Positions 1 through 64,000 of a stretch of 64,000 bases of DNA are shown piece by piece. The translations under genes were made by a program, and so were the position numbers. The DNA comes from an uncultured Clostridia bacterium. Its GTDB lineage: Bacteria; Bacillota; Clostridia; Christensenellales; Borkfalkiaceae. The number at the start of each line of letters is the position of its first letter. Positions within the stretch are counted from its first letter, which is position 1. The stretch lies in the NCBI GenBank assembly GCA_947632195.1, contig CANROE010000002.1, forward strand, positions 1 to 64,000, in the 5' to 3' direction. The notes beneath the pieces are model-generated. The model ran no database searches. It was not told the DNA's origin and was given only the letters and a program-made list of their open reading frames with translations.

Positions 1-12
1 ATCACGCGGAGA

Positions 13-660
13 ATGAAGGTCATCGAGGATGCTATCGAATGGAACATGATAGACGACGGCAGTCTTTCTCCCCATGAGATAAGAGCGGAACTCGAATACC
101 GCAAGTATATGAGGACGGGGAAGTCGGAGAATTTTATCGACGTATTTCTCTATGACTTTCTCCTGCAAATGCCGCAGGAAATGTTGCTTCGGTATCTCTT
201 TCTGTTCCGCGGGCAGAAATACCTCATTCGCTTCGGTTTCAAGTGGCTGTGTCTTTTCTTTATGGAGAAAGACCGTGCGCCGAGGAACGCACGGGAAGTA
301 TTGAGCAAGTATAGCTATCAGCTCTATAAAAAACACGCCGCGAAGCTGAAACCATGGGCGAAACAGCTTTTTATTGCGCTCGAATTGGAACTCGACAGAC
401 TTATAAAGCAATACGGCATAAAAGACAGCCGACCGAACGAAAAATTTATAAAAGCGGTGCAAAAAGCGGCGGCATCCAAAGGAATGACCGTCGCCGAATA
501 CCGAGATAAAATACTGTTCCCCCACGGGAAGGAACGCATTATCGCCCGCTACAAACTGTTCATCAAGAAACACCCCGACATGGCAGGCGCGCCCAAACCG
601 CCGACGAAAGACAACCGCTCTACGCTTTTGACAAAGAACTTCGTGAATCGGAAAAGATAA
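13..660 (+). CDS. Hypothetical protein in mobile element (5' end possibly outside window)
   Basis: I do not recognise this 215-residue protein. It is rich in charged and aromatic residues, has no signal peptide or convincing membrane helix, and ends in a basic tail. The frame stays open upstream of the ATG to the first base of the window, and the GGAGA just before the ATG is too close to be a good ribosome site, so the true start may lie outside. It precedes the Xre regulator by about 70 bases and has the same orientation as the nuclease, RES and recombinase genes, so it is probably mobile-element cargo. Confidence 0.5.
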   Translation: MKVIEDAIEWNMIDDGSLSPHEIRAELEYRKYMRTGKSENFIDVFLYDFLLQMPQEMLLRYLFLFRGQKYLIRFGFKWLCLFFMEKDRAPRNAREVLSKYSYQLYKKHAAKLKPWAKQLFIALELELDRLIKQYGIKDSRPNEKFIKAVQKAAASKGMTVAEYRDKILFPHGKERIIARYKLFIKKHPDMAGAPKPPTKDNRSTLLTKNFVNRKR

Positions 661-682
661 TCGACGAATAACGCTTTTTAGG

Positions 683-711
683 TTGACTTTAACACGACAA
701 TTTGATATAAT
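683..711 (+). promoter_or_regulatory. Sigma-A promoter of the Xre-nuclease-RES-recombinase cluster
   Basis: TTGACT at 683-688 and a perfect TATAAT at 706-711 are separated by 17 bases. Transcription would start near 718, just before the ribosome site and ATG at 730. It is the only clear promoter before the recombinase, so the downstream genes may share it. Confidence 0.75.
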
Positions 712-729
712 CAAGGCGAGAGGTGAACC

Positions 730-1089
730 ATGACGAAAGTCGCAAGCCAATTAAAGACGTTGCGTTTGAGCATCAAAAAATCACAGAAACAGCTCGCGGA
801 TATGATCGGCACGACACAGCAGAGCGTGTTCCGCTATGAGACAGGGCAGGGTTTCCCCCCGGAAGAGGTGCTTTTGTGGTATGCGGACTATTTTGATGTG
901 TCGCTCGATTATATCTTCGGCAGGGCGGAGAATCCGCAGGGAAAACTCTATGAGAATATCCCCCGCTCTCTCCGCGAGGACGGACACTATCAAGAGTTTG
1001 TGGAAATGTGCTTCGATCCAAGCAGCGCGGCGAACGCCAAGCTCAAAGAAGCCGTGATGAAACTGTTTGAAGAACATAAAACCAAATAA
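730..1089 (+). CDS. Xre/Cro-type HTH transcriptional regulator
   Basis: This 119-residue protein opens with a lambda-repressor-type helix-turn-helix at about residues 7-62: an LKTLR first helix, QKQLADMIG followed by QQSVFRYE, then a closing helix ending LDYIFGRAE. The C-terminal half has no domain I can name. A GAGAGGTG ribosome site precedes the ATG. It lies first in the cluster behind a strong promoter, so it probably represses the cluster; being followed by a nuclease and a RES protein, it could also act as an antitoxin-like regulator. The DNA-binding call is firm; the target is inferred. Confidence 0.85.
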   Translation: MTKVASQLKTLRLSIKKSQKQLADMIGTTQQSVFRYETGQGFPPEEVLLWYADYFDVSLDYIFGRAENPQGKLYENIPRSLREDGHYQEFVEMCFDPSSAANAKLKEAVMKLFEEHKTK

Positions 1090-1102
1090 GCGAGGGAAAA
1101 AC

Positions 1103-2113
1103 ATGGAACAGCTTATGGATATGGAATTTTACAGCCGCATACGGGAAATTCTTGCCTCTGCACGGGCGAAGGCATATTCCGCCGTCAATTTTGCGATGGT
1201 GGAAGCATATTGGGAGATCGGGAAGAGCATCGTCGAAAAACAGGGCGGAAATGCGACCGCAGAGTACGGCTCCCGCCTCCTCGAAGAGCTTTCCAAACAG
1301 ATGACGGCGGATTTCGGCAAGGGCTTTACAACAACAAATCTCAAATATATGCGGCAATTTTACCTTGCCTTCCCAAATCGTCACGCACTGCGTGACCAAT
1401 TGAGTTGGACGCACTACCGCCTCATTATGCGCGTTGAAAACGAGCAAGCGCGGCAGTTTTATGTGGACGAATGCGCCAAGTCGAATTGGAGTACCCGTCA
1501 GCTCGAACGACAGATCAATACCTTCTCCTATCAACGGCTGCTTGCAAGTCATAACGATTACGCCGTCGTCGCGGACACGACCGCGCGCGAACCCGCAAAG
1601 CTACCCGAAGATATTATCCGCGATCCCTACGTTCTCGAATTTTTGGGCATGGAACAGAGCGCGAGTTTCTACGAATCCGATCTTGAGCAGGCACTTATAG
1701 ACCACTTACAGAAATTCCTCTTGGAACTCGGGCGCGGCTTCTCCTTCGTCGCACGGCAACAGCACATCAACTTCGACGGGCGGCACTTCCACATCGACCT
1801 CGTGTTCTATAACTATATCCTGAAATGCTTCGTCCTCATTGACCTCAAAACGGGCGATCTCACCCATCAGGACATCGGACAGATGCAGATGTACGTCAAC
1901 TACTACACCCGCGAGAAGATGAACGAGGGCGACAACCCGCCCGTCGGCATCATTCTCTGTTCGGATAAGAGCGACGCCGTCATCAAATACACCCTTCCCG
2001 AGGATAACAGCCAGATTTTCGCCTCGAAGTATATGCTCTATATCCCTTCCGAGGAAGAATTGAAGCGCGAGATTCAAGCCGAAAGAAAGGCGATCGAGGA
2101 AAATCAATCATAG
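1103..2113 (+). CDS. DUF1016/YhcG-family PD-(D/E)XK nuclease
   Basis: The 336-residue protein matches the DUF1016 (YhcG) family in both halves. The N-terminal part (about residues 1-160) has the AYWEIGKSI motif and a W-x-x-R-x-L-x-R-Q segment (STRQLERQI). The C-terminal part (about 175-330) is the PD-(D/E)XK-like nuclease core, with an acidic residue in FHIDLVFYN and the D-x-K element in LIDLKTG. I start it at 1103, behind GCGAGGG; an in-frame ATG at 1067 lies inside the Xre gene. Such nucleases commonly accompany mobile elements and restriction or toxin loci. It starts 13 bases after the regulator and is followed by the RES gene, so a defence or addiction role is plausible but unproven. Confidence 0.85.
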   Translation: MEQLMDMEFYSRIREILASARAKAYSAVNFAMVEAYWEIGKSIVEKQGGNATAEYGSRLLEELSKQMTADFGKGFTTTNLKYMRQFYLAFPNRHALRDQLSWTHYRLIMRVENEQARQFYVDECAKSNWSTRQLERQINTFSYQRLLASHNDYAVVADTTAREPAKLPEDIIRDPYVLEFLGMEQSASFYESDLEQALIDHLQKFLLELGRGFSFVARQQHINFDGRHFHIDLVFYNYILKCFVLIDLKTGDLTHQDIGQMQMYVNYYTREKMNEGDNPPVGIILCSDKSDAVIKYTLPEDNSQIFASKYMLYIPSEEELKREIQAERKAIEENQS

Positions 2114-2145
2114 AAAAATGTGGTTATAAAGTTTAGGAAAATACT

Positions 2146-3111
2146 ATGGAAAACGAATGGATAAATGACCCACAGAGCCCTTATTGGTTATTAATAATTT
2201 ATGCGCTTTGCGAGGATGCAAAGCAGAACAATGAAACTAAATGGGAAGAATATCTTAGTGAGATAACTTTTTCCAACCGTTTTTTTCCAAAAAACAATGC
2301 TGTTTTTATGGAAATTGATCAACAGGCAAAAAGTGCCGAAACGGTAATTCCGGCTCAAAGTTTGTTATATCGAGCGAGAATCTATAAAGACCCGCCGAAT
2401 AAAAATCTAATGGATTATCTGCGGGAAGAATTAGGTTACAGTGAAGAAAAATGGCAAAAAGAAAAAACAAAGTTTTCTGAACACAATATTGAATATCAAT
2501 TAAAGTTGTTTTTGGCTTCTTACAATGGGATAGATATGCCAAAAGGCAATGATAAAGAATCTTTGGCTTTAACGAGAGCTGTCAAAAGATGGAGGTCATC
2601 TAAATTCAAAGGATATAATAAAAAGGACTCTATGCCCCCTCCGCCAGATAAAACGCCGGCAGGACGAGCCAATCCTAACTACATTAGTTATACATATCTT
2701 TCGGAGGACCAAAATACTCCTATATACGAGGTCCGACCTACAATAGGACAAAATGTAGGTGTTGCTAAATTCAAACTCATAAAAGATATTAGAGTTTATG
2801 ACATATCAAAGCCGATTGTTGGCAACAGACCTGAGGATATTTTCCCAAAATTGTTTACCTTAATAAGTGAAAAATTTTCATTGCCCTATAATGGGAACGA
2901 AATAGAATACCTTCCAACACAATATTTGGCTGAGTACATAAAGCACCTTGGCTTTGACGGCATTAGATACAATAGTTCATTAAATAAAGGTGGAAAAAAC
3001 ATCGTATTGTTTAGCAAAGATTGCTATGAAATCATATCATCTCAGTTATATCAAATCAGCAACATGGAGCTTAAGTTTGGAGAGCCAAAAATTCTACCAA
3101 TAGAGGAGTAA
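2146..3111 (+). CDS. RES-domain protein (possible NAD+-degrading toxin)
   Basis: The C-terminal two thirds of this 321-residue protein look like the RES superfamily. There is an arginine in LLYRARIY (about residue 80), a glutamate in PIYEVRP (about 200) and a serine in IRYNSSLNKGG (about 285), the order of the Arg-Glu-Ser triad that names the family. Characterised RES toxins degrade NAD+ and are usually neutralised by an adjacent Xre/DUF2384 antitoxin. Here the nearest Xre gene is two genes upstream, and the RES gene carries a 60-residue N-terminal extension. The gene is much more AT-rich than its neighbours, a sign of separate acquisition. It ends one base before the recombinase start. Confidence 0.65.
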   Translation: MENEWINDPQSPYWLLIIYALCEDAKQNNETKWEEYLSEITFSNRFFPKNNAVFMEIDQQAKSAETVIPAQSLLYRARIYKDPPNKNLMDYLREELGYSEEKWQKEKTKFSEHNIEYQLKLFLASYNGIDMPKGNDKESLALTRAVKRWRSSKFKGYNKKDSMPPPPDKTPAGRANPNYISYTYLSEDQNTPIYEVRPTIGQNVGVAKFKLIKDIRVYDISKPIVGNRPEDIFPKLFTLISEKFSLPYNGNEIEYLPTQYLAEYIKHLGFDGIRYNSSLNKGGKNIVLFSKDCYEIISSQLYQISNMELKFGEPKILPIEE

Positions 3112-3112
3112 C

Positions 3113-4837
3113 ATGAAAGCAGTTATATACGCGAGATTTTCATCGGAAAAACAGAACGAGGCGAGCATTGAGGGTCAGCTCCGCGAGTGCTTGGAATATG
3201 CCCAATTCAACGGAATTGAGGTCATCGGGAATTACATAGACAGGGCGCAGTCTGCAAAGACAGACCACCGCCCCGAATTTCAGCACATGATCAAGGACAG
3301 TTATAAGAATATGTTCAACACCGTCCTTGTGTGGAAGTTGGATCGTTCCGCCCGCAATCGCTATGACAGCGCGTATTACAAAAATATCCTCAAAAAGAAC
3401 GGCGTGCGCGTTATTTCAATCAAAGAGAGTATCTCGCAGGGTGCAGACGGCATTTTGCTTGAGGCGATTTTGGAAGGCTATGCTGAATACTACTCAGCCG
3501 AACTTTCGGAAAAAGTCAAGCGCGGGATGACCGAAAACGCCTTAAAAGCAAAGAGCAACGGTGTACATCCGCCGTTCGGCTATTATGTGGACGACGCTGA
3601 CCATTATCAAATCGACGAAACGACCGCGCCGCTCGTCAGAGAAATTTACGCGCTCTTTCTCGACGGCAAGAAACCGAAAGAACTCATTTCCCTGCTCTCC
3701 GAAAGAGGCATCACCCACGGCAAATATCCAATCGGCTATAATTTTCTTTACCGTATTCTGACTAACCGAAAATATATCGGCGAATATAAATTCGGGGATA
3801 TTGTGCTTCCAAACGCGATGCCCGCGATCATCGACGAAGAAACTTTTGACCGCGTACAAAAGCGGATCGCCGACAACAAAAAAGCGCCCGCCATGCACAG
3901 AAGCGAGGACGATTATCTTCTGACGACGCGGCTCTTCTGCGGGAAATGCGGGGCAATGATGGCGGGAGAAATCGGCACGAGCCATACTTCAAGACAGTAT
4001 CGGTATTACCGTTGTTCCCGTTCCAAAAAACATCTCTGCGACAAGAAAGCCGTCAAGAAAGATTGGATCGAAGATCTTGTCATCCAAGAGGTTATCTCCC
4101 TTATCTCGGACGACGGCGTTTTGGACGATTTGGCGGAGCGCATCTATCAAATGCAATCGCAGGAAAGCAATGCGACGCTTGCGACCAAAGGACAGCTCGA
4201 AGAGGTACAGAAAAAACTCGACAACTTGGCACAGGCGATTGCACAGGGCATATTCTCGTCCACGACGAAGAAACTGCTTGACGATTTGGAAGAACAAAAA
4301 CAGAAACTTGAAATAGAGTTGTTTGAAGCGGAAACGCGGCATCCTATTCTTTCCAAAGATCAGATTCTGCACGCGCTTTGCAACTACCGCAAATTAGATC
4401 TGAATACGAAAGAGGGAAAACAGCGGCTCATCGATAGCTTTGTCAATTCGATTTACCTCTATGACGACCACTTCATTATCACGTTCAACTACAAAGGACA
4501 GTCCAAAACCGTCACTTTTGAAGAGGTCAATAGTTCGCCTTTTACATCCTCGGGGTCACCACGTCGCCGCAAGGCACATTTTGCAAGAGGTTGCTTTTTG
4601 GCAACCTCTTTGCTTTTTATGCCTGCGGCTCCTTTTCCCGAAAAATCTTTGCTCTGCAAATCTTTTTCGGGAGCCATGTTTATTAGCAAAGCGGCGTTTC
4701 AAAGTGCCCGCCGAAAGGCGGGCACTATCCTTTTGCCGCTTACCGCTCCTTTTCTCCAAAAAATACTTCGTCTTTTTTGGGGAGCCCTATTTGATGATGA
4801 GGTTAGACTTTCTAACCGGCCGCTCACCAAGTTTTAA
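3113..4837 (+). CDS. Large serine recombinase (site-specific integrase) with read-through tail
   Basis: The N-terminal resolvase domain (residues 1-150) has YARFSSEKQ with the catalytic serine and the KLDRSARNR motif. A recombinase domain (about 155-265) follows, then a zinc ribbon with CGKCG and a distal cysteine pair (about 280-310) and a coiled coil (about 345-410). This is the standard plan of integrases of conjugative and mobilisable elements. The family-like core ends near residue 482 (base 4560). The last 90 or so residues are basic and low in family character, and their DNA contains two perfect 10-bp hairpins, so they are probably an accidental extension across the element end. The ribosome site lies inside the RES gene. 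It marks the first 4.8 kb as an integrated element. Confidence 0.92.
   Translation: MKAVIYARFSSEKQNEASIEGQLRECLEYAQFNGIEVIGNYIDRAQSAKTDHRPEFQHMIKDSYKNMFNTVLVWKLDRSARNRYDSAYYKNILKKNGVRVISIKESISQGADGILLEAILEGYAEYYSAELSEKVKRGMTENALKAKSNGVHPPFGYYVDDADHYQIDETTAPLVREIYALFLDGKKPKELISLLSERGITHGKYPIGYNFLYRILTNRKYIGEYKFGDIVLPNAMPAIIDEETFDRVQKRIADNKKAPAMHRSEDDYLLTTRLFCGKCGAMMAGEIGTSHTSRQYRYYRCSRSKKHLCDKKAVKKDWIEDLVIQEVISLISDDGVLDDLAERIYQMQSQESNATLATKGQLEEVQKKLDNLAQAIAQGIFSSTTKKLLDDLEEQKQKLEIELFEAETRHPILSKDQILHALCNYRKLDLNTKEGKQRLIDSFVNSIYLYDDHFIITFNYKGQSKTVTFEEVNSSPFTSSGSPRRRKAHFARGCFLATSLLFMPAAPFPEKSLLCKSFSGAMFISKAAFQSARRKAGTILLPLTAPFLQKILRLFWGALFDDEVRLSNRPLTKF
4585..4618 (+). terminator. Hairpin terminator inside the recombinase tail
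   Basis: A perfect 10-bp inverted repeat (AAGAGGTTGC at 4585-4594 and its complement at 4601-4610) has a six-base loop and is followed by TGCTTTTT. It has the form of an intrinsic terminator but lies within the open frame, suggesting the tail is not truly coding. Confidence 0.6.
4703..4735 (+). terminator. Second hairpin inside the recombinase tail
   Basis: AGTGCCCGCC and its exact complement flank a GAAA tetraloop (4703-4726), followed by ATCCTTTT. It is terminator-like and overlaps the last 45 codons of the recombinase frame. Confidence 0.5.
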
Positions 4838-4881
4838 CAAAGCCGAACCCTCGTTGCGTTGAGGGAACGGCTTTGTTTTTT
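4836..4881 (+). terminator. Rho-independent terminator after the recombinase
   Basis: AACAAAGCCG (4836-4845) pairs with CGGCTTTGTT (4868-4877), with an inner CCCTC/GAGGG stem, and ends in a run of Ts. It sits directly at the recombinase stop codon. Confidence 0.8.
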
Positions 4882-5048
4882 ATTGAAATTAAATAAAAAT
4901 CCACCCACATATTATCTCATGCGGGTAGCCCCGCATTACTTCGCCTGCGGCTCGTGCCGCGCTTAGAGAACTCTTTCGTATTTTTCTGTTCATCGGCAAA
5001 GCCTCTCTTGAATCCCCGGACTATCCGAGGGCTTTCTTTTCAAGCGCT

Positions 5049-5085
5049 GCGGCGGGGAGCAAAAGCTCCCCGCCGCTGTGGTTTT
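5049..5085. terminator. Hairpin closing the AAA/surface-protein operon
   Basis: A perfect 12-bp stem (5049-5060 with 5065-5076) has an AAAA/TTTT loop, immediately beyond the stop codon of the leftward YDG-repeat gene. On the minus strand no long T run follows, so termination strength is uncertain. The 200 bases between here and the recombinase terminator show no gene. Confidence 0.5.
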
Positions 5086-8000
5086 ATTCAATCAGTTCGA
5101 GCGTTCCGGGCTTATAAATGATCTCATAGCATGCGGTGACGTCGTTGTGCCTTGCGTCGTAGACGGTACACTTTCCGATCTTATTTTCGGAGGTCCCGGG
5201 CACGTCCTGCCTGCCCGTGACGGTGACCTCTATGGTGTGTCCCGCAGCGAGAGAGCCGAAGGAGAGACGCCAGCCGGGCGCGGTGAGCGGAGTTCCGTCG
5301 TAAGACTTTTTGACCGAATCGGTCGCGATCTCGATATGGCGCTTCCGGATCGTGAGCGGGGTGCCAGAGAATTCGACCGTATAATAGGACTTCGGCAGCA
5401 CGGAGCCGTAACGCGAAACGCTGATGGGGAGCTGACGGATGAGCTCCATATCGAGGCTCCCGGGCGTTTGCAGGCTGCCCCGCAGCGTGAATCCCACCGT
5501 CAGATTGCCGAGGTTGTCCCCATCCTCGATGTACCAATCGTCCGCTCGATAGGAGAGCGGCGTGCCGTCGTACACTTTGCTCACGTCGAACAGCGTGATG
5601 ATCAGACGGTAGCGCATGAAGAGGACGCCGCTGTTTTCGATGGAGATACGGTAATTCGACGTGACTTCCCGCTCCATCTCGTCGAGGACCATGACGCTGC
5701 GGAACTCGTTTTTCTTGCTCCCCGCCTCGCGGATGATCGTTGCGCCGACAATATGAACGCTGTGCTTGTCTACGAAACGGTAGGGGCTCGTCTGCCCGTA
5801 GGTGAAGTAGGGATAGCTCTGCTCCTGCCCGTCATAGAACATGTCGGAATTGGATGCGGTGACGATCTCCACATGGCGCGGGGTGATCTCGATGGTGCCG
5901 TATTCGTACTCGATCGCATAATTGGAGGTAACGATCGTTTTGTTCTCGGAGAAGATATCGCAGGTGAAAATATTTTTCTCGCTGCCGACGTCGGTACGTT
6001 CGGTAAAGGTGGTGAGGAACTGGCGCTGGCCGTCGGCGATCTCCCCTTCCACGAGCTTGATCTCGGCAAAGTAGCTGCGCTTGGGTTCGCCGTCGTAGAC
6101 TGCGTTGACGTCGGGCGAGCTCAGTTTGATCTTCCGCTGCGTGATGGTGACCGACCCATATTCGTATGCGATCTCATAATTGCCCGTCTTATATCTTGCG
6201 TCGCCCTCCGCCGAGGGATCCTCGATGGAAACTTTGACGCGGTTTGTCCACACGCCGACGGTGATACGGTCGTCGGGCTTTAACGGATCGCCGTCCATTC
6301 CCGCAAATACGACCTGTTGCCCCTTCACCGTTCCCTTTTCGGACGTCACTTGGACGAGGGTCGGGACATGCGGTTTGCCGTCATACACAAAGGAGCCGCT
6401 ATCCGTCTTGACCGTGATGGGGCGGGGATAGACTTCGAGGTCGCCGCAGAATTCGGCGGCTTCGATCTCGTAATAGCGGGAGACGTCACGGCCGCTTGCG
6501 TCTGCAACGGTGAACAAGAGCCAATTTTTGACCTTCCCCACATCGGTGATGGAGACGGGTTCCCCCGTGAGGACGAGGCTGTGCCCCGCGAGCAGACTGT
6601 TCGGGTCGACGGCCTCGAATCCGTCCGTCTTGGTGTGCGGCTCGCCGTCGTATTCAAAGCGCGCGCTTGCCGTGCGCACCGAGAGCTTGCGCGGCACGAT
6701 GGAGAGGGTGCCGAAGTGCGTCTCTATCTCGTAATTGTCGGTCACGTCCCTCTCCGATTCCTCCTCGACGCACCATGCGGAAAAGGCGTTTTCGACGGGG
6801 CTCTGGTCGATTTCGGAAATGTACGCTTGCGACGCGTGTTGGAACATCGCCTTATGCCCTTCGACGAGGGGAAGGGAGCCTTCTTCGAGGAAGAAACAAT
6901 CGGCGTTGCGGGCAGAGTGCCGTTTGCCGTCATACTCCCACACCAGATCGGCCGAACGAAAGGCGACGGGGCGGGGAGAAATGAACAACCGTCCGTAGAA
7001 ATAGCTGATGTCGTAATATTTCGACATGTCGTAGCCTTCGCCCTCGCCGTTTCTGACGGTGACCGTAAAGCTGTTTTCTATGGGGGAGTCCTTGACGTCG
7101 GTGACGAAGGAGAGCGCCTCGGAAAAGACGATGCGGTCGGTCTCCGTCCCCCGCGTGACGAGCTCCATGCTCGTGGGGCTGAGCTCGATGTCCTCTTCGG
7201 TGCAGCCGTGCGGCTGCCCGTCATATTGCCATGTGCGGTCATGGGAGATCACGGTGATGGGGCGCGGCATTGTGAGGACGGTGCCGTATTCGTATGTAAT
7301 AAAATAGCAATCGGTCCTGACGTCCGATGTTTGTTCATTCCCGATCATGATCAGGACGCCGTTTTCCCTCGGGCCTCCGTCCGCTTCCAAGCAATCGTTA
7401 TAGCAAGGGCCGGTCCGGAAGATCCTCCAACTGTCCCCTTCCGCGAGCGCTTCCGTCTGCCCGGGATCGGAGCCCGCATAGCGCAAAATGCAATCGCTCT
7501 CCTGCGTCTTTATCTGAGGATCGCCGTCGTAGGTCCACTCGACAGTCGGCGTCGAGAGGACGATGGGACGGGGAATCACGGTGAGAGTGCCCGCCGTCAC
7601 GGAGGACGCGTAATTTTTCGTGACGTCCTCCCCGTCGCTGTCCAAGACGGTAACGTCGGGCTTGAACGTCGCCGACCCCACGGTGAGAATAGACTCCGTG
7701 CCCGAGATCTCTATGCTGTGCCCTGCGACGAGCCCTTGCACGTCGCTCCCTTCGGGCAGAGCGCCTCCCGCTTCGAGGGGCGTTCCGTCGTATTCCTTCT
7801 GGCGGTTGCCCACGGTGACGGAGAGCGGACGTTTCGTCACGCTGAGTTCGCCCGCGACGACGCGGACGGCGTAAAAATCGTTCCTCGTCGTCCCGTCGCC
7901 GATCACTTGCACTTGCGGGACGTTCTGCACCTTGCCTGCGTCGACGAGCTCGGTGGGAAATTCGAGTTCGAGCTCGTCGTCAAACGCCAAGCTACCCTCG

Positions 8001-8695
8001 GTGATCTCGTACTCCGAACAGGAGAGCGGCGTGCCGTCGTACACCTTTTCGGCATTCTTGACGGTGATGGTGAGCTTGCGGGGGGTGACGCGCACTTCGT
8101 CCTCCGTCACCGAGACAGAATAGCAATCGGTGACGTCCTCCTCCCCGCGAAGAATGCGGACGTCCTCCTGCACGGGCGTGATGTATGCCTTCCCGTAGGG
8201 GGAAGAAAAGACGCCCTCCCCTAAACGGTAAGTAAACTGCGTGCAGACGACGGTCTCCCCTTCGACGGGGACCGCTGCGGGGGCGGGGGTTTCCCCATAC
8301 ACCCAATCCTTTTTCACGCCGACTTTTATCGCGCGCGGAATGATACGGAAGAAGTGCGCCTCTCCCTTTTTCCCCGCGCCCTCGGACACGGCGCGCACCC
8401 AATAGCTGCCGATACGGCGGGGAACGTCCTCCGTCCATGCGCCCGAATTCTCGCTGCGGTATTCATACCGCACGTTTTGAAAAACGGCCTTTGCGCGGTA
8501 GGGGTTCTCCTCCCCGTAGACGATCTCGGGCGGGCACTCCGTGGCGTCCGAAACGATGCCCGCCACGCTCGTCATCGTGATGACAAAGGTAAGCGCGGCG
8601 ACAACGACTGCCAAAATGAGAAAACGGAAGTGCCAGAGCTTTAAGAGGAAATCTTCTACCCGTTGCATTTTGTTTTGATATTCCCGATAAAGCAT
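5084..8695 (-). CDS. Membrane-anchored YDG/MBG-repeat surface protein
   Basis: This is a 1203-residue type II membrane protein: a short cytoplasmic start, one transmembrane helix (about residues 25-46), then an extracellular chain of repeats. I count eleven YDG motifs at about residues 218, 300, 388, 490, 585, 682, 770, 867, 953, 1042 and 1132, each followed by a V-T-x-N-Y type motif and a G-T-L-x-V-x-P-R closing strand, as in MBG/YDG domains of bacterial adhesins and stalk proteins. The segment before residue 218 looks like a degenerate first repeat. There is no LPXTG motif. It is the last gene of the eight-gene leftward operon, six bases after the transglutaminase protein, which ends in the same domain type. 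A structural surface role is inferred. Confidence 0.85.
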   Translation of the reverse strand: MLYREYQNKMQRVEDFLLKLWHFRFLILAVVVAALTFVITMTSVAGIVSDATECPPEIVYGEENPYRAKAVFQNVRYEYRSENSGAWTEDVPRRIGSYWVRAVSEGAGKKGEAHFFRIIPRAIKVGVKKDWVYGETPAPAAVPVEGETVVCTQFTYRLGEGVFSSPYGKAYITPVQEDVRILRGEEDVTDCYSVSVTEDEVRVTPRKLTITVKNAEKVYDGTPLSCSEYEITEGSLAFDDELELEFPTELVDAGKVQNVPQVQVIGDGTTRNDFYAVRVVAGELSVTKRPLSVTVGNRQKEYDGTPLEAGGALPEGSDVQGLVAGHSIEISGTESILTVGSATFKPDVTVLDSDGEDVTKNYASSVTAGTLTVIPRPIVLSTPTVEWTYDGDPQIKTQESDCILRYAGSDPGQTEALAEGDSWRIFRTGPCYNDCLEADGGPRENGVLIMIGNEQTSDVRTDCYFITYEYGTVLTMPRPITVISHDRTWQYDGQPHGCTEEDIELSPTSMELVTRGTETDRIVFSEALSFVTDVKDSPIENSFTVTVRNGEGEGYDMSKYYDISYFYGRLFISPRPVAFRSADLVWEYDGKRHSARNADCFFLEEGSLPLVEGHKAMFQHASQAYISEIDQSPVENAFSAWCVEEESERDVTDNYEIETHFGTLSIVPRKLSVRTASARFEYDGEPHTKTDGFEAVDPNSLLAGHSLVLTGEPVSITDVGKVKNWLLFTVADASGRDVSRYYEIEAAEFCGDLEVYPRPITVKTDSGSFVYDGKPHVPTLVQVTSEKGTVKGQQVVFAGMDGDPLKPDDRITVGVWTNRVKVSIEDPSAEGDARYKTGNYEIAYEYGSVTITQRKIKLSSPDVNAVYDGEPKRSYFAEIKLVEGEIADGQRQFLTTFTERTDVGSEKNIFTCDIFSENKTIVTSNYAIEYEYGTIEITPRHVEIVTASNSDMFYDGQEQSYPYFTYGQTSPYRFVDKHSVHIVGATIIREAGSKKNEFRSVMVLDEMEREVTSNYRISIENSGVLFMRYRLIITLFDVSKVYDGTPLSYRADDWYIEDGDNLGNLTVGFTLRGSLQTPGSLDMELIRQLPISVSRYGSVLPKSYYTVEFSGTPLTIRKRHIEIATDSVKKSYDGTPLTAPGWRLSFGSLAAGHTIEVTVTGRQDVPGTSENKIGKCTVYDARHNDVTACYEIIYKPGTLELIE

Positions 8696-8701
8696 GCCTT
8701 G

Positions 8702-11700
8702 TTACCTCGTCATGGTGAGCGTACCGTCCACCGTTTCGATGATATAGTTCTTAGTGACCGATTCGCCGTCCTCGTTGAAGATCTCCACGGAGACGATACG
8801 GTTGGTCGCTCTGCCCGGCTTTGACAAACTTCCCTCGATCTTGACGACGAGATGATCCCTGTTCGCAGGTGTGCTGCTGTGCCAGCTGTCGCAGGTGAGC
8901 GTTTCGCCGTTGTACCGCCCCGTAACGCTGTCCGCCCATACCGTGATCCTCTTCGGCGTGATTGTCATCAGCCCGTAATCGCCGACGATCGCGTATTGCT
9001 CTGTGACGTCGGCGCCCTGCGCGTCGAGCACGCGCACCTCGGGAATGTTCGCCACCGTCCCGACGTCGCGGATCTGGATACGGAAACTTGCCCAGACATG
9101 GTGCCCGGGGGCGAGCGCCTCTTGCGCATAGGTACAGAGCTCGCTCCCCATATGATATTGTCCGTCGTATTCTCGGGTGAAACCCAGCGTCGTGATCAAA
9201 AGGACGCGCTTTTCACCGGCCGCCGCGCGATCGATCGCCGCTTTGCCCTCCTCTTTGGCGCTGTCCACGTCCTTGGGCTTGCTCGCCGCGTCGACGTTCT
9301 GCTTGGCCTGTTTCACCGCTTGTTCCGTCCTGTCTTTGAGCTCCTGTTTCTGTCCGTCGCTCAGATCGGTACGGCTGTCGATCTCCTCTTTCTTTTGCTC
9401 GCCGTAGTCGGCAAGTTCTTCTTTTGCGTTCTCTTTGTCCTTTTTGAAGTTGGCATCGTCGAGGAGACGGTCCAGGGCAGCCTTGCCGTCTTTGAGTCCT
9501 TGATCCGCCTGCTCGGGGGAGGACGCCTTGCCGATCTCCTCTTTGCCCGCCTTGACGGCGTCGTCGATCTCCTTTTCGAGCGCCTTTTGTTCCTCTTGGG
9601 TAAAGCGGCCGTTGCCGATCTCCTCTTTTTTGGAATCGCCGTAGTCTTCGAGTTTCTGTTTCGCGCTCTCTTTCCGCTTTTCGAGGTCCCCTTGGCTGCT
9701 CACGATCCCGTCTATGATGTCCTCGCTGCCGCTCAGCTCTTTGTCGATGTCCTCTTCGCTCGACGCATCGCCGATGTCCCGCTCGCCGTTTTCGACCGCT
9801 TTATCGACCTGCCCTTTCAGCTCTTCCTTCTGTTGCGGGCTCAGCGAACGGTCCGCCTCGATCTTATCCTTGGCCTCTTCGCCGTACTCTTCCAGCTCTT
9901 CTTTCGCCTCCTGTTTCTGCTTGGCAAGCTGCGCGTTCTTCACGGCCTCGTCGATCTGCTTTTTCCCTTGCTCGAACTGCTGTTCGACCGCCTCTTTGGA
10001 GGAGGCAGAGCCGATCCCTTCTTTGCCGTTTTTCACTTCCTCGTCGACGGCTTTTTTCGCCTCCTGTTTCTGCGTTTCGTCGAAACTGCCGTCGCGGTCG
10101 ATCTCCGCCTTCTTCTCTTCGCCGTAATCTTCGAGTTCTTCTTTGGCGTCCTCTTTCTTCTTGGAGAGTTCTGCCTCTTTCAGAACGTCGTCGACGGCCT
10201 TCTGAGCCTCGGCGAGCTTGTCGGCGATCTCTTCCCGCGTGGCCGCGTTCCCGATCCCCTCTTTGCCCGCTTCGACCGCAGAATCGATCTCCTCTTTGAT
10301 GAGCGGTTTGTCCTCTTCGTCAAAGCGGCTGTGGCGGTCGAAATCGACCTCCGCCTTTTTGCCCGAGCCGTAAGATTCGAGGCGGCTTTGGGCGTCCTCA
10401 CGGTCCTTGCCGAGGAGCGCGCTGTCCGTGATGTCCTCCATTTGCTCTTTGCTCTCCGACTGCGCGTTGCTCACTCTCTGGCCCGAGGTCGCCTTGTCGA
10501 TTTCCTCCTTGCCCTCTTCGGCAGCTCGGTCGATCGCGTTGTTGAGTTCCTCTTTTTCCGCGTCGGTAAAGCGGCCGTCGTTTGCAAGTTCCTCTTTCTT
10601 GCTCGCGGCGTATTCGTCGAGCTCCTTTTTGGCCTTCTCTTTCTGGCGGCTCAGATCGCCTTGGCTGTCGATGATCTCTTCCACGGCCTTTTGGGCGTTT
10701 TCGACCGCCTTGCGCACGTCCTCCGAAGATGCGGCGTCCTCGATCTCCCATTTGCCCGCTTTGACCGCAGAATCGATCTTTTCCTTGATGTCCTCCTTGA
10801 CCTTGCCGGAGAGGGATCTGTCCGCGTCGACCTCCGCTTTCTTTTGTTCGCCGTATGCGTCAAGTTCCGCCTTGGCCGCCCGCTTGTCTTTGTCGAAAGT
10901 CGCGTCGTTCACGGCTTTGTCGACCGCGCCTTCTGCTTTTGAAAGCTCTTCTTCCACGCTCTTGGCCGATCTTGCGCTCTCGATCCCGTCCAGCCCCTCT
11001 TTGACTGCGGAATCGACCTCGTTTTCCAGCCTCTGCTTCTCCCGTTCCGTGAAACGGCCGTCCTCGTTGATCTCTTCCTTCCTGCGTTCGCCGTATTCCG
11101 TGAGCTCTTTGCGGGCTTCTTCCTTTTGCTTTTCGAGTTTCTTCTCCTCGACGATGTCGTCGATGGCCTCTTTGCCGTCCTCGACCCCGTCTTTCACGCC
11201 GCCCGCCGTGTCCGCGTCGCCGATTTCGTCCTTTGCGTTTTCGGTCTTTTCGTCGATCGCGTCCTTGATATCTTTCTTTTCTTCCTCGGTGAAACGGTCG
11301 TCCTTGTCGATCTCCTCTTTCTTCTCTTCGCCGTAGTCTTTGAGCTCCTCTTTTGCGTTCTCCTTTTGAAGGTCAAGTTCGCCCTTGCTCTCGCCGATGT
11401 CGTCGATCAGGTCCTTGCTCTCTTTGAGCGCATTCCCCACGCCGCTCGACGAGGACGACCCTTCGATCTTCTCCTTGCCCGCCTCAACGGCGTCGTCGAT
11501 CTCGGCCTTGGCGCTCTGCTTTTGCGCCCTGGTCAAGCTGCCGTCGCGGTCGATCTCCCCTTTCTTCTTTTCGCCGTAATCTTCGAGCTCCTCTTTGGCG
11601 TACTTCTTTTGGAGATCGAGGTCGGAACCGTCGCCCTTGCTCTCCCCGAGCCCGTCGATCGTGCCCTTGCTCTCTTCAAGCGCGCTGCTGACGCCGTTTG

Positions 11701-14700
11701 ACGAGCCCGCGCCGTCGATCTTCTCTTTGCCCTTTTCGACGGCGTCGCCGATCTCCCCTTTCAACTCCTGCTTTTGCTCAAAGGAGAGATTTCCGTTGCG
11801 GTCAACTTCCTCTTTCTTCTGCTCACCGTAATGTTCGAGCTCTTCTTTGGCGCTCTCCTTGTCCTTGCCGAGACGGGCGCTGTCGACGATCCCGTCGACG
11901 ACCTTTTTACCGTCTTTGACTGCGCCGTCGACGTCGCTCGCCGTATCTGCGCTGCCGATGGCGTCCTTTCCGCCCTCGATCGCACCGTCGATCGCGTCTT
12001 TGATGGCCTGTTTCTCCTCGTCGGTGAAACGGTCGTCCTTGTCGATCTCGTTCTTCTTGCGCTCGCCGTAATATTCGAGCTCTTCTTTTGCGTCCTCTTT
12101 CAGAACGCCGTGATCGCCTTTGCTGCTCACGACGTCATCTATGATGTCCTTGCCGCTTTCGAGCGCGTCGTGAACGTCTCCCGACGAACCCGTCCCGCCG
12201 ATCTTATCCTTGCCCTCCTGGGTCGCTTGGTCGATCGCGTCCTTGATGCTCTGTTTTTGTTGATTGCTCAGGCGGTCGTCGCGGTCAACTTCCTCCTTTT
12301 TCTGCTCGCCGTAATCTTCGAGCTCTTCTTTGGCGTTTTCCTTTTCCTTTTCGAGTTTTTCGCGGTTTACGGCGTCGTTGATACCCTCTTTGCCTTTCGC
12401 AAGACTGCCCGAGACGTCGCCCGCCGTGCCCGCGCCGTCGATCTTATCCTTGCCCGCTTGGGTAGCTTGGTCGATGGCGTCCTTGATCCCCTGTTTCTCC
12501 TCCTCGGTGAAACGGCCGTCCGACTCGATCTCCTCTTTCTTCCGCTCGCCGTAATCGGTAAGTTTATCCTTGGCGTCTTGCTTTTGCCTGCCGAGATCGC
12601 CTCCGCTTTCCACCACGTCGTCGATCGCGTCCTTGCCGCTTTGCAGGGCGCCGTCAACGGCGCTCGGCGAACCCGCTCCGCCGATCTTATCCTTGCCCTC
12701 CCGGGTCGCTTGATCGATCGCGTCCTTGATGTCCTGTTTTTGCTGTTCGGTCAAGTTTTCGTCGCGGCTGACTTCCGACTTCTTGCGTTCGCCGTAATCT
12801 TCGAGTTCCTGTTTTGCGCTCTCTTTGCCCCGCTCCGCCTCGTCGCGGTTGAAGTCGTTCGCGCCGCCGCCGAAGTCGCTCTCGGCGCCGCCAGAACCGC
12901 TCGATCCGCCCGTGACTTCCACCTTCGCCCAGCCGAAACCGTCGAGATAGATCTCCACCCACGCATGCGCCTTGTCGGCGGTCACTTCCGTCTCCTTTTC
13001 CGCATCGGTGACTCCCACATAGCCGATGGTATAGCGCGCGGGAATGCCGAGCATGCGGAAGATGACCGTCGCCGCCGAGGCATAGTGCTGGCAGATCCCC
13101 TGCTTAAATTCCGTGAGGAAGGAATAGACGATGTCCTCCCTGCTGTCGAGCGTCCTGTCGTAGTCCTTTGAATAGGCCGCCGCGCCGCTGACATAGAGCG
13201 CGACTTTGCGGATGATGTCCGGATCGCTCGCATACAGCCCGTTTGCTTTGAGAATGGGGTCCATGAGTTTCCGCGTGCTCTCCTGCACGGTGAGATAGTG
13301 TTCTCTGACAAAGGCGCGGTAGTTCTCCTCATAGCTTGCGTACCGCATGACCGTGGGAGCGTTCCACGCGACGGAGAAGGCATAGTAGGGCACCGTATAA
13401 GCGCCGCTCGTGCTGCCGCCGTAAATGACGTCGCTGTCCTGGATGTCGTAGCTGCCGCCGTCTATGGAGAGATAGGAGGGCAGATAATACTGCGTTACGC
13501 CCTCGACCCTCGTCACGGTGAGTTTGTGGGAGACGAATCCGTTCTCCCCGAGCGCGATCCCCGAGAGATAATTCGCACAGTAGCGCCCCTGGATGAGTTC
13601 GCCGTATTCCTCCGCAGGCGTCCAGCTTTGCCCCGTATAGTCGCCGAAACTCTTATAGCGCAAATAGACGGTGCCGGATATATCCGAGGTGAGCCGCAAA
13701 ACGGGCGCGTTGCTGTCCGTACCGCCGCCGATCCCCCCGCCGTCGCCGAGGTTGCCGCCTCCGCCTTGACCGCCTTGGCCGCCCTGACCGCCCTGACCGC
13801 CCTGACCGCCCTGACCGCCCTGGCCGCCACCTTCGCCGCCCTGCACGCAACTCCAAACGGCATACAATACGGTATTGTAGGCGACGGTAAATTTGCTGCC
13901 CGCATTCTTGAAGTCGGCGAAGATCCCGAGGGAATTTTCGTCCACCAGATACACGCTTCCGTTCGCGTATCCGATCTCCGTCCAACCGGCGAGGCGGTAT
14001 TCGAGCCCGTCCACCGTGATCGTATATTTGCTCTCGCCGTTTTCGTCGAGCCCGGCGAGCGTGATTTCCGTCCAAATGAGGATATCCCGCACTTCTTCCG
14101 GCCAACCCTCGATCTCACTGCCGATCATGTGGAGGTAAGTGACGCTGTAACGGTTGTCTTTGAAGTCGGGAATGCCGTTTCGGTTGACGTCCGCCGCCCA
14201 TACCGCATAGAGCGTGATGGTGCGCTCTTCGTCCGCGTCGGCGGGGTCGATGAAAAATTGCGAGTCATAGATCGTTTCCTGCGGCTTCTCTTCGAGCGGC
14301 GCGTCATAGGGAGACTTCGACCAACCGAGGAAGGTCACCTCACTTTGCATGCTGATGAGGTGCGGAAGTCCGACCAAACAATTCGCACTTAGATATTCTG
14401 CCCTCTCGGGCATCTTTTCCGCAAGCGACGCGGGATCTTCATACACCAGACAATATTCCTCGGAATCGGGAATACCGTCCCTGTTGCGGTCCTCTACCCA
14501 TAGCGCATAGAGATCGATATTGTACCCATTGCTTGCGTGTTCGGGGAGAACAACATATTCACCGTCATACCGTTCTTCGATCTTGGCGGGATCGTCGATC
14601 ACCCCATAGGGGAAAGTCGTCCACCCCCAAAGCATGTAACAGCTGTCCTTCGCCTGCAACCAAAGGCCAGTGGGCAGCCATACCGACATGTACTGCTGTG

Positions 14701-17047
14701 CGTAATATGTAACGGGGAGCTGCGGTTCGCCTTCGAGCACGCCCTCGACGGTGTTTTGCAGCGTGACGGTGTATTCGACCTCTTCGGGAAGAGGGAAGTC
14801 GGGAACGGCGTCTCCGCTGTACGGGCCCGTACCCACGGTATCCAACTTGATCCAGCCGCTGCCGTCGATGTAAATTTCCGTCCAGGCATGGGATTGGTCG
14901 GCATAGACGACCCTCTCTTTGCCCGCGTCGACATTGGTGACATAGCCCGTCACATATCTTGCGGGAATGCCCACCGCGCGGTACAGCAGCGTCGCTGCTC
15001 CCGCAAAGTGCTGGCAGACCCCCATTTTATAATCGTTGAGGAAGGAAAGGACGACGTCCTTTTCCTTGTCAAGTTTCGGATCGTATCCGAGGTCATAGCG
15101 CGCCGCGCCACGCACGAAAGTACCGATCTCGGAGATCACGTTGGGATCGTCGGCAGAGATCTTTTCGCGGGCGAGGATCTCCGACAGCCCGGCCAGAGTA
15201 TCCTCGGGCACGGTGAGATAGTTGTTGTGGACGAAAGCGCGGTATTCGAGTTCCCGCTCGGCAAGTTCGCCCGACAGCAAGGGGAGCTCATCTCCGTAGT
15301 TGTAAATGCGGTACGAGACCGGATATTCCTCCGAAGGGTCGCCCTCGTAGCGGACGTCGTTCGTCGCAAAGGCGTCTCCCCCGCCCGTCATCGTCATGTA
15401 GTAGGGCATATAGAGCGAAACGCCCGGATTGCGGATGCCGATCAGCGCCCTGAATGTCTCGCTGTTTGCGCCTTCGAGCGCGGCGCCCGTCAGATAGTTA
15501 TAACAATAGGTATCGTATAAAAGAGCGCCGTAGGTCGTTCCCGCATTGAAACCGTGATAATTATAGTCGCCGTAGCTGCTCCCGCGCAGATAGAGCGTGG
15601 TGGAAACGTCCGTAACGATGGATAAGACGGGCGTATGTTCGGGCGAGGGCGGCGAGAATACCGCAGAAAGGTTGCCCTCCTCCCAATCGTAAGTGCCGCT
15701 ATGGTCGGCGTCCTTTGCCCAGACGGCGTAAAATTCGATCCTGCCTTGGGTCGCATGCCCGTCTTTGACGACATAGACGGCATTCGGGCGCAAGATCCCG
15801 TATCTGTCGGCCATGAGGAATTCCTCTTCCGTATCGATGCAGTAATCGGAGAGGGAGCCGTCCCGCGTCCAGCCGTAGAGGGAATATTCCCCCGCAGGCG
15901 TGCAATCCGGCATGCGGACCGTCTGTCCTTCGATCGCTTGGACGGAGTCGGGCATCTGTGCGGGCGCCTGCTCCTTTGCGGGATTGACAAAATCGAGGGT
16001 ATATTCTCTCTCTATGGGCGGTTCGGGCAAGCCCGCGCCTCCCGTGACTTCCTCCATGATCCAACCGACGCCGTCGCGGTAGACCTCTACCCACGCGTGC
16101 GCGCGGTCGGCGGTCACTTCCGTCCATTCGTCTCTGACGACATCGCCGACATAGCCGATGGTGTATCTCGCGGGAATGCCGAGGGCGCGATAAAGGAGGG
16201 TCGCCGCAGCCGCGTAATGGCGGCAGACCCCCGCTCTGTACTTCGTCAGGAATGCGACGACGATGTCCTTCTGTTTGTCGAGCCCCCGATCGTAATCGAG
16301 GGAGTACGTCGCCTGCCTTTTTACATAATCCGCCACCTTTTCAACGGCGTCGTCGCCCGCGCGGATACCCTCTCTCTGCAAGATATTCTTCAACTGCGCG
16401 AGCGTGTCCTCGGGCACGGCGAGATAGTTGTTGTAGACAAAGTTGCGGTAGGCGCTCTCCTCCTCGGCGAGCTCGGCGCATGCGGAGATCGCTCCTCCTT
16501 TATAGGAGAGGTAGTCGACGGGATAGGTATAGCTGCAATCTCCCTCCTGCGTCACGTCGCTCCGCTGAATGGCATAGGCCCCCTGCTCTGCATAGAGATA
16601 GTAGGGCAGGTAGTATTGGTTGCCGAGGGCGTTGATCTCCACCGTGTGTTCGGGGAAACCCGCTTTCTTCATGGCGGTCCCCGCGAGATAATTCATCCCG
16701 AATTGGTTGAGATAGCGTCTGCGGTATTCCTGCGCTTGCGTCCAGCCGCTGCCCGTATAGTCGCCGAAACTCATATAGCGGAAGTAGACCCGTTCGGTGT
16801 AATGCCCGTAGACGCGCATGGCGATCACCGAGGAAGGATCCTCGTCCTCGGGCGTGAGCGTGGGGTCGTCGGCGAGATCGCCGCTCTCATTGAGATTGCC
16901 TCCGTACCCGGCGGTATTTTCGTCCGTAAAGGAGCCGATCACCTCCTCATCGTCGATAAAGAGGACGATCCCGCAGATGAGCAGCGCGACAAGCAACGCG
17001 ATGAGCACCGCGCCCACGATATAGATTGCTTTTGACGAAGTTTTCAT
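8702..17047 (-). CDS. Giant surface protein: three transglutaminase domains, 15 DUF1542 repeats, two YDG domains
   Basis: The 2781-residue protein has one N-terminal transmembrane helix (about residues 8-31) and then an extracellular part. Three transglutaminase-like units have their cysteine near residues 274, 677 and 1318 (GVCRHYA, GVCQHFA, GICQHYA) and their histidine near 317, 718 and 1361 (AHAW or SHAW). Between them lie InlB-like strands (FYAVWA) with calcium-loop-like DxDxSGxxD, DRNRDGIPD and DVNRNGIPD motifs, and a glycine-glutamine linker near 1070-1105. Residues 1405-2612 are fifteen DUF1542-like coiled-coil repeats of about 80 residues, and 2613-2781 are two YDG-type domains. A GGGGGA ribosome site lies six bases before the ATG. 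It follows the second ATPase by 18 bases. A long cross-linking or stalk protein is the likely role. Confidence 0.88.
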   Translation of the reverse strand: MKTSSKAIYIVGAVLIALLVALLICGIVLFIDDEEVIGSFTDENTAGYGGNLNESGDLADDPTLTPEDEDPSSVIAMRVYGHYTERVYFRYMSFGDYTGSGWTQAQEYRRRYLNQFGMNYLAGTAMKKAGFPEHTVEINALGNQYYLPYYLYAEQGAYAIQRSDVTQEGDCSYTYPVDYLSYKGGAISACAELAEEESAYRNFVYNNYLAVPEDTLAQLKNILQREGIRAGDDAVEKVADYVKRQATYSLDYDRGLDKQKDIVVAFLTKYRAGVCRHYAAAATLLYRALGIPARYTIGYVGDVVRDEWTEVTADRAHAWVEVYRDGVGWIMEEVTGGAGLPEPPIEREYTLDFVNPAKEQAPAQMPDSVQAIEGQTVRMPDCTPAGEYSLYGWTRDGSLSDYCIDTEEEFLMADRYGILRPNAVYVVKDGHATQGRIEFYAVWAKDADHSGTYDWEEGNLSAVFSPPSPEHTPVLSIVTDVSTTLYLRGSSYGDYNYHGFNAGTTYGALLYDTYCYNYLTGAALEGANSETFRALIGIRNPGVSLYMPYYMTMTGGGDAFATNDVRYEGDPSEEYPVSYRIYNYGDELPLLSGELAERELEYRAFVHNNYLTVPEDTLAGLSEILAREKISADDPNVISEIGTFVRGAARYDLGYDPKLDKEKDVVLSFLNDYKMGVCQHFAGAATLLYRAVGIPARYVTGYVTNVDAGKERVVYADQSHAWTEIYIDGSGWIKLDTVGTGPYSGDAVPDFPLPEEVEYTVTLQNTVEGVLEGEPQLPVTYYAQQYMSVWLPTGLWLQAKDSCYMLWGWTTFPYGVIDDPAKIEERYDGEYVVLPEHASNGYNIDLYALWVEDRNRDGIPDSEEYCLVYEDPASLAEKMPERAEYLSANCLVGLPHLISMQSEVTFLGWSKSPYDAPLEEKPQETIYDSQFFIDPADADEERTITLYAVWAADVNRNGIPDFKDNRYSVTYLHMIGSEIEGWPEEVRDILIWTEITLAGLDENGESKYTITVDGLEYRLAGWTEIGYANGSVYLVDENSLGIFADFKNAGSKFTVAYNTVLYAVWSCVQGGEGGGQGGQGGQGGQGGQGGQGGQGGGGNLGDGGGIGGGTDSNAPVLRLTSDISGTVYLRYKSFGDYTGQSWTPAEEYGELIQGRYCANYLSGIALGENGFVSHKLTVTRVEGVTQYYLPSYLSIDGGSYDIQDSDVIYGGSTSGAYTVPYYAFSVAWNAPTVMRYASYEENYRAFVREHYLTVQESTRKLMDPILKANGLYASDPDIIRKVALYVSGAAAYSKDYDRTLDSREDIVYSFLTEFKQGICQHYASAATVIFRMLGIPARYTIGYVGVTDAEKETEVTADKAHAWVEIYLDGFGWAKVEVTGGSSGSGGAESDFGGGANDFNRDEAERGKESAKQELEDYGERKKSEVSRDENLTEQQKQDIKDAIDQATREGKDKIGGAGSPSAVDGALQSGKDAIDDVVESGGDLGRQKQDAKDKLTDYGERKKEEIESDGRFTEEEKQGIKDAIDQATQAGKDKIDGAGTAGDVSGSLAKGKEGINDAVNREKLEKEKENAKEELEDYGEQKKEEVDRDDRLSNQQKQSIKDAIDQATQEGKDKIGGTGSSGDVHDALESGKDIIDDVVSSKGDHGVLKEDAKEELEYYGERKKNEIDKDDRFTDEEKQAIKDAIDGAIEGGKDAIGSADTASDVDGAVKDGKKVVDGIVDSARLGKDKESAKEELEHYGEQKKEEVDRNGNLSFEQKQELKGEIGDAVEKGKEKIDGAGSSNGVSSALEESKGTIDGLGESKGDGSDLDLQKKYAKEELEDYGEKKKGEIDRDGSLTRAQKQSAKAEIDDAVEAGKEKIEGSSSSSGVGNALKESKDLIDDIGESKGELDLQKENAKEELKDYGEEKKEEIDKDDRFTEEEKKDIKDAIDEKTENAKDEIGDADTAGGVKDGVEDGKEAIDDIVEEKKLEKQKEEARKELTEYGERRKEEINEDGRFTEREKQRLENEVDSAVKEGLDGIESARSAKSVEEELSKAEGAVDKAVNDATFDKDKRAAKAELDAYGEQKKAEVDADRSLSGKVKEDIKEKIDSAVKAGKWEIEDAASSEDVRKAVENAQKAVEEIIDSQGDLSRQKEKAKKELDEYAASKKEELANDGRFTDAEKEELNNAIDRAAEEGKEEIDKATSGQRVSNAQSESKEQMEDITDSALLGKDREDAQSRLESYGSGKKAEVDFDRHSRFDEEDKPLIKEEIDSAVEAGKEGIGNAATREEIADKLAEAQKAVDDVLKEAELSKKKEDAKEELEDYGEEKKAEIDRDGSFDETQKQEAKKAVDEEVKNGKEGIGSASSKEAVEQQFEQGKKQIDEAVKNAQLAKQKQEAKEELEEYGEEAKDKIEADRSLSPQQKEELKGQVDKAVENGERDIGDASSEEDIDKELSGSEDIIDGIVSSQGDLEKRKESAKQKLEDYGDSKKEEIGNGRFTQEEQKALEKEIDDAVKAGKEEIGKASSPEQADQGLKDGKAALDRLLDDANFKKDKENAKEELADYGEQKKEEIDSRTDLSDGQKQELKDRTEQAVKQAKQNVDAASKPKDVDSAKEEGKAAIDRAAAGEKRVLLITTLGFTREYDGQYHMGSELCTYAQEALAPGHHVWASFRIQIRDVGTVANIPEVRVLDAQGADVTEQYAIVGDYGLMTITPKRITVWADSVTGRYNGETLTCDSWHSSTPANRDHLVVKIEGSLSKPGRATNRIVSVEIFNEDGESVTKNYIIETVDGTLTMTR
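9215..12830 (-). repeat. Fifteen tandem DUF1542-type repeats of about 240 bp
   Basis: The coding repeats follow the pattern AKEELEDYGE-x-KKEEID, then FT-x-EEKQ-x-IKDAID, GKD-x-I, and an acidic end. Linkers between units alternate irregularly between a Gly-Asp type (for example GDLGRQ) and a Leu-Lys type (for example LEKEK), suggesting growth partly by duplication of two-repeat blocks. In known proteins such repeats form rod-like helical bundles. Confidence 0.85.
13740..13836 (-). repeat. Nine-base minisatellite encoding a Gly-Gly-Gln linker
   Basis: A run of near-identical CCGCCCTGA units on the plus strand encodes repeated GGQ between the second and third transglutaminase units. The period is a multiple of three, so unit gain or loss changes linker length without a frameshift. 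Confidence 0.8.
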
Positions 17048-17065
17048 GGCTTTTCCCCCGAGAAA

Positions 17066-18748
17066 TTACGAGTTGCGTGCGATCCTTCTGATGTATTCTT
17101 TGCAGGACGCCATACGGTCCGTCCCGAAAAGCTCGTCGAGGAAGTCGCACAGTTCTTCGGACATGCTGCGCACATAGGAGGCGTTTTGCACTTCGAGCTT
17201 GCGCAGCACTTTCTTGGTGATGATGTCGTCGAGCGCGTCCAGCTCGTCGCCGCCGCAGTCCACGAACACAGGCACATAGTTTCTGATCTGTTTCATGATA
17301 CGGTTGCCGAAAGTGATGTGGAATTTGTCCACAAGATAGGCGTCCAATTTCCCGATCCGCCGCAGGTTGCGCGAAGTGATCTCATATCCCTCGCGGGCGT
17401 TGCGGGCGAGCGCCTCGAACTGCGCCGCCGAGATACAGATGTTGCGGGCCTCGGAGGCGCGGAAAGGCTCGCTCTTCTTGTCGAGATTGAGCACCATCGC
17501 ACGGTCATAGACTTTGTCGGAGATCGCAAACGTCGAGTCGTCGTTGTTCGCCGTCCCGATGAACCACATGTTCTCCGGAAGTTTGATCCTCCCCTCTTTC
17601 AACAGTTTCGGGTCGCTCTCCCAATGGTCGGACACCACTTCGAGCATCCTCGCCTCGGGGTCGGGGATCTCCAAAAGAGACAGAAATTCCGCAAAATAGT
17701 ACTCTACCCGCGCGATGTTCATCTCGTCGAGGATAGTGATATAGATGTCGCGGCGGTAGTTCGCCTCGTACATCTTCTGCAACAGCAGCGTCTCGTTGAA
17801 CCGCTTGGTGAATTCGTTGTAGTATCCCAAAAGGTCCGTCCGCTCCTTCCACATCGGCTGGACGGGAATGACCGTCGAGGGGTTGTCGAGGAACTGTCCG
17901 AAGGCATAGGCAAGGGACGTCTTGCCCGTGCCCGACATGCCCTGCAAAATGAGGATCTTCGACACCGCCATGCCCGCAACGAACTTGCGGATATCCCCGA
18001 TGTCGTAATACAGCCCCAGCTTGTTCGCCGCAAAGTTGCGGAATTCGTCGCACAGCTCGGCGAGCGAGATCTCCTCGTCAAACCCGCGTCCGTTGCGTAT
18101 GGGCTGCGAATCGATGTCGGCAAGCATATTAAAGCGCGGGTTTTCCACCTTCTCCTTCGCGCGGAGCGCCTCTTCCTGCTTGCGCAGGTTCTCCTCGCGG
18201 TTCTTCTGCGCGATGATCGCCGCCTGCGTCTTGATCCGTTTTTTCAGCAAAGAGACGGTATGGCGGCGCTTGCCGTTCACGATGAGCATGATGACGATGA
18301 GAATGGGGAGAAGCAAGAGGTGGGCGATGAACAGCGTCCCCCCGATCTGGCCCGAATCTCCCGCCATGTAGTACCACAGTTCCGCCTCGATGTAGCAGTA
18401 GATGAGGGACACAATGAGGAGCCCGAAACTCCAACGCTGCAACTTGACGTCGCCAGGGGAACGGAAGATCGCCTGCGACGAGTTGAGTTTATAGAGGACA
18501 AAGAGAAGAATGGGCAAGAGCACCATGATGGCGATGAACGCATACCCTGCGGCATTGCCGTTCAGCCCGACCTCTTCGACAAACCTGTCCCAGCCCGCGC
18601 CGTCCGAATAGTAGAGGATCAGGGCGGACAAAAGCAACCCGCCGACGATGAGCAGGAGGATCAGCGCGATCAGCGGCGCCGCAAAATGCGCGCCCGTGCC
18701 CTTCTTTTTGACATTCGTTTGTTTATTCTTCGTTGCCATCGCTTTCAT
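17066..18748 (-). CDS. Membrane-anchored McrB-like AAA+ ATPase (copy 2)
   Basis: About four transmembrane helices (residues 24-47, 69-88, 107-130, 138-158) precede a charged linker and a C-terminal AAA+ domain. Walker A is GMSGTGKTS near residue 269, Walker B is ILDEMN near 341, and sensor-like FIGTANNDD and YDRAMVL follow. The DEMN-x-AR-x-EYYF stretch and the GT-x-N-x-D motif are typical of McrB rather than metabolic AAA proteins. McrB motors normally drive an McrC nuclease, but here the motor is membrane-bound and lies between a DUF2357-like protein and surface proteins. The first 26 bases overlap the preceding gene; the ATG at 18739 is an alternative start. The core is nearly identical in DNA to the other ATPase. 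Confidence 0.85.
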   Translation of the reverse strand: MKAMATKNKQTNVKKKGTGAHFAAPLIALILLLIVGGLLLSALILYYSDGAGWDRFVEEVGLNGNAAGYAFIAIMVLLPILLFVLYKLNSSQAIFRSPGDVKLQRWSFGLLIVSLIYCYIEAELWYYMAGDSGQIGGTLFIAHLLLLPILIVIMLIVNGKRRHTVSLLKKRIKTQAAIIAQKNREENLRKQEEALRAKEKVENPRFNMLADIDSQPIRNGRGFDEEISLAELCDEFRNFAANKLGLYYDIGDIRKFVAGMAVSKILILQGMSGTGKTSLAYAFGQFLDNPSTVIPVQPMWKERTDLLGYYNEFTKRFNETLLLQKMYEANYRRDIYITILDEMNIARVEYYFAEFLSLLEIPDPEARMLEVVSDHWESDPKLLKEGRIKLPENMWFIGTANNDDSTFAISDKVYDRAMVLNLDKKSEPFRASEARNICISAAQFEALARNAREGYEITSRNLRRIGKLDAYLVDKFHITFGNRIMKQIRNYVPVFVDCGGDELDALDDIITKKVLRKLEVQNASYVRSMSEELCDFLDELFGTDRMASCKEYIRRIARNS

Positions 18749-20573
18749 CCCGCGAGCGTTCGCTCTCCTTCGGCACGTCTGCCTGCTCTGCCACGTCTGT
18801 CCGTTCTGTTGCGTTTACTTGATCTGTTGTATTTACTTGTTCTGTTGTTTCTGTTTGTTCTGTTGCGTCCGCCTGTTTTGCGGCGTCCGCAGAATCTTCC
18901 GCGTTTTCCGCGCGGTCTTCGGCTGCGGCGGACTTTTTCTTGCGCTGCGCGAGAATGGCCGAGATCGTCGCCTTCCACATCTCGCGGCGGATCCGCCTTC
19001 TCGCCTTGCGCCACTGCCCCCGGAAGAACCCCTGAAAGGCGGCGTATTGGTGTTCGAGTTCCGCGAATGCCTCCTGCGAGGAAAAATCGTCCTGCGGGGC
19101 GGTCAGACCGTGCTCGAAACGGAGGGCGTTGAGCCTGCCGTCCGCAAGCGCGCGCTTGTCCTCCGTCTCGGCGAGCTGCTTTTTGCACGTTCCGAGCTCC
19201 TCCTCCTTTTCCCGCATGGCGGCGCGGTGTGTTTCGTCGCGGGCGGTGAGTTCCTTGTAGAAGTTATCCTCGGCAGCGCGCATGGCGGCGCGGTGCTCGG
19301 CGCGCTCTGCGTCCCGCTCTCTGCCGAGCTCGTTCATACGCGCCCCCACCTCCGCAAGTTCCATGCCGTGGCGCTCGTTGAGCTTTTCGATCTCGATATG
19401 ATGTCCCGCGATCACTTCGTTGAGCGCGGCGACGTCGGCGTTGAGTTTCTCCACTTCGGCGCGGCGGACGCGCAGCTCGGCGCTGTCGTCTTCGAGGAAC
19501 TTGTTCCGCTGTTCAAGCAGGAGCATATACTCCTCTTCGCCGCCCCCGCCGTCCGTGATCCGCTTTTTGAGCGCCTTGATCCGTTCGAGATTCCGCTCTT
19601 CCTCTTCCTGTCTGCGGCGCTTTTCCTCTCTTTCGTATTCCTCCGCGAGCGCGTCCTCCATGCCCAGCCCGTGTTCGTAGGCGAGAAAGGACGAGAGAAT
19701 CACCGTTTCGGAGAGTTCGTCCGCAATTATATCCGAAAAAGGCGCGAATTCCCGCTCCTCCCGCTCTATGGTATAGCCGTCCTTGCGGTATGCCGAAAGG
19801 AATTCATAGAGCTTTACGGTTTCTTTGAAGTTTTTGTCCATGCGCAGGACGTTCGTCTTGGTGATGGGCGGTTTGAGTTTATCCGCCTTCGCCACCTCGA
19901 TCATGAGCGGAGTGCGCAGATAATAGTAGACCGAACGCTGCAAGAGGTCGATGCGGTCGATCACGGGTTTCATGGGATTGTGTTCGAGGAGATATTTGTC
20001 GTCCTTGCGCTCCTCGTCGAGGCTGAGATGAAACACGAGCCTCTCTTTGTTGAAATTGACCGTCTTGTCGAGCCGCAGGGCGCCGATGTAGGTGTTGGTG
20101 AGTTCGAGCAGCTTGTTGTACCGCAGGGAGACGAAGTCCCGCAGATCGCACAGGAGCATATACAGGAAACGGTTCTCATACACCGTGTAATCGTTGAGCC
20201 GCTCCACGGTATAGAGGCGGTCGGGCACAATGTCCTTATCTTCCTCCACCCGCGTGATATAATTGCTGTGCCGCGCGAGGTGCGTCACCGATTCCTTGGA
20301 GACGTGCTTGACTTTTTCGATCTGTTCCGTCTCCCCGTTGGAGAGAATAAACTGCCGCTCCTCGTCGATCGCCTTGCCGATAAAGGGCAGCCCCGCCTCG
20401 ATTGCCTCGATCCAATCTTCGTCGATCGTGCAATTCATGCGGGTGACGGTCAGCCTGTCGTTTTCGGCGTCCGCCTTTTTGATCGCGTCCCGCCGCAGCG
20501 TGCTCTCGCGGTGGGCGAGCGTCAGTTTGCGGTATTCTTTGAGCGCGCGGTATAAAAGTTCTGTCTGCGTCAT
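18723..20573 (-). CDS. DUF2357/McrC-like coiled-coil partner of the AAA ATPases
   Basis: The 616-residue protein has an N-terminal globular part (about 1-300). Its YTVYENRFLYMLL stretch and the later LQRSVYYYLR and NVLRMDKNFKE segments resemble the DUF2357 region of McrC-type partners; this is a tentative match. A long charged coiled coil (about 320-500) follows, then a basic RKARRRIRREMWK patch and a low-complexity tail of TEQ, TTD and ATE-like units (about 550-616). I see no PD-(D/E)XK nuclease motif where McrC would have one. It lies between the two McrB-like ATPase genes, 14 bases after the first and overlapping the second, so direct interaction is likely. The GGGGGAAG ribosome site supports the start. 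Confidence 0.6.
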   Translation of the reverse strand: MTQTELLYRALKEYRKLTLAHRESTLRRDAIKKADAENDRLTVTRMNCTIDEDWIEAIEAGLPFIGKAIDEERQFILSNGETEQIEKVKHVSKESVTHLARHSNYITRVEEDKDIVPDRLYTVERLNDYTVYENRFLYMLLCDLRDFVSLRYNKLLELTNTYIGALRLDKTVNFNKERLVFHLSLDEERKDDKYLLEHNPMKPVIDRIDLLQRSVYYYLRTPLMIEVAKADKLKPPITKTNVLRMDKNFKETVKLYEFLSAYRKDGYTIEREEREFAPFSDIIADELSETVILSSFLAYEHGLGMEDALAEEYEREEKRRRQEEEERNLERIKALKKRITDGGGGEEEYMLLLEQRNKFLEDDSAELRVRRAEVEKLNADVAALNEVIAGHHIEIEKLNERHGMELAEVGARMNELGRERDAERAEHRAAMRAAEDNFYKELTARDETHRAAMREKEEELGTCKKQLAETEDKRALADGRLNALRFEHGLTAPQDDFSSQEAFAELEHQYAAFQGFFRGQWRKARRRIRREMWKATISAILAQRKKKSAAAEDRAENAEDSADAAKQADATEQTETTEQVNTTDQVNATERTDVAEQADVPKESERSRDESDGNEE

Positions 20574-20587
20574 CTGCTCTTCCCCCG

Positions 20588-21916
20588 TCAGGCGTTATTG
20601 GCAAGTGTGCGGACATATTCCTTGCTGATACTCATCTTATCCGCACCGAACAGCTCGTCGAGGAATTCGCACACCTCCTCGGCCATGCTCCGCACATAGA
20701 CGGTGTTCTGCGTTTTGAGTTTGCGCAACACTTTCTTGGTGATGATGTCGTCGAGCGCGTCCAGCTCGTCGCCGCCGCAGCGGACATAGACGGGGATAAA
20801 TGCCCTGATCTGTTTCATGATACGGTTGCCGAAGGTGATGTGGAAAGTCTTGACGAGATAGGTATCCAGACGGGCGAGCTTTTCGAGGGTATCCGACGAA
20901 ATTTCATACTCGCTCTGCGCTGCCGAAACGAGCTGGACGAAATCTTCGGCGGAAACGCGCACGGTGCGGCTCTGGCCGACATGGAAAGGATCGCTCTTCT
21001 TGTCGAGGTCGAGCACCATCGCACGGTCATAGACCTTGTCGGAGATCGCAAACGTCGAGTCGTCGTTGTTCGCCGTCCCGATAAACCACATGTTCTCGGG
21101 AAGTTTGATCCTCCCCTCTTTCAATAACTTCGGGTCGCTCTCCCAATGGTCGGACACTACTTCGAGCATCCTCGCCTCGGGATCGGGGATCTCCAAAAGA
21201 GACAGAAATTCCGCAAAATAGTACTCCACCCGCGCGATGTTCATCTCGTCGAGGATAGTGATGTAGATGTCGCGGCGGTAATTCGCCTCGTACATCTTCT
21301 GCAACAGCAGCGTCTCGTTGAACCGCTTGGTGAATTCGTTGTAGTACCCCAAAAGGTCCGTCCGCTCCTTCCACATCGGCTGGACGGGAATGACCGTCGA
21401 GGGGTTGTCGAGGAACTGTCCGAAGGCATAGGCAAGGGACGTCTTGCCCGTGCCCGACATGCCCTGCAAAATGAGGATCTTCGACACCGCCATGCCCGCA
21501 ACGAACTTGCGGATGTCCCCGATGTCGTAATACAGCCCCAGCTTGTTCGCCGCAAAGTTGCGGAATTCGTCGCACAGCTCGGCAAGCGTGACGGTATCGA
21601 ACCGCTGCATCTCCTGTACGGCGTAGCGCTCGTCGAGCTCATTGAGCATGCTGAACCGCTTGATGCCGGGGTCGGCCTTTTCCTTTGGTTTTTCCTGCGC
21701 GGCGGCGGCCTGTTTGCGGCGGGCGCGCAGATGTTTGACCGTCTTGGTGAAACGGCGCTCTTTCACGATGATCGAAACGATGAGCAAAATGATGATCGCC
21801 ACGATGAGCACGATATAGATGATGATCGCGATCGGCGTGGTCAGGCTTTCCCACAATCCCTTCACGAAGTTGTTTACGTCGTCGAAAACCGCAAGTGTAT
21901 TTACAAACTGTTTCAT
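20588..21916 (-). CDS. Membrane-anchored McrB-like AAA+ ATPase (copy 1)
   Basis: The 442-residue protein has one N-terminal transmembrane helix (about residues 28-50), a short basic linker and a McrB-type AAA+ domain: Walker A GMSGTGKTS near residue 152, Walker B ILDEMN near 222, FIGTANNDD and YDRAMVL after it, and a helical C-terminal lid with GNRIMKQIR and CGGDELDALDDI. From LAELCDEF to DRAMVL the protein is identical to the second ATPase, while both flanks differ. The start overlaps the stop of the GH3/pseudo-AAA gene by four bases (ATGA), and GAGGAAG lies just before it. Two intact copies plus a dead third copy in one operon suggest a mixed oligomer, which is inference. Confidence 0.85.
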   Translation of the reverse strand: MKQFVNTLAVFDDVNNFVKGLWESLTTPIAIIIYIVLIVAIIILLIVSIIVKERRFTKTVKHLRARRKQAAAAQEKPKEKADPGIKRFSMLNELDERYAVQEMQRFDTVTLAELCDEFRNFAANKLGLYYDIGDIRKFVAGMAVSKILILQGMSGTGKTSLAYAFGQFLDNPSTVIPVQPMWKERTDLLGYYNEFTKRFNETLLLQKMYEANYRRDIYITILDEMNIARVEYYFAEFLSLLEIPDPEARMLEVVSDHWESDPKLLKEGRIKLPENMWFIGTANNDDSTFAISDKVYDRAMVLDLDKKSDPFHVGQSRTVRVSAEDFVQLVSAAQSEYEISSDTLEKLARLDTYLVKTFHITFGNRIMKQIRAFIPVYVRCGGDELDALDDIITKKVLRKLKTQNTVYVRSMAEEVCEFLDELFGADKMSISKEYVRTLANNA

Positions 21917-24900
21917 ACTTCCTCTTCCCCTTCTCTCTTGATCAGCCTCAGCATTCTTTCGCAGCGCGGCACGTTGCCTTCGCCGAAGATCTTTTCCATG
22001 ACGGACGGCAGTTTCTCATCCTTCCCGCTCTGCCACAACCCGTTGATACGGACGAGCAGTTTCGCGGCGACCGCGCTGTCGAGCGCGTCTGCGGGAATGC
22101 CGCCGCAGGAGAGATACACTGCGGTGTAATTCTCGATCGCGAGCCATACGCGGTTCCCGATCCGATAGGGCGTGCCCGCGTCCACCGCACTTTCGAGACG
22201 GTCCACCTTCTTCCAGAGGGGCTCCTCGATCTCGCAGGTGAGCTTGGCGCGGCGGTTGAGTTCGGTAAATTGATGATACCCGAACGGGCTTGGCAGACGC
22301 TTTTCCTCGTGCGGGGCGACAACTTTCAATTCGGGGATCAAAAAGGAGGAGACGTCCGCGATGTCCCCGGGGAGAGAGGACGCATCCTGCCCCTCGGCGA
22401 GAATGAGCACAAAGCGGAGGTTGGGCGGGATCGCCACCTTTCCCCTGCCGTAGCCCTCGGGGTCGAACCTTCCCGTGCGCGGGTCTTTGAGCTGCTGCAC
22501 CACAGGCGAGAAATATCCGCCGAGCGCCGACAGGTCGACATGGCTCAGAACGGCGAAATGAAGGTAGGGTCTCATCTCGTTCGCTGACAGCAGCGCGCGG
22601 TAGAAATTGCTCTTTTCGCGCACCCCGTGTTTCCCCTCTTTATAGAAGAGGTCCTCCGTCTCGCGGTAGCCCTCCGCAGCGTCCGTCTGGAAGGCGGTGC
22701 CGAAATATTCGCAGAGCATGCCCGCAAGGGACAGGAGCTGTTTGACCCGCCCGCGCAGGACGATACAGCGCGTGGACGCGATCGCGGCCATGAGCGCGCG
22801 CACCGAATCCTTGGAGAGGGCAAGCCCGCAGTCCTCGGTATAGGCGGAGAATTCTTCGCACGCCCTTTCAAAGGTGAACGATTCGTCGAAGTAGTCCTCT
22901 TCCTCCCCTATGGCGGCGTGCACTTCCTCCTCTTCCTTCTCTTCGAGTTCCTTCAAAAAATAGCTTTCGAGCGCGTCGTTGCCCGCCGTATCCGCGCCCC
23001 GGAATTTCTCGCTCGCGGCGGGAAGGCTTTCGACTGCACCCTTGCTCCGCGTGGCGCGCTCGCCGATAAGGGCGATCACCGCCAGAACGAGGAACAGATT
23101 GACGGCAAACATTCCTCCGCCGTAACCCGCAAGATCGGGCACGGCGACGTGCGCCGCGATCAATAAAACGTCCGCCAGAATGGCGACCGCGAGCAGGATC
23201 CACCCGCCGAGCCGCACCGCGCGGTGTTCTTTGCGGTTGCGCAGAGCGCGTGCGCGCGCCTCTTTCAGCGTATAGCCCCGATACATCAGATTGGATTCGC
23301 TCTGCAAGTAGTCGGAGAGCTGCTCCTGCGTCTGCGGGCGCTCCTCTCCGTTGACGGAGAATAGCCCTTTGAGGCGTACGTCGCTCACCGACGAGCCGAT
23401 GTACACGGTGAAGAGCCCCCCTTCCGTTTGGGAGGTCTGCGTCTCTTCGTTGTAATAGGAAAACAGCGTTTCGGGGAGAGCGATCTCGATGACGCGGCTC
23501 TCGTCCGGCCCGAGCGTCACCCGCTCAAAGGCGATGAGTTCCTTTTTCGGGCGCACGCCGCTCTTGCCGGCGTAGACTTGCACCGTCTCCGTGCCCGCAT
23601 ACGCGCCGCAATTCGTGAGCGTAAAACGGACGCCGACCTCGTTGACTTCGAGCGCGGAATAGGAGAACGCCGTATAGCTGAGCCCATGCCCGAAGGGATA
23701 GCGCGGCGGATTGCCCGCCGTATCGTATCTGCGGTAGCCGACGAATTCCCCCACTTTGTTCCGCCCCGCGTCCTTGTAATTTTTGAGGGCGAGGAAGAGC
23801 GCGTCCGTATTGTCGTAATAGCTGCGGGTCAGTTTCCCCGAAGGGTTCCGTTTCCCCGTTAAGATCTCTATCAGAACGTCGTGGGCGGGCGTCCCCCCTG
23901 CGGGGACGAGCAACACGGCGTTGACTTCTTTGTCAAAGTCCATTTCGACGGGATAATCGCCCGAGAGCACGGCAACGATCTTCTTTCCCGTGCGGCGGAG
24001 GGCGTCGATGAGCGCGATCTGGCTCGCGGGCAGCGCAACGCTTTTGAGGGCGGGAATGCCCCGCTCCCTGTCCGCGCCCTGTCCGAGGAAGAGCAAAATG
24101 ACGTCCGCATCCTCCGCGATCCGTACCGCCTCGGGAATGAGCTCTTCGCTCTGCTCCCGCGAAAGGTCGTATCCGTCCGCCTGCCCCGCGTACCCGAGGT
24201 CGTAATCGAGCCGCGCGATCCGCGAAAAACGCACGGCAAAGCTGTCTTCGCCCTCGGCGGCAAGCGCGCCGATCACCGCGACGCGGGTGTTTTGCGCAAT
24301 GGGCAGCACGCCGTCGTTTTTCATGAGCACGGTGCTCTCTTCGGCCGCGCGCCTCACCGTCTCTTCGGACAGTTCTCTTGCCGCCGCCTTCTTTGCGGCG
24401 ATCCTGTAAGCAAAATCAATGACGCGGTCCACGCCTTCGTCGATCGCCTCTTCGGGGAGCGCCGTTCCCCGCTTGACCGCCGCGTCGAGCTCTTCCTGCG
24501 TCGCGCCCCCCTCTTCGATGAGGCGGACAAGACGGTGGTACCTGCCGACTGCGGTATCGAGCGGCAACACCGCGCCGCCCAAACAGACGTTGCCTTTGAG
24601 CAGCGAGCCCATGTCCATATCGTGCGGGACGTCCTCGCAGAGGAGGAAACCGTCCTCCTTCATGGCGTTGCGGACGGTGCGGCGGTTGACGTCCGAATAG
24701 TCCCCCGCAAGGCGGGCAAGAGAGCAGAGATAGGCATCCGGACCCTCCCCTTCCGCCGCTGCGGCAAAGGGGCTCTCGTAAAATTTGCGTATGACGGCCG
24801 CGCTCTCCTTGACGTCAAGATACTCGGCGTCCTCGCCCGAGACGGAGCGGCGGGCAAGACAGCTCCCCACGCCCGCGCTGCGGATCCCTTCCAGACAGGC

Positions 24901-25248
24901 CTTCCCCAGAGCGCCGCTCACAAACGGGTCCTCGGAGAGGCGGAGGGCATAGGGCGTTATTCCGCTTTTGAGGTCGGGAGACAGCACGAGATTGACCCCC
25001 CTTCCGCTCGCTGCCGACGACACCGCGCCGGCAACTTCGCCAAAGAGCGCGGGATCCCAGCTCCGCGCAAGTTCAAAAAAGGAGGGATAGTGCGAGCCTT
25101 CGCCGTTGAGCTCTTCGAGCGAGGCGAGCACGACGGCGGGGACCCCCGCACGGTCGATCTCGGCGTCGGAGAGGCTCTTGATGTCGGTGAGAAGGGCCAA
25201 TTTCTGCCTCAGATTGAGTTTTGCTATGATCTCGGGATATTTCAACAT
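21913..25248 (-). CDS. Fusion: degenerate GH3 glycosidase, membrane region and inactive AAA domain
   Basis: The first 640 or so residues of this 1111-residue protein follow the family 3 glycoside hydrolase plan: a shortened barrel, the alpha/beta domain starting at ESTVLMKNDGVLPI, and a fibronectin-like domain after YPFGHGLSYT. The usual Lys-His substrate pair is replaced (SCLARRSV) and the SDW nucleophile motif reads CEDV, so activity is doubtful. Two transmembrane helices follow (about 684-703 and 712-730). The C-terminal part (from about 789) aligns with the two neighbouring ATPases, including GNRVWLAIENY and a CGG-x-x-x-DALD motif, but Walker A is GRVKQLLSL and Walker B is VLSHVD, so it cannot be a normal ATPase. 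I start at 25248, behind AGAAAGGA and overlapping the previous gene by seven bases. Confidence 0.8.
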   Translation of the reverse strand: MLKYPEIIAKLNLRQKLALLTDIKSLSDAEIDRAGVPAVVLASLEELNGEGSHYPSFFELARSWDPALFGEVAGAVSSAASGRGVNLVLSPDLKSGITPYALRLSEDPFVSGALGKACLEGIRSAGVGSCLARRSVSGEDAEYLDVKESAAVIRKFYESPFAAAAEGEGPDAYLCSLARLAGDYSDVNRRTVRNAMKEDGFLLCEDVPHDMDMGSLLKGNVCLGGAVLPLDTAVGRYHRLVRLIEEGGATQEELDAAVKRGTALPEEAIDEGVDRVIDFAYRIAAKKAAARELSEETVRRAAEESTVLMKNDGVLPIAQNTRVAVIGALAAEGEDSFAVRFSRIARLDYDLGYAGQADGYDLSREQSEELIPEAVRIAEDADVILLFLGQGADRERGIPALKSVALPASQIALIDALRRTGKKIVAVLSGDYPVEMDFDKEVNAVLLVPAGGTPAHDVLIEILTGKRNPSGKLTRSYYDNTDALFLALKNYKDAGRNKVGEFVGYRRYDTAGNPPRYPFGHGLSYTAFSYSALEVNEVGVRFTLTNCGAYAGTETVQVYAGKSGVRPKKELIAFERVTLGPDESRVIEIALPETLFSYYNEETQTSQTEGGLFTVYIGSSVSDVRLKGLFSVNGEERPQTQEQLSDYLQSESNLMYRGYTLKEARARALRNRKEHRAVRLGGWILLAVAILADVLLIAAHVAVPDLAGYGGGMFAVNLFLVLAVIALIGERATRSKGAVESLPAASEKFRGADTAGNDALESYFLKELEEKEEEEVHAAIGEEEDYFDESFTFERACEEFSAYTEDCGLALSKDSVRALMAAIASTRCIVLRGRVKQLLSLAGMLCEYFGTAFQTDAAEGYRETEDLFYKEGKHGVREKSNFYRALLSANEMRPYLHFAVLSHVDLSALGGYFSPVVQQLKDPRTGRFDPEGYGRGKVAIPPNLRFVLILAEGQDASSLPGDIADVSSFLIPELKVVAPHEEKRLPSPFGYHQFTELNRRAKLTCEIEEPLWKKVDRLESAVDAGTPYRIGNRVWLAIENYTAVYLSCGGIPADALDSAVAAKLLVRINGLWQSGKDEKLPSVMEKIFGEGNVPRCERMLRLIKREGEEEV

Positions 25249-25832
25249 GTCCTTTCTACCTCCACTGTCGCAGCGCTTTCCGCAGCGTCTTCTTCCTCCT
25301 CCCTCATGCCGAGAAAGCGGAATGCAGACAGCGTGCCGATCGCGGCGCAGAGCGCAAACGTCACCGCCAAGAGGATCACGGTGAGCCGCTTCGTCCCCGA
25401 GACCGCCACACACCGCTTTCCGCCCGTGCGGCGGATGAGCGCCTCGCGGTCGGGTTCCTCCTCGGGCGCGTACCGCACCCTGATCCCGCGCTTTCCGACC
25501 TCATAGACGTAATCATGCGCGCGGACGGAGCGTATTTCCACACGGACGTCCGCACAAAAACTTTCGATGGGGATCTTTTCATACGGTCCGAATTCTTCGC
25601 CCGGCTGCACGGGCGGACCGTGATAGACGTATTCCTTGCTCCCGATGACGTTCCCGTCCTCGGTGAGGCGGTATATCTCCATGCGGAAGGAGGTGATCAC
25701 CTCTTTGCCGCCGTTGACGAAACGGAGTAGCAGAAAACGGTCGTTGCCCTCGTTTCCGATCAAAAACTGCTTGACGGAGAGGAAACTGCTGAGCTGCCTG
25801 TGCGCATAATTGCCCTTGCTTACGACGCGCAT
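25242..25832 (-). CDS. Small tail-anchored membrane protein of the AAA operon
   Basis: I do not recognise the family of this 196-residue protein. Residues 1-140 look beta-rich (FLLLRFVNGG, VITSFRMEIYRL, SKEYVYHGP) and may form a sandwich domain. A single strong transmembrane helix lies near 150-170 and a short acidic tail follows. There is no signal peptide, so the beta-rich part is probably cytoplasmic and could contact the ATPases. The start has a strong GGAGGAGG site, one base after the stop of the preceding gene, and the end overlaps the GH3/AAA fusion. The tight coupling argues that it is a component of the same complex. Confidence 0.65.
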   Translation of the reverse strand: MRVVSKGNYAHRQLSSFLSVKQFLIGNEGNDRFLLLRFVNGGKEVITSFRMEIYRLTEDGNVIGSKEYVYHGPPVQPGEEFGPYEKIPIESFCADVRVEIRSVRAHDYVYEVGKRGIRVRYAPEEEPDREALIRRTGGKRCVAVSGTKRLTVILLAVTFALCAAIGTLSAFRFLGMREEEEDAAESAATVEVERTC

Positions 25833-25833
25833 G

Positions 25834-26886
25834 TCATTTGTCCTCCTCCGTGATCTTTTCGGGAGCGTCCGCGTTTTCGGGCGCAGTCACTTGCGCATTA
25901 TCTTGCGCGTTTTTCGGCGCGGTCTCCCGCGCATTGTCTTGCGCGTTCTTCGGCGCGTTTTTCGGCGCATTTTTCCGCAATGTGCTCTTGACAGCCCCGG
26001 CCGCCTGCGAAAAAAGCAGGCGCACTTTTATAGCCGCTCCCCGAAATTTGCGCTTTACGGACAGGGCAACTTTGCCCGTCAGAAGGCTCGCAAAAAAGTT
26101 GCGCACGCGGTAGTAGAGATTGCCGATCGCAAAGCGTGCCTTTCCGACGGCCCGCAGCTGTCCGAGCCGCCGCAGCGGCCGCCGTTCGCGCAGATAGGCG
26201 AGCAGTTTTTTTGCGCCGAACACAAGGAAAACCGCAACGGCCTGTACCGCAGCGGCAAAAAAGACGGAACCCGTCAAAAAGGAAGCGGCTCCCGAGGCAA
26301 AATAGAAATCTCCGTCCGCAATGAGGTGGGAAAAGGACAGCTCGCAGAGCAGTGACTCTATGGCTACCGCCGCCGTCAAAAAGAGCACGAGCGGAAGGGA
26401 AAGCAGCAGCTGCGCTTTCCATGCGCGCGCGACGGCGCGGCTTTCGCCGTTGACGTTGCGAAGGGCGGGCGAGACAAAGGCCGTGTCCTTGGGGAGCGCA
26501 ATCCGTTTCCCGATCCCGTTTTGGGGAAGTTCTTTGACGGAGATCAGAGAGATCGCTCTCCCGCAGCCGTCATAGGCATACAGGTCGTATTCCGCGCAGA
26601 TGACTTCGTCCGACCATTTTCCGACGAACTGCACCCCTTCCTGCGAGCGCGCAAGGCAGTATTGACGGAGCGCGCTGCGATAGGCGGGGGCGGGTTCGCA
26701 GACGACGGCGATCCCATTGGGCGTATTGAGTTTGCGGATCCCCCTGTCGCGGCAGACGTAGCCTGCGGTGCGGGCAAGGAGAACGAGGCGCGGCAAAACG
26801 ACCGCAACGGCAGTTGCGGTCAAAAGTGTGCCGATGATGAAGAAAAAAGTCCAAAACATTGGTATGCCGGCGTGAGCCGCCCCCAC
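25834..26886 (-). CDS. Multi-pass membrane protein, first gene of the AAA operon
   Basis: This protein of about 350 residues has a transmembrane helix at its start (WTFFFIIGTLL), a soluble segment to about residue 165, then two further hydrophobic stretches (about 170-190 and 205-230) and a basic amphipathic region. The last 45 residues are a low-complexity tail of KNAP, QDNA and ETAP-like units ending EKITEEDK. I cannot name a family. The frame can begin with GTG at 26886 or with ATG at 26859; the promoter start near 26910 fits either, and neither has an ideal ribosome site. Being first in the operon and membrane-embedded, it may be the platform for the ATPase complex (inference). Confidence 0.6.
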   Translation of the reverse strand: MGAAHAGIPMFWTFFFIIGTLLTATAVAVVLPRLVLLARTAGYVCRDRGIRKLNTPNGIAVVCEPAPAYRSALRQYCLARSQEGVQFVGKWSDEVICAEYDLYAYDGCGRAISLISVKELPQNGIGKRIALPKDTAFVSPALRNVNGESRAVARAWKAQLLLSLPLVLFLTAAVAIESLLCELSFSHLIADGDFYFASGAASFLTGSVFFAAAVQAVAVFLVFGAKKLLAYLRERRPLRRLGQLRAVGKARFAIGNLYYRVRNFFASLLTGKVALSVKRKFRGAAIKVRLLFSQAAGAVKSTLRKNAPKNAPKNAQDNARETAPKNAQDNAQVTAPENADAPEKITEEDK

Positions 26887-26916
26887 AAGTCGGTTTTGAC
26901 AGAATTACTTAACACT

Positions 26917-26946
26917 ATTATAAAGAAACAGACCCCTTCCCGTCAA
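26917..26946 (-). promoter_or_regulatory. Sigma-A promoter of the eight-gene AAA/surface-protein operon
   Basis: On the minus strand TTGACG (26941-26946) and a perfect TATAAT (26917-26922) are 18 bases apart. Transcription would start near 26910, about 25-50 bases before the first gene. I see no further strong promoter within the next 21.8 kb of tightly packed genes. Confidence 0.8.
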
Positions 26947-27037
26947 GTTTTTTACCCTCCTTTTCCGCCTATTTTTTTCTCATTGACGCTTTTGCGGGAA
27001 TGGGTACCGACTGCGTGCGGGAGAGAAATTTAGATCG

Positions 27038-27085
27038 TCAAGCGGGCGGCCGAAAAGGCCGCCCGCTTGAATTCTTTTCTGTTTT
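27038..27085. terminator. Strong hairpin between the AAA operon and the hydrolase
   Basis: A perfect 14-bp GC-rich stem (27038-27051 with 27057-27070) has a five-base loop. It lies beyond the hydrolase stop codon and can end leftward transcription before the operon promoter; the plus strand also carries TTCTTTTCTGTTTT after the stem. Confidence 0.75.
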
Positions 27086-27118
27086 ACCATATTTTGCGCA
27101 TTCCATAAACGGAACACT

Positions 27119-27997
27119 TTATTCGTAGGTATGGGCTTCGAGGAAGGACAGTACTTTTTTGGTCGCCGTGTCGAGCGCTGCGCCGCCGAATCCGTGTCCT
27201 GCGCCCTCGATCACCGTGAGGTCGACCCGCTCCTTGCCGTAGGCCGTCACGGCGCCGTCGATGTATTTACGGGCGACGAGCGCGTCTTGATCTCCCCAGA
27301 CGATACACACGTCCTTTTTGTAGTTCCCGATGAGGTCAAGCGGGTAAAGCTCCTGCACCGACCCGATGAATTTCGCGCCGATGGAATAGCCCATGAGCGG
27401 CGTATCCTGCACGGGCTTGCCCCGCCAATCGTCGGGAATGTTCAGCGCGGGGAAGTACATCGCAATGCCCGCGAGCCCGTCTTTCATATCCTCGTCCGCC
27501 GCCGTGAGCGCCGTTACAAACCCGCCCTGGCTCCCGCCGAACAGGAAAATTTGCGAACTGTCCACATTCGGAAGTTTTTTGATGTCCTGTACCGCCGCGC
27601 GAAGATCTTCCTTCATCGTAAAGGGGGTATAGTCGGCGGCCGTTCTTCCCTTGCTCCTGCCGCCCGACTGCGCGCCGCAGAAATCGAAGGCATAACACAC
27701 ATAGCCGCGCTTTGCAAACGCGCCACATTCGGTGGGAAAGTCGGTATAGTGCCCGTTGAAACCGTGGCTTAAAATGACGGCGGGAAACTTGCCCTTCTCC
27801 TTGGGCGCGCAGATCTGCCCAAAGAGGGAGATCTCTTTGCCCTCGCTGTCGGTATAGCCGACCGTGTGCTCCTCATAGCCGATGGAATACTCAAAATCCG
27901 CAGGTAAATTCCGCAATGTCTTTTCCTCCCCGCATCCCGCGAACGCCGCAAGCGCAAGCACGAGCGCCGCGCCCAACAAAAACAGCCTCTTTTTCAT
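27119..27997 (-). CDS. Lipoprotein alpha/beta hydrolase
   Basis: The 292-residue protein starts with a lipoprotein signal (MKKRLFLL and a lipobox AFAGC, cysteine at about 22). The hydrolase fold shows SHGFNGH as the oxyanion strand, the nucleophile serine in GGSQGG (about residue 154), an aspartate in GDQDALV (about 237) and a histidine in GAGHGFGG (about 268). These fit the dienelactone hydrolase/acyl-peptidase-like group acting on esters or peptides outside the membrane; the substrate cannot be told. I use the ATG at 27997 because GGGGGAG lies just upstream and it begins the signal peptide; a longer frame exists but lacks support. It is monocistronic with its own consensus promoter. Confidence 0.85.
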   Translation of the reverse strand: MKKRLFLLGAALVLALAAFAGCGEEKTLRNLPADFEYSIGYEEHTVGYTDSEGKEISLFGQICAPKEKGKFPAVILSHGFNGHYTDFPTECGAFAKRGYVCYAFDFCGAQSGGRSKGRTAADYTPFTMKEDLRAAVQDIKKLPNVDSSQIFLFGGSQGGFVTALTAADEDMKDGLAGIAMYFPALNIPDDWRGKPVQDTPLMGYSIGAKFIGSVQELYPLDLIGNYKKDVCIVWGDQDALVARKYIDGAVTAYGKERVDLTVIEGAGHGFGGAALDTATKKVLSFLEAHTYE

Positions 27998-28083
27998 GAT
28001 TCTCCCCCCATCGCATGGCATACGTCTTGACTTTCGGGCGATTTGCCCGCAATACGCGAAAACTCGGCTCATGCGATAAATTG

Positions 28084-28112
28084 ATTATACCATACACCCC
28101 GCCCGCTGTCAA
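28084..28112 (-). promoter_or_regulatory. Consensus sigma-A promoter of the lipoprotein hydrolase
   Basis: Perfect TTGACA (28107-28112) and TATAAT (28084-28089) with a 17-base spacer on the minus strand give a start near 28077 and a leader of about 80 bases. Confidence 0.9.
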
Positions 28113-28182
28113 TGGGTTTGTTAAATGATTTAAGAATTGGGAGAAAGGGTGGGCCCCCGCAAGCGGGGAAGGGCGAGAAAAC

Positions 28183-28230
28183 TTCAACTCAAAAACTCTC
28201 GGAGAAATTCCGAGAGTTTTTGAGTTGTTC
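28183..28230. terminator. Bidirectional-looking terminator after ypeB
   Basis: A perfect 19-bp stem (28185-28203 with 28209-28227) with a five-base loop stands 25 bases after the ypeB stop. The minus strand continues AAGTTTTCTC. Confidence 0.85.
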
Positions 28231-28251
28231 AAATGTCGTTATTCGCTGTTT

Positions 28252-30240
28252 TTATCTCAAAAAGCTGCCGCGCGCGGAGGAGCGGACACGGTACACCTGC
28301 AACTCCTCGCCCGTCTCTGCGTCGAGATAGACGACGTACTCCTCTTCGCCGTAGGTGCAGGCGAACTCGTGCGCGAGCACCTCCTCCCCGTTTAAGGGAA
28401 TGACGGCAAGATGGGCGCTGTACGGTTTGAGCCCCGAAGAAAGTTTCGCCTGCGCGCTCTCGCGGGACATCGCCGTGCCGATTTTGCGCGCGGGGTCGTG
28501 GTTGAGAAGATACCCCATCGCGTCCATGCCGACGACCCGTCCCTTGCTCTCGCACACCCTTACGCGGATGAGATCGGGATAGACGCGCACGCCGTCCTTG
28601 ACGCCCACATAGGTGATGTCTGCCACCATGCCGCTGTCAGAGAGCCAGACCGCCGCCACGTTTTCGATTCCCAGCCCGCTCAAAAATTCTCTTGCGAGGC
28701 TGTCGCAGGTGTCGAGGTCGAAGTTCTTCTCCGTGCATTCCTCATAGGTGTCGAAGAAGGCGAGTTTGCCGCCGTTTTTGGTGATCTGGGCGAAGATCTC
28801 GTTGCCGCTCTCGTCCGTGAGGGTAAAGTTATAGCAGGTGACCTCGTTTGCGAGCGTTTCGCCCGTATACTGCGTATTTGCGATGTGATAGCTCTGCAAA
28901 TACTCCTTGACGAGCTCCTCGGCGCGGCTCTCGGAGATCTCCTCCTCGCCCGCGAGCTTGTTCGTGCCCACGTTCCCCTCTTCGGAGAAGGGCGCGTCAA
29001 TCGTCTCTTCGGGCTCCTGCAAAGTGGACTGCCCCACTTCGCCGAACTTCTCCGAGACAACGCCCTCGCCGCCGCCGATAAACGCCATAAAGTCCTTCTC
29101 GGTCATGTGGGTGGTCAGTTCGTTGAGTTCGCTGTAAAGCCCCGCGTTGATGTTGTAAAGGTACTCCACCGTGTTCTTTTCCGTTTGGGTGAGGGGCTGG
29201 CCGCGACCGATCTTGCCGAGCAAGTTCCGGCAATAGCTCCCCGTTTTGTTGACGAAGGAGGAGATGTCCGTGCTCGTGACGTTGTCGATGGGCATACGTT
29301 CGAGCGCGCTCTCCATGAGCTCGGAATCCACCAGAATATCGGTGAGGAGGGTCCGCTGCTCGTTCGTGCCCGACGAGACGCGGAGCTTGGAGAGATTGCT
29401 GTCCATATCCTCGGACGCAGCCACGAGCTCGTAGAGGGTAGAACGGTACCCGTTTGCCGTTTCGAGGGTCATATCGTTCATGCGGAAGGCGCCCGCCGTG
29501 ACGACGGCGCCGAGCGCAAGGCAGGCGACGCCGAGGGAGATGACGGCGGCAAGCCAACCGCCGAACCCGGGCGCGTGTTTCTTTCTCTCCGTCTTTTGTT
29601 CCCGCTTGTGGCGGCGCTCCTGCGACCTTCTCTCATGGGCCGCCTCGCGCGCCTTCATGCGCTGTTCGCGCTCCTTTTCGCGGGCGAGGGCCTTTTGCCG
29701 CTTCAACGCGATCTTCTCCTTTTTCTCCCGTTCGAGGCGGGCTCTGCGGTCTGCTTTGCTCTCGTTTTTGAGCATTTCGCGGCGGGCGATGCGCTCCGCC
29801 TTTTTCTCCACCTTTCTCTCTTTGAGCGCGGCGGCGTGGTTGAGGCGCGCCTGCTTGCGTTCCGCCTTCTTTCTTGCGACCGCCTCCTTCTTTTCGAGTT
29901 TCTTTTCCTTGATCTCCGCCTTCTTTTCAAGTTTCTTCTGTTTGAGCTCGGCTTTATGGAGGAGCTTTTGTTCCTTCTTTTCCGCCTTTGCCTTTGCGGC
30001 GTCGAGCCGCTTTTCCGCCGCCTTCTCTTCCTTCTTCTCGGCGGCGGTCTTTTTTGCCTTGGGAGCTTTGACCGCTTTTTCGGCCGTGGCCTGCGTCTTG
30101 ACCGACTTCACCCCGCTCTTCTTGGGAGCAGTCTTTGCCGTTTTCGTTTCCCCGCCGTTTGCGGCGGTGGCGGCGTTCTCCTTTTCAAGGCTCTCCACCT
30201 TGTTTGCGCCGCTTGATTGATTGACCGTTTTCTTTTCCAT
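28252..30240 (-). CDS. ypeB: Germination protein YpeB with long lysine-rich N-terminal extension
   Basis: From about residue 228 this 662-residue protein follows YpeB: one transmembrane helix (WLAAVISLGVACLALGAV), a helical spore-membrane domain, and C-terminal PepSY-type modules (SRAEELVKEYLQ, CDSLAREFLSGLG, SRESAQAKLSSGL). YpeB is needed for stable incorporation of the cortex-lytic enzyme SleB in the spore, and the sleB gene lies just upstream with nine bases between. The first 225 residues are unusual: an almost unbroken run of Lys, Ala, Glu and Arg, presumably helical or coiled coil and cytoplasmic (forespore side). Canonical YpeB is about 450 residues and lacks this. Its role is unknown; binding to nucleic acid or acidic lipid is a guess. 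Confidence 0.88.
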   Translation of the reverse strand: MEKKTVNQSSGANKVESLEKENAATAANGGETKTAKTAPKKSGVKSVKTQATAEKAVKAPKAKKTAAEKKEEKAAEKRLDAAKAKAEKKEQKLLHKAELKQKKLEKKAEIKEKKLEKKEAVARKKAERKQARLNHAAALKERKVEKKAERIARREMLKNESKADRRARLEREKKEKIALKRQKALAREKEREQRMKAREAAHERRSQERRHKREQKTERKKHAPGFGGWLAAVISLGVACLALGAVVTAGAFRMNDMTLETANGYRSTLYELVAASEDMDSNLSKLRVSSGTNEQRTLLTDILVDSELMESALERMPIDNVTSTDISSFVNKTGSYCRNLLGKIGRGQPLTQTEKNTVEYLYNINAGLYSELNELTTHMTEKDFMAFIGGGEGVVSEKFGEVGQSTLQEPEETIDAPFSEEGNVGTNKLAGEEEISESRAEELVKEYLQSYHIANTQYTGETLANEVTCYNFTLTDESGNEIFAQITKNGGKLAFFDTYEECTEKNFDLDTCDSLAREFLSGLGIENVAAVWLSDSGMVADITYVGVKDGVRVYPDLIRVRVCESKGRVVGMDAMGYLLNHDPARKIGTAMSRESAQAKLSSGLKPYSAHLAVIPLNGEEVLAHEFACTYGEEEYVVYLDAETGEELQVYRVRSSARGSFLR

Positions 30241-30249
30241 ATCTCCTCC

Positions 30250-31005
30250 TTAAATGGCAAAGACGTGCTTGCCGATGACCGTCACCGTCTGACGGTTAAA
30301 GATCCATGCGCTCGTCGCAACGGCGGGATTGTAGTAATAGAGACACCCGTAGGTGGGATCCCACCCGTTCATGGCGTCCTTTGCCGCATTATAGGCGGTT
30401 TGGTTGGGTTCGAGATTGATCTGTCCGTCCGCAACCGCCGTGAACGCGCCCTTTTGATAGATGACCCCCGAGATCGTGTTGGGGAAGGACGAACTTCTCA
30501 CCCTGTTCATGATGACCGCGCCGATGGCAACTTGCCCCGTGTAGCTCTCCCCTCTGCCCTCGGCATAGATCGCCTTGGCCATGAGGTAGAGGTCGGACGA
30601 GGTGTAATCGGAGGCCGAACCCGAACCGGAGCCCGACGAGCTCGGGCTCTTGCCGTCGAGCGCGTTATAGCTCGCGTTCATGCCGAGCGCGGCATAGGTG
30701 GACTTTCCGACCACGCCGTCTGCGGTGAGCCCGTTTTTCTTCTGGAAAGCGATGACGGCCTTTTGGGTCGCTGCGCCGAATACGCCGTCTACGCTGCCTG
30801 TGTAATAGCCCCACTGTTTCAATCTGCGCTGGACTTCCTTGACCTCATCCCCCTTGCTCCCCTGGCGGAGCACGGCGGTCTCGATGGCGGCAGTCTGCGC
30901 CGTATCGGCTGCGCCATGCGCGCGGGTAACCGCATACGCCGCAGGGATCGCGGCGGAGGCGGCAAGCGCAAGCGTCAACGCGCCGATTGCCAAAATCTTC
31001 TTCAT
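30250..31005 (-). CDS. sleB: Spore cortex-lytic enzyme SleB
   Basis: The 251-residue protein has a signal peptide (first 25 residues or so), a peptidoglycan-binding domain (about 45-110: GDEVKEVQRRLKQWGYY, DGVFG, A-x-x-FQKKNGL), a serine-glycine linker, and a C-terminal SleB/hydrolase_2 domain (about 135-250) with the catalytic glutamate in YAEGRGE and the VIMNRV motif. SleB is a lytic transglycosylase that degrades muramic-lactam cortex during germination. GGAGG precedes the start. I see no sigma-A promoter in the short space behind the upstream terminator, which fits the expected forespore-specific sigma-G control, though I cannot define such a promoter by eye. With ypeB it marks the host as an endospore former. 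Confidence 0.95.
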   Translation of the reverse strand: MKKILAIGALTLALAASAAIPAAYAVTRAHGAADTAQTAAIETAVLRQGSKGDEVKEVQRRLKQWGYYTGSVDGVFGAATQKAVIAFQKKNGLTADGVVGKSTYAALGMNASYNALDGKSPSSSGSGSGSASDYTSSDLYLMAKAIYAEGRGESYTGQVAIGAVIMNRVRSSSFPNTISGVIYQKGAFTAVADGQINLEPNQTAYNAAKDAMNGWDPTYGCLYYYNPAVATSAWIFNRQTVTVIGKHVFAI

Positions 31006-31061
31006 AATTTCCTCCTATGCACAACTTGCGCGTTTGCGGAAAATTTATGCGGAGGGCACAA

Positions 31062-31092
31062 AAAAACCCTCTTGTCCCAAAGGGAAGAGGGC
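31062..31092 (-). terminator. Terminator of the leucine-rich-repeat gene
   Basis: On the minus strand CCCTCTT and AAGAGGG stems with an inner CCC/GGG are followed by seven Ts. It lies 33 bases after the stop codon. Confidence 0.85.
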
Positions 31093-31124
31093 TCACGGCA
31101 GCAGACGGCCGACGGGCGCGCGCT

Positions 31125-32618
31125 CTATGCGCTCCGCCGCCAGACGTGGGCGACGTAAGAAGTACTCAGATAGTGCGCCGCAGAGAGGGGATCGGAGAGA
31201 ATATCAACGGAGACTGAACGCGCCCCGTCCGAACCATCGACCGACCAGCCTTCCGTCACGAGAAAGTGCGCTTTGACAAGGCCGCTGCAATGGTAAAAGG
31301 CCTCCTCGCCGATCGACGTCACGCTCGCGGGGATCGTGATCTCCGTAAGTGAAGAGCAGCTGCGGAAAGCGCCCGTAGCGATTTCCTCGATCCCCTCACA
31401 AAGGGTGACCGACGCCAGCGCCGAACAGTTGCCGAAAAGGTCCCTGCCGAGCGTTTTCAATCCCTGCGGGAGGGAAATTTCCGTGAGAGAGCCGCAGTAC
31501 GCAAATACCGTTTCGCCGAGGGAAGAGAGCGTTTCCCCGAAGGAGACCTCGCTGAGCGACGTGCAGCCGTAGAAGGCGGAATCGCCCACATCGCGCACCT
31601 GCGGAAGGGAAATTTCCGTGAGTTTTTTGCACCCGTATAAGGCGAAACTTTCGACGCGCACGACCGACGCAGGAAGAGCGACACTTTCGAGCGCCGCACA
31701 GTTTTCAAACAGCCCCGTCGGCAAAACGGTGATGTTTGCGGGCAGTTCGAGGCGGGTGAGCCCGCTCTCTTTGAACGCCCGTTCGCCGATCGAAGAGAGC
31801 CGCGCGGGCAGGGAGAGGGTTTTCAGCGAGGTGCAGCCGCAGAATGTCTGCCTACCGATCGAATGCAGACCTTCTGGAAGAATAACTTGGGAAAGGGAGC
31901 TGCAACCGGAGAAAACTTCGTCTTCGAGCACGGTGACGCCTGCGGGAAGCTCGACCCTTTCCAGCGAAGAACAGCCCGCAAAGGCGTTCAGCCCGACGGT
32001 GAGAACGGTATCGGGCAGGTGCACTTCGGTGATGGAGGTGTTGTTGTGGAACGCATTGTCCAGGATCCCGACGACCGACTTTTCCTCGTACGTTTCGGGA
32101 ATCACGATCTCCGTCTCCTCGCATGCGCCGATCCCCGAGACGAGATAGCCTGTTTGATCGGACGTTTTGCGAAAACGCAGCCCCTCGTCCGGCTGTAACC
32201 GAAAGCAGCGGGAACAGACGCCGTCTTCATAGTCGTGCCCAAGCGGTTGAAGGGGCTCGATCTTCGTCTCGTTGCACTCGGAGCAGCTGTAAAAGATGAC
32301 GCCCGGCTCCTCGCAACGCGCCGCTACGGTGAAAGATTCCTGCCAGTCGTGCGTTCCCGTATAGGAATCTCCCTTGTCCCCCTTCTCCCCTTTGGCGCCC
32401 TGCGCGGATACCCCCGTATCCTCGCTGCCGATCCACCAATTTCCGTTTTCGCCGACAAAGGGCGTATTGCCTGCGGGACCTGCGGGCCCCTGTTCTCCCT
32501 GCTCGCCCCGCTCCCCCTGTCCGCCGACGGGGAACGCACCCGCGAGAACGGCGATCAGCAGTACAAGCATGACCGCTTCAAGCGCGATCAGAACGGCAAG
32601 CACTCGTTTCATCTTCAT
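31125..32618 (-). CDS. BspA-type leucine-rich-repeat surface protein with collagen-like segment
   Basis: This 497-residue protein has an uncleaved-looking N-terminal membrane segment (about 5-28), then a short collagen-like Gly-x-y stretch (about 32-52 and again near 72-84, GAKGEKGDKGD). A Cys-rich module with CSEC, a GHDYED motif and CSRC follows (about 110-140), then about twelve BspA/LRR_5 repeats (about 170-455) with the F-x-x-CSSL and L-P-x-x-V-x-x-I pattern. Such proteins are usually cell-surface adhesins. The Cys-rich module recurs six times in the lipoprotein at 57.4-59.1 kb. The start has AGGAG eight bases upstream. It is monocistronic, with its own promoter and terminator. Ligand unknown. 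Confidence 0.85.
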   Translation of the reverse strand: MKMKRVLAVLIALEAVMLVLLIAVLAGAFPVGGQGERGEQGEQGPAGPAGNTPFVGENGNWWIGSEDTGVSAQGAKGEKGDKGDSYTGTHDWQESFTVAARCEEPGVIFYSCSECNETKIEPLQPLGHDYEDGVCSRCFRLQPDEGLRFRKTSDQTGYLVSGIGACEETEIVIPETYEEKSVVGILDNAFHNNTSITEVHLPDTVLTVGLNAFAGCSSLERVELPAGVTVLEDEVFSGCSSLSQVILPEGLHSIGRQTFCGCTSLKTLSLPARLSSIGERAFKESGLTRLELPANITVLPTGLFENCAALESVALPASVVRVESFALYGCKKLTEISLPQVRDVGDSAFYGCTSLSEVSFGETLSSLGETVFAYCGSLTEISLPQGLKTLGRDLFGNCSALASVTLCEGIEEIATGAFRSCSSLTEITIPASVTSIGEEAFYHCSGLVKAHFLVTEGWSVDGSDGARSVSVDILSDPLSAAHYLSTSYVAHVWRRSA

Positions 32619-32651
32619 TGTTTTTCTCCTGTGTATAGGTTCACCTATACT

Positions 32652-32680
32652 ATAATATCACAGCAAATTGAGGAATGCAA
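32652..32680 (-). promoter_or_regulatory. Probable promoter of the leucine-rich-repeat gene
   Basis: TTGCAT (32675-32680) and TATTAT (32652-32657) are separated by 17 bases on the minus strand, placing the start about 27 bases before the ATG. Confidence 0.55.
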
Positions 32681-32714
32681 GGCAAAAATAAAATTTTTCG
32701 CAAGAATCCGAAGA

Positions 32715-32755
32715 AGAAAAGCCCCGCCCGCCGCGCAGTTTGCGCGGCGGGCGGG
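32715..32755 (-). terminator. Terminator of the redox operon
   Basis: A 15-bp perfect GC-rich stem (32723-32737 with 32741-32755) is followed on the minus strand by CTTTTCTTCTT. It lies just beyond the stop of the 4Fe-4S/thioredoxin fusion. Confidence 0.85.
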
Positions 32756-32771
32756 TAACTTCGATCAATTT

Positions 32772-34499
32772 TCAATTCAGGAGCGAACTTATCTGCGTCT
32801 CCAAAGTCTCGTAGGTGACCGAGCCCTGCCGCGTGAACGCGATCACGCCGTTCTCGTCGAGAATGACCGTCATCGGCCACGTCGTTCTGCCGCCGAGCCG
32901 CAAATACATCTTCTGCTCCGTGCTGTCCTGCAAAAAGTGTGCGGTATAGCCGTCCCAGCCCTTCGAGGTAATGAACGCCTGCACGTCCTCCACAACATCC
33001 GTGCCGTGAATGATCGCCACGGTGACCGAATCCGCATACTCGTTCGCAAGCCGTTCAAAATAGGGGATCTCCTGGATGCAGGGCGTGCAGTAGGTCGTCC
33101 AGAAGTTGAGCACCACGATCTTCCCGCGCGCCGCATAGACGTTGAACGTCTCGTCCGAGAAATATTCGTCGAGGGTGAAGTCGGGCGCTGTCTCCCCCAC
33201 CTGGTTGCCCACCGTGACGGGCGGCTCCTTTTTGTCGATGAAATTATAGTAGACGAGCGCGCCGAGGAGCACGGCGAGCGCCGCCCCCCACGCCGCAACT
33301 TGCAGCCAAAAGCTCTTGCCCCGTTTCTTGGGCCCTTGGGATACGGCCGCCTCCGCCGTTCCCACCGTTCCGACCGCCGCCACGGGCGTTTCCGATGAAG
33401 AGACCGCAACCTCGGGAGAAACCGTCTGCACGGAGAGGACGGGAGAAGTGAGGTCGATGGGACGTTCCGTCTCCGCAGCGGCCGCCTCCACCGCGTTTTT
33501 ATGTAAGAACAGCTTGCTGCCCTTCCATGAAATGGCCTTGGCGGGGCAGACGTCGATACACTCGCCGCAGTTGATACACTCGTGATCGCCCACCCGTTTG
33601 ACGTCCATCTTGCAGCGGGAGATACACAGCCCGCAGTCGGTGCACTTGTTTTTGTCGAGCTTTATGCCGAGAAGGGCGATCTTGTTGAAAAAGCCGTACA
33701 GCGCGCCCAACGGGCACAAAAAGCGGCAGAAGGCGCGGAAGATGAACACGCAGGCAACGCAGATGACGACGAGCACGCAGAACTTCCAGGTGAACAGCGG
33801 CCCGAGCATGGCGTAAAGGTCGGCATTGTTGGGGTTGATGAGCAGCCCGATCGCCCCGCCGAACGTGCCCGCAGGACAGATGTATTTGCAGAATCCCGGC
33901 ACGGGGCCGCCCACAGTCGAATCCATGAGCCCGTATGTGAGGGGAATCGCGATCGCAAACACCGCCAAAACGACGTACTTCAAATAGCTTAAAATGCGGG
34001 TATAGCGGCTCTTTTTGAGCTTGGGCGTCTTGATCTTATAGAGGAGCTCCTGCCCCAGCCCGACGGGGCACAGAAATCCGCAGATCGTCCGCCCCAGCAA
34101 AAGCCCGAAGAGGACGAGAATGCCGAGCACATAATAGGGAGCTGCCGTGCCCGACTGCGCGAGGGCGTTTTGAAGCGCGCCCAACGGGCACGCGCCCACC
34201 GCTCCCGGGCAGGAGTAGCAGTTGAGCCCGGGCACGCACATGTACTTTGTGTTCCCCGTGTAGATGTTCCCCGAGAAGAATCCCTTGATGTTGGCGTTGG
34301 TGAGAAGGGCGGCGTAGAGCTGGATGAGCCGCCGTTTGGTGGGCTTGTGCCTCTGCCACCAGCTCCCCTGTTTTTCGCCCGTCTCTCTCTCCTTCTTGCG
34401 GGTCGCCGCGACTTCCCTTACCACCGTGACGATCGCGGCGATGAGGAGGAGCCCGAAGAATACGGAGATCGCGATGATGATCGCAAGTCTTGCTGTCAT
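32772..34499 (-). CDS. Membrane 4Fe-4S protein fused to a TlpA-like thioredoxin
   Basis: The 575-residue protein joins two functions. Residues 1-350 or so are a NapH/YccM-like polytopic part with CGFLCPVG and CRFLCPLG motifs, followed by two ferredoxin-type 4Fe-4S clusters (CTDCGLCISRC and CINCGECIDVC). After an Ala/Val-rich linker and a further transmembrane helix comes an extracytoplasmic TlpA/ResA-like thioredoxin domain with the active-site CTPC and GGRTTWP containing the proline-side loop. This suggests electron transfer from the cytoplasm through the membrane to disulfide reduction outside. I start at 34499 behind GGAGG; the frame runs further upstream without support. It follows the CXXC membrane protein by ten bases, consistent with a joint redox role. 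Confidence 0.88.
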   Translation of the reverse strand: MTARLAIIIAISVFFGLLLIAAIVTVVREVAATRKKERETGEKQGSWWQRHKPTKRRLIQLYAALLTNANIKGFFSGNIYTGNTKYMCVPGLNCYSCPGAVGACPLGALQNALAQSGTAAPYYVLGILVLFGLLLGRTICGFLCPVGLGQELLYKIKTPKLKKSRYTRILSYLKYVVLAVFAIAIPLTYGLMDSTVGGPVPGFCKYICPAGTFGGAIGLLINPNNADLYAMLGPLFTWKFCVLVVICVACVFIFRAFCRFLCPLGALYGFFNKIALLGIKLDKNKCTDCGLCISRCKMDVKRVGDHECINCGECIDVCPAKAISWKGSKLFLHKNAVEAAAAETERPIDLTSPVLSVQTVSPEVAVSSSETPVAAVGTVGTAEAAVSQGPKKRGKSFWLQVAAWGAALAVLLGALVYYNFIDKKEPPVTVGNQVGETAPDFTLDEYFSDETFNVYAARGKIVVLNFWTTYCTPCIQEIPYFERLANEYADSVTVAIIHGTDVVEDVQAFITSKGWDGYTAHFLQDSTEQKMYLRLGGRTTWPMTVILDENGVIAFTRQGSVTYETLETQISSLLN

Positions 34500-34509
34500 A
34501 GCTCCCTCC

Positions 34510-35325
34510 TTATCCCAACCCGATGCACTCGGTGCAGATGTTGATCGCCTTGACGAGCACACTGTTTGCCCCGCCGTTTGCGGGGAGCGCGCCGAGGACG
34601 ATAAAGACGGCGGCGAGCACAAAGAGCGCGCACCGCACGCCGAGTAAGACGTATTTGTTACCGGCGGCCGCAGAGACCTTTTCCATGCCCGTCTCCCATT
34701 TGGAAGGCGCGGGCGCGCGTCCTGCGAGCGGCGTTACCTTGGGGAGCATTTTCCGCGCGAACACGGCCTCGAATACCGCCTCCCCGATGAGGACGAGAAG
34801 AGCCGCCCCCACCCACGGCAGGACATTTGCAACCATGCGCAGAACGTCCGAATTGAGCTCGGCAAGGGAGGTAAAGTTTGCGGTATTTGCAAGATAGACG
34901 ATACACATGACCGCAGCGAGCAGGCAAAACGCCGCAGCAAAGAGGCGCACCGCAAGGCGAACTTTTTCGAGCCGTCTGAGTTTTGCGAACGCTTCGGGGT
35001 CTTTCTCCGCATTGGCGCGGCGGCTGAGCCGCGCATAAATCTTCACGTCGTCCCGCGTTCCCTTTTTCTTGGGAGCAACGGGGAAGAGGGCGTAAACCAC
35101 AACGCCCAGCACGATGGCGACGATCCACAAAATGACGGGCGCGAGCAGTTCGAGAAGGCGCGCGCCGACCGCCTCGCGGGAATACATGCCGTGAAGCTCG
35201 CCGAGCTCGGAAACGCCCGAATAGTAGAGCTCCGCCGCCCCGGCGAGGAAGAGAATGCCCACAACGATCGTGAACACGCCGAGAAAGACGGAATAGATCA
35301 AGCGATATTTTGCATTGCGCTCCAT
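34510..35325 (-). CDS. Polytopic membrane protein ending in a CD1871A-type CXXC segment
   Basis: The 271-residue protein has several transmembrane helices (about 10-32, 62-82, 125-148, 165-185, 225-245). The last 40 residues (VLGAL, then INICTECIGLG) match what I recall of the small clostridial CD1871A-family CXXC proteins, here fused to a larger membrane domain. The CTEC pair at the very C-terminus is a likely thiol relay. The downstream gene is a 4Fe-4S/thioredoxin fusion, so the two probably form one trans-membrane thiol-redox system. GGGGAG precedes the ATG and a good promoter lies 40 bases upstream. The central part is of unknown function. Confidence 0.75.
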   Translation of the reverse strand: MERNAKYRLIYSVFLGVFTIVVGILFLAGAAELYYSGVSELGELHGMYSREAVGARLLELLAPVILWIVAIVLGVVVYALFPVAPKKKGTRDDVKIYARLSRRANAEKDPEAFAKLRRLEKVRLAVRLFAAAFCLLAAVMCIVYLANTANFTSLAELNSDVLRMVANVLPWVGAALLVLIGEAVFEAVFARKMLPKVTPLAGRAPAPSKWETGMEKVSAAAGNKYVLLGVRCALFVLAAVFIVLGALPANGGANSVLVKAINICTECIGLG

Positions 35326-35366
35326 GACTGCTCCCCAAATGAAAAATTACTTCAAATATAATAACA

Positions 35367-35395
35367 AGTATAATAAAAAGGCGGAAGAAAGTCAA
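35367..35395 (-). promoter_or_regulatory. Sigma-A promoter of the two-gene redox operon
   Basis: TTGACT (35390-35395) and TATACT (35367-35372) with a 17-base spacer on the minus strand; start near 35360. Confidence 0.8.
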
Positions 35396-35433
35396 GCGAA
35401 TGACTCTCCCCGCCTCCGGAAATTTCTGCCTGC

Positions 35434-36729
35434 TTATTGAAATAGGGTAAAATCGTCGGCCGAAGAGAAGGAAAGATCCACGCTGACCTCTTTTCCGCCG
35501 CGCAGGACGGTGAAAGTGACGACGTCCCCCCGCCGCACGCGGAACATCTCGACGGTGAACATATGACGGCGGGTGATCTCTTTCTCTTCGCCGCCGATCT
35601 TCACGGAGAGGAGCACGTCGCCCGCCGAGAGCTTGCCCGCCGCAAGCCCGCTGCCGACCTTCTCGATCTCCACCCGTTCCTTGACGCGCGCCCGTCCCGA
35701 CGCCTCGTCGTATTCGCTCCACGAGTCCGCCGTCTTTACGGTAAACCCGGGGTCGGCGCGCATTGCGCCGTGAGAGTTATCCGCCTTGCTGTTGTCGATG
35801 ATATTCTGCGTCACCGCCAAAACGAGATTGACGGGAATGGCATAGCCGAGATGTTCCACGCCGCTCTCCTCCGAGCGGGCGTTGACGATTCCGATGAGCT
35901 CCCCTGCCGCATTGAAGAGCCCGCCCCCCGAATTGCCGTGATTGACGGGGGCGTCCGTGCGCATTTCGAGGAAGGTCACGCTCGTGCGCTCGTCCGCTGC
36001 GGTGGTGGTGATGTATTCGGCGTCCACCGAAAGAATGCCGCTCACGGCGGACAGACCTTTCTTGTTGGGATTGCCCACTGCGTACACCTTTTCTCCGACA
36101 GAGACTTCGTCCGAATCGAAGAAGGTCGCCGCGCGGGCGTCGCTGTCTTTGAGTTCGTCGCTGTTTTCCACTTTGAGCACGGCGAGATCGCAGCTCATCA
36201 CGCCGCCGACATATTCCGCAGAGATCCCGCGCCCGTCCGTGCGCGCGCCGTAGAGATAGAGGGTAATGCGGTCGCTGATGTGCGGAAGGTACTCCCTGCC
36301 CAAACTGTCCTGGTTGTAGACGACGTGGTAATTGGTGACGACATAGGCGTCCCCCCGCTCCCGATCGACGTCGAGAAAGACGCCCGCGCCGATACTGTAA
36401 TAGACGGCGCTGCCGCCGAATTGCATCACGTCGAACGCGGCATACACCTCCGCCGAACAGAGCAGGTCGCCGTTGACGGCGATCGCGTCGTCGGGCAACG
36501 CGCCCAACTCTTGTATGAATTCCACAAAGCTCTTGGAATAGCCGTCCTTGCACGCCTCTTCGTACATCAGGCGCACCTGCGACTTGCTCTCCGTCTGCGA
36601 GAGGGTGATGTTGGCCGCGTCGTCGCGGTCGGCGACCTCGTAGGGGTTTTCGCCGAACAGCGAACAACCTGTGAGGGTAATGATCAATGCGCCCGTCAAC
36701 GCGAGCGCGGGAAAGAGAATTTTTTTCAT
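35434..36729 (-). CDS. HtrA/DegP-like serine protease lipoprotein
   Basis: A lipoprotein signal (MKKILFPAL and lipobox ITLTGC) starts this 431-residue protein. After an unassigned region to about residue 95 comes a trypsin-like domain with histidine in TNYHVV (about 135), aspartate in SCDLAVLK (about 180) and serine in NHGNSGGGLF (about 266). A PDZ-like domain follows (about 325-420: GSGLAAGKLSAGDVLLSV). Proteins of this kind degrade or refold damaged extracytoplasmic proteins. Unlike most Bacillota HtrA proteins, which have a transmembrane anchor, this one seems lipid-anchored. The ATG has AAGGAG upstream and is served by its own near-consensus promoter; it is monocistronic. Confidence 0.9.
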   Translation of the reverse strand: MKKILFPALALTGALIITLTGCSLFGENPYEVADRDDAANITLSQTESKSQVRLMYEEACKDGYSKSFVEFIQELGALPDDAIAVNGDLLCSAEVYAAFDVMQFGGSAVYYSIGAGVFLDVDRERGDAYVVTNYHVVYNQDSLGREYLPHISDRITLYLYGARTDGRGISAEYVGGVMSCDLAVLKVENSDELKDSDARAATFFDSDEVSVGEKVYAVGNPNKKGLSAVSGILSVDAEYITTTAADERTSVTFLEMRTDAPVNHGNSGGGLFNAAGELIGIVNARSEESGVEHLGYAIPVNLVLAVTQNIIDNSKADNSHGAMRADPGFTVKTADSWSEYDEASGRARVKERVEIEKVGSGLAAGKLSAGDVLLSVKIGGEEKEITRRHMFTVEMFRVRRGDVVTFTVLRGGKEVSVDLSFSSADDFTLFQ

Positions 36730-36754
36730 TGCGGCTCCTTCATGTTCGGGAACT

Positions 36755-36784
36755 ATTATACGCGAAATTTTGTCGGTTTGTCAA
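36755..36784 (-). promoter_or_regulatory. Sigma-A promoter of the HtrA-like gene
   Basis: Perfect TTGACA (36779-36784) and TATAAT (36755-36760) elements with an 18-base spacer on the minus strand. Confidence 0.85.
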
Positions 36785-36832
36785 TATTCGTGTGAAAATT
36801 ACAAAATATTTCCAAGAAAATACGCAAAAAAC

Positions 36833-36866
36833 AAAAAAAGAAAGAGCAACAAACGTCACTCTTTCC
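36833..36866 (-). terminator. Terminator of the rubrerythrin operon
   Basis: A GAAAGAG/CTCTTTC stem (36840-36846 with 36859-36865) is followed on the minus strand by seven Ts and a further T-rich stretch. Confidence 0.75.
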
Positions 36867-36879
36867 CTTTTTGCGATCG

Positions 36880-37011
36880 TTACAGATCGTCTGCGTCCTG
36901 CGTGGGCACCTCGTAGCCGTCTGTGGGTACACCCGTATAACTACCGAGGCGATCCTCGCCCGAGCGCATTTTCGCGCCTTTTTCGAGCGCTTTTTCCTTT
37001 CTGCCGTTCAT
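36880..37011 (-). CDS. 43-residue microprotein ending QDADDL
   Basis: A small frame starts with ATG at 37011, three bases after the previous gene, and ends at TAA just before the terminator. The product is basic at its start (MNGRKEKALEKG) and acidic at its end, with GSYTGVPTDGYEVP in the middle and QDADDL at the C-terminus. I recall small clostridial proteins with similar Gly-Ser-Tyr-Thr-Gly and DADDL endings, but cannot name a function. The ribosome site is weak, so translation may be coupled to the upstream gene. Confidence 0.6.
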   Translation of the reverse strand: MNGRKEKALEKGAKMRSGEDRLGSYTGVPTDGYEVPTQDADDL

Positions 37012-37014
37012 CGT

Positions 37015-37155
37015 TTAACCGCAGTTCTTCGTGCTCGAACTCTTTTTGCAGCCGCAGCCGCCCTTGTTTGAGGTCTTGTTCTGCGTTTCGGTCTGCTTGT
37101 TGCTTGCGCCTTGCGCATTCCGTGCCGTATTCGAGCTCCCTTGCTTGTTCTTCAT
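37015..37155 (-). CDS. 46-residue Asn/Lys-rich microprotein with cysteine-rich end
   Basis: The ATG at 37155 overlaps the rubrerythrin stop by four bases and has AAGGAG upstream. The product is polar and low in complexity (Asn, Gln, Thr, Lys), ending in a GGCGCKK motif and NCG, three cysteines in twelve residues. It is too short for the usual domain families. Co-transcription with rubrerythrin suggests metal binding or a link to oxidative stress, which is inference only. Confidence 0.6.
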   Translation of the reverse strand: MKNKQGSSNTARNAQGASNKQTETQNKTSNKGGCGCKKSSSTKNCG

Positions 37156-37748
37156 AGATTCTCCTTTTTGAAAGGAAGATGAAGTTCCACTTCGCCCTGC
37201 GACGCGCCGCAAAGAGGGCAGATGTTCCACGCCTCTTTGGAGGTGTGCATGTAGCCGCACTCGCCGCAGATCCACAACATCGGCCGTTCCTGCTTGTAGA
37301 GGGAGCCGTCCTTGAACGCCTCGTAGAGATATTCAAAGATGATCCGATGGTTTTGTTCCACCTTTGCTACCTGTGCGAATTTGAGCGCGATTTGCGCAAA
37401 CCCCTCTTCCTTCGCAATTCTCGCGAATTCGGGATAGAGCACTTCCGCTTCATCCTGTTCGTCTATCGCCGCAAAGTGTAAGTTTTCTTCGAGCGTTCCC
37501 GCATGAAAGGGATAGCTTGCGTCAATATGAATATTGTCCTGGCTGCCCGCATACTGCTGGATCGTTTCAAAGAAAACCTTCGCGTGATTTGTCTCGTTCT
37601 TCGCAATCGTGCGAATGGTATCTGCAAGAACTTCGTATCCTTGCTTCATCGCGGCTTTTACCGTGAGCTGATACCGCATACCCGCCTGACATTCTCCCGC
37701 AAATCCTCTTGCTAAGTTGAGATATGTCTGCGTCTGGGTGAATTCCAT
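37152..37748 (-). CDS. rbr: Rubrerythrin
   Basis: The 198-residue protein has a ferritin-like diiron domain (about 1-145) with glutamates in AGECQAG, NETNHA and the second pair near DEQDEAE and KVEQNH. A C-terminal rubredoxin-like domain with CGECGY and CPLCGA (about 160-178) binds one iron. Rubrerythrins reduce hydrogen peroxide in anaerobes using electrons from rubredoxin-type donors. I use the ATG at 37748 because GGAGG lies eight bases upstream; the frame continues upstream into repeat-rich DNA without support. It leads a three-gene unit with two microproteins. Confidence 0.93.
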   Translation of the reverse strand: MEFTQTQTYLNLARGFAGECQAGMRYQLTVKAAMKQGYEVLADTIRTIAKNETNHAKVFFETIQQYAGSQDNIHIDASYPFHAGTLEENLHFAAIDEQDEAEVLYPEFARIAKEEGFAQIALKFAQVAKVEQNHRIIFEYLYEAFKDGSLYKQERPMLWICGECGYMHTSKEAWNICPLCGASQGEVELHLPFKKENL

Positions 37749-37849
37749 GTTCGTCCTCCTTTCGCCATTATTGTGGGCAGAGAGAGAAGAGGATATACCC
37801 CGAAAACGGTGGAAATTTTTAGAAGGTTTCTCGTTTCCCCCGAGGAGCG

Positions 37850-38445
37850 AGACCTGCCCCCTTTTTAAGGGGGCGGGTGGCTCACGCAGTGAGACAGGTG
37901 GGGGGTAAAATGCGGAGCCCCCTTTCGGCACTGCGTGCCACTTTCCCCCGCTCCGCGAGGGACAGCAAAGGGAAACGCACCGCCATTTCAAAATCACGTC
38001 ATGTTGAGCGTAGTCGAAACATGTCCTTATTATAATGCGGACACCCTTCGACAAGCTCAGGGTGACGTGATTTTAATAAGGCGAGATTTCTCCACGCGCC
38101 GCTTACGCGGCTTGGTCGAAATGACAATAAAGGAATGCGCGGGCGAAATGACAGATTGGGGACAGCGAGTGCTTGCCCACCCCTTGAGGTGGAGCAACGC
38201 ATTCTGCCAACGGTTGACAATCGTTGGCACGTTGCAACATGAGTGAGCGCATCAGAGGCGCGAACGGTGACCGAATGCGAGGCTCCACTCGCATGAGACG
38301 GGTGTCACGCGCTCTGCGCGTGACGGAAGGGGTGTCTGCGCGTCGAAATAAACACCCCCTCAGTCTCGCTCCGCTCGACAGCTCCCCCTCAAGGGGCAGC
38401 CAAGGGGAATGCGGAACATCATTCCAAAACACATCCTTCTGAGGC
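37850..38445. repeat. Mosaic of dispersed intergenic repeats
   Basis: The 700-base gap between rubrerythrin and the Xre membrane gene holds no gene. It contains fragments seen again near 40.0, 45.0-45.5 and 48.4-48.6 kb: the blocks GGTCGAAATGACA, a CACCCTTCGACAAGCTCAGG-like segment, GAGATTTCTCCA, and CTCGACAGCTCCCC with an adjacent CAAGGGG palindrome. The blocks are in both orientations, as expected for non-autonomous palindromic elements. Confidence 0.75.
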
Positions 38446-38451
38446 ACGTTT

Positions 38452-39849
38452 TTATAATTTCACTTTCACACGCTCACGTTTGACCGCGCAGACGAGAATA
38501 CATACCCCAACGCCTGCCAGAATTTCGCAAAGAGCAAGCGGCGCGGCGAGGGGAAAATAGTCCTCGCGGTAGTAGCGCCCGAGTTTTGCGCGGGTTCCGT
38601 CCGCTTCGAGGCGCAACCAACACGGCAGCTCGTCGCCCTTCCAATCGACCGCAGAGACTTTCCCCTCGGAATACTCGCTGTATTTGAGATTATAGACCGA
38701 ATACTCCCCCTCAACTGCATGGAGACGGTGGAAAAAGAAAGTATCCCCGACGCCTTGATAAAAACCGAGATTGATCTGTTCGCGGCTCTTGATGCAACAA
38801 GTCTCCTTATTGTTTTGAAAGGTGCAAGTAAACCCGTTGCCGAGATCGTAACTTTCCCCCTCTACCGCCGTCTTTGAAAGCGCGGAGAGTTCAAAGGCGT
38901 ATTTTTGCGGTTTCAACCCGTTCCCTTCATCGACCTCGCAGGTGAGCGTCTCCATATCGGCGGTGAAATCTTCGAGAGCCGCCTCAAAGACGGGGACGCG
39001 CGTTTCGGGCTGCCATCCCCTGAATAAGACAAGGACAAACGCACCCGCAAACACGGGAATGAGGCAAAAGAGCACGCATTTTTTGTACCGTTTTGCATTT
39101 CGGGCGGCAATTTGCACGCCCTCTTCGCCGCCGAACTGCTTTTCGGCACGGTGTACGAGAAAAGCTCCGAACAAAAACGTACCGAGCGCAAAGAGGAAAA
39201 ACAGGACGGCCGCGACGGCAAAAGCGGTTTCGCGGATCGTCCCCGCGAAGATCGTAACACCGCAAACCGCTCCGAAAAGGAGGGACATTCCCGCCGAAAG
39301 ATCGCTCAAAAGGGCGACCCGTCTGCGCAAAAGCAGGCAAAATACTCCATAGTCCTCGGTTTCCTCGTCGGCAGAGTTTTCGGCTCCTCTCCACAGCGCG
39401 AGAATGCAGACGGCACAGATGAGGAAAACGACAAGTCCCAAGAAGAGCAGAAGGAGCCACCATTGCCACCCCACCCATATGACGGTGGTGAAATAGACGT
39501 ATAGCCCGATAAAAAAGAGCAAAAACCCCGCCATATACACGCCGAAAAGAATGAGCGAGCGCGTGAAAAAGGCGTTCATCTTCTTTTTGAGGAGTTTCCG
39601 TTCCGACTTTTCGGAGAGCGCGGGACGGAGAGCAGCCTCTGCGTTGCGTTCGCCCGCCAAAATTTCGTCTGCCGTGACCCCGTAGAGCTCCGCGAGGGCG
39701 GGGAGAAGGAGAATGTCGGGCATCACCGTGCCTCGCTCCCACGCCGAAACGGTGCGGTTGGAGACGGAGAGACGGTCCGCCACCTCCTGCTGGGTGTAGC
39801 CGCGCGCCTTGCAGAGGGTCGCCAAAAATTCGCCGATAGACTGTTTCAT
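38452..39849 (-). CDS. Xre-type HTH regulator fused to a multi-pass membrane domain
   Basis: The N-terminal 65 residues are a Cro/C1-type helix-turn-helix (TQQEVADRLSVSNRTVSAWERG). A linker is followed by about six transmembrane helices in two groups (about 95-155 and 185-235, plus one near 265-285), an extracytoplasmic domain of about 140 residues, and a final helix near the C-terminus, for 465 residues in total. The layout suggests a one-component membrane sensor that binds DNA directly, as seen in many Clostridia. No neighbour is obviously its target. The ATG at 39849 has GAGGTGA upstream, and a plausible promoter lies just before it. Signal unknown. Confidence 0.82.
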   Translation of the reverse strand: MKQSIGEFLATLCKARGYTQQEVADRLSVSNRTVSAWERGTVMPDILLLPALAELYGVTADEILAGERNAEAALRPALSEKSERKLLKKKMNAFFTRSLILFGVYMAGFLLFFIGLYVYFTTVIWVGWQWWLLLLFLGLVVFLICAVCILALWRGAENSADEETEDYGVFCLLLRRRVALLSDLSAGMSLLFGAVCGVTIFAGTIRETAFAVAAVLFFLFALGTFLFGAFLVHRAEKQFGGEEGVQIAARNAKRYKKCVLFCLIPVFAGAFVLVLFRGWQPETRVPVFEAALEDFTADMETLTCEVDEGNGLKPQKYAFELSALSKTAVEGESYDLGNGFTCTFQNNKETCCIKSREQINLGFYQGVGDTFFFHRLHAVEGEYSVYNLKYSEYSEGKVSAVDWKGDELPCWLRLEADGTRAKLGRYYREDYFPLAAPLALCEILAGVGVCILVCAVKRERVKVKL

Positions 39850-39866
39850 TTTGTCACCTCGCCCCC

Positions 39867-39895
39867 ATTCTACTCTTTCGGGAAGAAAAAAACAA
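39867..39895 (-). promoter_or_regulatory. Probable promoter of the HTH/membrane regulator
   Basis: TTGTTT (39890-39895) and TAGAAT (39867-39872) are 17 bases apart on the minus strand, with the start about ten bases before the ribosome site. Confidence 0.5.
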
Positions 39896-39943
39896 GACCG
39901 CAGCCTTGGAATTTGTCTATGATTTTCGGAAATTTATAAAATT

Positions 39944-39980
39944 GCCGCGCCCGCCCGCAAAATTTGCGGGCGGACGCGGC
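39944..39980 (-). terminator. Terminator of the exchanger/ABC exporter operon
   Basis: A nested GC-rich stem (GCCGCG/CGCGGC outside, CCGCCCGCAAA with its complement inside) is followed on the minus strand by AATTTTATAAATTT. Confidence 0.65.
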
Positions 39981-39984
39981 ACTC

Positions 39985-40135
39985 CAACACACCTCGGCGC
40001 CCCTTGCAGGGGAGCTGTCACGGCATAAGCCGAGACTGAGGGGTTTAACGAGAACCCTTTCGGCTCACTACGTTCGCCACTTTCCCTAAAAGGGACAGCA
40101 AGAAGTAATGCGGTGTCATTCCGAGCAGAAATCAA
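39985..40135. repeat. Dispersed intergenic repeat fragment
   Basis: Blocks such as GGCTCACTACGTTCGCCACTT and AAAAGGGACAGCAAG resemble parts of the 37.9 kb mosaic. The 290-base gap between the ABC gene and the Xre gene otherwise holds only the terminator hairpin. Confidence 0.55.
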
Positions 40136-40142
40136 CGAAACT

Positions 40143-41885
40143 TTACTCCGCAAATTGGGCGTTATACAGCTCGTAATAAAACCCTTCTTTGGCGAGCAAT
40201 TCCTCGTGCGTGCCCTGCTCCACGATGTCGCCCGACTTCATCACCAAAATCAAATCGGCATTCTGTATGGTGGAGAGACGGTGCGCCACGATAAAACAGG
40301 TTCTGCCCACCATGAGCTTTTGAAAGGCGTCCTGCACTTTGCGTTCGGTGCGGGTGTCGATGTTGCTCGTCGCCTCGTCCAAAATGAGCATGGGCGGACG
40401 GCAGAGCATGACGCGGGCAATGCACAGGAGCTGTTTTTGTCCCTGCGACAAATTTCCGTCCTCGCCGATGACCGTGTCGTATCCCTCGGGCAGGCGCATG
40501 ATAAAATTGTGCGCGTGCGCCGCCTTTGCCGCCCCGATCATCTCCTCCTCCGTAGCGGAAGGCCTGCCCATGCAGAGATTTTCGCGCACCGTCGCCTCTT
40601 TGAGCCACGTCTCCTGCAAGACCATGCCGTAATTTTCACGCAGCGATTTTCTCGTGACCGCGCGCACGTCCCTGCCGTCCACCGAGACCTTTCCGCCGTC
40701 TACGTCGTAAAAGCGCATGAGCAGATTGATCAGCGTTGTCTTTCCGCAGCCCGTTGGGCCGACGATGGCGACCCGCTTGCCCGCAGGCGCGCACACGTTC
40801 AGGTTTTCAATGAGCTTTTGCCCGGACGTATAGGAAAAATTCACCTCTTCGAGCCGCACTTCCCCCTTCGCCCTGCCCAAATCTTCGTTATCGCGGTCGG
40901 AGATCTCGGGCTCTTCCCCGATGAGGGCAAACAGCCGCGCGGCGCAGGCAAGCGCATTCTGGAACTCGGTGACGACCTCGGAGATCTCGTTGAACGGTTT
41001 CGTATATTGGGTGGAATAGTTGAGCACCGAGGTGAGCCCGCCGACCGTGAACGCGGTAGCCGTGCCCGCCGTGCCGATGACGAGGAGCGCCCCCACGAGA
41101 GCGACGAGCGCATACACCACCGCGTTGACGAAACGGGTGGTGGGATTGACCGTCGAGGAGAAAAATACCGCCTTTAAACTGCATTTTTTGTAACGGGCGT
41201 TGATCTCGCCGAAAACCTCCTCGTTTTCGTCCTCGTGACCGAACGCCTTTACCACTTTGAGATTACCGATCATTTCGTCGATAAAGGCGGTCTGTTCGGC
41301 GCGCACCTCGCTCTGCTTTTTGAACATGGAATAGGTGCGGGAGGAGATAAACTTCGCCGTGAGCAGGGAGAGCGGGGTGATGAAAAGCACGACGAGGGCG
41401 ACTTCCCAACGCAGCACGAACAATATGACGAGCACGCCCAAAACGGTGGCGATCCCCGTGAAGAATTGGTTGAACGCGAGGAGCAGGCCGTCCGAGAACT
41501 GTTCGGCGTCCGAGATGACGACGCTCGCCGTCTCGCCATAGGCTCTGCCGTCGAGATATCTGAGGGGCAAGATCTGGATCTTGCGGAAGGCGGCCGTGCG
41601 GACGTCCGCAAGCACATGATAGACGATCTTGTTGCTCAATGCGTTCATGCACCACTGCGAAAGAGCCGTGACCGCCACGCACCCGCCGATCGCAAAGAAA
41701 ATCCGATACAGGCGGGAAAAAAGAACGTCGTTTTGCCCGAGAATGCAGTCTATGCCGAGCCCCGCAAGATAGGGAACGGCGAGCGTCGCCGCCACGTTTA
41801 CGAGCGCGAGAAAGACGGTGAGCGCAAGCAAAAACGCATACGGTTTGAGATATAAGAGAATTTTACGGAAGGTCCCCTGTTTCAT
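40143..41885 (-). CDS. ABC exporter half-transporter, consensus ATPase site
   Basis: The 580-residue protein has six transmembrane helices (residues 1-310) and a C-terminal nucleotide-binding domain: Walker A GPTGCGKTT (about 378), signature LSQGQKQLL (about 484), Walker B MLILDEATSN with the catalytic glutamate (about 502), and IVAHRLST. It is of the type IV exporter fold used for drugs, lipids or peptides. The ATG at 41885 overlaps the upstream ABC gene's stop (TGATG), so the two are coupled and surely form a heterodimer. The longer upstream frame is unsupported. It ends the operon that begins with the cation exchanger. Confidence 0.92.
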   Translation of the reverse strand: MKQGTFRKILLYLKPYAFLLALTVFLALVNVAATLAVPYLAGLGIDCILGQNDVLFSRLYRIFFAIGGCVAVTALSQWCMNALSNKIVYHVLADVRTAAFRKIQILPLRYLDGRAYGETASVVISDAEQFSDGLLLAFNQFFTGIATVLGVLVILFVLRWEVALVVLFITPLSLLTAKFISSRTYSMFKKQSEVRAEQTAFIDEMIGNLKVVKAFGHEDENEEVFGEINARYKKCSLKAVFFSSTVNPTTRFVNAVVYALVALVGALLVIGTAGTATAFTVGGLTSVLNYSTQYTKPFNEISEVVTEFQNALACAARLFALIGEEPEISDRDNEDLGRAKGEVRLEEVNFSYTSGQKLIENLNVCAPAGKRVAIVGPTGCGKTTLINLLMRFYDVDGGKVSVDGRDVRAVTRKSLRENYGMVLQETWLKEATVRENLCMGRPSATEEEMIGAAKAAHAHNFIMRLPEGYDTVIGEDGNLSQGQKQLLCIARVMLCRPPMLILDEATSNIDTRTERKVQDAFQKLMVGRTCFIVAHRLSTIQNADLILVMKSGDIVEQGTHEELLAKEGFYYELYNAQFAE

Positions 41886-43603
41886 CACGCGCCCTCCCGT
41901 ACCTGCGAATTGTAAATTTCGCGGTAGACTTCGCACGTTTTCAGCAGATCTTCGTGCCTGCCCTGCCCCACCAGCCTGCCCTCGTCAAGCACGAGGATCT
42001 GATCGGCGTGCATGAGAGAAGTCGCCCGCTGGGAGACGAGAAAGACGGTGCATTCAAGCGTTTTGAGGGCATGGCGGAGCGCCCTGTCCGTCGCATAGTC
42101 GAGGGCGGAGGAGGAATCGTCCAGAATGAGAATTTCGGGGTCTTTGACAAGGGCGCGGGCGATGGTGAGCCGCTGCCTCTGCCCGCCCGAGAGATTTTTC
42201 CCCTCCTGCGCCACCTCGCCGTCCAGCCCGCCCTTGGCGGCGAGCACGTCCTCCGCCTGCGCGAGCCTGACCGCGCGCAAAAGTTGCTCTTCTGTTGCGT
42301 TCTTGTTCCCCCAAAGAAGGTTGGAGCGGATCGTCCCCTTGAACAGCACGGCCTTTTGCGGCACGATACCCACCCGTGCGCGCAAGGCGTCTGCGGGAAG
42401 GGAGTTGACGTTCTCCCCGCCGACTTCCACCTCTCCCTCCGTACTCTCGTAAAAACGGGGAATGAGATCGACGAGGGTACTTTTCCCCGCGCCCGTGCCC
42501 CCCAAAATGCCGACCGTCTCTCCCCGCTGCACCGTAAAATCGATACCGTCCAGCGTTTTTCCGCCGCCCGCGTAGGCGAACGACACCCCCTTGAAGGAGA
42601 CGGCGGGGACGGAGCCCGAACGCTCCCCTCCCCCCTGCGGCGGGGACAGCACGGCAGGTTCCCCCGCGACGTCGAGCACGGCGCCCACCCGCTTTTGGCA
42701 GGAGACCGCCTTCGTGACCGTGATGATGAGGTTTGCGAGTTTGATGAGCTCCACCAAAATCTGCGCCAGATAGCCGTAGAGCGCCACCACGTCGCCCTGT
42801 GCCAGCGCGCCGCTTTCGACGCGGACCGCGCCCACATACAAGAGCACGATGAGCGCGATGTTCACGAGGGCGTAGGTGAGCGGGCTCGAAAGCGCGGCGA
42901 GCGCACCCGCCGTTTTCTGCGACTTTTTGAGGGCGGCCGTGCGCCTTTCAAATTCCGCCTGTTCGCTCTCTTCGAGCGAAAATGCGCGTATGACCCGCAC
43001 CCCCGCCAGATTTTCGCGGGTGGAGAGATAAACTTTTTCCAGCCGTTCCTGCACTTTTTTGTAGAGCGGAAGGCAGATCCCCATCACAAAATAAACGGCG
43101 AGCGCCAAAAGCGGCACCAGCCCCACGAATACGAGCCCTGCACGGCTGTCCACCGTGAACGCCATCGCCGTTGCGCCGAACACCACAATGGGCGAGCGCA
43201 ATAAAAGACGGAGGGTCATATTGACCCCCGTTTGCACCTGGTTGATGTCGCTCGTCATGCGCGTGATCATGCGCGACGTGCCCAGCCCGTCGATCTGCGC
43301 ATAGGAAAACGACTGTAATTTCCGGAAGAGCCTTTCCCGCAGTTCCGCCGCCGTTCCCACGGCCGCCTTTGCCGAGAAGTATTGGGCAGTGAGCGCAAAT
43401 AAAAGCCCGAGCGCGCCGAACGCGACGAGCAGAAGACAGGCGTTTACGATGTAGCCCTTGTTTCCCTCTGCTATGCCCGTGTCGATGATCGCCGCCACCA
43501 CGAGGGGAACCGTGAGCTCCATGCACGCTTCAAACAGTTTAAATAAGGGGGCGAGGATCGCCTCCTTGCGATAGGTTTTGAGACAGGAAAAAAGATGTTT
43601 CAA
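41885..43603 (-). CDS. ABC exporter half-transporter, degenerate Walker B
   Basis: This is the 572-residue partner of the next gene, with six transmembrane helices and a nucleotide-binding domain: Walker A GGTGAGKST (about 368), signature LSGGQRQR (about 474), and Walker B ILILDDSSSALD (about 496) in which the usual catalytic glutamate is aspartate. The H-loop region reads LVSQRATS, lacking the usual histidine. One degenerate and one consensus site are typical of heterodimeric exporters. The start codon is TTG at 43603, nine bases after a GAGG that overlaps the stop of the exchanger gene; no better ATG is near. The substrate cannot be told from sequence. Confidence 0.9.
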   Translation of the reverse strand: MKHLFSCLKTYRKEAILAPLFKLFEACMELTVPLVVAAIIDTGIAEGNKGYIVNACLLLVAFGALGLLFALTAQYFSAKAAVGTAAELRERLFRKLQSFSYAQIDGLGTSRMITRMTSDINQVQTGVNMTLRLLLRSPIVVFGATAMAFTVDSRAGLVFVGLVPLLALAVYFVMGICLPLYKKVQERLEKVYLSTRENLAGVRVIRAFSLEESEQAEFERRTAALKKSQKTAGALAALSSPLTYALVNIALIVLLYVGAVRVESGALAQGDVVALYGYLAQILVELIKLANLIITVTKAVSCQKRVGAVLDVAGEPAVLSPPQGGGERSGSVPAVSFKGVSFAYAGGGKTLDGIDFTVQRGETVGILGGTGAGKSTLVDLIPRFYESTEGEVEVGGENVNSLPADALRARVGIVPQKAVLFKGTIRSNLLWGNKNATEEQLLRAVRLAQAEDVLAAKGGLDGEVAQEGKNLSGGQRQRLTIARALVKDPEILILDDSSSALDYATDRALRHALKTLECTVFLVSQRATSLMHADQILVLDEGRLVGQGRHEDLLKTCEVYREIYNSQVREGA

Positions 43604-43611
43604 ACAAAACC

Positions 43612-44637
43612 TCAGATGACGAAGAGATAGACGTAGTAGCCGACGAAACAGGCAAACAGCAGCGCGCCCGCGATCTTGCCGAGCTTATGCCCCTTGAAGA
43701 GGGCAAGCACATACAGGAGAGCCGCCGCCCCGAGCGCCACGCAGGCGTCGATGAGATTGCTCGCCGCGCCCGCCGTCGTAAACGTAAGCGGATAAAAGAG
43801 GGACGACGCGCCCGCCACGAGCAAAATGTTGAAGATGTTGCTGCCGATGACATTCCCGACGGCGATGTCCGTCTCCCCCTTGAACGCCGCCACGACCGAG
43901 GTGACGAGCTCGGGAAGGGAGGTGCCGATGGCGACGACCGTGAGCCCGATGATCCGCTCCGAAACGTGGAAGTACTCCGCGATGTATCTTGCGGCGTCCA
44001 CGAGGAGCGTGCCGCCGCCCACCACCATGCCGAGCCCCACAAGGGAGAGCACGATCAAAAACCACGTCTTTTGCTCCATCTTGTCGAACCATTGTCCGAT
44101 TTTTCCCTTGGGCTTTTTCTCTTCCGTCTGCGCCATTTCCCCCTGCGGTACGCTCTTTTCAAGCTCCTTCGCCCGTTTTTGCTCCTTTAACGCGCCCCGC
44201 ACGAGAATGACCATATACACGGAAAAGATGGCGATAAAAATGAGGCCGTCCCACCAATTCAGGGCGTTTCCCCAGATGCCGAGCCCGACGAGGAGCGCGC
44301 TCGAAAGCAGCAACACGGGCAGATCGAGCACGAGAGAATTCCTCTGCACGGGCAGGGAATGCAGCAGCGCCGCAAGCCCCAAAATGAGCAGAATGTTGCA
44401 GATATTGCTCCCCACCACATTGCCGATGGAGATGTCCGTGGAATGCTGTATGGCGGAAGTGACGGACACGCACAGCTCGGGCGCGCTTGTCCCGAACGCC
44501 ACGATGGTGAGCCCGATGACGAGGGTGGGGATCTTGCACTTTGCGGCGATCCCCGCACTGCCGTCCACGAACCAATCCGCGCCCTTTACAAGCAGCGCAA
44601 ACCCGAGTACCAACAGAAAAATTTGCAAAAAAAGCAT
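43612..44637 (-). CDS. CaCA-family cation exchanger (Na+/Ca2+ or Mn2+ antiporter type)
   Basis: The 341-residue protein consists of two homologous halves of about five helices, with the alpha motifs AFGTSAPEL and GNVVGSNICNI in the first half and AIGTSLPEL and GNVIGSNIFNI in the second. This is the hallmark of YrbG-type calcium/cation exchangers. A charged cytoplasmic loop separates the halves. GAGGG lies seven bases before the ATG at 44637 and only one base before the ATG at 44643, so I take the former. A yybP-ykoY manganese riboswitch precedes the gene, suggesting a role in Mn2+ (or linked Ca2+) export. Eight bases separate it from the ABC exporter pair. Confidence 0.9.
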   Translation of the reverse strand: MLFLQIFLLVLGFALLVKGADWFVDGSAGIAAKCKIPTLVIGLTIVAFGTSAPELCVSVTSAIQHSTDISIGNVVGSNICNILLILGLAALLHSLPVQRNSLVLDLPVLLLSSALLVGLGIWGNALNWWDGLIFIAIFSVYMVILVRGALKEQKRAKELEKSVPQGEMAQTEEKKPKGKIGQWFDKMEQKTWFLIVLSLVGLGMVVGGGTLLVDAARYIAEYFHVSERIIGLTVVAIGTSLPELVTSVVAAFKGETDIAVGNVIGSNIFNILLVAGASSLFYPLTFTTAGAASNLIDACVALGAAALLYVLALFKGHKLGKIAGALLFACFVGYYVYLFVI

Positions 44638-44670
44638 TCCCATACCCTCAGACCTTTCCGAAAAGATGTA

Positions 44671-44760
44671 TGCCGAAAGTCTTGTCATTCTTGCGAACCG
44701 CCGTGACACGGGCGTCTGCCCGGGGTATGTTGCTACGGCGCAAGGACTACTCCCCTCCGA
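44671..44760 (-). ncRNA. yybP-ykoY (manganese) riboswitch
   Basis: On the minus strand, just after the promoter, GGGGAGTAG (44747-44755) and AAGACTTTCGGC (44672-44683) are the conserved ends of the yybP-ykoY aptamer, with CAACATAC between them and further pairing arms (CGGGC/GCCCG). GTCGGAGG at the 5' end can pair with CTTTCGGC at the 3' end to close helix P1. The family senses Mn2+ and usually turns on exporter genes. The gene start follows about 35 bases later, so control is either by a small hairpin at the ribosome site or by termination; I cannot tell which. Confidence 0.85.
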
Positions 44761-44767
44761 CAAAAAA

Positions 44768-44796
44768 AAGATAGCACTTCTCTTTCTGATTGTCAA
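44768..44796 (-). promoter_or_regulatory. Promoter of the riboswitch-exchanger-ABC operon
   Basis: Perfect TTGACA (44791-44796) and TATCTT (44768-44773) with a 17-base spacer; the start near 44761 is at the 5' end of the riboswitch. Confidence 0.85.
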
Positions 44797-44822
44797 GTGT
44801 TTTTTGCGCTTGCCGATTATAA

Positions 44823-44860
44823 GCCCGCCCCTCTCCCCGCCAAGCGGGGGGAGGGGCGGG
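44823..44860 (-). terminator. GC-rich hairpin beyond the gene fossil
   Basis: A 17-bp stem with one wobble and a three-base loop stands just left of the fossil stop codon. It would have ended leftward transcription before the riboswitch promoter. Confidence 0.5.
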
Positions 44861-44866
44861 AGAAGT

Positions 44867-44930
44867 TTATAGAATGGAATAAATTTCGCGGATACGATTC
44901 ATGGGAACGGGCGCGCAGAGGCTGTCCGCT
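44867..44930 (-). pseudogene. Fossil 3' end of the PriA-like small gene
   Basis: Read leftward, the codons give CAPVPMNRIREIY, one Ser for Gln change, IL and a stop, matching the last 17 residues of the intact small gene at 48142-48393. Nothing upstream of this tail survives; the DNA passes directly into the repeat array. It is the remnant of a duplicated segment. Confidence 0.8.
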
Positions 44931-44933
44931 AAT

Positions 44934-45540
44934 GCGGTAAAGATGTCTCCGCTTCGGTCGACATGACATTATAGATACGCTCGAAATGACATTATAGAAC
45001 AGCGCGGGTCGACATGACAATTGGGAATGGCGTTCTGCTTTCCCTAATCATGTCACCCTGAGCCTGTCGAAGGGTGTCCGCATTATAATTATGTCATTTC
45101 GACCGTAGCGAATGCAATGAGCGGAGTGGAGAAATCTCACATTATTATAATGAGGTAGAGATGTCTCGACTACGCTCGACATGACGTGTTTTAGAAATGC
45201 GGTAGAGATGTCTCCACTTCGGTCGACATGACATTATAGATACACTCGAAATGACATTATAGAACAGCGCGGGTCGACATGACAATTGGGAATGGCGTTC
45301 TGCTTTCCCTAATCATGTCACCCTGAGCCTGTCGAAGGGTGTCCGCATTATAATTATGTCATTTCGACCGTAGCGAATGCAATGAGCGGAGTGGAGAAAT
45401 CTCACATTATTATAATGAGGTAGAGATGTCTCGACTACGCTCGACATGACGTGTTTTAGAAATGCGGTAGAGATGTCTCCACTTCGGTCGACATGACATT
45501 ATAGATACGCTCGAAATGACATTATAGAACAGCGCGGGGC
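44934..45540. repeat. Tandem array with 265-bp period, about 2.3 copies
   Basis: The block beginning AGCGCGGG recurs at 45001, 45266 and 45531, exactly 265 bases apart, and intervening sequence is almost identical (for example one base change in GATACGCTCG to GATACACTCG). Each unit contains the dispersed-repeat blocks TCATTTCGACCGTAGCG and GAGCGGAGTGGAGAAATCTC and the TGAGCCTGTCGAAGGGTG block. There is no reading frame of note, and it is not CRISPR-like: the unit is long and lacks unique spacers. Confidence 0.9.
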
Positions 45541-45563
45541 GACAAGATAAACTCGTGCCCGCC

Positions 45564-45632
45564 CTAAAACATGGGCGCGAAAATTTTGGCAAGTTCGCAG
45601 ATCCCCGCGATCTTAATTGCCCACTTCTTCAT
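45564..45632 (-). pseudogene. Chimeric 22-codon fossil: lipoprotein start joined to cardiolipin synthase end
   Basis: The ATG at 45632 with its leader (GGAG ribosome site and preceding T-rich stretch) copies the start of the lipoprotein at 47249, giving MKKWAIKIA. The next codons give GICELAKIFAPMF and a stop, exactly the last residues of the cardiolipin synthase that ends at 48647. The join is best explained by deletion between duplicated copies. The product, if made, is only 22 residues. Confidence 0.8.
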
Positions 45633-45677
45633 TTTTATCTCCTCTCCTTTCTTTTTTTGAAAATAATTCCGTCGAAA

Positions 45678-47249
45678 TCAAACGATCGGCTTGCATTCAC
45701 AGTTTCGCACTATGGTGAGTGTTACGGTGATGGTTTTGCTTTCTCTATTCGTAATTTCGAAGCCGGCCTTGCCCTTCAACGGATGCAGGTAGACGCTTTC
45801 GTCGACCTCCATGCCGAGAGGCGGAGAATAGGGGAGGCCCTTGTTGGTTTTGAAATCCTTTGAGAATATCGCCAAGTCCTCGTAATTTCCGTTCGTAAAT
45901 ATGTATACTGTATTGTCTCCCTCGATCTCGGTCTGCACATACACTGTGGACTCTGCGGGGATCTTGATCGTCCAGACGCCTTCGAGATCTGCGGGAAGAT
46001 AGGGGCTTTCCTTCGTCCCCTCGCCCGCCTCATTACTCATCGCCTTCCTCTGCAACGAATCGATCACCTCTATCTTCACCTGCGCAAAATAGCCGTTTGA
46101 CACCCCCGCCCCATCAAACTTCCCGCCCCCTCTAAGGCTGATCTCCTCGCAATCCGAGGGGATATCAAAATACAGGCTTCTGTTGCGATACTCGGGCGAT
46201 TCGGGCATTACATCAACCGGATATGAATTCCCAATACTCTGTCCCACCAAGTATCCTCCCGACGGAGCGGTCGTGTCGCGTCCGGAATATGCAGCGAATT
46301 CAAGGTAAAAAGTTTGCGGGTCTTCTGTGTCAAACAAAAAAGACCGCTCCGTTACCTTTACCCGCTTCCCCCGCAGCGCAGGGTCCACCGCCATCGCCCA
46401 AGGACAGCTACCTGTATATACATTTGATAGAGGGATCGTATGCCACTCCCCGTCCGCTCTGAATTTGGGAGCTTCGTATTCCCTGATCTTTACCTGTATT
46501 TCGGTGGGCGTTTCATTCTTATTGCGGACGATCTGAAAACCGTCTTCTATCGCCTTGTCCCAACGCCCTGCGCTCCAATATACGATACCGACATTCTTCG
46601 TAACGCCCGCCGCCTCGTCCCTCGTCTTGCTCCTCACCGTAATGAAATCCAATGCGTAGAGTTTCAAAATGAAAGAGACATCCTCTTTTGAGGTAATGAT
46701 CACTTCATAGGCCTTGTTCGCTTCCATAGCGTCGGGAAGTTTTACCGAAACGGAATCCTCGCCGCCGAAGGTGTAGGTACCGAGGTCATAGGTCTCCTTT
46801 CCTTTCAGATTGGCGACATACTCCCATCCTGCGTCGCCGAACCGATATACGTCGAGCCGCTCCCGGTCCAAATAGAACTCCCCTTTCTTTCCTTCTTCTT
46901 TGGGTTCGCCGTAACCCATCGTCCAGCCAGCGCCGTCCTGCCCCTGCGGACCTGTTTCGCCCTGCGGGCCCGTTTCGCCTGCCGCGCCCTTTAACCATTC
47001 GAGAAATTCCGCTTCCGTGCCCTCGTGGCCGTTTTCTTTCCATATTTCGTATGCGCTCTTGCCGTCTGTGCCGGTAAGACTGTTTGCCCATTCCTCCTCT
47101 GTCATGTCCGATTCCGGGTGATACCCCTTCCAGATCTCATACGCGCTCTTGCCGTCGGCGCCCTCTTTTGCTTCTCCGCACCCGGCAAAACACATTGTAA
47201 GCACCGCCGCCAGAATGACCACCGCGATCTTGATCGCCCACTTCTTCAT
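45678..47249 (-). CDS. Lipoprotein with repeat-rich, collagen-like N-terminus
   Basis: The 523-residue protein has a lipoprotein signal (MKKWAIKIAVVILA, cysteine in CFAGCG). Two copies of a DGKSAYEIWK module follow (about 30-85, the second ending in EAEFLEWLKG), then a short collagen-like stretch (GETGPQGETGPQGQDG) and a large beta-rich C-terminal region (about 120-520) that I cannot assign. Such modules occur on surface and phage-tail-like proteins of gut Bacillota. I start at 47249 behind GGAGAGGAG; the longer frame begins in the upstream terminator. Its leader and first nine codons are duplicated at 45.6 kb, so a paralogue once lay next door. Surface exposure is likely, function unknown. 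Confidence 0.8.
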   Translation of the reverse strand: MKKWAIKIAVVILAAVLTMCFAGCGEAKEGADGKSAYEIWKGYHPESDMTEEEWANSLTGTDGKSAYEIWKENGHEGTEAEFLEWLKGAAGETGPQGETGPQGQDGAGWTMGYGEPKEEGKKGEFYLDRERLDVYRFGDAGWEYVANLKGKETYDLGTYTFGGEDSVSVKLPDAMEANKAYEVIITSKEDVSFILKLYALDFITVRSKTRDEAAGVTKNVGIVYWSAGRWDKAIEDGFQIVRNKNETPTEIQVKIREYEAPKFRADGEWHTIPLSNVYTGSCPWAMAVDPALRGKRVKVTERSFLFDTEDPQTFYLEFAAYSGRDTTAPSGGYLVGQSIGNSYPVDVMPESPEYRNRSLYFDIPSDCEEISLRGGGKFDGAGVSNGYFAQVKIEVIDSLQRKAMSNEAGEGTKESPYLPADLEGVWTIKIPAESTVYVQTEIEGDNTVYIFTNGNYEDLAIFSKDFKTNKGLPYSPPLGMEVDESVYLHPLKGKAGFEITNRESKTITVTLTIVRNCECKPIV

Positions 47250-47285
47250 TTTTATCTCCTCTCCTTTCTTTTTTTGAAAATAAAT

Positions 47286-47322
47286 AATTCCGTCGGGATG
47301 ATATCCCACCCCGACGGAACTA
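47286..47322 (-). terminator. Terminator of the 237-residue secreted protein gene
   Basis: TTCCGTCGGG (47288-47297) and its complement (47310-47319) form a 10-bp stem followed on the minus strand by TTATTTATTTTC, between the stop at 47352 and the next lipoprotein start. Confidence 0.75.
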
Positions 47323-47351
47323 TTTTATTTGAGTTTGCCCTATCTTGCCTG

Positions 47352-48065
47352 CTATGCAAGATATATACCAAAGGTATTGTTCGCGAAATCCTTGTTGCCG
47401 AAGATGATCAGGGAGTTGTCCGCAGGCGTGGTGAACGTAAACGTGACTTCTTCGCCGGCCACGCTCCTAACAATCTCGTATGTAGGCCCGATCACCATCA
47501 GATACTCGACATTGGACGTAGTTACGGTGATGGTGTATGCGTCCGCATCCGCAATGGTGTACGGGACAAACGAGAAGCCCTCTACCGTCACCGAAGTTTC
47601 ACCGAGCGCCAACACCGCGCTGTCTGCCGTATCGAGGGGCATGAGATACACGGTCAGCTCAACCGCCGTTGCCGAGTTGGAGGCAAAGGTGATCTTCGTG
47701 TCCGACTTGTCTGGCTCGTCCGACTTGTCGACAACGATCGCACTTGTATACAAATTATACCATGTAAATTGCGTTACCTTGGAAAACGACGTTGCCTCGT
47801 TGCCGTACTTCGCGGTTATGACCGTAGTCGGATCCTCGATATCCCCCGCCATCGTCATGACATAGCAACCCGTAAGATCAAGATCTGCTGTGAATTCCTG
47901 ACCCGCGCCGACTGTCATCACAAACTCGTCCGTGTCGGGCGTGATCGTGACCGCCTCCAACGCCATTGCTTTGCTCCGGCCCATATAGCCGAATGCACCT
48001 GCTGCTGCGATCGCAAGCGCCAAAAAGCCCGCCAATACGATCGACTTCGTTTTCGATCCTACCAT
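47352..48065 (-). CDS. Secreted or anchored beta-rich protein, unknown family
   Basis: The 237-residue protein starts with a hydrophobic segment (about 9-27) that may be a signal peptide or an anchor; there is no lipobox. The rest is rich in Thr, Val and Ala with alternating hydrophobic residues, suggesting one or two beta-sandwich domains. I do not recognise it. The ribosome site is weak (AAAGAAACACTAAA before ATATGG). It lies between the collagen-like lipoprotein and a small PriA-like protein, all leftward, with its own terminator. Its position next to other surface genes is the only clue to function. Confidence 0.65.
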   Translation of the reverse strand: MVGSKTKSIVLAGFLALAIAAAGAFGYMGRSKAMALEAVTITPDTDEFVMTVGAGQEFTADLDLTGCYVMTMAGDIEDPTTVITAKYGNEATSFSKVTQFTWYNLYTSAIVVDKSDEPDKSDTKITFASNSATAVELTVYLMPLDTADSAVLALGETSVTVEGFSFVPYTIADADAYTITVTTSNVEYLMVIGPTYEIVRSVAGEEVTFTFTTPADNSLIIFGNKDFANNTFGIYLA

Positions 48066-48141
48066 ATTTTAGTGTTTCTTTGAAGAAATCTAAATAAAAC
48101 TTATAATAAAAGGCGATACATATTGCGTAAAAAAGGGGAAT

Positions 48142-48393
48142 TTACAAAATTTGATAAATTTCGCGGATGCGGTTCATGGGAACGGGAGCGCACTGCGCGT
48201 CCGCCTCCTCCACTTTGAGGACAATGCCCTCGCGCGGGAAGTCGCCCTTGCCGAAGGGAACGCTCACCCTGTCCCCTACCGAAATTTCGGAGGTGGGTGA
48301 AAGGTACCAATAGGGCGTGCCGTCTATCTCTACTTTTACAAAAGTATATTTAAAATTGTCGCGGATCACTCCGCCGCTCAGCGAATGGATCAT
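48142..48393 (-). CDS. Small protein resembling the PriA N-terminal DNA-binding domain
   Basis: The 83-residue product reads like the 3'-DNA-binding domain of primosomal protein PriA: a strand with FKYTFVKVEIDG, then YLSP, GDRVSVPFGKGD and GIVLKVEE. A full PriA is over 700 residues, so this is a stand-alone domain. Proteins of this kind occur in Clostridia, but I know of no tested role. AAGGAG lies eight bases before the ATG. Its last 17 residues are repeated as a fossil at 44.87 kb. Confidence is good that it is a gene and moderate for the fold. Confidence 0.65.
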   Translation of the reverse strand: MIHSLSGGVIRDNFKYTFVKVEIDGTPYWYLSPTSEISVGDRVSVPFGKGDFPREGIVLKVEEADAQCAPVPMNRIREIYQIL

Positions 48394-48404
48394 CTTTTTC
48401 TCCT

Positions 48405-48645
48405 TATGATGTCATATTGTCATTTCGCCCCGCGTTTCTTATTTGTCATTTCGACCGTAGCGAATGCAATGAGCGGAGTGGAGAAATCTCACATTGTTAT
48501 AATGCGGATGAGATGTCTCGACTACGCTCGACATGACGTGTTTTAGAAATGCGGTAGAGATTTCTACTTCGTCGCTGGCGCTCCTCGTGCCGCCCTTCGG
48601 CAACATAGAACAGCGCGCGGGGCGACAAGATAAACTCGTGCCCGC
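48405..48645. repeat. Dispersed repeat cluster next to cardiolipin synthase
   Basis: The gap contains one copy of the blocks that make up the 45 kb array (ATTTCGACCGTAGCGAATGC, GGAGTGGAGAAATCTCACAT, and TCGACTACGCTCGACATGAC), then a stretch that differs, then AGCGCG with GGGCGACAAGATAAACTCG leading into the gene end. It is probably the parent or sister of the array. Confidence 0.8.
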
Positions 48646-48646
48646 C

Positions 48647-50227
48647 CTAAAACATGGGCGCAAAAATTTTCGCAAGTTCGCAGATCCCTCTCCATACGAC
48701 GCTCCGCTTGGCGTCCTCCTCCGTCTGCAAGGCGGAAACCGCAAACGTATCGAGATAATCGGCCTTTAAAGCCTCGTTTGCGCGGGTCTTGTACAGAAAC
48801 ACGGCGTCCTCGAAATGGTGCAGAAGAGAGCGGTAATCGAGGTTGATGGTGCCTACGATCCCCACCTCGTCGTCGGCAAGAAAGCTCTTGGCGTGGATGA
48901 ACCCCGGGGTGTATTCGTAAATTTTTACCCCGCCGCGAATGAGCGCAAGATAGTTGGAGCGGGTGAGGGCAAACGGGATCTTTTTGTCGGGAATGTGCGG
49001 CGTGATGATGCGGACGTCCACCCCCCGCGCACTCGCGGAGAGCATGGCGGCGCGCATGCGGTAGTCGATGATAAGGTAGGGCGTCATGATCCACACATAT
49101 TTCTTCGCGCGGGCGAGGATACGGATATACACGTCCTCGGCAAGATGTCTGCCGTAGAGCGGGCGGGGACCGTCGCCGTAGGGCTGCACGACCCCCTCTC
49201 CTTCAAACCGTTCCGACGTCTGGGGAATATAGGGGGCGAAATCCTCCGGCTCTTTCCGCCGGAGATTATAGAGGCGCAGGAACATGAGAATGAGCCCTTT
49301 CACCCCCTCCCCTTCGAGGCGAACCGCCGTATCCTTCCATCTCCCGAAGGGTTGCACGGCGTTGATGTATTCGTCCGCGAGGTTGATCCCCCCCGTATAA
49401 CCGATCTTGCCGTCGATGACGGCGATCTTGCGGTGGTCGCGATTGTTGTGCAGGTTGGTGACGATGGGCACAAACGGGTTGAATTTCACGCAGGCAATGC
49501 CCGCCTTTTGCAGCTCTTTATAATAGCCAGCGCGGATCTTGCCCATACAGCCGATGTCGTCGTAGATGACTCTTACTTCCACCCCCTCTTTCACCTTTTC
49601 TTTGAGGAGATCGAGAATGGTGTACCACATTGTTCCCCGCGCGAGGATAAAATATTCGAGGAAGATATATTCCTTGGCATTTTGCAGATCGCCCAGCAGA
49701 CGTTTGAAAAATTCTTCGCCCGAGGGGAAATATTCCGTTCTGGTGTCCGTATAGGCGACGGCGTTGGGATTTTCGCGGTAAAGCGCCTCGCTGTCGGACA
49801 CCCAATCTCCCATCTTCTCTTCAAGCGCCTCTGCGGAAAGGGCGCGCTTTGCAAAGGGACGGGAGCGTTCGTTCAGATAGCCGTACCTTCTCCTGCTCTT
49901 TTTGGAGGGACGGTTGTAGGAAAATACGACATAGATGATCACCCCGAATACGTTGAGGATCACCACGCAGACGATCCACGGGATCTTGGCCTCGGGGATC
50001 ATGTCGCGGTTGACGACGCTGAATACCGTGGAGATGACGATGATCCACTGTACGGCGGCAAAGATGAAATGCACATAGGGGGACGCGGCGGGAAAGAGGT
50101 AAGCAAGCGCCTCTTCGGCAAAATACGCCGCCGCGAGAATGACGAGCGCGTTGACCGCAAACGTTAAAATGATCGTTGCGGCGACGAGAAAAAAGCGACT
50201 GAAAAAGATTTTGAGATAACGTTTCAT
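48647..50227 (-). CDS. cls: Cardiolipin synthase (phospholipase D family)
   Basis: The 526-residue protein has two or three N-terminal transmembrane helices and two HKD phospholipase D motifs: DHRKIAVIDGK (about residue 262) and IHAKSFLADDE (about 443), each followed by a GG/GT-x-N-L-D element. This is the bacterial ClsA-type enzyme, which joins two phosphatidylglycerol molecules into cardiolipin and glycerol. The ATG at 50227 overlaps the upstream stop by four bases (ATGA) and has GGAG upstream; a long frame further upstream is a shadow. Its final 13 codons are duplicated at 45.56 kb. It is the third gene of the trmL operon. Confidence 0.93.
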   Translation of the reverse strand: MKRYLKIFFSRFFLVAATIILTFAVNALVILAAAYFAEEALAYLFPAASPYVHFIFAAVQWIIVISTVFSVVNRDMIPEAKIPWIVCVVILNVFGVIIYVVFSYNRPSKKSRRRYGYLNERSRPFAKRALSAEALEEKMGDWVSDSEALYRENPNAVAYTDTRTEYFPSGEEFFKRLLGDLQNAKEYIFLEYFILARGTMWYTILDLLKEKVKEGVEVRVIYDDIGCMGKIRAGYYKELQKAGIACVKFNPFVPIVTNLHNNRDHRKIAVIDGKIGYTGGINLADEYINAVQPFGRWKDTAVRLEGEGVKGLILMFLRLYNLRRKEPEDFAPYIPQTSERFEGEGVVQPYGDGPRPLYGRHLAEDVYIRILARAKKYVWIMTPYLIIDYRMRAAMLSASARGVDVRIITPHIPDKKIPFALTRSNYLALIRGGVKIYEYTPGFIHAKSFLADDEVGIVGTINLDYRSLLHHFEDAVFLYKTRANEALKADYLDTFAVSALQTEEDAKRSVVWRGICELAKIFAPMF

Positions 50228-51291
50228 CCGATGTTGCTCCGTTCGTAAAGAAAACAGCCGCAGGGAAGGCCGCTGCGGACAAAGCCGTTGAGAGACAGTC
50301 CGATCTTCGTATGCAGACGGATAAGCCCCGTGCACCCCGCAAACGCAGAGGCGGAGACCTTCTCTGCGGGAATGCCGCAAAGATCGAGTTCTTCCACGCC
50401 GCCACACCCCGTAAAGGCGAACGCGGGGATCGTGTCGCCCGTGATCTTGACCCGTTTCAGACTTTTCGGGAGATGTTCGCCGAACGCCCACAAAAGCCGC
50501 CCGTCGCTCCCGCCCTGTTCCGCGCTGCCCGTAAAGGGCAGGCAGAGGGAAACCAGCTCCGCGCAGGGAGAGAGCGCTCCCTTGTCGCAAAATGCGATGT
50601 GATCGGCCGTCAGTTCCGTGGCGTGGGGAAGGCCCGCCACCAGCCGTCTGCCGCCCGCCGTGGACAGATATACCGCCCCCTCTTGCACCGCATAGGGCGC
50701 CTCCGCCGCGATCTCTCTGACGTCGGAGCCGATCAGCGCGGACGCCGAGAACATCGCCCCGCTGCGCAGGCTGAGTTTTTCCGCCCCCGTATCGCAAACG
50801 ACGGAGGCGGGAACGCTCCCGTCGAGCAGCACAAGTTCGCAAAAGGAAGTGCGGCGGGTGCGGGATACGCCGCTGCCGTCATAGGCGAACAGATCGGCGG
50901 AATAGTAACCCGTTGTGCAAAATTCCCTGTAAAGCGCCGCCCGTTCGAGCGGGGAGAGCCCCTCCGAGGGGAGCGTGAGAAGATCGAGCAAACTTCCCTC
51001 TTTGAGCAGGGTGCGCACGGTTTGATAGCGCGCCGACGTTCCGATCGTGCCGCGCCGTCCGTCCCGTTCGAGCAGGAGCTCCCCTTCCTCCGCGCCGTAA
51101 AGAGCGCCGTAGGCGGAAGCATAGCTCTCCTCGGTGACCGTCCCGTCCTGCCAGACCGCCTCGTACCGCTCCTCCCGCGCCGCCGCCGCGCCGTAGAAGG
51201 GGATCAGACAGCATGCGCAGAGCAGAAAGCCCACGGCAAAGATGAGGACGGAAAACACGCCCTTTTTGAGACTCCTTTTGTCCTTTACCAT
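50224..51291 (-). CDS. Membrane-anchored leucine-rich-repeat-like protein
   Basis: The 355-residue protein has one N-terminal transmembrane helix (about 13-33), a long middle part I cannot assign, and a C-terminal region with LRR_5/BspA-like repeats (about 265-345: LKRVKITGDTIPAFAFTG and VSASAFAGCTGLIRL). It is secreted across the membrane with the repeats outside. The start at 51291 overlaps the trmL stop by seven bases. It is also coupled to cardiolipin synthase by a four-base overlap, an odd setting for a surface protein. Function unknown. Confidence 0.7.
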   Translation of the reverse strand: MVKDKRSLKKGVFSVLIFAVGFLLCACCLIPFYGAAAAREERYEAVWQDGTVTEESYASAYGALYGAEEGELLLERDGRRGTIGTSARYQTVRTLLKEGSLLDLLTLPSEGLSPLERAALYREFCTTGYYSADLFAYDGSGVSRTRRTSFCELVLLDGSVPASVVCDTGAEKLSLRSGAMFSASALIGSDVREIAAEAPYAVQEGAVYLSTAGGRRLVAGLPHATELTADHIAFCDKGALSPCAELVSLCLPFTGSAEQGGSDGRLLWAFGEHLPKSLKRVKITGDTIPAFAFTGCGGVEELDLCGIPAEKVSASAFAGCTGLIRLHTKIGLSLNGFVRSGLPCGCFLYERSNIG

Positions 51292-51776
51292 TTCAGATGA
51301 TGCAGCTCCCCCTGCAAGCGAAACCCCGCGAACCCGTTCTGGCGCAGACCTTCGTAGACGGCGATCGCCACCGCATTGGACAAATTCAGCGAGCGCAGCT
51401 CCCCGAGCATGGGAATGCGCACGCAATCTTCGGGGCGGCTGACGAGCAGCTCCTCGGGCAGCCCCTTTGTCTCCTTTCCGAACACGAGGGCGTCCCCCTC
51501 GCCGTAGTGCACCTCGCTGTAAACCGTGCGCGCCTTGGTGGTGAAGAGGTGCAGTTTCGCCCCGCCGAGCTGCGTGAGCGTTTCTGTGAAATTTTCATGC
51601 ACCCGCACGTCCGCAAAGTTCCAATAGTCCAGCCCCGCCCGTTTCAGATAACGGTCGGAAATTTCAAACCCGAGCGGCTTGACAAGGTGCAGCACGCACC
51701 CCGTCGCGGCGCAGGTGCGCACGATATTGCCCGTGTTCTGCGGGATCTCCGGTTCTACCAACACCACATGAAACAT
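51285..51776 (-). CDS. trmL: tRNA (cytidine/uridine-34 2'-O)-methyltransferase TrmL
   Basis: The 163-residue protein is a SPOUT methyltransferase of the TrmL group. It begins FHVVLVEPEIPQNTGNIVRTC and has the knot motifs LVFGKETKGLP and IPML-x-x-LRSLNLSNAVAI. TrmL methylates the wobble ribose of leucine tRNAs using S-adenosylmethionine. The length is typical (about 155-165). GAGGAAAAC precedes the ATG at 51776. It is the first gene of an operon with the leucine-rich protein and cardiolipin synthase. I could not find a convincing promoter for it by eye. Confidence 0.93.
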   Translation of the reverse strand: MFHVVLVEPEIPQNTGNIVRTCAATGCVLHLVKPLGFEISDRYLKRAGLDYWNFADVRVHENFTETLTQLGGAKLHLFTTKARTVYSEVHYGEGDALVFGKETKGLPEELLVSRPEDCVRIPMLGELRSLNLSNAVAIAVYEGLRQNGFAGFRLQGELHHLKW

Positions 51777-51867
51777 CGTTTTCCTCACTTTGTTGGATAT
51801 TTCGGCAACCATACGCGATTTTTGATATTTTGAACGAGGTTTTTCGCGGCAAGCCGTGGAAAATCGC

Positions 51868-51896
51868 TTGACACTTCTCCCCCCTTCTCTTATAAT
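51868..51896 (+). promoter_or_regulatory. Consensus rightward promoter with no gene behind it
   Basis: Perfect TTGACA (51868-51873) and TATAAT (51891-51896) have an ideal 17-base spacer. Transcription would begin near 51901-51904, away from trmL, into a 150-base stretch without a credible gene. Confidence 0.85.
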
Positions 51897-51900
51897 GATT

Positions 51901-52012
51901 GATGTGACTCGGGGCACCGCCGCCCTTGTGCGGAGCGTCTCCCGTCCCTGCGGTTTGCCCTTCAAAAAGGGGCCGCACAATTTTATTTGCTTACACATCC
52001 CATATTTTTTCT
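51901..52012 (+). ncRNA. Candidate small structured RNA
   Basis: The transcript expected from the consensus promoter folds on paper. GATGTG at its first bases (51901-51906) pairs exactly with CACATC (51994-51999), and TTGTGCGG (51926-51933) pairs exactly with CCGCACAA (51973-51980). Inside is a CCCTT/AAGGG hairpin, and an asymmetric bubble separates the two long stems. A closing stem, a bubble and a long arm recall 6S RNA, but the RNA is short and I see no family signature, so I leave it unnamed. It ends at a strong palindrome. Confidence 0.55.
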
Positions 52013-52048
52013 CATTAAAACGTCGGGCATTTGCCCGACGTTTTAATG
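52013..52048. terminator. Perfect 17-bp palindromic terminator
   Basis: CATTAAAACGTCGGGCA (52013-52029) and its exact complement (52032-52048) form a hairpin with flanking A and T runs on both sides, so it can work in either direction. It suits the end of the candidate small RNA. The 320 bases from here to the next ATG are AT-rich and hold only the promoter below. Confidence 0.8.
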
Positions 52049-52281
52049 AATTTCGGGTAAATTTGATTATAGCACGCCGCGCCTGCTTTGTCAAGTCCCG
52101 CACAGATTCATTTGCGGAACTTATAAATGACTAAAAAGCTATAAAATACACTTATAGCATATGCTTAACAATTTTCACTTTTTTCTTTTTTGCACACATG
52201 TTTTGAGATTTTTTCCGTTTTCTTTCACAGTGCTCCTCTCCTTTTATGTAAATTTCTCCCACTCTGAAAAGAAGATATCAT

Positions 52282-52310
52282 TTTACTTGCCTTTTTCTAA
52301 CAGTTATGAT
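52282..52310 (+). promoter_or_regulatory. Probable promoter of the 1631-residue lipoprotein
   Basis: TTTACT (52282-52287) and TATGAT (52305-52310) are 17 bases apart, about 55 bases before the ATG. Confidence 0.5.
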
Positions 52311-52365
52311 AATTTATAAATACACAAAATTATACTGGAAACATCCTATCGTACGGAGGTATTTT

Positions 52366-55300
52366 ATGAAACGTATCAAACACCTGCTGCTCCTCGTGCT
52401 TGCCGTAGCGATGACGTTCGTTCTCGCGCTCGGCTTTGCCGCTTGCGGCGAGGAGGAAACGCCCGTGACCTATTCGGTGACGGTCTCCTGCGACGACGCA
52501 ACCGTCCTTTCCGCCGTGAAAGTGCGGCTGGACAAAGAGGGCAAACAGAGCGAAGAAAAGGCGCTCACGGACGGCAAGGCGACTTTCGAGCTCGAAGCGG
52601 GCGCTTACACGGTCGTTCTCACGGGCGTGCCCGAGAATTATACCTATGAGACAAAAACGGTGACCGAGAGCGCGCCGGACGCCACCGTGACCCTCACGAA
52701 AAAGAACGATCCGCCTGCGGACGGGTTGGTCTCCTACACGGTGACCGTGACCTGCGAGGACGAAACCGTCCTTTCGGGGGTAAAAGTCAAGCTCATGTTG
52801 GGAAGCGATCCCGTGGAAGAAAAAGAGCTGACGGACGGCAAGGCGAGTTTCAAGCTCCAACCCGGGGATTATACCGTCACCCTTACGGGCGTCCCTGCGG
52901 ACTATACCTATGAGACCAAAAAGCTCACGGAGCCCAACTCCGCCGTGACCATCGCCCTCACCAAAGTCTCTACTTCTGCGGACGTGACCGTAAAGGTGGC
53001 GGCGGGCAAGGACGTGTTCGGCGCAGACCGCCCCGAGACCCTCCTCCAAAACGCGTCGGTGGAATTTTATCTTTCCGACAAGGACCTCAAACCCTATGCC
53101 TTCGCGTTCACGAACGAAAACGGCGTAGCGCACTTTGAAACGCTTGCGGCGGGGACCTACTTTGTCAACGTAAACGGCAAAGAGTTCAGAAACGTCTCCG
53201 TCTCCGGCAACGCCGCGACCGTCACCCTGAACGAAAAACTCGGCTCTGAGGCTGCGCCGCTTGTGTGGAAGGTGGGCGAAAACGACGTTCCCCTCACCGA
53301 AGACATTCTCAATGCACTCAACGACGCGTCTGTGTACTACACCCTCGTTGTGGAAGAGGACGGGCTGTACTCCTTTGACGCCGACAATTACAACGCCAAC
53401 GTGACGGGCGATCTGTTCGAGGACGGGTTGGTCGGCATGGATACCCACGTCGCCGTGACGCTGAAAGCGGGAACGGTTTACACCTTTGCGTGCAGCTCGA
53501 CGGGCGCGCTTGCGGAGAGCGGCGAGTTCGGCTATAAAGTCACCGTGACCAAGGGCGACACGCAGGAGGGCGGCAGCGACGCGCCCGAAGTTCCTTGGAC
53601 GGGCAGCGGCACGCAGGCCGATCCCTATGTGATCACCTCGCTCAAAAACAGCTACCGCGTGCAGATCAAGTACGAAAACGGCGCATACGTCCCCGTTTAC
53701 TTCAAATACACCGAAACGGCGGCGGCAAATTACGCCATCTACTCTTCCGACCAAAACTTTTATATGACGGTCGGGGATAACCATTATACGGGCGGCGGAA
53801 ACGCCTCTTCCGAGCAATCTCTCTTCGCGACGGCGGCGGGCACGGACTATGTGTTCATTCTCACCCCCTTTGACGACGAGGAGACTTCGGACATGACCGT
53901 CTCCTTCACGATCGGCGACTTCACGGGCTATATTCCCAAGTGGGAAGGGAGCGGCAAATTCTCCACGGTGACGGGAGTGGACGATCCCTTCATCGTGACG
54001 ACCCTTGTCGACAGCTATGAAGTGCACGGCGCAGACCGCGTCTATTTCAAATATGCGGCGACCGAGACCAAAAATTACACCGTCACCCTCGAAGGGACGG
54101 ACGGGTTCGACTTCTGGCTGCGGAATTACAACAACGGCAACCCCGACAGCGGCGCGCATTATACGCTGAGCGCCTCCCAAAAGACGGCGACGATCGCCCT
54201 TACCCAAGGCACGATCTATCTCTTCGGCGTGACGGGCGGAAGCGACGGGCTGGACGGCAACATGGCTTTCGCCGTAAAATTCACGATCGCCGAGGTCGCC
54301 GGTTCGGAGACCGATCCCCCCGAAAACCCCGGAGACGGCAACAGCGCGGAAAATCCCGATAAGATCGAAAATATCGTCGGCGAGAACACGCTCGGCGTCT
54401 CGGCGGCGGGGATCTACTACACCTTTACCGTCTCGCAGACGGGCACCTACACCTTTACCGCCGTGACCGCGCTCTGTATCCTCGATTTCGAGAACGGCGG
54501 CGGGAAAAAGCTCAATAATTTGCAGGCCGCCAAAGCGGGCACGGCGAAAGATTACGAACTCACCGCAGGCGATGTCTACCTCTTCCGCCTTACGGGGTTC
54601 GGCGAAAACGCGGGAGATACCGTTACGCTGAAAGTCGAACTCAAAGCGGCGGCGCAAGAAGTGACTGTCCCCGACGAGTTCAACGGAACTTGGAAGGACG
54701 TGAACGGCGATTACTCCCTTGAAATCGCAAACGGCAAACTCACCTTGAAAAAGGGAGACGAAACGGTGCAAACAAACCTCTCCGAGGGCTCTTCTTCCGC
54801 CATGGAGGGCAAGACTTCCTACTACGTCACCTTCGGGGGCAAGACCTACACCCTGCAATGGAACAGCGTGGGCGAGAAGGCTCTGCAACTCTACCTCAGC
54901 GAGGACGACGTGATCCATTTCGCGCCCGACCCTCTGCCCACGTTCACCTTTGAGACGGCGCAGCAGGGCGAATTTGCGGCCCGTAACGAGGAATTCCCCG
55001 AACACATCGTCGTCTCGGAAGACGGCATTGCGTGGGAAAACCATACGATCCTTCTTCTCAGCGACATGTCGAATGCCTACGACGGCTACGACAAGGCGTT
55101 TGCTGCGTATGTCGACGGCAAGCCCGAGCTGCTGCTCTTCGGCAACGGCGCGATCTACTTCCAGAAGGCGAGCATTTATTTCGACGACGTAGCGGCGAGC
55201 GATATCGTCACCCTGCCTGAAAACTATCTCGGGAAATGGAAGAGCGCGGACGGCAAGGTCACTCTTGAAGTTTCTGCAAACGCCGTCGCCTTGAAGGAAA

Positions 55301-57261
55301 ACGGCGTGGCGGCGGAAGTCTCCCTCAAACAGGAGAAAGTCGGGAGCGATACCGAATATTTCCTCACCTGGAACGAGAAAGATTGGCAGTTTCTGACCCT
55401 CGCGGAAGGCGTTCTCACCCTGCAAGGGGAAGAATATCTCCACTTCGCAAAAGATCCCCTTCCCACCGTCGATTTGACCGAATTTGTCGGCGCATACCGC
55501 TGCTCCCTTTCGGTGGACTATCTCGTGGTGGAAAAGAACGCCATCAAGTGGGGCGACCGCACCGTGATCCTCGCGGCGGAACCTTCCGCAACTGATTATG
55601 GAACGGGGTATCCCTTCTTTGCGGACGGCAAGCTCTATTTCTTCTTCATCGACATGGACGGCGAGAATCTGATGCTCGTTAATAACGACGGCGGCGACGA
55701 CGGGGAACTCACCCGCGTGGGCGATACGGTCCCCGAGGCGGACGGGAGCGCAGAGAAACCCTTCGTTCTTAAAAATTTCCTCGGCGTGCAGACCTTCCGC
55801 TCCGTTCCCGAGGCGGGCGTATATTACGCCTTTGAACTCCCCTTTGAAGCGACCCTTACCGTTACGGCAAGCGTCAAGTGCAATTTGGAATTCGGCGGCA
55901 GGTTCTGGGAAGTTGCGGGCGCAGACGATCGCTCTGACTTCAATCTTTCTGCGGGCGTTGTGATCCTCAAACTCTCGGGCGCAACGGAAATTACCCTCAC
56001 GATCGCGATGAACTACACCGTCACCGTGACGAGCGCCGACAAGGACGTGTACGGCAACACCGTAAACGCGACGGCCAAGGCGGGCGTTTCCGTCTCCCTT
56101 GTAAAGGACGGCGCGAATGTCGCGACCGCACAGACGGACGACAAGGGGATCGCGACCTTCTCCGTGACCGAGACGGGTGACTATTCCGTAAAAATCGACA
56201 ATACGGAATATTCCTTCACTGGCACAAGCTGCACGGCCGCTCTTTTGAGCGACATCGTGGTGGGCGGCTCCCCCGAACATCCCCTCACGCTCAAAATGGG
56301 CGCGAACGAATTCCCGCTCACCAGGGCGATCATGGAGACGTATCAGGGCGCATATTACGCCTTTACCTGCACTTACAGTGGGAAGTATGTCTTTACGATT
56401 TCCGAGGCCTATGCAATGTTCCTGCTCTCCGACGAAGAGGATTCTATCGTTTCGCTCGGAGACAGTTCTCTCACGCAGACGGTCTCCCTCGAAAAGGGCA
56501 AGACGTATGCCGCCATGGTCGTATCGCAGGGGCCGACCGAATTTGCGTTCACGCTGACGATCGCCCTCGACGTCGGCGAGATCGAGGGGAGCGGTACCAG
56601 GGCGGACCCCGAAGTGCTCAAAAACTTCGACTCCGTCGCCCGCTTTGTGGGAACGGACGCGGACACCTCCTACTACTTCCGTTTCCTCACCGATAAGAGC
56701 TATTCCGTCGTCATAAAGGTGAGCAAAAACTGCCGTATCGGCGGCGCGCTGGTAGGATTCAGTACACAGCAGCTCAAAGCAGACGGTACGGTGACCGCAG
56801 AATTGAAGAAGGGCGTTCAAACGGACTTCTATGTGCAGGCTCTGCTCAACGAGGGCGCGGACATCATCGAGCTCTCCTTCACGGCGACCGAAGTTGCGGA
56901 CGCGCCTTGGGAAGGGAGCGGCACCTCGTCCGACCCCTATCTCCTCGAAAGCCTTGTGGGCAGCTACTCCGTCCCCGTAACATACGGCAAGAATGTTTGT
57001 TTCTCCTTCCAGGCAACGGGCGGGAAAACTTACCGCCTGACCCCCGAAGTGCAGAACGATGTTTCCTTCATTCTTCCCAGCGCACAGATGCCCAAGGTCA
57101 CCAAATGGACAAATTCAAACAGCTGGACTTATGTCGCCACGGCACATCAAAGCGATGAATTTACGATCAACTCCGCTTTTAAATTTGTGTTGAAAGTTAC
57201 CTGCAACACAAGCGGCGAGAGTCTCGAAGCAAAATTCAAGATCGAAGAAGTGACGGCTTAA
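52366..57261 (+). CDS. Very large secreted lipoprotein with repeated beta domains
   Basis: A 1631-residue lipoprotein begins at the ATG behind GGAGG, with signal MKRIKHLLLL and lipobox GFAAC. Two transthyretin-like repeats follow (about 30-110 and 115-205), each ending in ADYTYETK or ENYTYETK. Later come several pre-peptidase-C-like beta domains, recognisable by an SGT-x-x-DPYV opening and a VYFKY strand (from about 405, 525, 670, 1145, 1410 and 1515), and lipocalin-like stretches starting FNGTWKD and YLGKWKS. I see no catalytic motif. It looks like a carbohydrate- or polymer-binding surface protein, by analogy only. It is followed by a terminator, so it is its own transcription unit. Confidence 0.85.
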   Translation: MKRIKHLLLLVLAVAMTFVLALGFAACGEEETPVTYSVTVSCDDATVLSAVKVRLDKEGKQSEEKALTDGKATFELEAGAYTVVLTGVPENYTYETKTVTESAPDATVTLTKKNDPPADGLVSYTVTVTCEDETVLSGVKVKLMLGSDPVEEKELTDGKASFKLQPGDYTVTLTGVPADYTYETKKLTEPNSAVTIALTKVSTSADVTVKVAAGKDVFGADRPETLLQNASVEFYLSDKDLKPYAFAFTNENGVAHFETLAAGTYFVNVNGKEFRNVSVSGNAATVTLNEKLGSEAAPLVWKVGENDVPLTEDILNALNDASVYYTLVVEEDGLYSFDADNYNANVTGDLFEDGLVGMDTHVAVTLKAGTVYTFACSSTGALAESGEFGYKVTVTKGDTQEGGSDAPEVPWTGSGTQADPYVITSLKNSYRVQIKYENGAYVPVYFKYTETAAANYAIYSSDQNFYMTVGDNHYTGGGNASSEQSLFATAAGTDYVFILTPFDDEETSDMTVSFTIGDFTGYIPKWEGSGKFSTVTGVDDPFIVTTLVDSYEVHGADRVYFKYAATETKNYTVTLEGTDGFDFWLRNYNNGNPDSGAHYTLSASQKTATIALTQGTIYLFGVTGGSDGLDGNMAFAVKFTIAEVAGSETDPPENPGDGNSAENPDKIENIVGENTLGVSAAGIYYTFTVSQTGTYTFTAVTALCILDFENGGGKKLNNLQAAKAGTAKDYELTAGDVYLFRLTGFGENAGDTVTLKVELKAAAQEVTVPDEFNGTWKDVNGDYSLEIANGKLTLKKGDETVQTNLSEGSSSAMEGKTSYYVTFGGKTYTLQWNSVGEKALQLYLSEDDVIHFAPDPLPTFTFETAQQGEFAARNEEFPEHIVVSEDGIAWENHTILLLSDMSNAYDGYDKAFAAYVDGKPELLLFGNGAIYFQKASIYFDDVAASDIVTLPENYLGKWKSADGKVTLEVSANAVALKENGVAAEVSLKQEKVGSDTEYFLTWNEKDWQFLTLAEGVLTLQGEEYLHFAKDPLPTVDLTEFVGAYRCSLSVDYLVVEKNAIKWGDRTVILAAEPSATDYGTGYPFFADGKLYFFFIDMDGENLMLVNNDGGDDGELTRVGDTVPEADGSAEKPFVLKNFLGVQTFRSVPEAGVYYAFELPFEATLTVTASVKCNLEFGGRFWEVAGADDRSDFNLSAGVVILKLSGATEITLTIAMNYTVTVTSADKDVYGNTVNATAKAGVSVSLVKDGANVATAQTDDKGIATFSVTETGDYSVKIDNTEYSFTGTSCTAALLSDIVVGGSPEHPLTLKMGANEFPLTRAIMETYQGAYYAFTCTYSGKYVFTISEAYAMFLLSDEEDSIVSLGDSSLTQTVSLEKGKTYAAMVVSQGPTEFAFTLTIALDVGEIEGSGTRADPEVLKNFDSVARFVGTDADTSYYFRFLTDKSYSVVIKVSKNCRIGGALVGFSTQQLKADGTVTAELKKGVQTDFYVQALLNEGADIIELSFTATEVADAPWEGSGTSSDPYLLESLVGSYSVPVTYGKNVCFSFQATGGKTYRLTPEVQNDVSFILPSAQMPKVTKWTNSNSWTYVATAHQSDEFTINSAFKFVLKVTCNTSGESLEAKFKIEEVTA

Positions 57262-57277
57262 CATGCGCAAAATGCAC

Positions 57278-57307
57278 GGAGGGAGCGGATTCCGCTCCCT
57301 CTTTTTT
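57278..57307 (+). terminator. Terminator after the 1631-residue lipoprotein
   Basis: AGGGAGCGG and CCGCTCCCT (57280-57288 with 57292-57300) with a three-base loop are followed by CTTTTTTG. Confidence 0.85.
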
Positions 57308-57362
57308 GTGCTTTGGAAAATTCTGAAATCTCTGTGAAATTATTTTTCACCCCGAACTTTCA

Positions 57363-57391
57363 TTGACACGCAGGGCGTTTTTCTTTATAAT
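57363..57391 (+). promoter_or_regulatory. Consensus promoter of the TlpA-lipoprotein operon
   Basis: Perfect TTGACA (57363-57368) and TATAAT (57386-57391) with a 17-base spacer, about 55 bases before the ATG at 57450. Confidence 0.9.
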
Positions 57392-57449
57392 GATGTTATA
57401 CGCACCATTTTATTTCATTTTTCCCGCGCGCGGGAAAAACGGAGGTCTT

Positions 57450-59090
57450 ATGAAAAAGATTTTCAAAAGAGCGTTGCTCCTTGCGACAGCGCTCTCCCTC
57501 GGCGCAAATTGTTTTGCGCTCTCGGCCTGCGACACCCCAGCAGGCCCTCATGAGCATATTTACGGCGGGTGGACCGTTCTCTCCGCCGCCACTTGCACCG
57601 AAAACGGCGCGCGCACCCACACCTGCGCCATCTGCAAGGAGACGGAAGAGGAGGAGATCCCCGCCCTCGGCCATGATTTCAACGGAGGTAGAGAGACCGT
57701 AGCCGCCTCCTGCACGCAGACGGGCAAACGCACCCAAACCTGCCGCCGCTGCCAACTTACGGTGGAGACCGACGTCCCCACCGTCGCCCATAACTGGAAC
57801 GAGGGCAAGATCGACCCCGAGCCGACCTGTAAGCAGGAGGGAAGCAAAACACTCACCTGCAAGGATTGCGGGGCGACGCTCACCGTCTCTCTCGGCTACG
57901 GCGCGCACGACCCCGTGGAAACGGGACGAAAAGCTGCGACCTGCACTGCGGCGGGCTCTATCTCCTACCGCTGCAACACTTGCGGGGAAACGCTCGACGA
58001 CGTTGAAATCCCCGCGCTCGGGCACCGCTGGAAACTCGGCGATAACGACGTGGAGCCCACCTGCACGGAGGACGGCTATCTCGACCGCGTGTGCGAGCGG
58101 TGCGGCACGTCCGAAAAAAAGACGCTCTCCTCTCTCGGCCACGAGTTGCCTTCCGAATATACGCTCGACAAGCTCCCCACCTTCGAGGCGGAGGGCTCCA
58201 AGTCGCAGCACTGCCTGCGCTGCGGCGAGCATGTGAACGCGACTACCGTTCCCAAGCTCGACGAGAACGTCCCCGTGGAGTACTCTTTCCGCCTGCTGCG
58301 GAACAGCGGAGCGCTCCTCTCCGACCCCTCCGTCGTCATCACCGTTTACGACGGCGACACCGTTGTGGCGCAGAGCGCTCCCTCCACGCTCGTGAGCGGC
58401 GTGTTCAAATATTCGCTCAAACCCCTCAAAGACAGACAATATACGGTGCAGGCGACTTCCCTTCCGAAGGGCTACACCGCCGAACCCGTGACCGTGGAGG
58501 CGGGCGACCCGAATTGCAACATCTATCTCACCGCCGCGCCCATCCGCGAACCCGTGCCCGCAGGCAACCGCTATTCCGTCGGCTCGGTGATGTATGACTT
58601 CACCCTCTCCTCCGCCATTACGACGACGCGGGAGAGCTACTCCCTTTCCGGACTGCTCGGCAAGAAGAAGGCGGTGGTGCTCAACTTCTGGGCGACATGG
58701 TGCGGTCCCTGCCAGCAGGAATTCCCCTATCTGCAACTCGCCTATACCGAGCTCAAAGACGACATCGAACTTCTCGCCATCAACCAGGACATCAGCGACA
58801 ACATCGAGAGCGTGGAACAGTTTGCCTCCCGCTACGGCTACACCTTCCCCATGGCTTACGACTCCGTAAACCGCTTGCAGAGCATGTTCGGCGTGACCGA
58901 CATTCCCGCGACCGTCGTCATCGATTCGGAGGGGGTGGTGTGCGAACTACACAACGAAATGATCACTTCCTCCGAGCAATTCATCTCCCTCGTTTCTCCC
59001 TATCTCACGGAGAAAACACAGGCCGGCACTCCCGCCGTGACGCGCGTCCCCGATGTGCTGTTCCAAAAACGCACCCTCTTGGGCGAATAA
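57450..59090 (+). CDS. Lipoprotein with Cys-ribbon repeats fused to a TlpA-like thioredoxin
   Basis: The 546-residue protein starts behind GGAGG with a lipoprotein signal (cysteine in LSACDT). Six repeats follow (about 35-275), each with a single cysteine, a CxxC pair about ten residues later, and a GH or AH motif (for example CTENGARTHTCAIC, IPALGH), like small zinc ribbons. A linker domain (about 280-375) is followed by a TlpA/ResA-type thioredoxin domain (about 385-525) with the active site WCGPC and DIPATVVID. TlpA-like proteins reduce or rearrange disulfides outside the membrane. The same Cys module occurs once in the leucine-rich protein at 32.2 kb. The gene is co-transcribed with the giant protein ten bases downstream, possibly its substrate (inference). 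Confidence 0.85.
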   Translation: MKKIFKRALLLATALSLGANCFALSACDTPAGPHEHIYGGWTVLSAATCTENGARTHTCAICKETEEEEIPALGHDFNGGRETVAASCTQTGKRTQTCRRCQLTVETDVPTVAHNWNEGKIDPEPTCKQEGSKTLTCKDCGATLTVSLGYGAHDPVETGRKAATCTAAGSISYRCNTCGETLDDVEIPALGHRWKLGDNDVEPTCTEDGYLDRVCERCGTSEKKTLSSLGHELPSEYTLDKLPTFEAEGSKSQHCLRCGEHVNATTVPKLDENVPVEYSFRLLRNSGALLSDPSVVITVYDGDTVVAQSAPSTLVSGVFKYSLKPLKDRQYTVQATSLPKGYTAEPVTVEAGDPNCNIYLTAAPIREPVPAGNRYSVGSVMYDFTLSSAITTTRESYSLSGLLGKKKAVVLNFWATWCGPCQQEFPYLQLAYTELKDDIELLAINQDISDNIESVEQFASRYGYTFPMAYDSVNRLQSMFGVTDIPATVVIDSEGVVCELHNEMITSSEQFISLVSPYLTEKTQAGTPAVTRVPDVLFQKRTLLGE

Positions 59091-59100
59091 GGAGAACAAC

Positions 59101-62100
59101 ATGAAAAAATATCTGAAATATCTCATTCTTTCGCTGATCGCAGCGCTGACGCTCTCCTGCGCACTGCTTGCCGCAGGGTGCGGCGGAAAAGTCACCCTCT
59201 CCTTCGACGCGGGCGAGGGAACTCCCGTAGAGAGCATTACCGCAGAAACGGGCACGACCGTGGAACTTCCCCTCTCCTACCGCCAAGGCTATGTGCTGGC
59301 GGGTTGGAGCACGCAGGAAGACGGCACGCTCTACTCGGGCACCGTGACCGTGCCCGACGGCGACGTCTCCTACACCGCCGTTTGGGCGGAGGGGTACGAG
59401 ATCTCCTTCGATGCGGACGGCGGCGTGTACGCCGAGGGCGCGCCCTCGCTCACCCTTGCGGCGGGCGCAGACCTCTATAACGCCGTCAAAGACATAAAAC
59501 CCACCAAGAGCGGGCTCGATTTCGGCGCGTGGTTTTCGGGCGACACGGAGATCACTGCCGGCTATAAAATGCCTGCGGAAAACATCTCCCTCACCGCCAA
59601 ATACAAGGTGGAATATGCCATCGAAAGCTATCTTCTGAACCTCGCGGGCAACTCCTATGTGCGCAGTGCGGACGTCCTCTACGCCTCCGACTATGTGGGC
59701 ACGACCGTTTCCCCCGCCGCCCCCCAAAAGGCGGGCTTTACGCCGACTTCCACCCCTGCGGGACAGTCCCCCGTGCCGAGCGCACGCCTCGACGCGGACG
59801 CAAGTAAAAACGTTTTGAAATTTTATTACGACCGCCTCAGCTATGAGCTTATTTTCAGCGCCAACGCTCCCGCCGCAACGGGCAGCGTGCAGAGAATGGA
59901 GGCGCTCTACGAAAGTCCCGTGATCCTTCCCGAAAACGGCTTTACCTGCGCGGGACGCCGCTTTGCCGGTTGGAGCTTGTTCAGCGGCGGCGACGTGGAC
60001 TTCCGCGTGGGCGAAACGATGCCCCTCATGGGCGACACCGTGCTCTACGCCGTATGGGACGTCGGCTTTACCGACCGCTACGGCGGACAGGACCTCGTTT
60101 TCTTCCCCCGTCTCGAACCCGAAAAAGCCATTCTTTTGCGCGGGAACAAAGAATTCGAGGGAACGCGCACCGGCGATGAATTTTTCTTTCACCCCGCTGC
60201 CGGCGATCTTAACGGCAAAGTGTTCGGCTCGATGTTCTGCTACAAGCGGGAGGACCTTGCGGGGAAATACACCTTTGTGGAACTCGTCGACGGGGAAAAA
60301 TTCACCCCCCGCTACGAGGCGGACCGCACGATCGAGATCGACAACTACCTCAACGCCGAAAACAAGAGGGGAAATCATACCTGCAAGGGCTCCGTCCGCT
60401 ATTCCGAGGACACCCTCGACTATGTGTTTGAGAGCTCCGACGAGACTTTCCGCTTTTTGCCCATGCAGGGCGGCGACTACGAATACTCCCGCACCTTCCT
60501 TGTGGGCGGAGACGAAGTGGGCTCCTATCTCGACTTCGTGATGGTAGATCCCCTCACGGGCATGGGATATACGCAGAGCTCCATGATGATCATTCTCGAC
60601 GGCTACGGCGTCGCCATGCTCGGCGATATATCCACCGCAATGTCCTATGACGGCAGATATTACGTCGAAGGGATCTATATGATCGGCTCTGTGGAAGTGT
60701 ATAAGATCGTCTGTTTCTTCACCGATACCGAAGGACTGCTCACGGGGACCGAGGGCGCTGTGGTGACGAACTTCGTCTACACCATTCCCATCGACGATCC
60801 CGAACACGAGGGCTATGTGCAGGCGGACGAGTTCCGTGGGGAATATGCGGGAGAGAACGGCGAGACCCTCGTCCTCGACGGATTCGGCCCCTTTGAGGAC
60901 AGTTTCAAATACACCGCAGGCGGCACGACCTATAAGGGCCGCTATTCCGTCACGACCGACCTCATGTCGGGCTCTGTCGCCAACGGCAGCACGGAAGACG
61001 GCAAGGAGTTCTCCTTCCGCCTGGACGCCGAAAAAATGACCTTCTCCGAGCCCAAGAGCCTTGTGGAAGGAGATTACCTTGAATACCGCTTTATGGACGG
61101 CAGCTCCCTCCGTCCCCCCTTCCTCATCCTCCACAGCATGAACGGTGCGGGTACGGAGGGCAAGGTGAACGTCTACATTCCCTCCGAGGACGAGAGCTCC
61201 CTCATCGAGGCGGCAAACGGTACCTTTACCGCAGAGCGTATCGGCAATTCCACGCACTTCCTCTATACCTTCACGCGGACGAAAGTCACGCCCGGCTATG
61301 AGAACGCCGTGGGCGAACAGCTCGTGTTCTATAACACCACCGTTTCGAGCACGGTGAGCCACATGTCCTACACCATCTATTGCCTGCTTGAAAGTACTTC
61401 GGGCGGCAACAAGACTTCCTATTGGGACAAATACGCCGTGACGGACGGAGGAGAGATCTGGGTCTGCAATTCCGTTTCGACGGGCGGGCTCGGCTCGCTC
61501 TACATCGAAAAGGACGGCACGGTGACCGAAGGGGAATTCACCCTCGGCAAAAATACGCACTTCGACGGCAGTATCGGCACCTTCCTCCACGCGACCGAAC
61601 AGGGCGAGCTGGTCTCCCTCTATTTCGATCTTTCCAAAGACGACGCGGGAAAGAACCTCGCAACGCCGAGAGCGGATGTGGAACAGATGCTCTATGTGAT
61701 CCAGCCGACGGGCTTAGCGGGGGGGATCGGCACGCAGATGATCTTCCTCGACGGGGTCTCCCGCATGAAATACACCGAGGACAACGGCGTGAGTTTCCTC
61801 GACGGCGAATATTCGCCCGCAGGAACGACCTGTTTCGACGAAACGATCTACTCCTTTAAAGTGGGCGGGACCGAGCGTTTCCGCTTTGTCGCCTACACCC
61901 TCCCCGAATACGGCGACACCCTTCTCGCCACCAAGTACGACTCCTCCTTTGAAACCGAACTCAGCGATGATCTCAACGGTCTCGTCTTTCGCGGGACGGG
62001 AAGTCTTACGATAGACGGCTACCATTCCGCCCGTTTCGATCGCGGCGACGGTCACACGCTGGAAGGCGACTATTTCCGCGACGCTCTCTTCCAACACATC

Positions 62101-64000
62101 ACCTTTACGGCAAAAAACGGCGCGGAATATCTGCTCGAACTCAACCTCGAAGAGCGGTCCTACCTGAAAATGGATTGGGCGGCGGGGCGCAGCTGGACGC
62201 TCCTTGACAACAACTTCTCCCCCATCCAAAACAACGTCGCCCTCTTTACCGACAACGTCTCGGAAAAGGTCGTCTCTATCCGCAATTCGGCGGGCAACGA
62301 GATCTCCAAGGGCACCTACGTCGTGCTCGACAGTTTCAACGAGACATGGGGACACGAAGAATACCTCCTGCGGAACGTCTCTTTGGGAGAGGGCTATCCG
62401 AGATCCAACTACCGCGTGACCTTTGCGACGGGCGGCGGTTCGGACGGGGAACAGAACGCCTGCCTGGTGTTCAATCCCGAGGCGGACGGCCTGTTCACCG
62501 ATGACAGCTGGAACGTGCTCTTCCTCGACGGCTACGGGCTCGGCACATATGCCACCTCCGACTATTCGGGGAACGGCTCCTACGAGGTGATCGACTTTGA
62601 GAAAAACTTTATCTCCTTCACGATCGACGACCCGTACTCCGTCATAGACGGCGAAGAGTTCTATTTCCGTCTCGACCCTGAGACGGGCGCGCTCTTTGAG
62701 ACAGACTATGAAAAATTCGCGGGCGTGTTCTTTGCGGATGACTTCGAGAGCCTCTCTTTCGGCGACAACGGCACGGCCTATCTCGGCAGCCAAAACGGGC
62801 CGTACTATGTGGAAAACGGCAAGGCGTATGTGTATCTCACCGACACTCCCACCGAAGTGAGCACCCCCGACGGCAAAGAATATGTGTACAACGGCAAGAC
62901 CTATCACCGGTGGGACGGCGAGCCCTTCTCACTCGAAGGGAAGGTGGTCATGCTCGACAAGGACGGACATTCTTCGGAAGAGTATCCCGAACTTACGGCG
63001 ACCCTCTCCTTTACCCCCAACGGCACTACGAACAGAAATCTGGCCGCCGTGTTTACCTTTGCGGGGAACGACTATCTCGAAGACGGCAAGCCCAAGCAAT
63101 ATACGGGCTACACCCTCAGCCTCTATGCGTCGGGCGATTCGCTCATGGGCAACACAGCGGGGACCTTCTCTCCCACCATCGGCTACGGCAGGAACAGCTA
63201 TCCTGTCTCCTTTGCCTATTCTGGCGGCAAATACACCTTTACCGTAACGGCGGGCTACAACAGGGTGGAATATCTCGACCACAACGCGCGCTACGAGCCG
63301 GACATCTCTGTCCCCCGCGGCGGCAGACTGTATAAGAGTTACTTCGGGTTCGGCGCGATCGAATATGAATCTCCCACCCTCTCGGGTGACTTCCTCTACC
63401 TCTACAAGGCGGGCGATCCCGTTTACGAAAAGCCACTCCACTTCGAGAACGTAGCAGAGGAGAGCGCGCAGGTCGTGGGACATGTGCCCGGCTACGGCGA
63501 CCGCCTCGAAATCACCTTCCGTGCAAGCGACGGCAATGAGTATCTTCTCAACTACTACGAATACTACCAGGGCGGAAACTACTTCTGGTGCTACGGACTG
63601 TTCTCCTATCAGGACGTGGAGACGGAAAAATACACCGTACGGGTAAAAACGCTGCTCTATACCAAGATGTCCATCGCGCCCGGTTACTTTGACGCGCAGA
63701 ACGGCACGGGACAGGCGATCGGGAAAATCTCTGCGGTGACCCTTCTCGACAAAGAGACGGGAAAGCCCGTCGTCGCGTATGATACGGGCATTACGCCGAA
63801 CGGCTACGACCACAGCGTGTGGATCGTAGACAAGGCGGACGTTGTGGAACACGGCACGACGAATACCTGCACCTGGGGCACGGGTTACCTTGTCACCTTT
63901 ACCCTTTCGGACGACGGGAGGGTTTCGGCGGCGGACGTCAAAACCTACCGCTTTGCGCAGGTGGTGAATTACATGCAGCACCTCGTCAACCTCTTCTTCG
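59101..64000 (+). CDS. Giant secreted lipoprotein, incomplete at window end
   Basis: The frame opens with ATG at 59101 behind AAGGAG and stays open to the last base, giving at least 1633 residues. It has a lipoprotein signal (MKKYLKYLILSLIAALTL, lipobox AAGC). Three or more InlB/Flg_new-like beta-grasp repeats follow (about 28-300) with the typical LAGWST and YTAVWA or LYAVWD motifs. The rest is a long series of beta-rich stretches with recurring short phrases such as DGYG, LSGDFLY and VYLTD, and no catalytic motif I can see. Large surface adhesins or glycan-binding proteins look like this. The adjacent upstream thioredoxin-like lipoprotein shares its promoter. Confidence 0.85.
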   Translation, partial: MKKYLKYLILSLIAALTLSCALLAAGCGGKVTLSFDAGEGTPVESITAETGTTVELPLSYRQGYVLAGWSTQEDGTLYSGTVTVPDGDVSYTAVWAEGYEISFDADGGVYAEGAPSLTLAAGADLYNAVKDIKPTKSGLDFGAWFSGDTEITAGYKMPAENISLTAKYKVEYAIESYLLNLAGNSYVRSADVLYASDYVGTTVSPAAPQKAGFTPTSTPAGQSPVPSARLDADASKNVLKFYYDRLSYELIFSANAPAATGSVQRMEALYESPVILPENGFTCAGRRFAGWSLFSGGDVDFRVGETMPLMGDTVLYAVWDVGFTDRYGGQDLVFFPRLEPEKAILLRGNKEFEGTRTGDEFFFHPAAGDLNGKVFGSMFCYKREDLAGKYTFVELVDGEKFTPRYEADRTIEIDNYLNAENKRGNHTCKGSVRYSEDTLDYVFESSDETFRFLPMQGGDYEYSRTFLVGGDEVGSYLDFVMVDPLTGMGYTQSSMMIILDGYGVAMLGDISTAMSYDGRYYVEGIYMIGSVEVYKIVCFFTDTEGLLTGTEGAVVTNFVYTIPIDDPEHEGYVQADEFRGEYAGENGETLVLDGFGPFEDSFKYTAGGTTYKGRYSVTTDLMSGSVANGSTEDGKEFSFRLDAEKMTFSEPKSLVEGDYLEYRFMDGSSLRPPFLILHSMNGAGTEGKVNVYIPSEDESSLIEAANGTFTAERIGNSTHFLYTFTRTKVTPGYENAVGEQLVFYNTTVSSTVSHMSYTIYCLLESTSGGNKTSYWDKYAVTDGGEIWVCNSVSTGGLGSLYIEKDGTVTEGEFTLGKNTHFDGSIGTFLHATEQGELVSLYFDLSKDDAGKNLATPRADVEQMLYVIQPTGLAGGIGTQMIFLDGVSRMKYTEDNGVSFLDGEYSPAGTTCFDETIYSFKVGGTERFRFVAYTLPEYGDTLLATKYDSSFETELSDDLNGLVFRGTGSLTIDGYHSARFDRGDGHTLEGDYFRDALFQHITFTAKNGAEYLLELNLEERSYLKMDWAAGRSWTLLDNNFSPIQNNVALFTDNVSEKVVSIRNSAGNEISKGTYVVLDSFNETWGHEEYLLRNVSLGEGYPRSNYRVTFATGGGSDGEQNACLVFNPEADGLFTDDSWNVLFLDGYGLGTYATSDYSGNGSYEVIDFEKNFISFTIDDPYSVIDGEEFYFRLDPETGALFETDYEKFAGVFFADDFESLSFGDNGTAYLGSQNGPYYVENGKAYVYLTDTPTEVSTPDGKEYVYNGKTYHRWDGEPFSLEGKVVMLDKDGHSSEEYPELTATLSFTPNGTTNRNLAAVFTFAGNDYLEDGKPKQYTGYTLSLYASGDSLMGNTAGTFSPTIGYGRNSYPVSFAYSGGKYTFTVTAGYNRVEYLDHNARYEPDISVPRGGRLYKSYFGFGAIEYESPTLSGDFLYLYKAGDPVYEKPLHFENVAEESAQVVGHVPGYGDRLEITFRASDGNEYLLNYYEYYQGGNYFWCYGLFSYQDVETEKYTVRVKTLLYTKMSIAPGYFDAQNGTGQAIGKISAVTLLDKETGKPVVAYDTGITPNGYDHSVWIVDKADVVEHGTTNTCTWGTGYLVTFTLSDDGRVSAADVKTYRFAQVVNYMQHLVNLFF

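Follow-up and report, generated by a model that had tools for sequence, protein, structure and literature searches.

Twin McrB-like ATPases and a McrC-like partner travel with membrane-anchored surface proteins in gut Clostridia and some relatives

What does a McrB-like motor do in an operon that holds very large surface proteins and no recognisable nuclease? The question is raised by a stretch of 64,000 nucleotides from an uncultured Clostridia bacterium (contig CANROE010000002.1), referred to here as the window. A reading of the sequence alone had described an eight-gene leftward operon at 5084-26886, and this layout was borne out: all eight genes lie on the minus strand, separated by 18 bases or fewer or by short overlaps (Table 1). 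The same reading had one promoter at 26.9 kb driving the eight genes. A promoter-like site was indeed located upstream of g1, at 26946-26917, whereas minus-strand sites within the operon reach 9/12 matches only and sit in coding sequence. The pattern scan thus found no strong internal promoter that would split the genes, and transcription of all eight from the candidate site is what the sequence would predict. An Rfam scan of the window gave no hits. Directly to the left, the operon is adjoined by recombinase, RES and YhcG-type genes.

Table 1. Positions of the operon genes and associated features in the window.
Feature	Coordinates	Strand	Basis
Sigma-70-type promoter, candidate (TTGACG-18-TATAAT)	26917..26946	-	pattern scan, 11/12 matches
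g1: membrane protein, soluble domain between TM segments	25834..26886	-	TM scan, homologues aligned
g2: beta-sandwich domain, probably cytosolic, and C-terminal TM	25242..25832	-	model, mean pLDDT 87.0
g3: GH3 domain (probably inactive), TM hairpin, dead AAA domain	21913..25248	-	GH3_C E 7e-30; two TM segments
g4 (AAA-a): one N-terminal TM and McrB-like AAA	20588..21916	-	AAA_5 E 2.8e-6
Homogenised AAA core in g4	21011..21571	-	187 identical residues versus the g6 copy
g5 (C): McrC-like DUF2357 core and long coiled coil	18723..20573	-	hhalign, Pfam, model
g6 (AAA-b): multi-TM N-terminus and McrB-like AAA	17066..18748	-	AAA_5 E 7.6e-6; three TM segments scored
Homogenised AAA core in g6	17489..18049	-	counterpart of the g4 core
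g7: TM anchor at the N-terminus, three transglutaminase cores, 14 DUF1542 stretches, MBG/YDG-type repeats at the C-terminus	8702..17047	-	Pfam
g8: short tail at the N-terminus, TM anchor, YDG/MBG repeats	5084..8695	-	YDG E 1.1e-11
Terminator-like hairpin after the last gene, strong, beyond the g8 stop at 5084	5049..5076	-	12 pairs, 11 G-C

We examined the gene neighbourhood of relatives in a table of 107 loci (26 loci, the window and a further 80), in which all fetched loci were kept, these being part of all matches. Two McrB-like AAA genes flank the DUF2357 gene in 39 of the 107 (dual-AAA loci, the window type). YDG/transglutaminase surface genes lie downstream in 37 of these 39, the other two stopping at contig edges, and a signal-peptidase-like gene was found within 4 kb in none. 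The remaining 68 loci contain none of these surface proteins, and 61 carry signal-peptidase-like and/or SipW-type exported proteins. The pairing of gene order with surface proteins, which the sequence-only reading had proposed to look for in other genomes, holds far beyond the window: in a larger set of 103 dual-AAA loci, reduced to 80 non-redundant ones by an identical stretch of g5, surface genes are present in 70, and the other 10 end at most 3.2 kb from the DUF2357 gene. The opposite pattern that it considered, homologues always beside McrC nucleases and never beside surface proteins, was not found, the single-AAA relatives being located mostly beside signal-peptidase-like genes (60/68). 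We regard the link to the envelope as well supported.

Similar results were obtained for 80 named loci, kept from 208 relatives, most of whose records are MAGs. Among these, 55 extend far enough on both sides; both AAA genes are present in 52 of the 55 and a surface gene in all 55. The record titles include Clostridia, Oscillospiraceae, 'Bacillales' and Anaeroplasma/Acholeplasmatales, the last being wall-less, and the system is carried by Anaerocaecibacter muris CLA-AA-M11. Of 101 genomes, 25 contain relatives of g5, a count that includes the genome of the window; a phylum sample gave 0 of 397 other genomes. In a tree of 132 chosen AAA rows, constructed by a quick method, loci of the window type group as a single clade, which is nested among the signal-peptidase/SipW-type loci.

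The motors themselves are related to McrB. Only three sequences of solved structures match the AAA at E 0.1 or better, and all are McrB. Both g4 and g6 contain the Walker A/B motifs and Nx(x)D signature of McrB-type AAA; the signature is GTANNDD in 70 of 74 AAA-a proteins and, among 76 AAA-b proteins, GTANNDD in 64 and GTVNNDD in 9 more. NNDD allows two readings, either NxD with a D after it or NxxD. The predicted TM segments of g4 and g6 agree with the membrane-anchored McrB-like motor described earlier, and every operon part except g5, in which the TM scan found no segment, has predicted membrane segments. The g5 protein had been called DUF2357-like. Its Pfam match falls under the cut-off (17.9 versus 23.3 bits, E 0.0019), but profile-profile comparison supports the assignment (hhalign against a McrC-like set, 99.0%, E 2.3e-18, with one member of that set passing the Pfam DUF2357 cut-off at 23.7 versus 23.3). 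The g5 model predicts a helix at residues 346-487 and a coiled coil at the C-terminus; a Foldseek search with this model found no McrC match (best E 0.17). The absence of a nuclease also stood, as none of the eight proteins (g7 by Pfam only) gave a family match to PD-(D/E)xK, HEPN or another nuclease.

Kinship with McrBC is a reason to consider phage defence, in which the surface proteins would sense or block adsorption and a membrane McrB ring would respond there, nuclease-free, by gating, by depolarisation or by walling off the site of entry. Both AAA proteins match the PADLOC candidate defence family PDC-M26A (E 4.7e-49 and 9.4e-47), the presence of g5 relatives is patchy (25/101), and the recombinase, RES and YhcG-type genes lie directly left of the window operon. 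However, the AAA of a locus of the signal-peptidase type matches PDC-M26A as well, so the match marks the AAA family and not defence; a literature search for PDC-M26 found nothing. The eight proteins (g7 searched by Pfam only) showed neither a nuclease nor another known effector. The flanks, sampled as up to two ORFs of 150-900 aa per side (104 proteins, 51 loci), also lack a recurrent PADLOC family, the 20 families matched at E 1e-5 being represented by one protein each. The commonest 25 Pfam families shown among these flanking proteins are mostly housekeeping, and in G635, G808 and G791 the system is adjoined by the gene for ribosomal protein L17. We consider phage defence unlikely.

A further property of the motors bears on how they may work together. 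Between the AAA cores of g4 and g6, 13 of 561 bases differ, third codon positions accounting for 12. Pairs were compared in 74 loci, those in which an AAA with Walker A stands on each side: the AAA modules are near-identical within one genome in about half of the loci, while the membrane N-termini differ. The identity stops at the module ends (32 loci), and in all 31 homogenised loci compared with other genomes (L259, cut off, was left out) the own pair is closer than any other genome's. The pair has diverged in most of the genus to which the window belongs. The near-identity of the window pair had been overlooked in the earlier reading.

Two other causes were weighed. Recent whole-gene duplication was rejected, the N-termini of the same pairs being just 14-59% alike. 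The N-termini are poorly conserved across the 31 loci (means between genomes of 0.24 for a-a, 0.27 for b-b and 0.21 for a-b), so that orthology is clear for near relatives only, which tempers this rejection; the best other a-a value lies above the own a-b value in 26 of the 31, a count favoured by choosing the best of 30. Assembly collapse as the sole cause was also rejected, since the G256 pair is resolved with 1-2% base differences and the window pair by the 13 differences given above; some 100% identities in MAGs may be inflated by assembly. Near-identical modules behind differing N-termini point, as a pattern in sequence, to recurrent gene conversion between the AAA modules, and hence perhaps to one mixed ring with one McrC-like partner.

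The smaller membrane proteins are less constant. Neither g1 nor g2 gave a Pfam match, and a fold search with the g2 model was uninformative (best E 6.4e-3). A search with the window protein recovered g1 in 37 of the 80 non-redundant loci; g2 is present in 34, in 5 of which its ORF exceeds 900 aa. ORFs of more than 1000 aa, BspA-LRR-like by eye, occupy the place of g2 in G392, G256 and G434. A beta-sandwich joined to a TM segment, together with these long and putatively LRR-bearing forms, would be consistent with an outside-in sensor, with stalks (or, in some forms of g2, a long outer part) binding host or neighbour ligands and signalling across the membrane to the AAA ring. However, neither a kinase or cyclase nor a transcription factor was found among the eight proteins, and we judge this very improbable.

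For g3, a start at GTG 25413 had been assumed and was not borne out, ATG 25248 being the most likely start. Walker A and B are absent in all 61 g3-type rows, by which this third AAA domain is dead. Active GH3 glycosidases use a catalytic Asp (SDW) and a Lys-His pair. Although phmmer aligns an Asp of the window g3 with the SDW Asp, just 23 of the 61 relatives have Asp in this column; Ala-Arg stands in the window g3 where 7ms2 has its Lys-His pair, and K and H are both missing from the commonest letters there among the 61 relatives. The GH3 domain is probably inactive, and an active enzyme appears unlikely. No signal peptide was seen by eye and a TM hairpin is present, so the domain is most likely cytosolic, and a secreted GH3 was rejected. 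The GH3-dead-AAA gene occurs in 59 of the 80 non-redundant loci and a transglutaminase motif in 30; given their partial presence, these are, like g1 and g2, at most putative core parts.

The surface proteins are constant partners of the gene set. The earlier description, two very large transglutaminase, DUF1542 and YDG proteins, is correct as to families; in detail, the transglutaminase cores and DUF1542 lie in g7, and YDG-type motifs number 2 in g7 and 11 in g8. All three transglutaminase cores of g7 contain the catalytic Cys and His, the third residue reading E, D and E in sequence, and g7 is similar to TgpA_N (E 1.7e-10). A TM segment is located near the N-terminus in 70 of 70 first and 62 of 64 second surface proteins. 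Sortase-anchored wall proteins were rejected, as LPXTG occurs in 0 of 105 complete surface proteins (67 first, 38 second; 3 first and 26 second proteins cut off by the locus end were left out). Among the surface proteins scanned with Pfam, AgI/II C2 adhesin domains were matched in 19 of 48 first proteins and in 19 of 25 second ones; the scan covered 48 of the 51 eligible first proteins (complete and below 1300 aa) and, of the 26 second proteins listed, 25. A literature search for YDG/MBG/DUF1542 found nothing.

Two tyrosines are conserved in at least 90% of g8-type tails, a thin hint of docking, given that the tail is no better conserved overall (0.47 for residues 1-25 of the second surface protein, 0.45 for the next 25 and 0.49 for 51-110). 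These tyrosines would also suit quality control or extraction, the ring pulling misassembled or unwanted surface proteins from the membrane with the co-encoded ones as main clients, as would the combination of dead AAA and coiled-coil adaptor, a common layout for client recognition. But no protease was found among the eight proteins, and McrB rings are not known to act as threading unfoldases; we regard this as quite unlikely.

Is the system new? The sequence-only reading held that it fits neither known kind, type IV restriction or MoxR with transglutaminase. This was too strong, as a CoCoPALM branch of McrBC-like systems is already named, and briefly described in the available text of Bell et al. 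2024 (PMC11090510), with a membrane McrB, a coiled-coil McrC and signal peptidase/pilus genes, its AAA being fused to an FtsB-like TM and coiled coil. As far as that text goes, the window type is alike in its McrB-like AAA with NxD-type signature and TM, its McrC-like DUF2357 protein with coiled coil and its link to surface or export proteins, and the nearest loci in the AAA tree fit the description. It differs in lacking the signal-peptidase-like gene (0/39), in having two active AAA genes with homogenised modules plus the dead AAA/GH3, and in its YDG/AgI-II/transglutaminase stalks. McrBC type IV restriction and CoCoNuT systems, as outlined in the same text (PMC11090510), share the McrB AAA and DUF2357 partner; in the eight proteins of the operon, by contrast, tandem nucleases, PD-(D/E)xK and HEPN were not found (g7 by Pfam), and TM segments replace the N-terminal specificity domain. 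TasA/SipW in Bacillus resembles it in sortase-independent building of surface fibres, and a SipW-like peptidase is the partner in sister loci of the window type; the excerpts available (PMC13082335, PMC10151520, PMC9674648) describe no AAA motor, and the cargo is unlike the window stalks. Literature searches found nothing for McrBC with membrane-anchored surface operons and, among the matches listed, gave no lead for McrB with SipW/TasA/camelysin. MoxR operons combine MoxR (AAA_3), a DUF58/vWA protein and the transglutaminase TgpA. They are alike in placing an AAA+ ATPase beside a membrane-anchored transglutaminase, whereas the operon has an AAA_5/McrB-like AAA, no vWA was found in its eight proteins and the transglutaminase is optional. 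A MoxR-type motor was rejected on the Pfam assignment to AAA_5 and the absent vWA partner.

An envelope assembly or surface-protein remodelling machine had been proposed for the operon; the tie to surface proteins stood, and the assembling or remodelling action is a step that we infer. In our estimation the chances are about even that the operon encodes a machine of McrBC descent, seated in the membrane, which assembles, positions or remodels stalks anchored by their N-termini. Such a machine would act at the cell surface and not on nucleic acid. The g4 and g6 proteins, with their different membrane anchors, would probably form one mixed ring on the membrane's inner face; g5 would dock in this ring and trigger hydrolysis, its coiled coil occupying the place of McrC's nuclease; and g3, g1 and g2 would serve as scaffold or adaptor. 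The ring would work at the membrane on g7 and g8, assembling, positioning or remodelling these adhesin-like proteins, and the transglutaminase domains, where present, may crosslink the stalks outside. From the kept gene order, the lack of a recognisable nuclease, the predicted membrane segments, the dead AAA, the constant pairing with surface proteins and the homogenised AAA modules, all features of sequence, we infer the mixed ring, the docking, the contact with surface proteins and the outcome at the surface. More tentatively, and at somewhat less than even chance, this may be a distinct class of membrane AAA+ machine: two differently anchored motors sharing one conversion-kept ATPase module in a mixed McrB-type ring that, with a nuclease-free McrC-like activator and the dead AAA/GH3, drives the assembly of adhesin stalks or their movement across the membrane, also in Anaeroplasma/Acholeplasmatales-titled lineages.

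The conserved gene set points to the reuse of a known defence engine for handling surface proteins in gut Clostridia and some relatives. As a natural clue to the make-up of the ring, the homogenised pair is unusual, in that the motor domains stay identical and the membrane anchors differ. If the proposal is true, an envelope machine would have arisen from a type IV restriction motor, a coiled coil taking the place of the nuclease and adhesin-like stalks being the cargo, and the sketched CoCoPALM idea would gain a second branch and become testable in the named strain Anaerocaecibacter muris CLA-AA-M11.

The eight genes described by the sequence-only reading (g1 to g8) form one leftward operon in which neighbours overlap slightly or lie no more than 18 bases apart, preceded by a near-consensus promoter and closed by a strong hairpin. 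No strong internal promoter splits it: minus-strand promoter-like sites inside are weak (9/12 matches). An LRR protein lies near the operon, and elsewhere too LRR proteins flank the system, making up 3 of 104 flanking proteins. Long ORFs that look LRR-like by eye lie directly upstream of it in G392, G256 and G434.

Positions of the operon, its signals and nearby features in the window
Feature	Position	Strand	Basis or content
Eight-gene operon	26886 to 5084	minus
Near-consensus promoter	26946-26917	minus	promoter pattern scan
Probable start of g3 (GH3 gene), ATG	25248	minus	overlaps the end of g2
Strong hairpin	3' of last stop codon (operon end)		sequence
Probable mobile or defence element next to the operon	1067-4837	plus	YhcG/DUF1016 nuclease, RES-domain protein, large serine recombinase; lower G+C (about 42-50%)
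YpeB and SleB-type cell wall hydrolase genes	28252-31005		would point to a spore former
BspA-type LRR protein	31125-32618
Tandem repeat	44931-45544		265-base unit, 2.3 copies, 98% matches
1651-aa ORF	52306-57261		weak matches to SpaA/Ig-like surface domains; a 1496-aa open frame overlaps it on the opposite strand

The first two genes encode small membrane proteins with no Pfam match. The g3 protein combines a GH3 C-terminal domain (Pfam E 7e-30) with a TM hairpin and an AAA domain, the last lacking Walker A and B in all 61 g3-type proteins. The catalytic residues of GH3 enzymes are the SDW nucleophile and a Lys-His pair. Judged by sequence, the g3 domain is probably inactive, because only 23 of 61 relatives share the Asp that the window has in the column aligned by phmmer to the SDW nucleophile, and because Ala-Arg stands at the Lys-His position in the window. 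In some lineages (loci L235, L238, L243 and L270) the g3 position is occupied by an AAA gene that lacks GH3. The g4 and g6 products are AAA_5 proteins (Pfam) with TM N-termini, by hydropathy mostly one or two segments in g4-type and two or three in g6-type proteins; g4 had three matches at E 0.1 or better among solved-structure sequences, all McrB.

The protein encoded between them, g5, has a weak DUF2357 Pfam match scoring below the cut-off and a long coiled coil in its model; hydropathy indicated no TM in g5 of 76 of 80 loci. Foldseek with this model (mean pLDDT 81.3) found no McrC. A profile of 63 g5 relatives matched a five-protein profile (99.0%, E 2.3e-18, 269 columns) built from four proteins of long-McrB loci with zinc ribbons or DUF2357 matches and one from genome G356, one of the five passing the DUF2357 cut-off; on this profile evidence the g5 domain may be counted as McrC-like. 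Searches of the eight operon proteins (g7 by Pfam only) matched no nuclease family.

Both surface proteins have an N-terminal TM, g7 with three transglutaminase cores and 14 DUF1542 stretches and g8 with 11 YDG motifs. By hydropathy, a TM lies near the N-terminus in 70/70 first and 62/64 second surface proteins, and LPXTG is absent from all 105 complete ones. Among those scanned, AgI/II C2 domains matched in 19/48 first and 19/25 second, and transglutaminase in 15/48 and 7/25, respectively. Two Tyr in the second protein's short N-terminal tail are kept in at least 90% of rows with a letter there; the tail overall is no better conserved than the sequence that follows.

With the window's own genome included, g5 relatives, both types taken together, are present in 25 of 101 genomes, in 91/396 at order level and in 19/391 at class level; the window-type g5 profile matched none of 397 other genomes in a phylum sample. 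Contexts from part of the g5-relative matches gave 107 classified loci. Thirty-nine have two AAA genes around g5 (dual-AAA), and YDG-type proteins lie downstream in 37 of them, with transglutaminase matched in addition or instead in 16 of the 37; the contigs of the other two (G309, G419) end about 3 kb past g5. A GH3-AAA gene is present in 29/39, a signal-peptidase-like gene within 4 kb in 0/39, and a possible SipW-type signal, by motif only, in one. YDG or transglutaminase was found in none of the 68 other loci. A signal-peptidase-like protein is present in 60 of them, and counting SipW-type exported proteins as well raises this to 61; the remaining seven are a truncated window-type contig (G022), five loci with long McrB proteins (767-991 aa) and one locus (G439) without an AAA call. 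Both locus types coexist in G005, G278, G379 and G774.

Scanning one genome for each of 84,980 species returned 208 relatives. The 80 kept include, by record title, Clostridia, Gallimonas, Borkfalkia, Oscillospiraceae, Anaeroplasma, Acholeplasmatales and 'Bacillales', and the strain Anaerocaecibacter muris CLA-AA-M11. All 55 loci that extend from g5 by more than 1.5 kb on the upstream side and 4 kb on the downstream side have a surface gene, and a script called both AAA genes in 52 (not L228, L231 or L263). Across both sets, surface genes accompany 70 of 80 non-redundant dual-AAA loci, the other ten ending within 3.2 kb of g5. The operon observation is confirmed, and it generalizes beyond the window. 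Searches of 80 loci with window proteins gave, as lower bounds, GH3 in at least 59, g1 in at least 37 and g2 in at least 34. At L170, L172 and L174 (genomes G635, G808 and G791) the system adjoins the ribosomal protein L17 gene, in two also RpoA, which suggests vertical inheritance there.

The single-AAA loci agree with the published description of CoCoPALM, a branch of McrBC-like systems characterized by a membrane McrB with an NxD signature, a coiled-coil McrC, and signal peptidase and pilus genes (PMC11090510). In the one locus checked (G095), the peptidase scored above the TIGR02228 cut-off, whereas its match to the SipW model (E 2.3e-27) stayed under the cut-off of that model; the match of its exported neighbour to the SipW-dependent signal model narrowly missed the cut-off. 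The term CoCoPALM appears in PMC11090510 and its preprint, the other eight papers listed being unrelated by title, and the word 'transglutaminase' is absent from the full text of PMC11090510. A quick tree was built from 132 AAA rows, of which 118 are different, with five long-McrB rows as the root. The 70 window-type rows all fall into a single clade (SH-aLRT 100), which branches from within the 57 single-AAA rows. The window-type system is a sister of CoCoPALM-like loci and, by the signal-peptidase criterion, not a member.

The g4 and g6 AAA cores of the window share 187 identical residues and differ at 13 of 561 bases, between widely different flanks. Cores are at least 95% identical in amino acids in 36/74 loci; in 32 loci the module averages about 99% DNA identity, against about 30% outside, over a span from some 75 codons upstream of Walker A to near the stop. 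In all 31 loci tested, a genome's own AAA pair is closer than any other genome's module, with paired N-termini 14-59% alike, and such within-genome likeness with differing N-termini is the pattern that recurrent gene conversion gives. In near relatives such as L252 and L255, N-termini agree 0.93 between genomes and 0.15-0.18 within. Core identity is 73-88% in other compared members of the window's genus, except G040 (100%); homogenization is limited to the core in G000, G040 and L194.

PADLOC places both window AAA proteins in PDC-M26A, which would suit phage defence, but this model also matches a signal-peptidase-type locus and long-McrB loci. The window's left neighbours (recombinase, RES protein, YhcG-type nuclease) would likewise suit defence; against this, the 20 PADLOC families found among 104 flanking proteins from 51 loci had one match each, and the 25 Pfam families listed for flanking proteins are mostly housekeeping. 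As to the envelope machine first proposed for this operon, association and anatomy lend good support to the envelope reading, while the mechanism is one we infer. The simplest reading of the homogenized modules would be two AAA proteins in one mixed ring serving one g5. Anaeroplasmataceae and Acholeplasmatales are wall-less, and three loci so titled in their records (L238, L243 and L261) carry the system; taking those titles as given, a role in the wall only would be ruled out.
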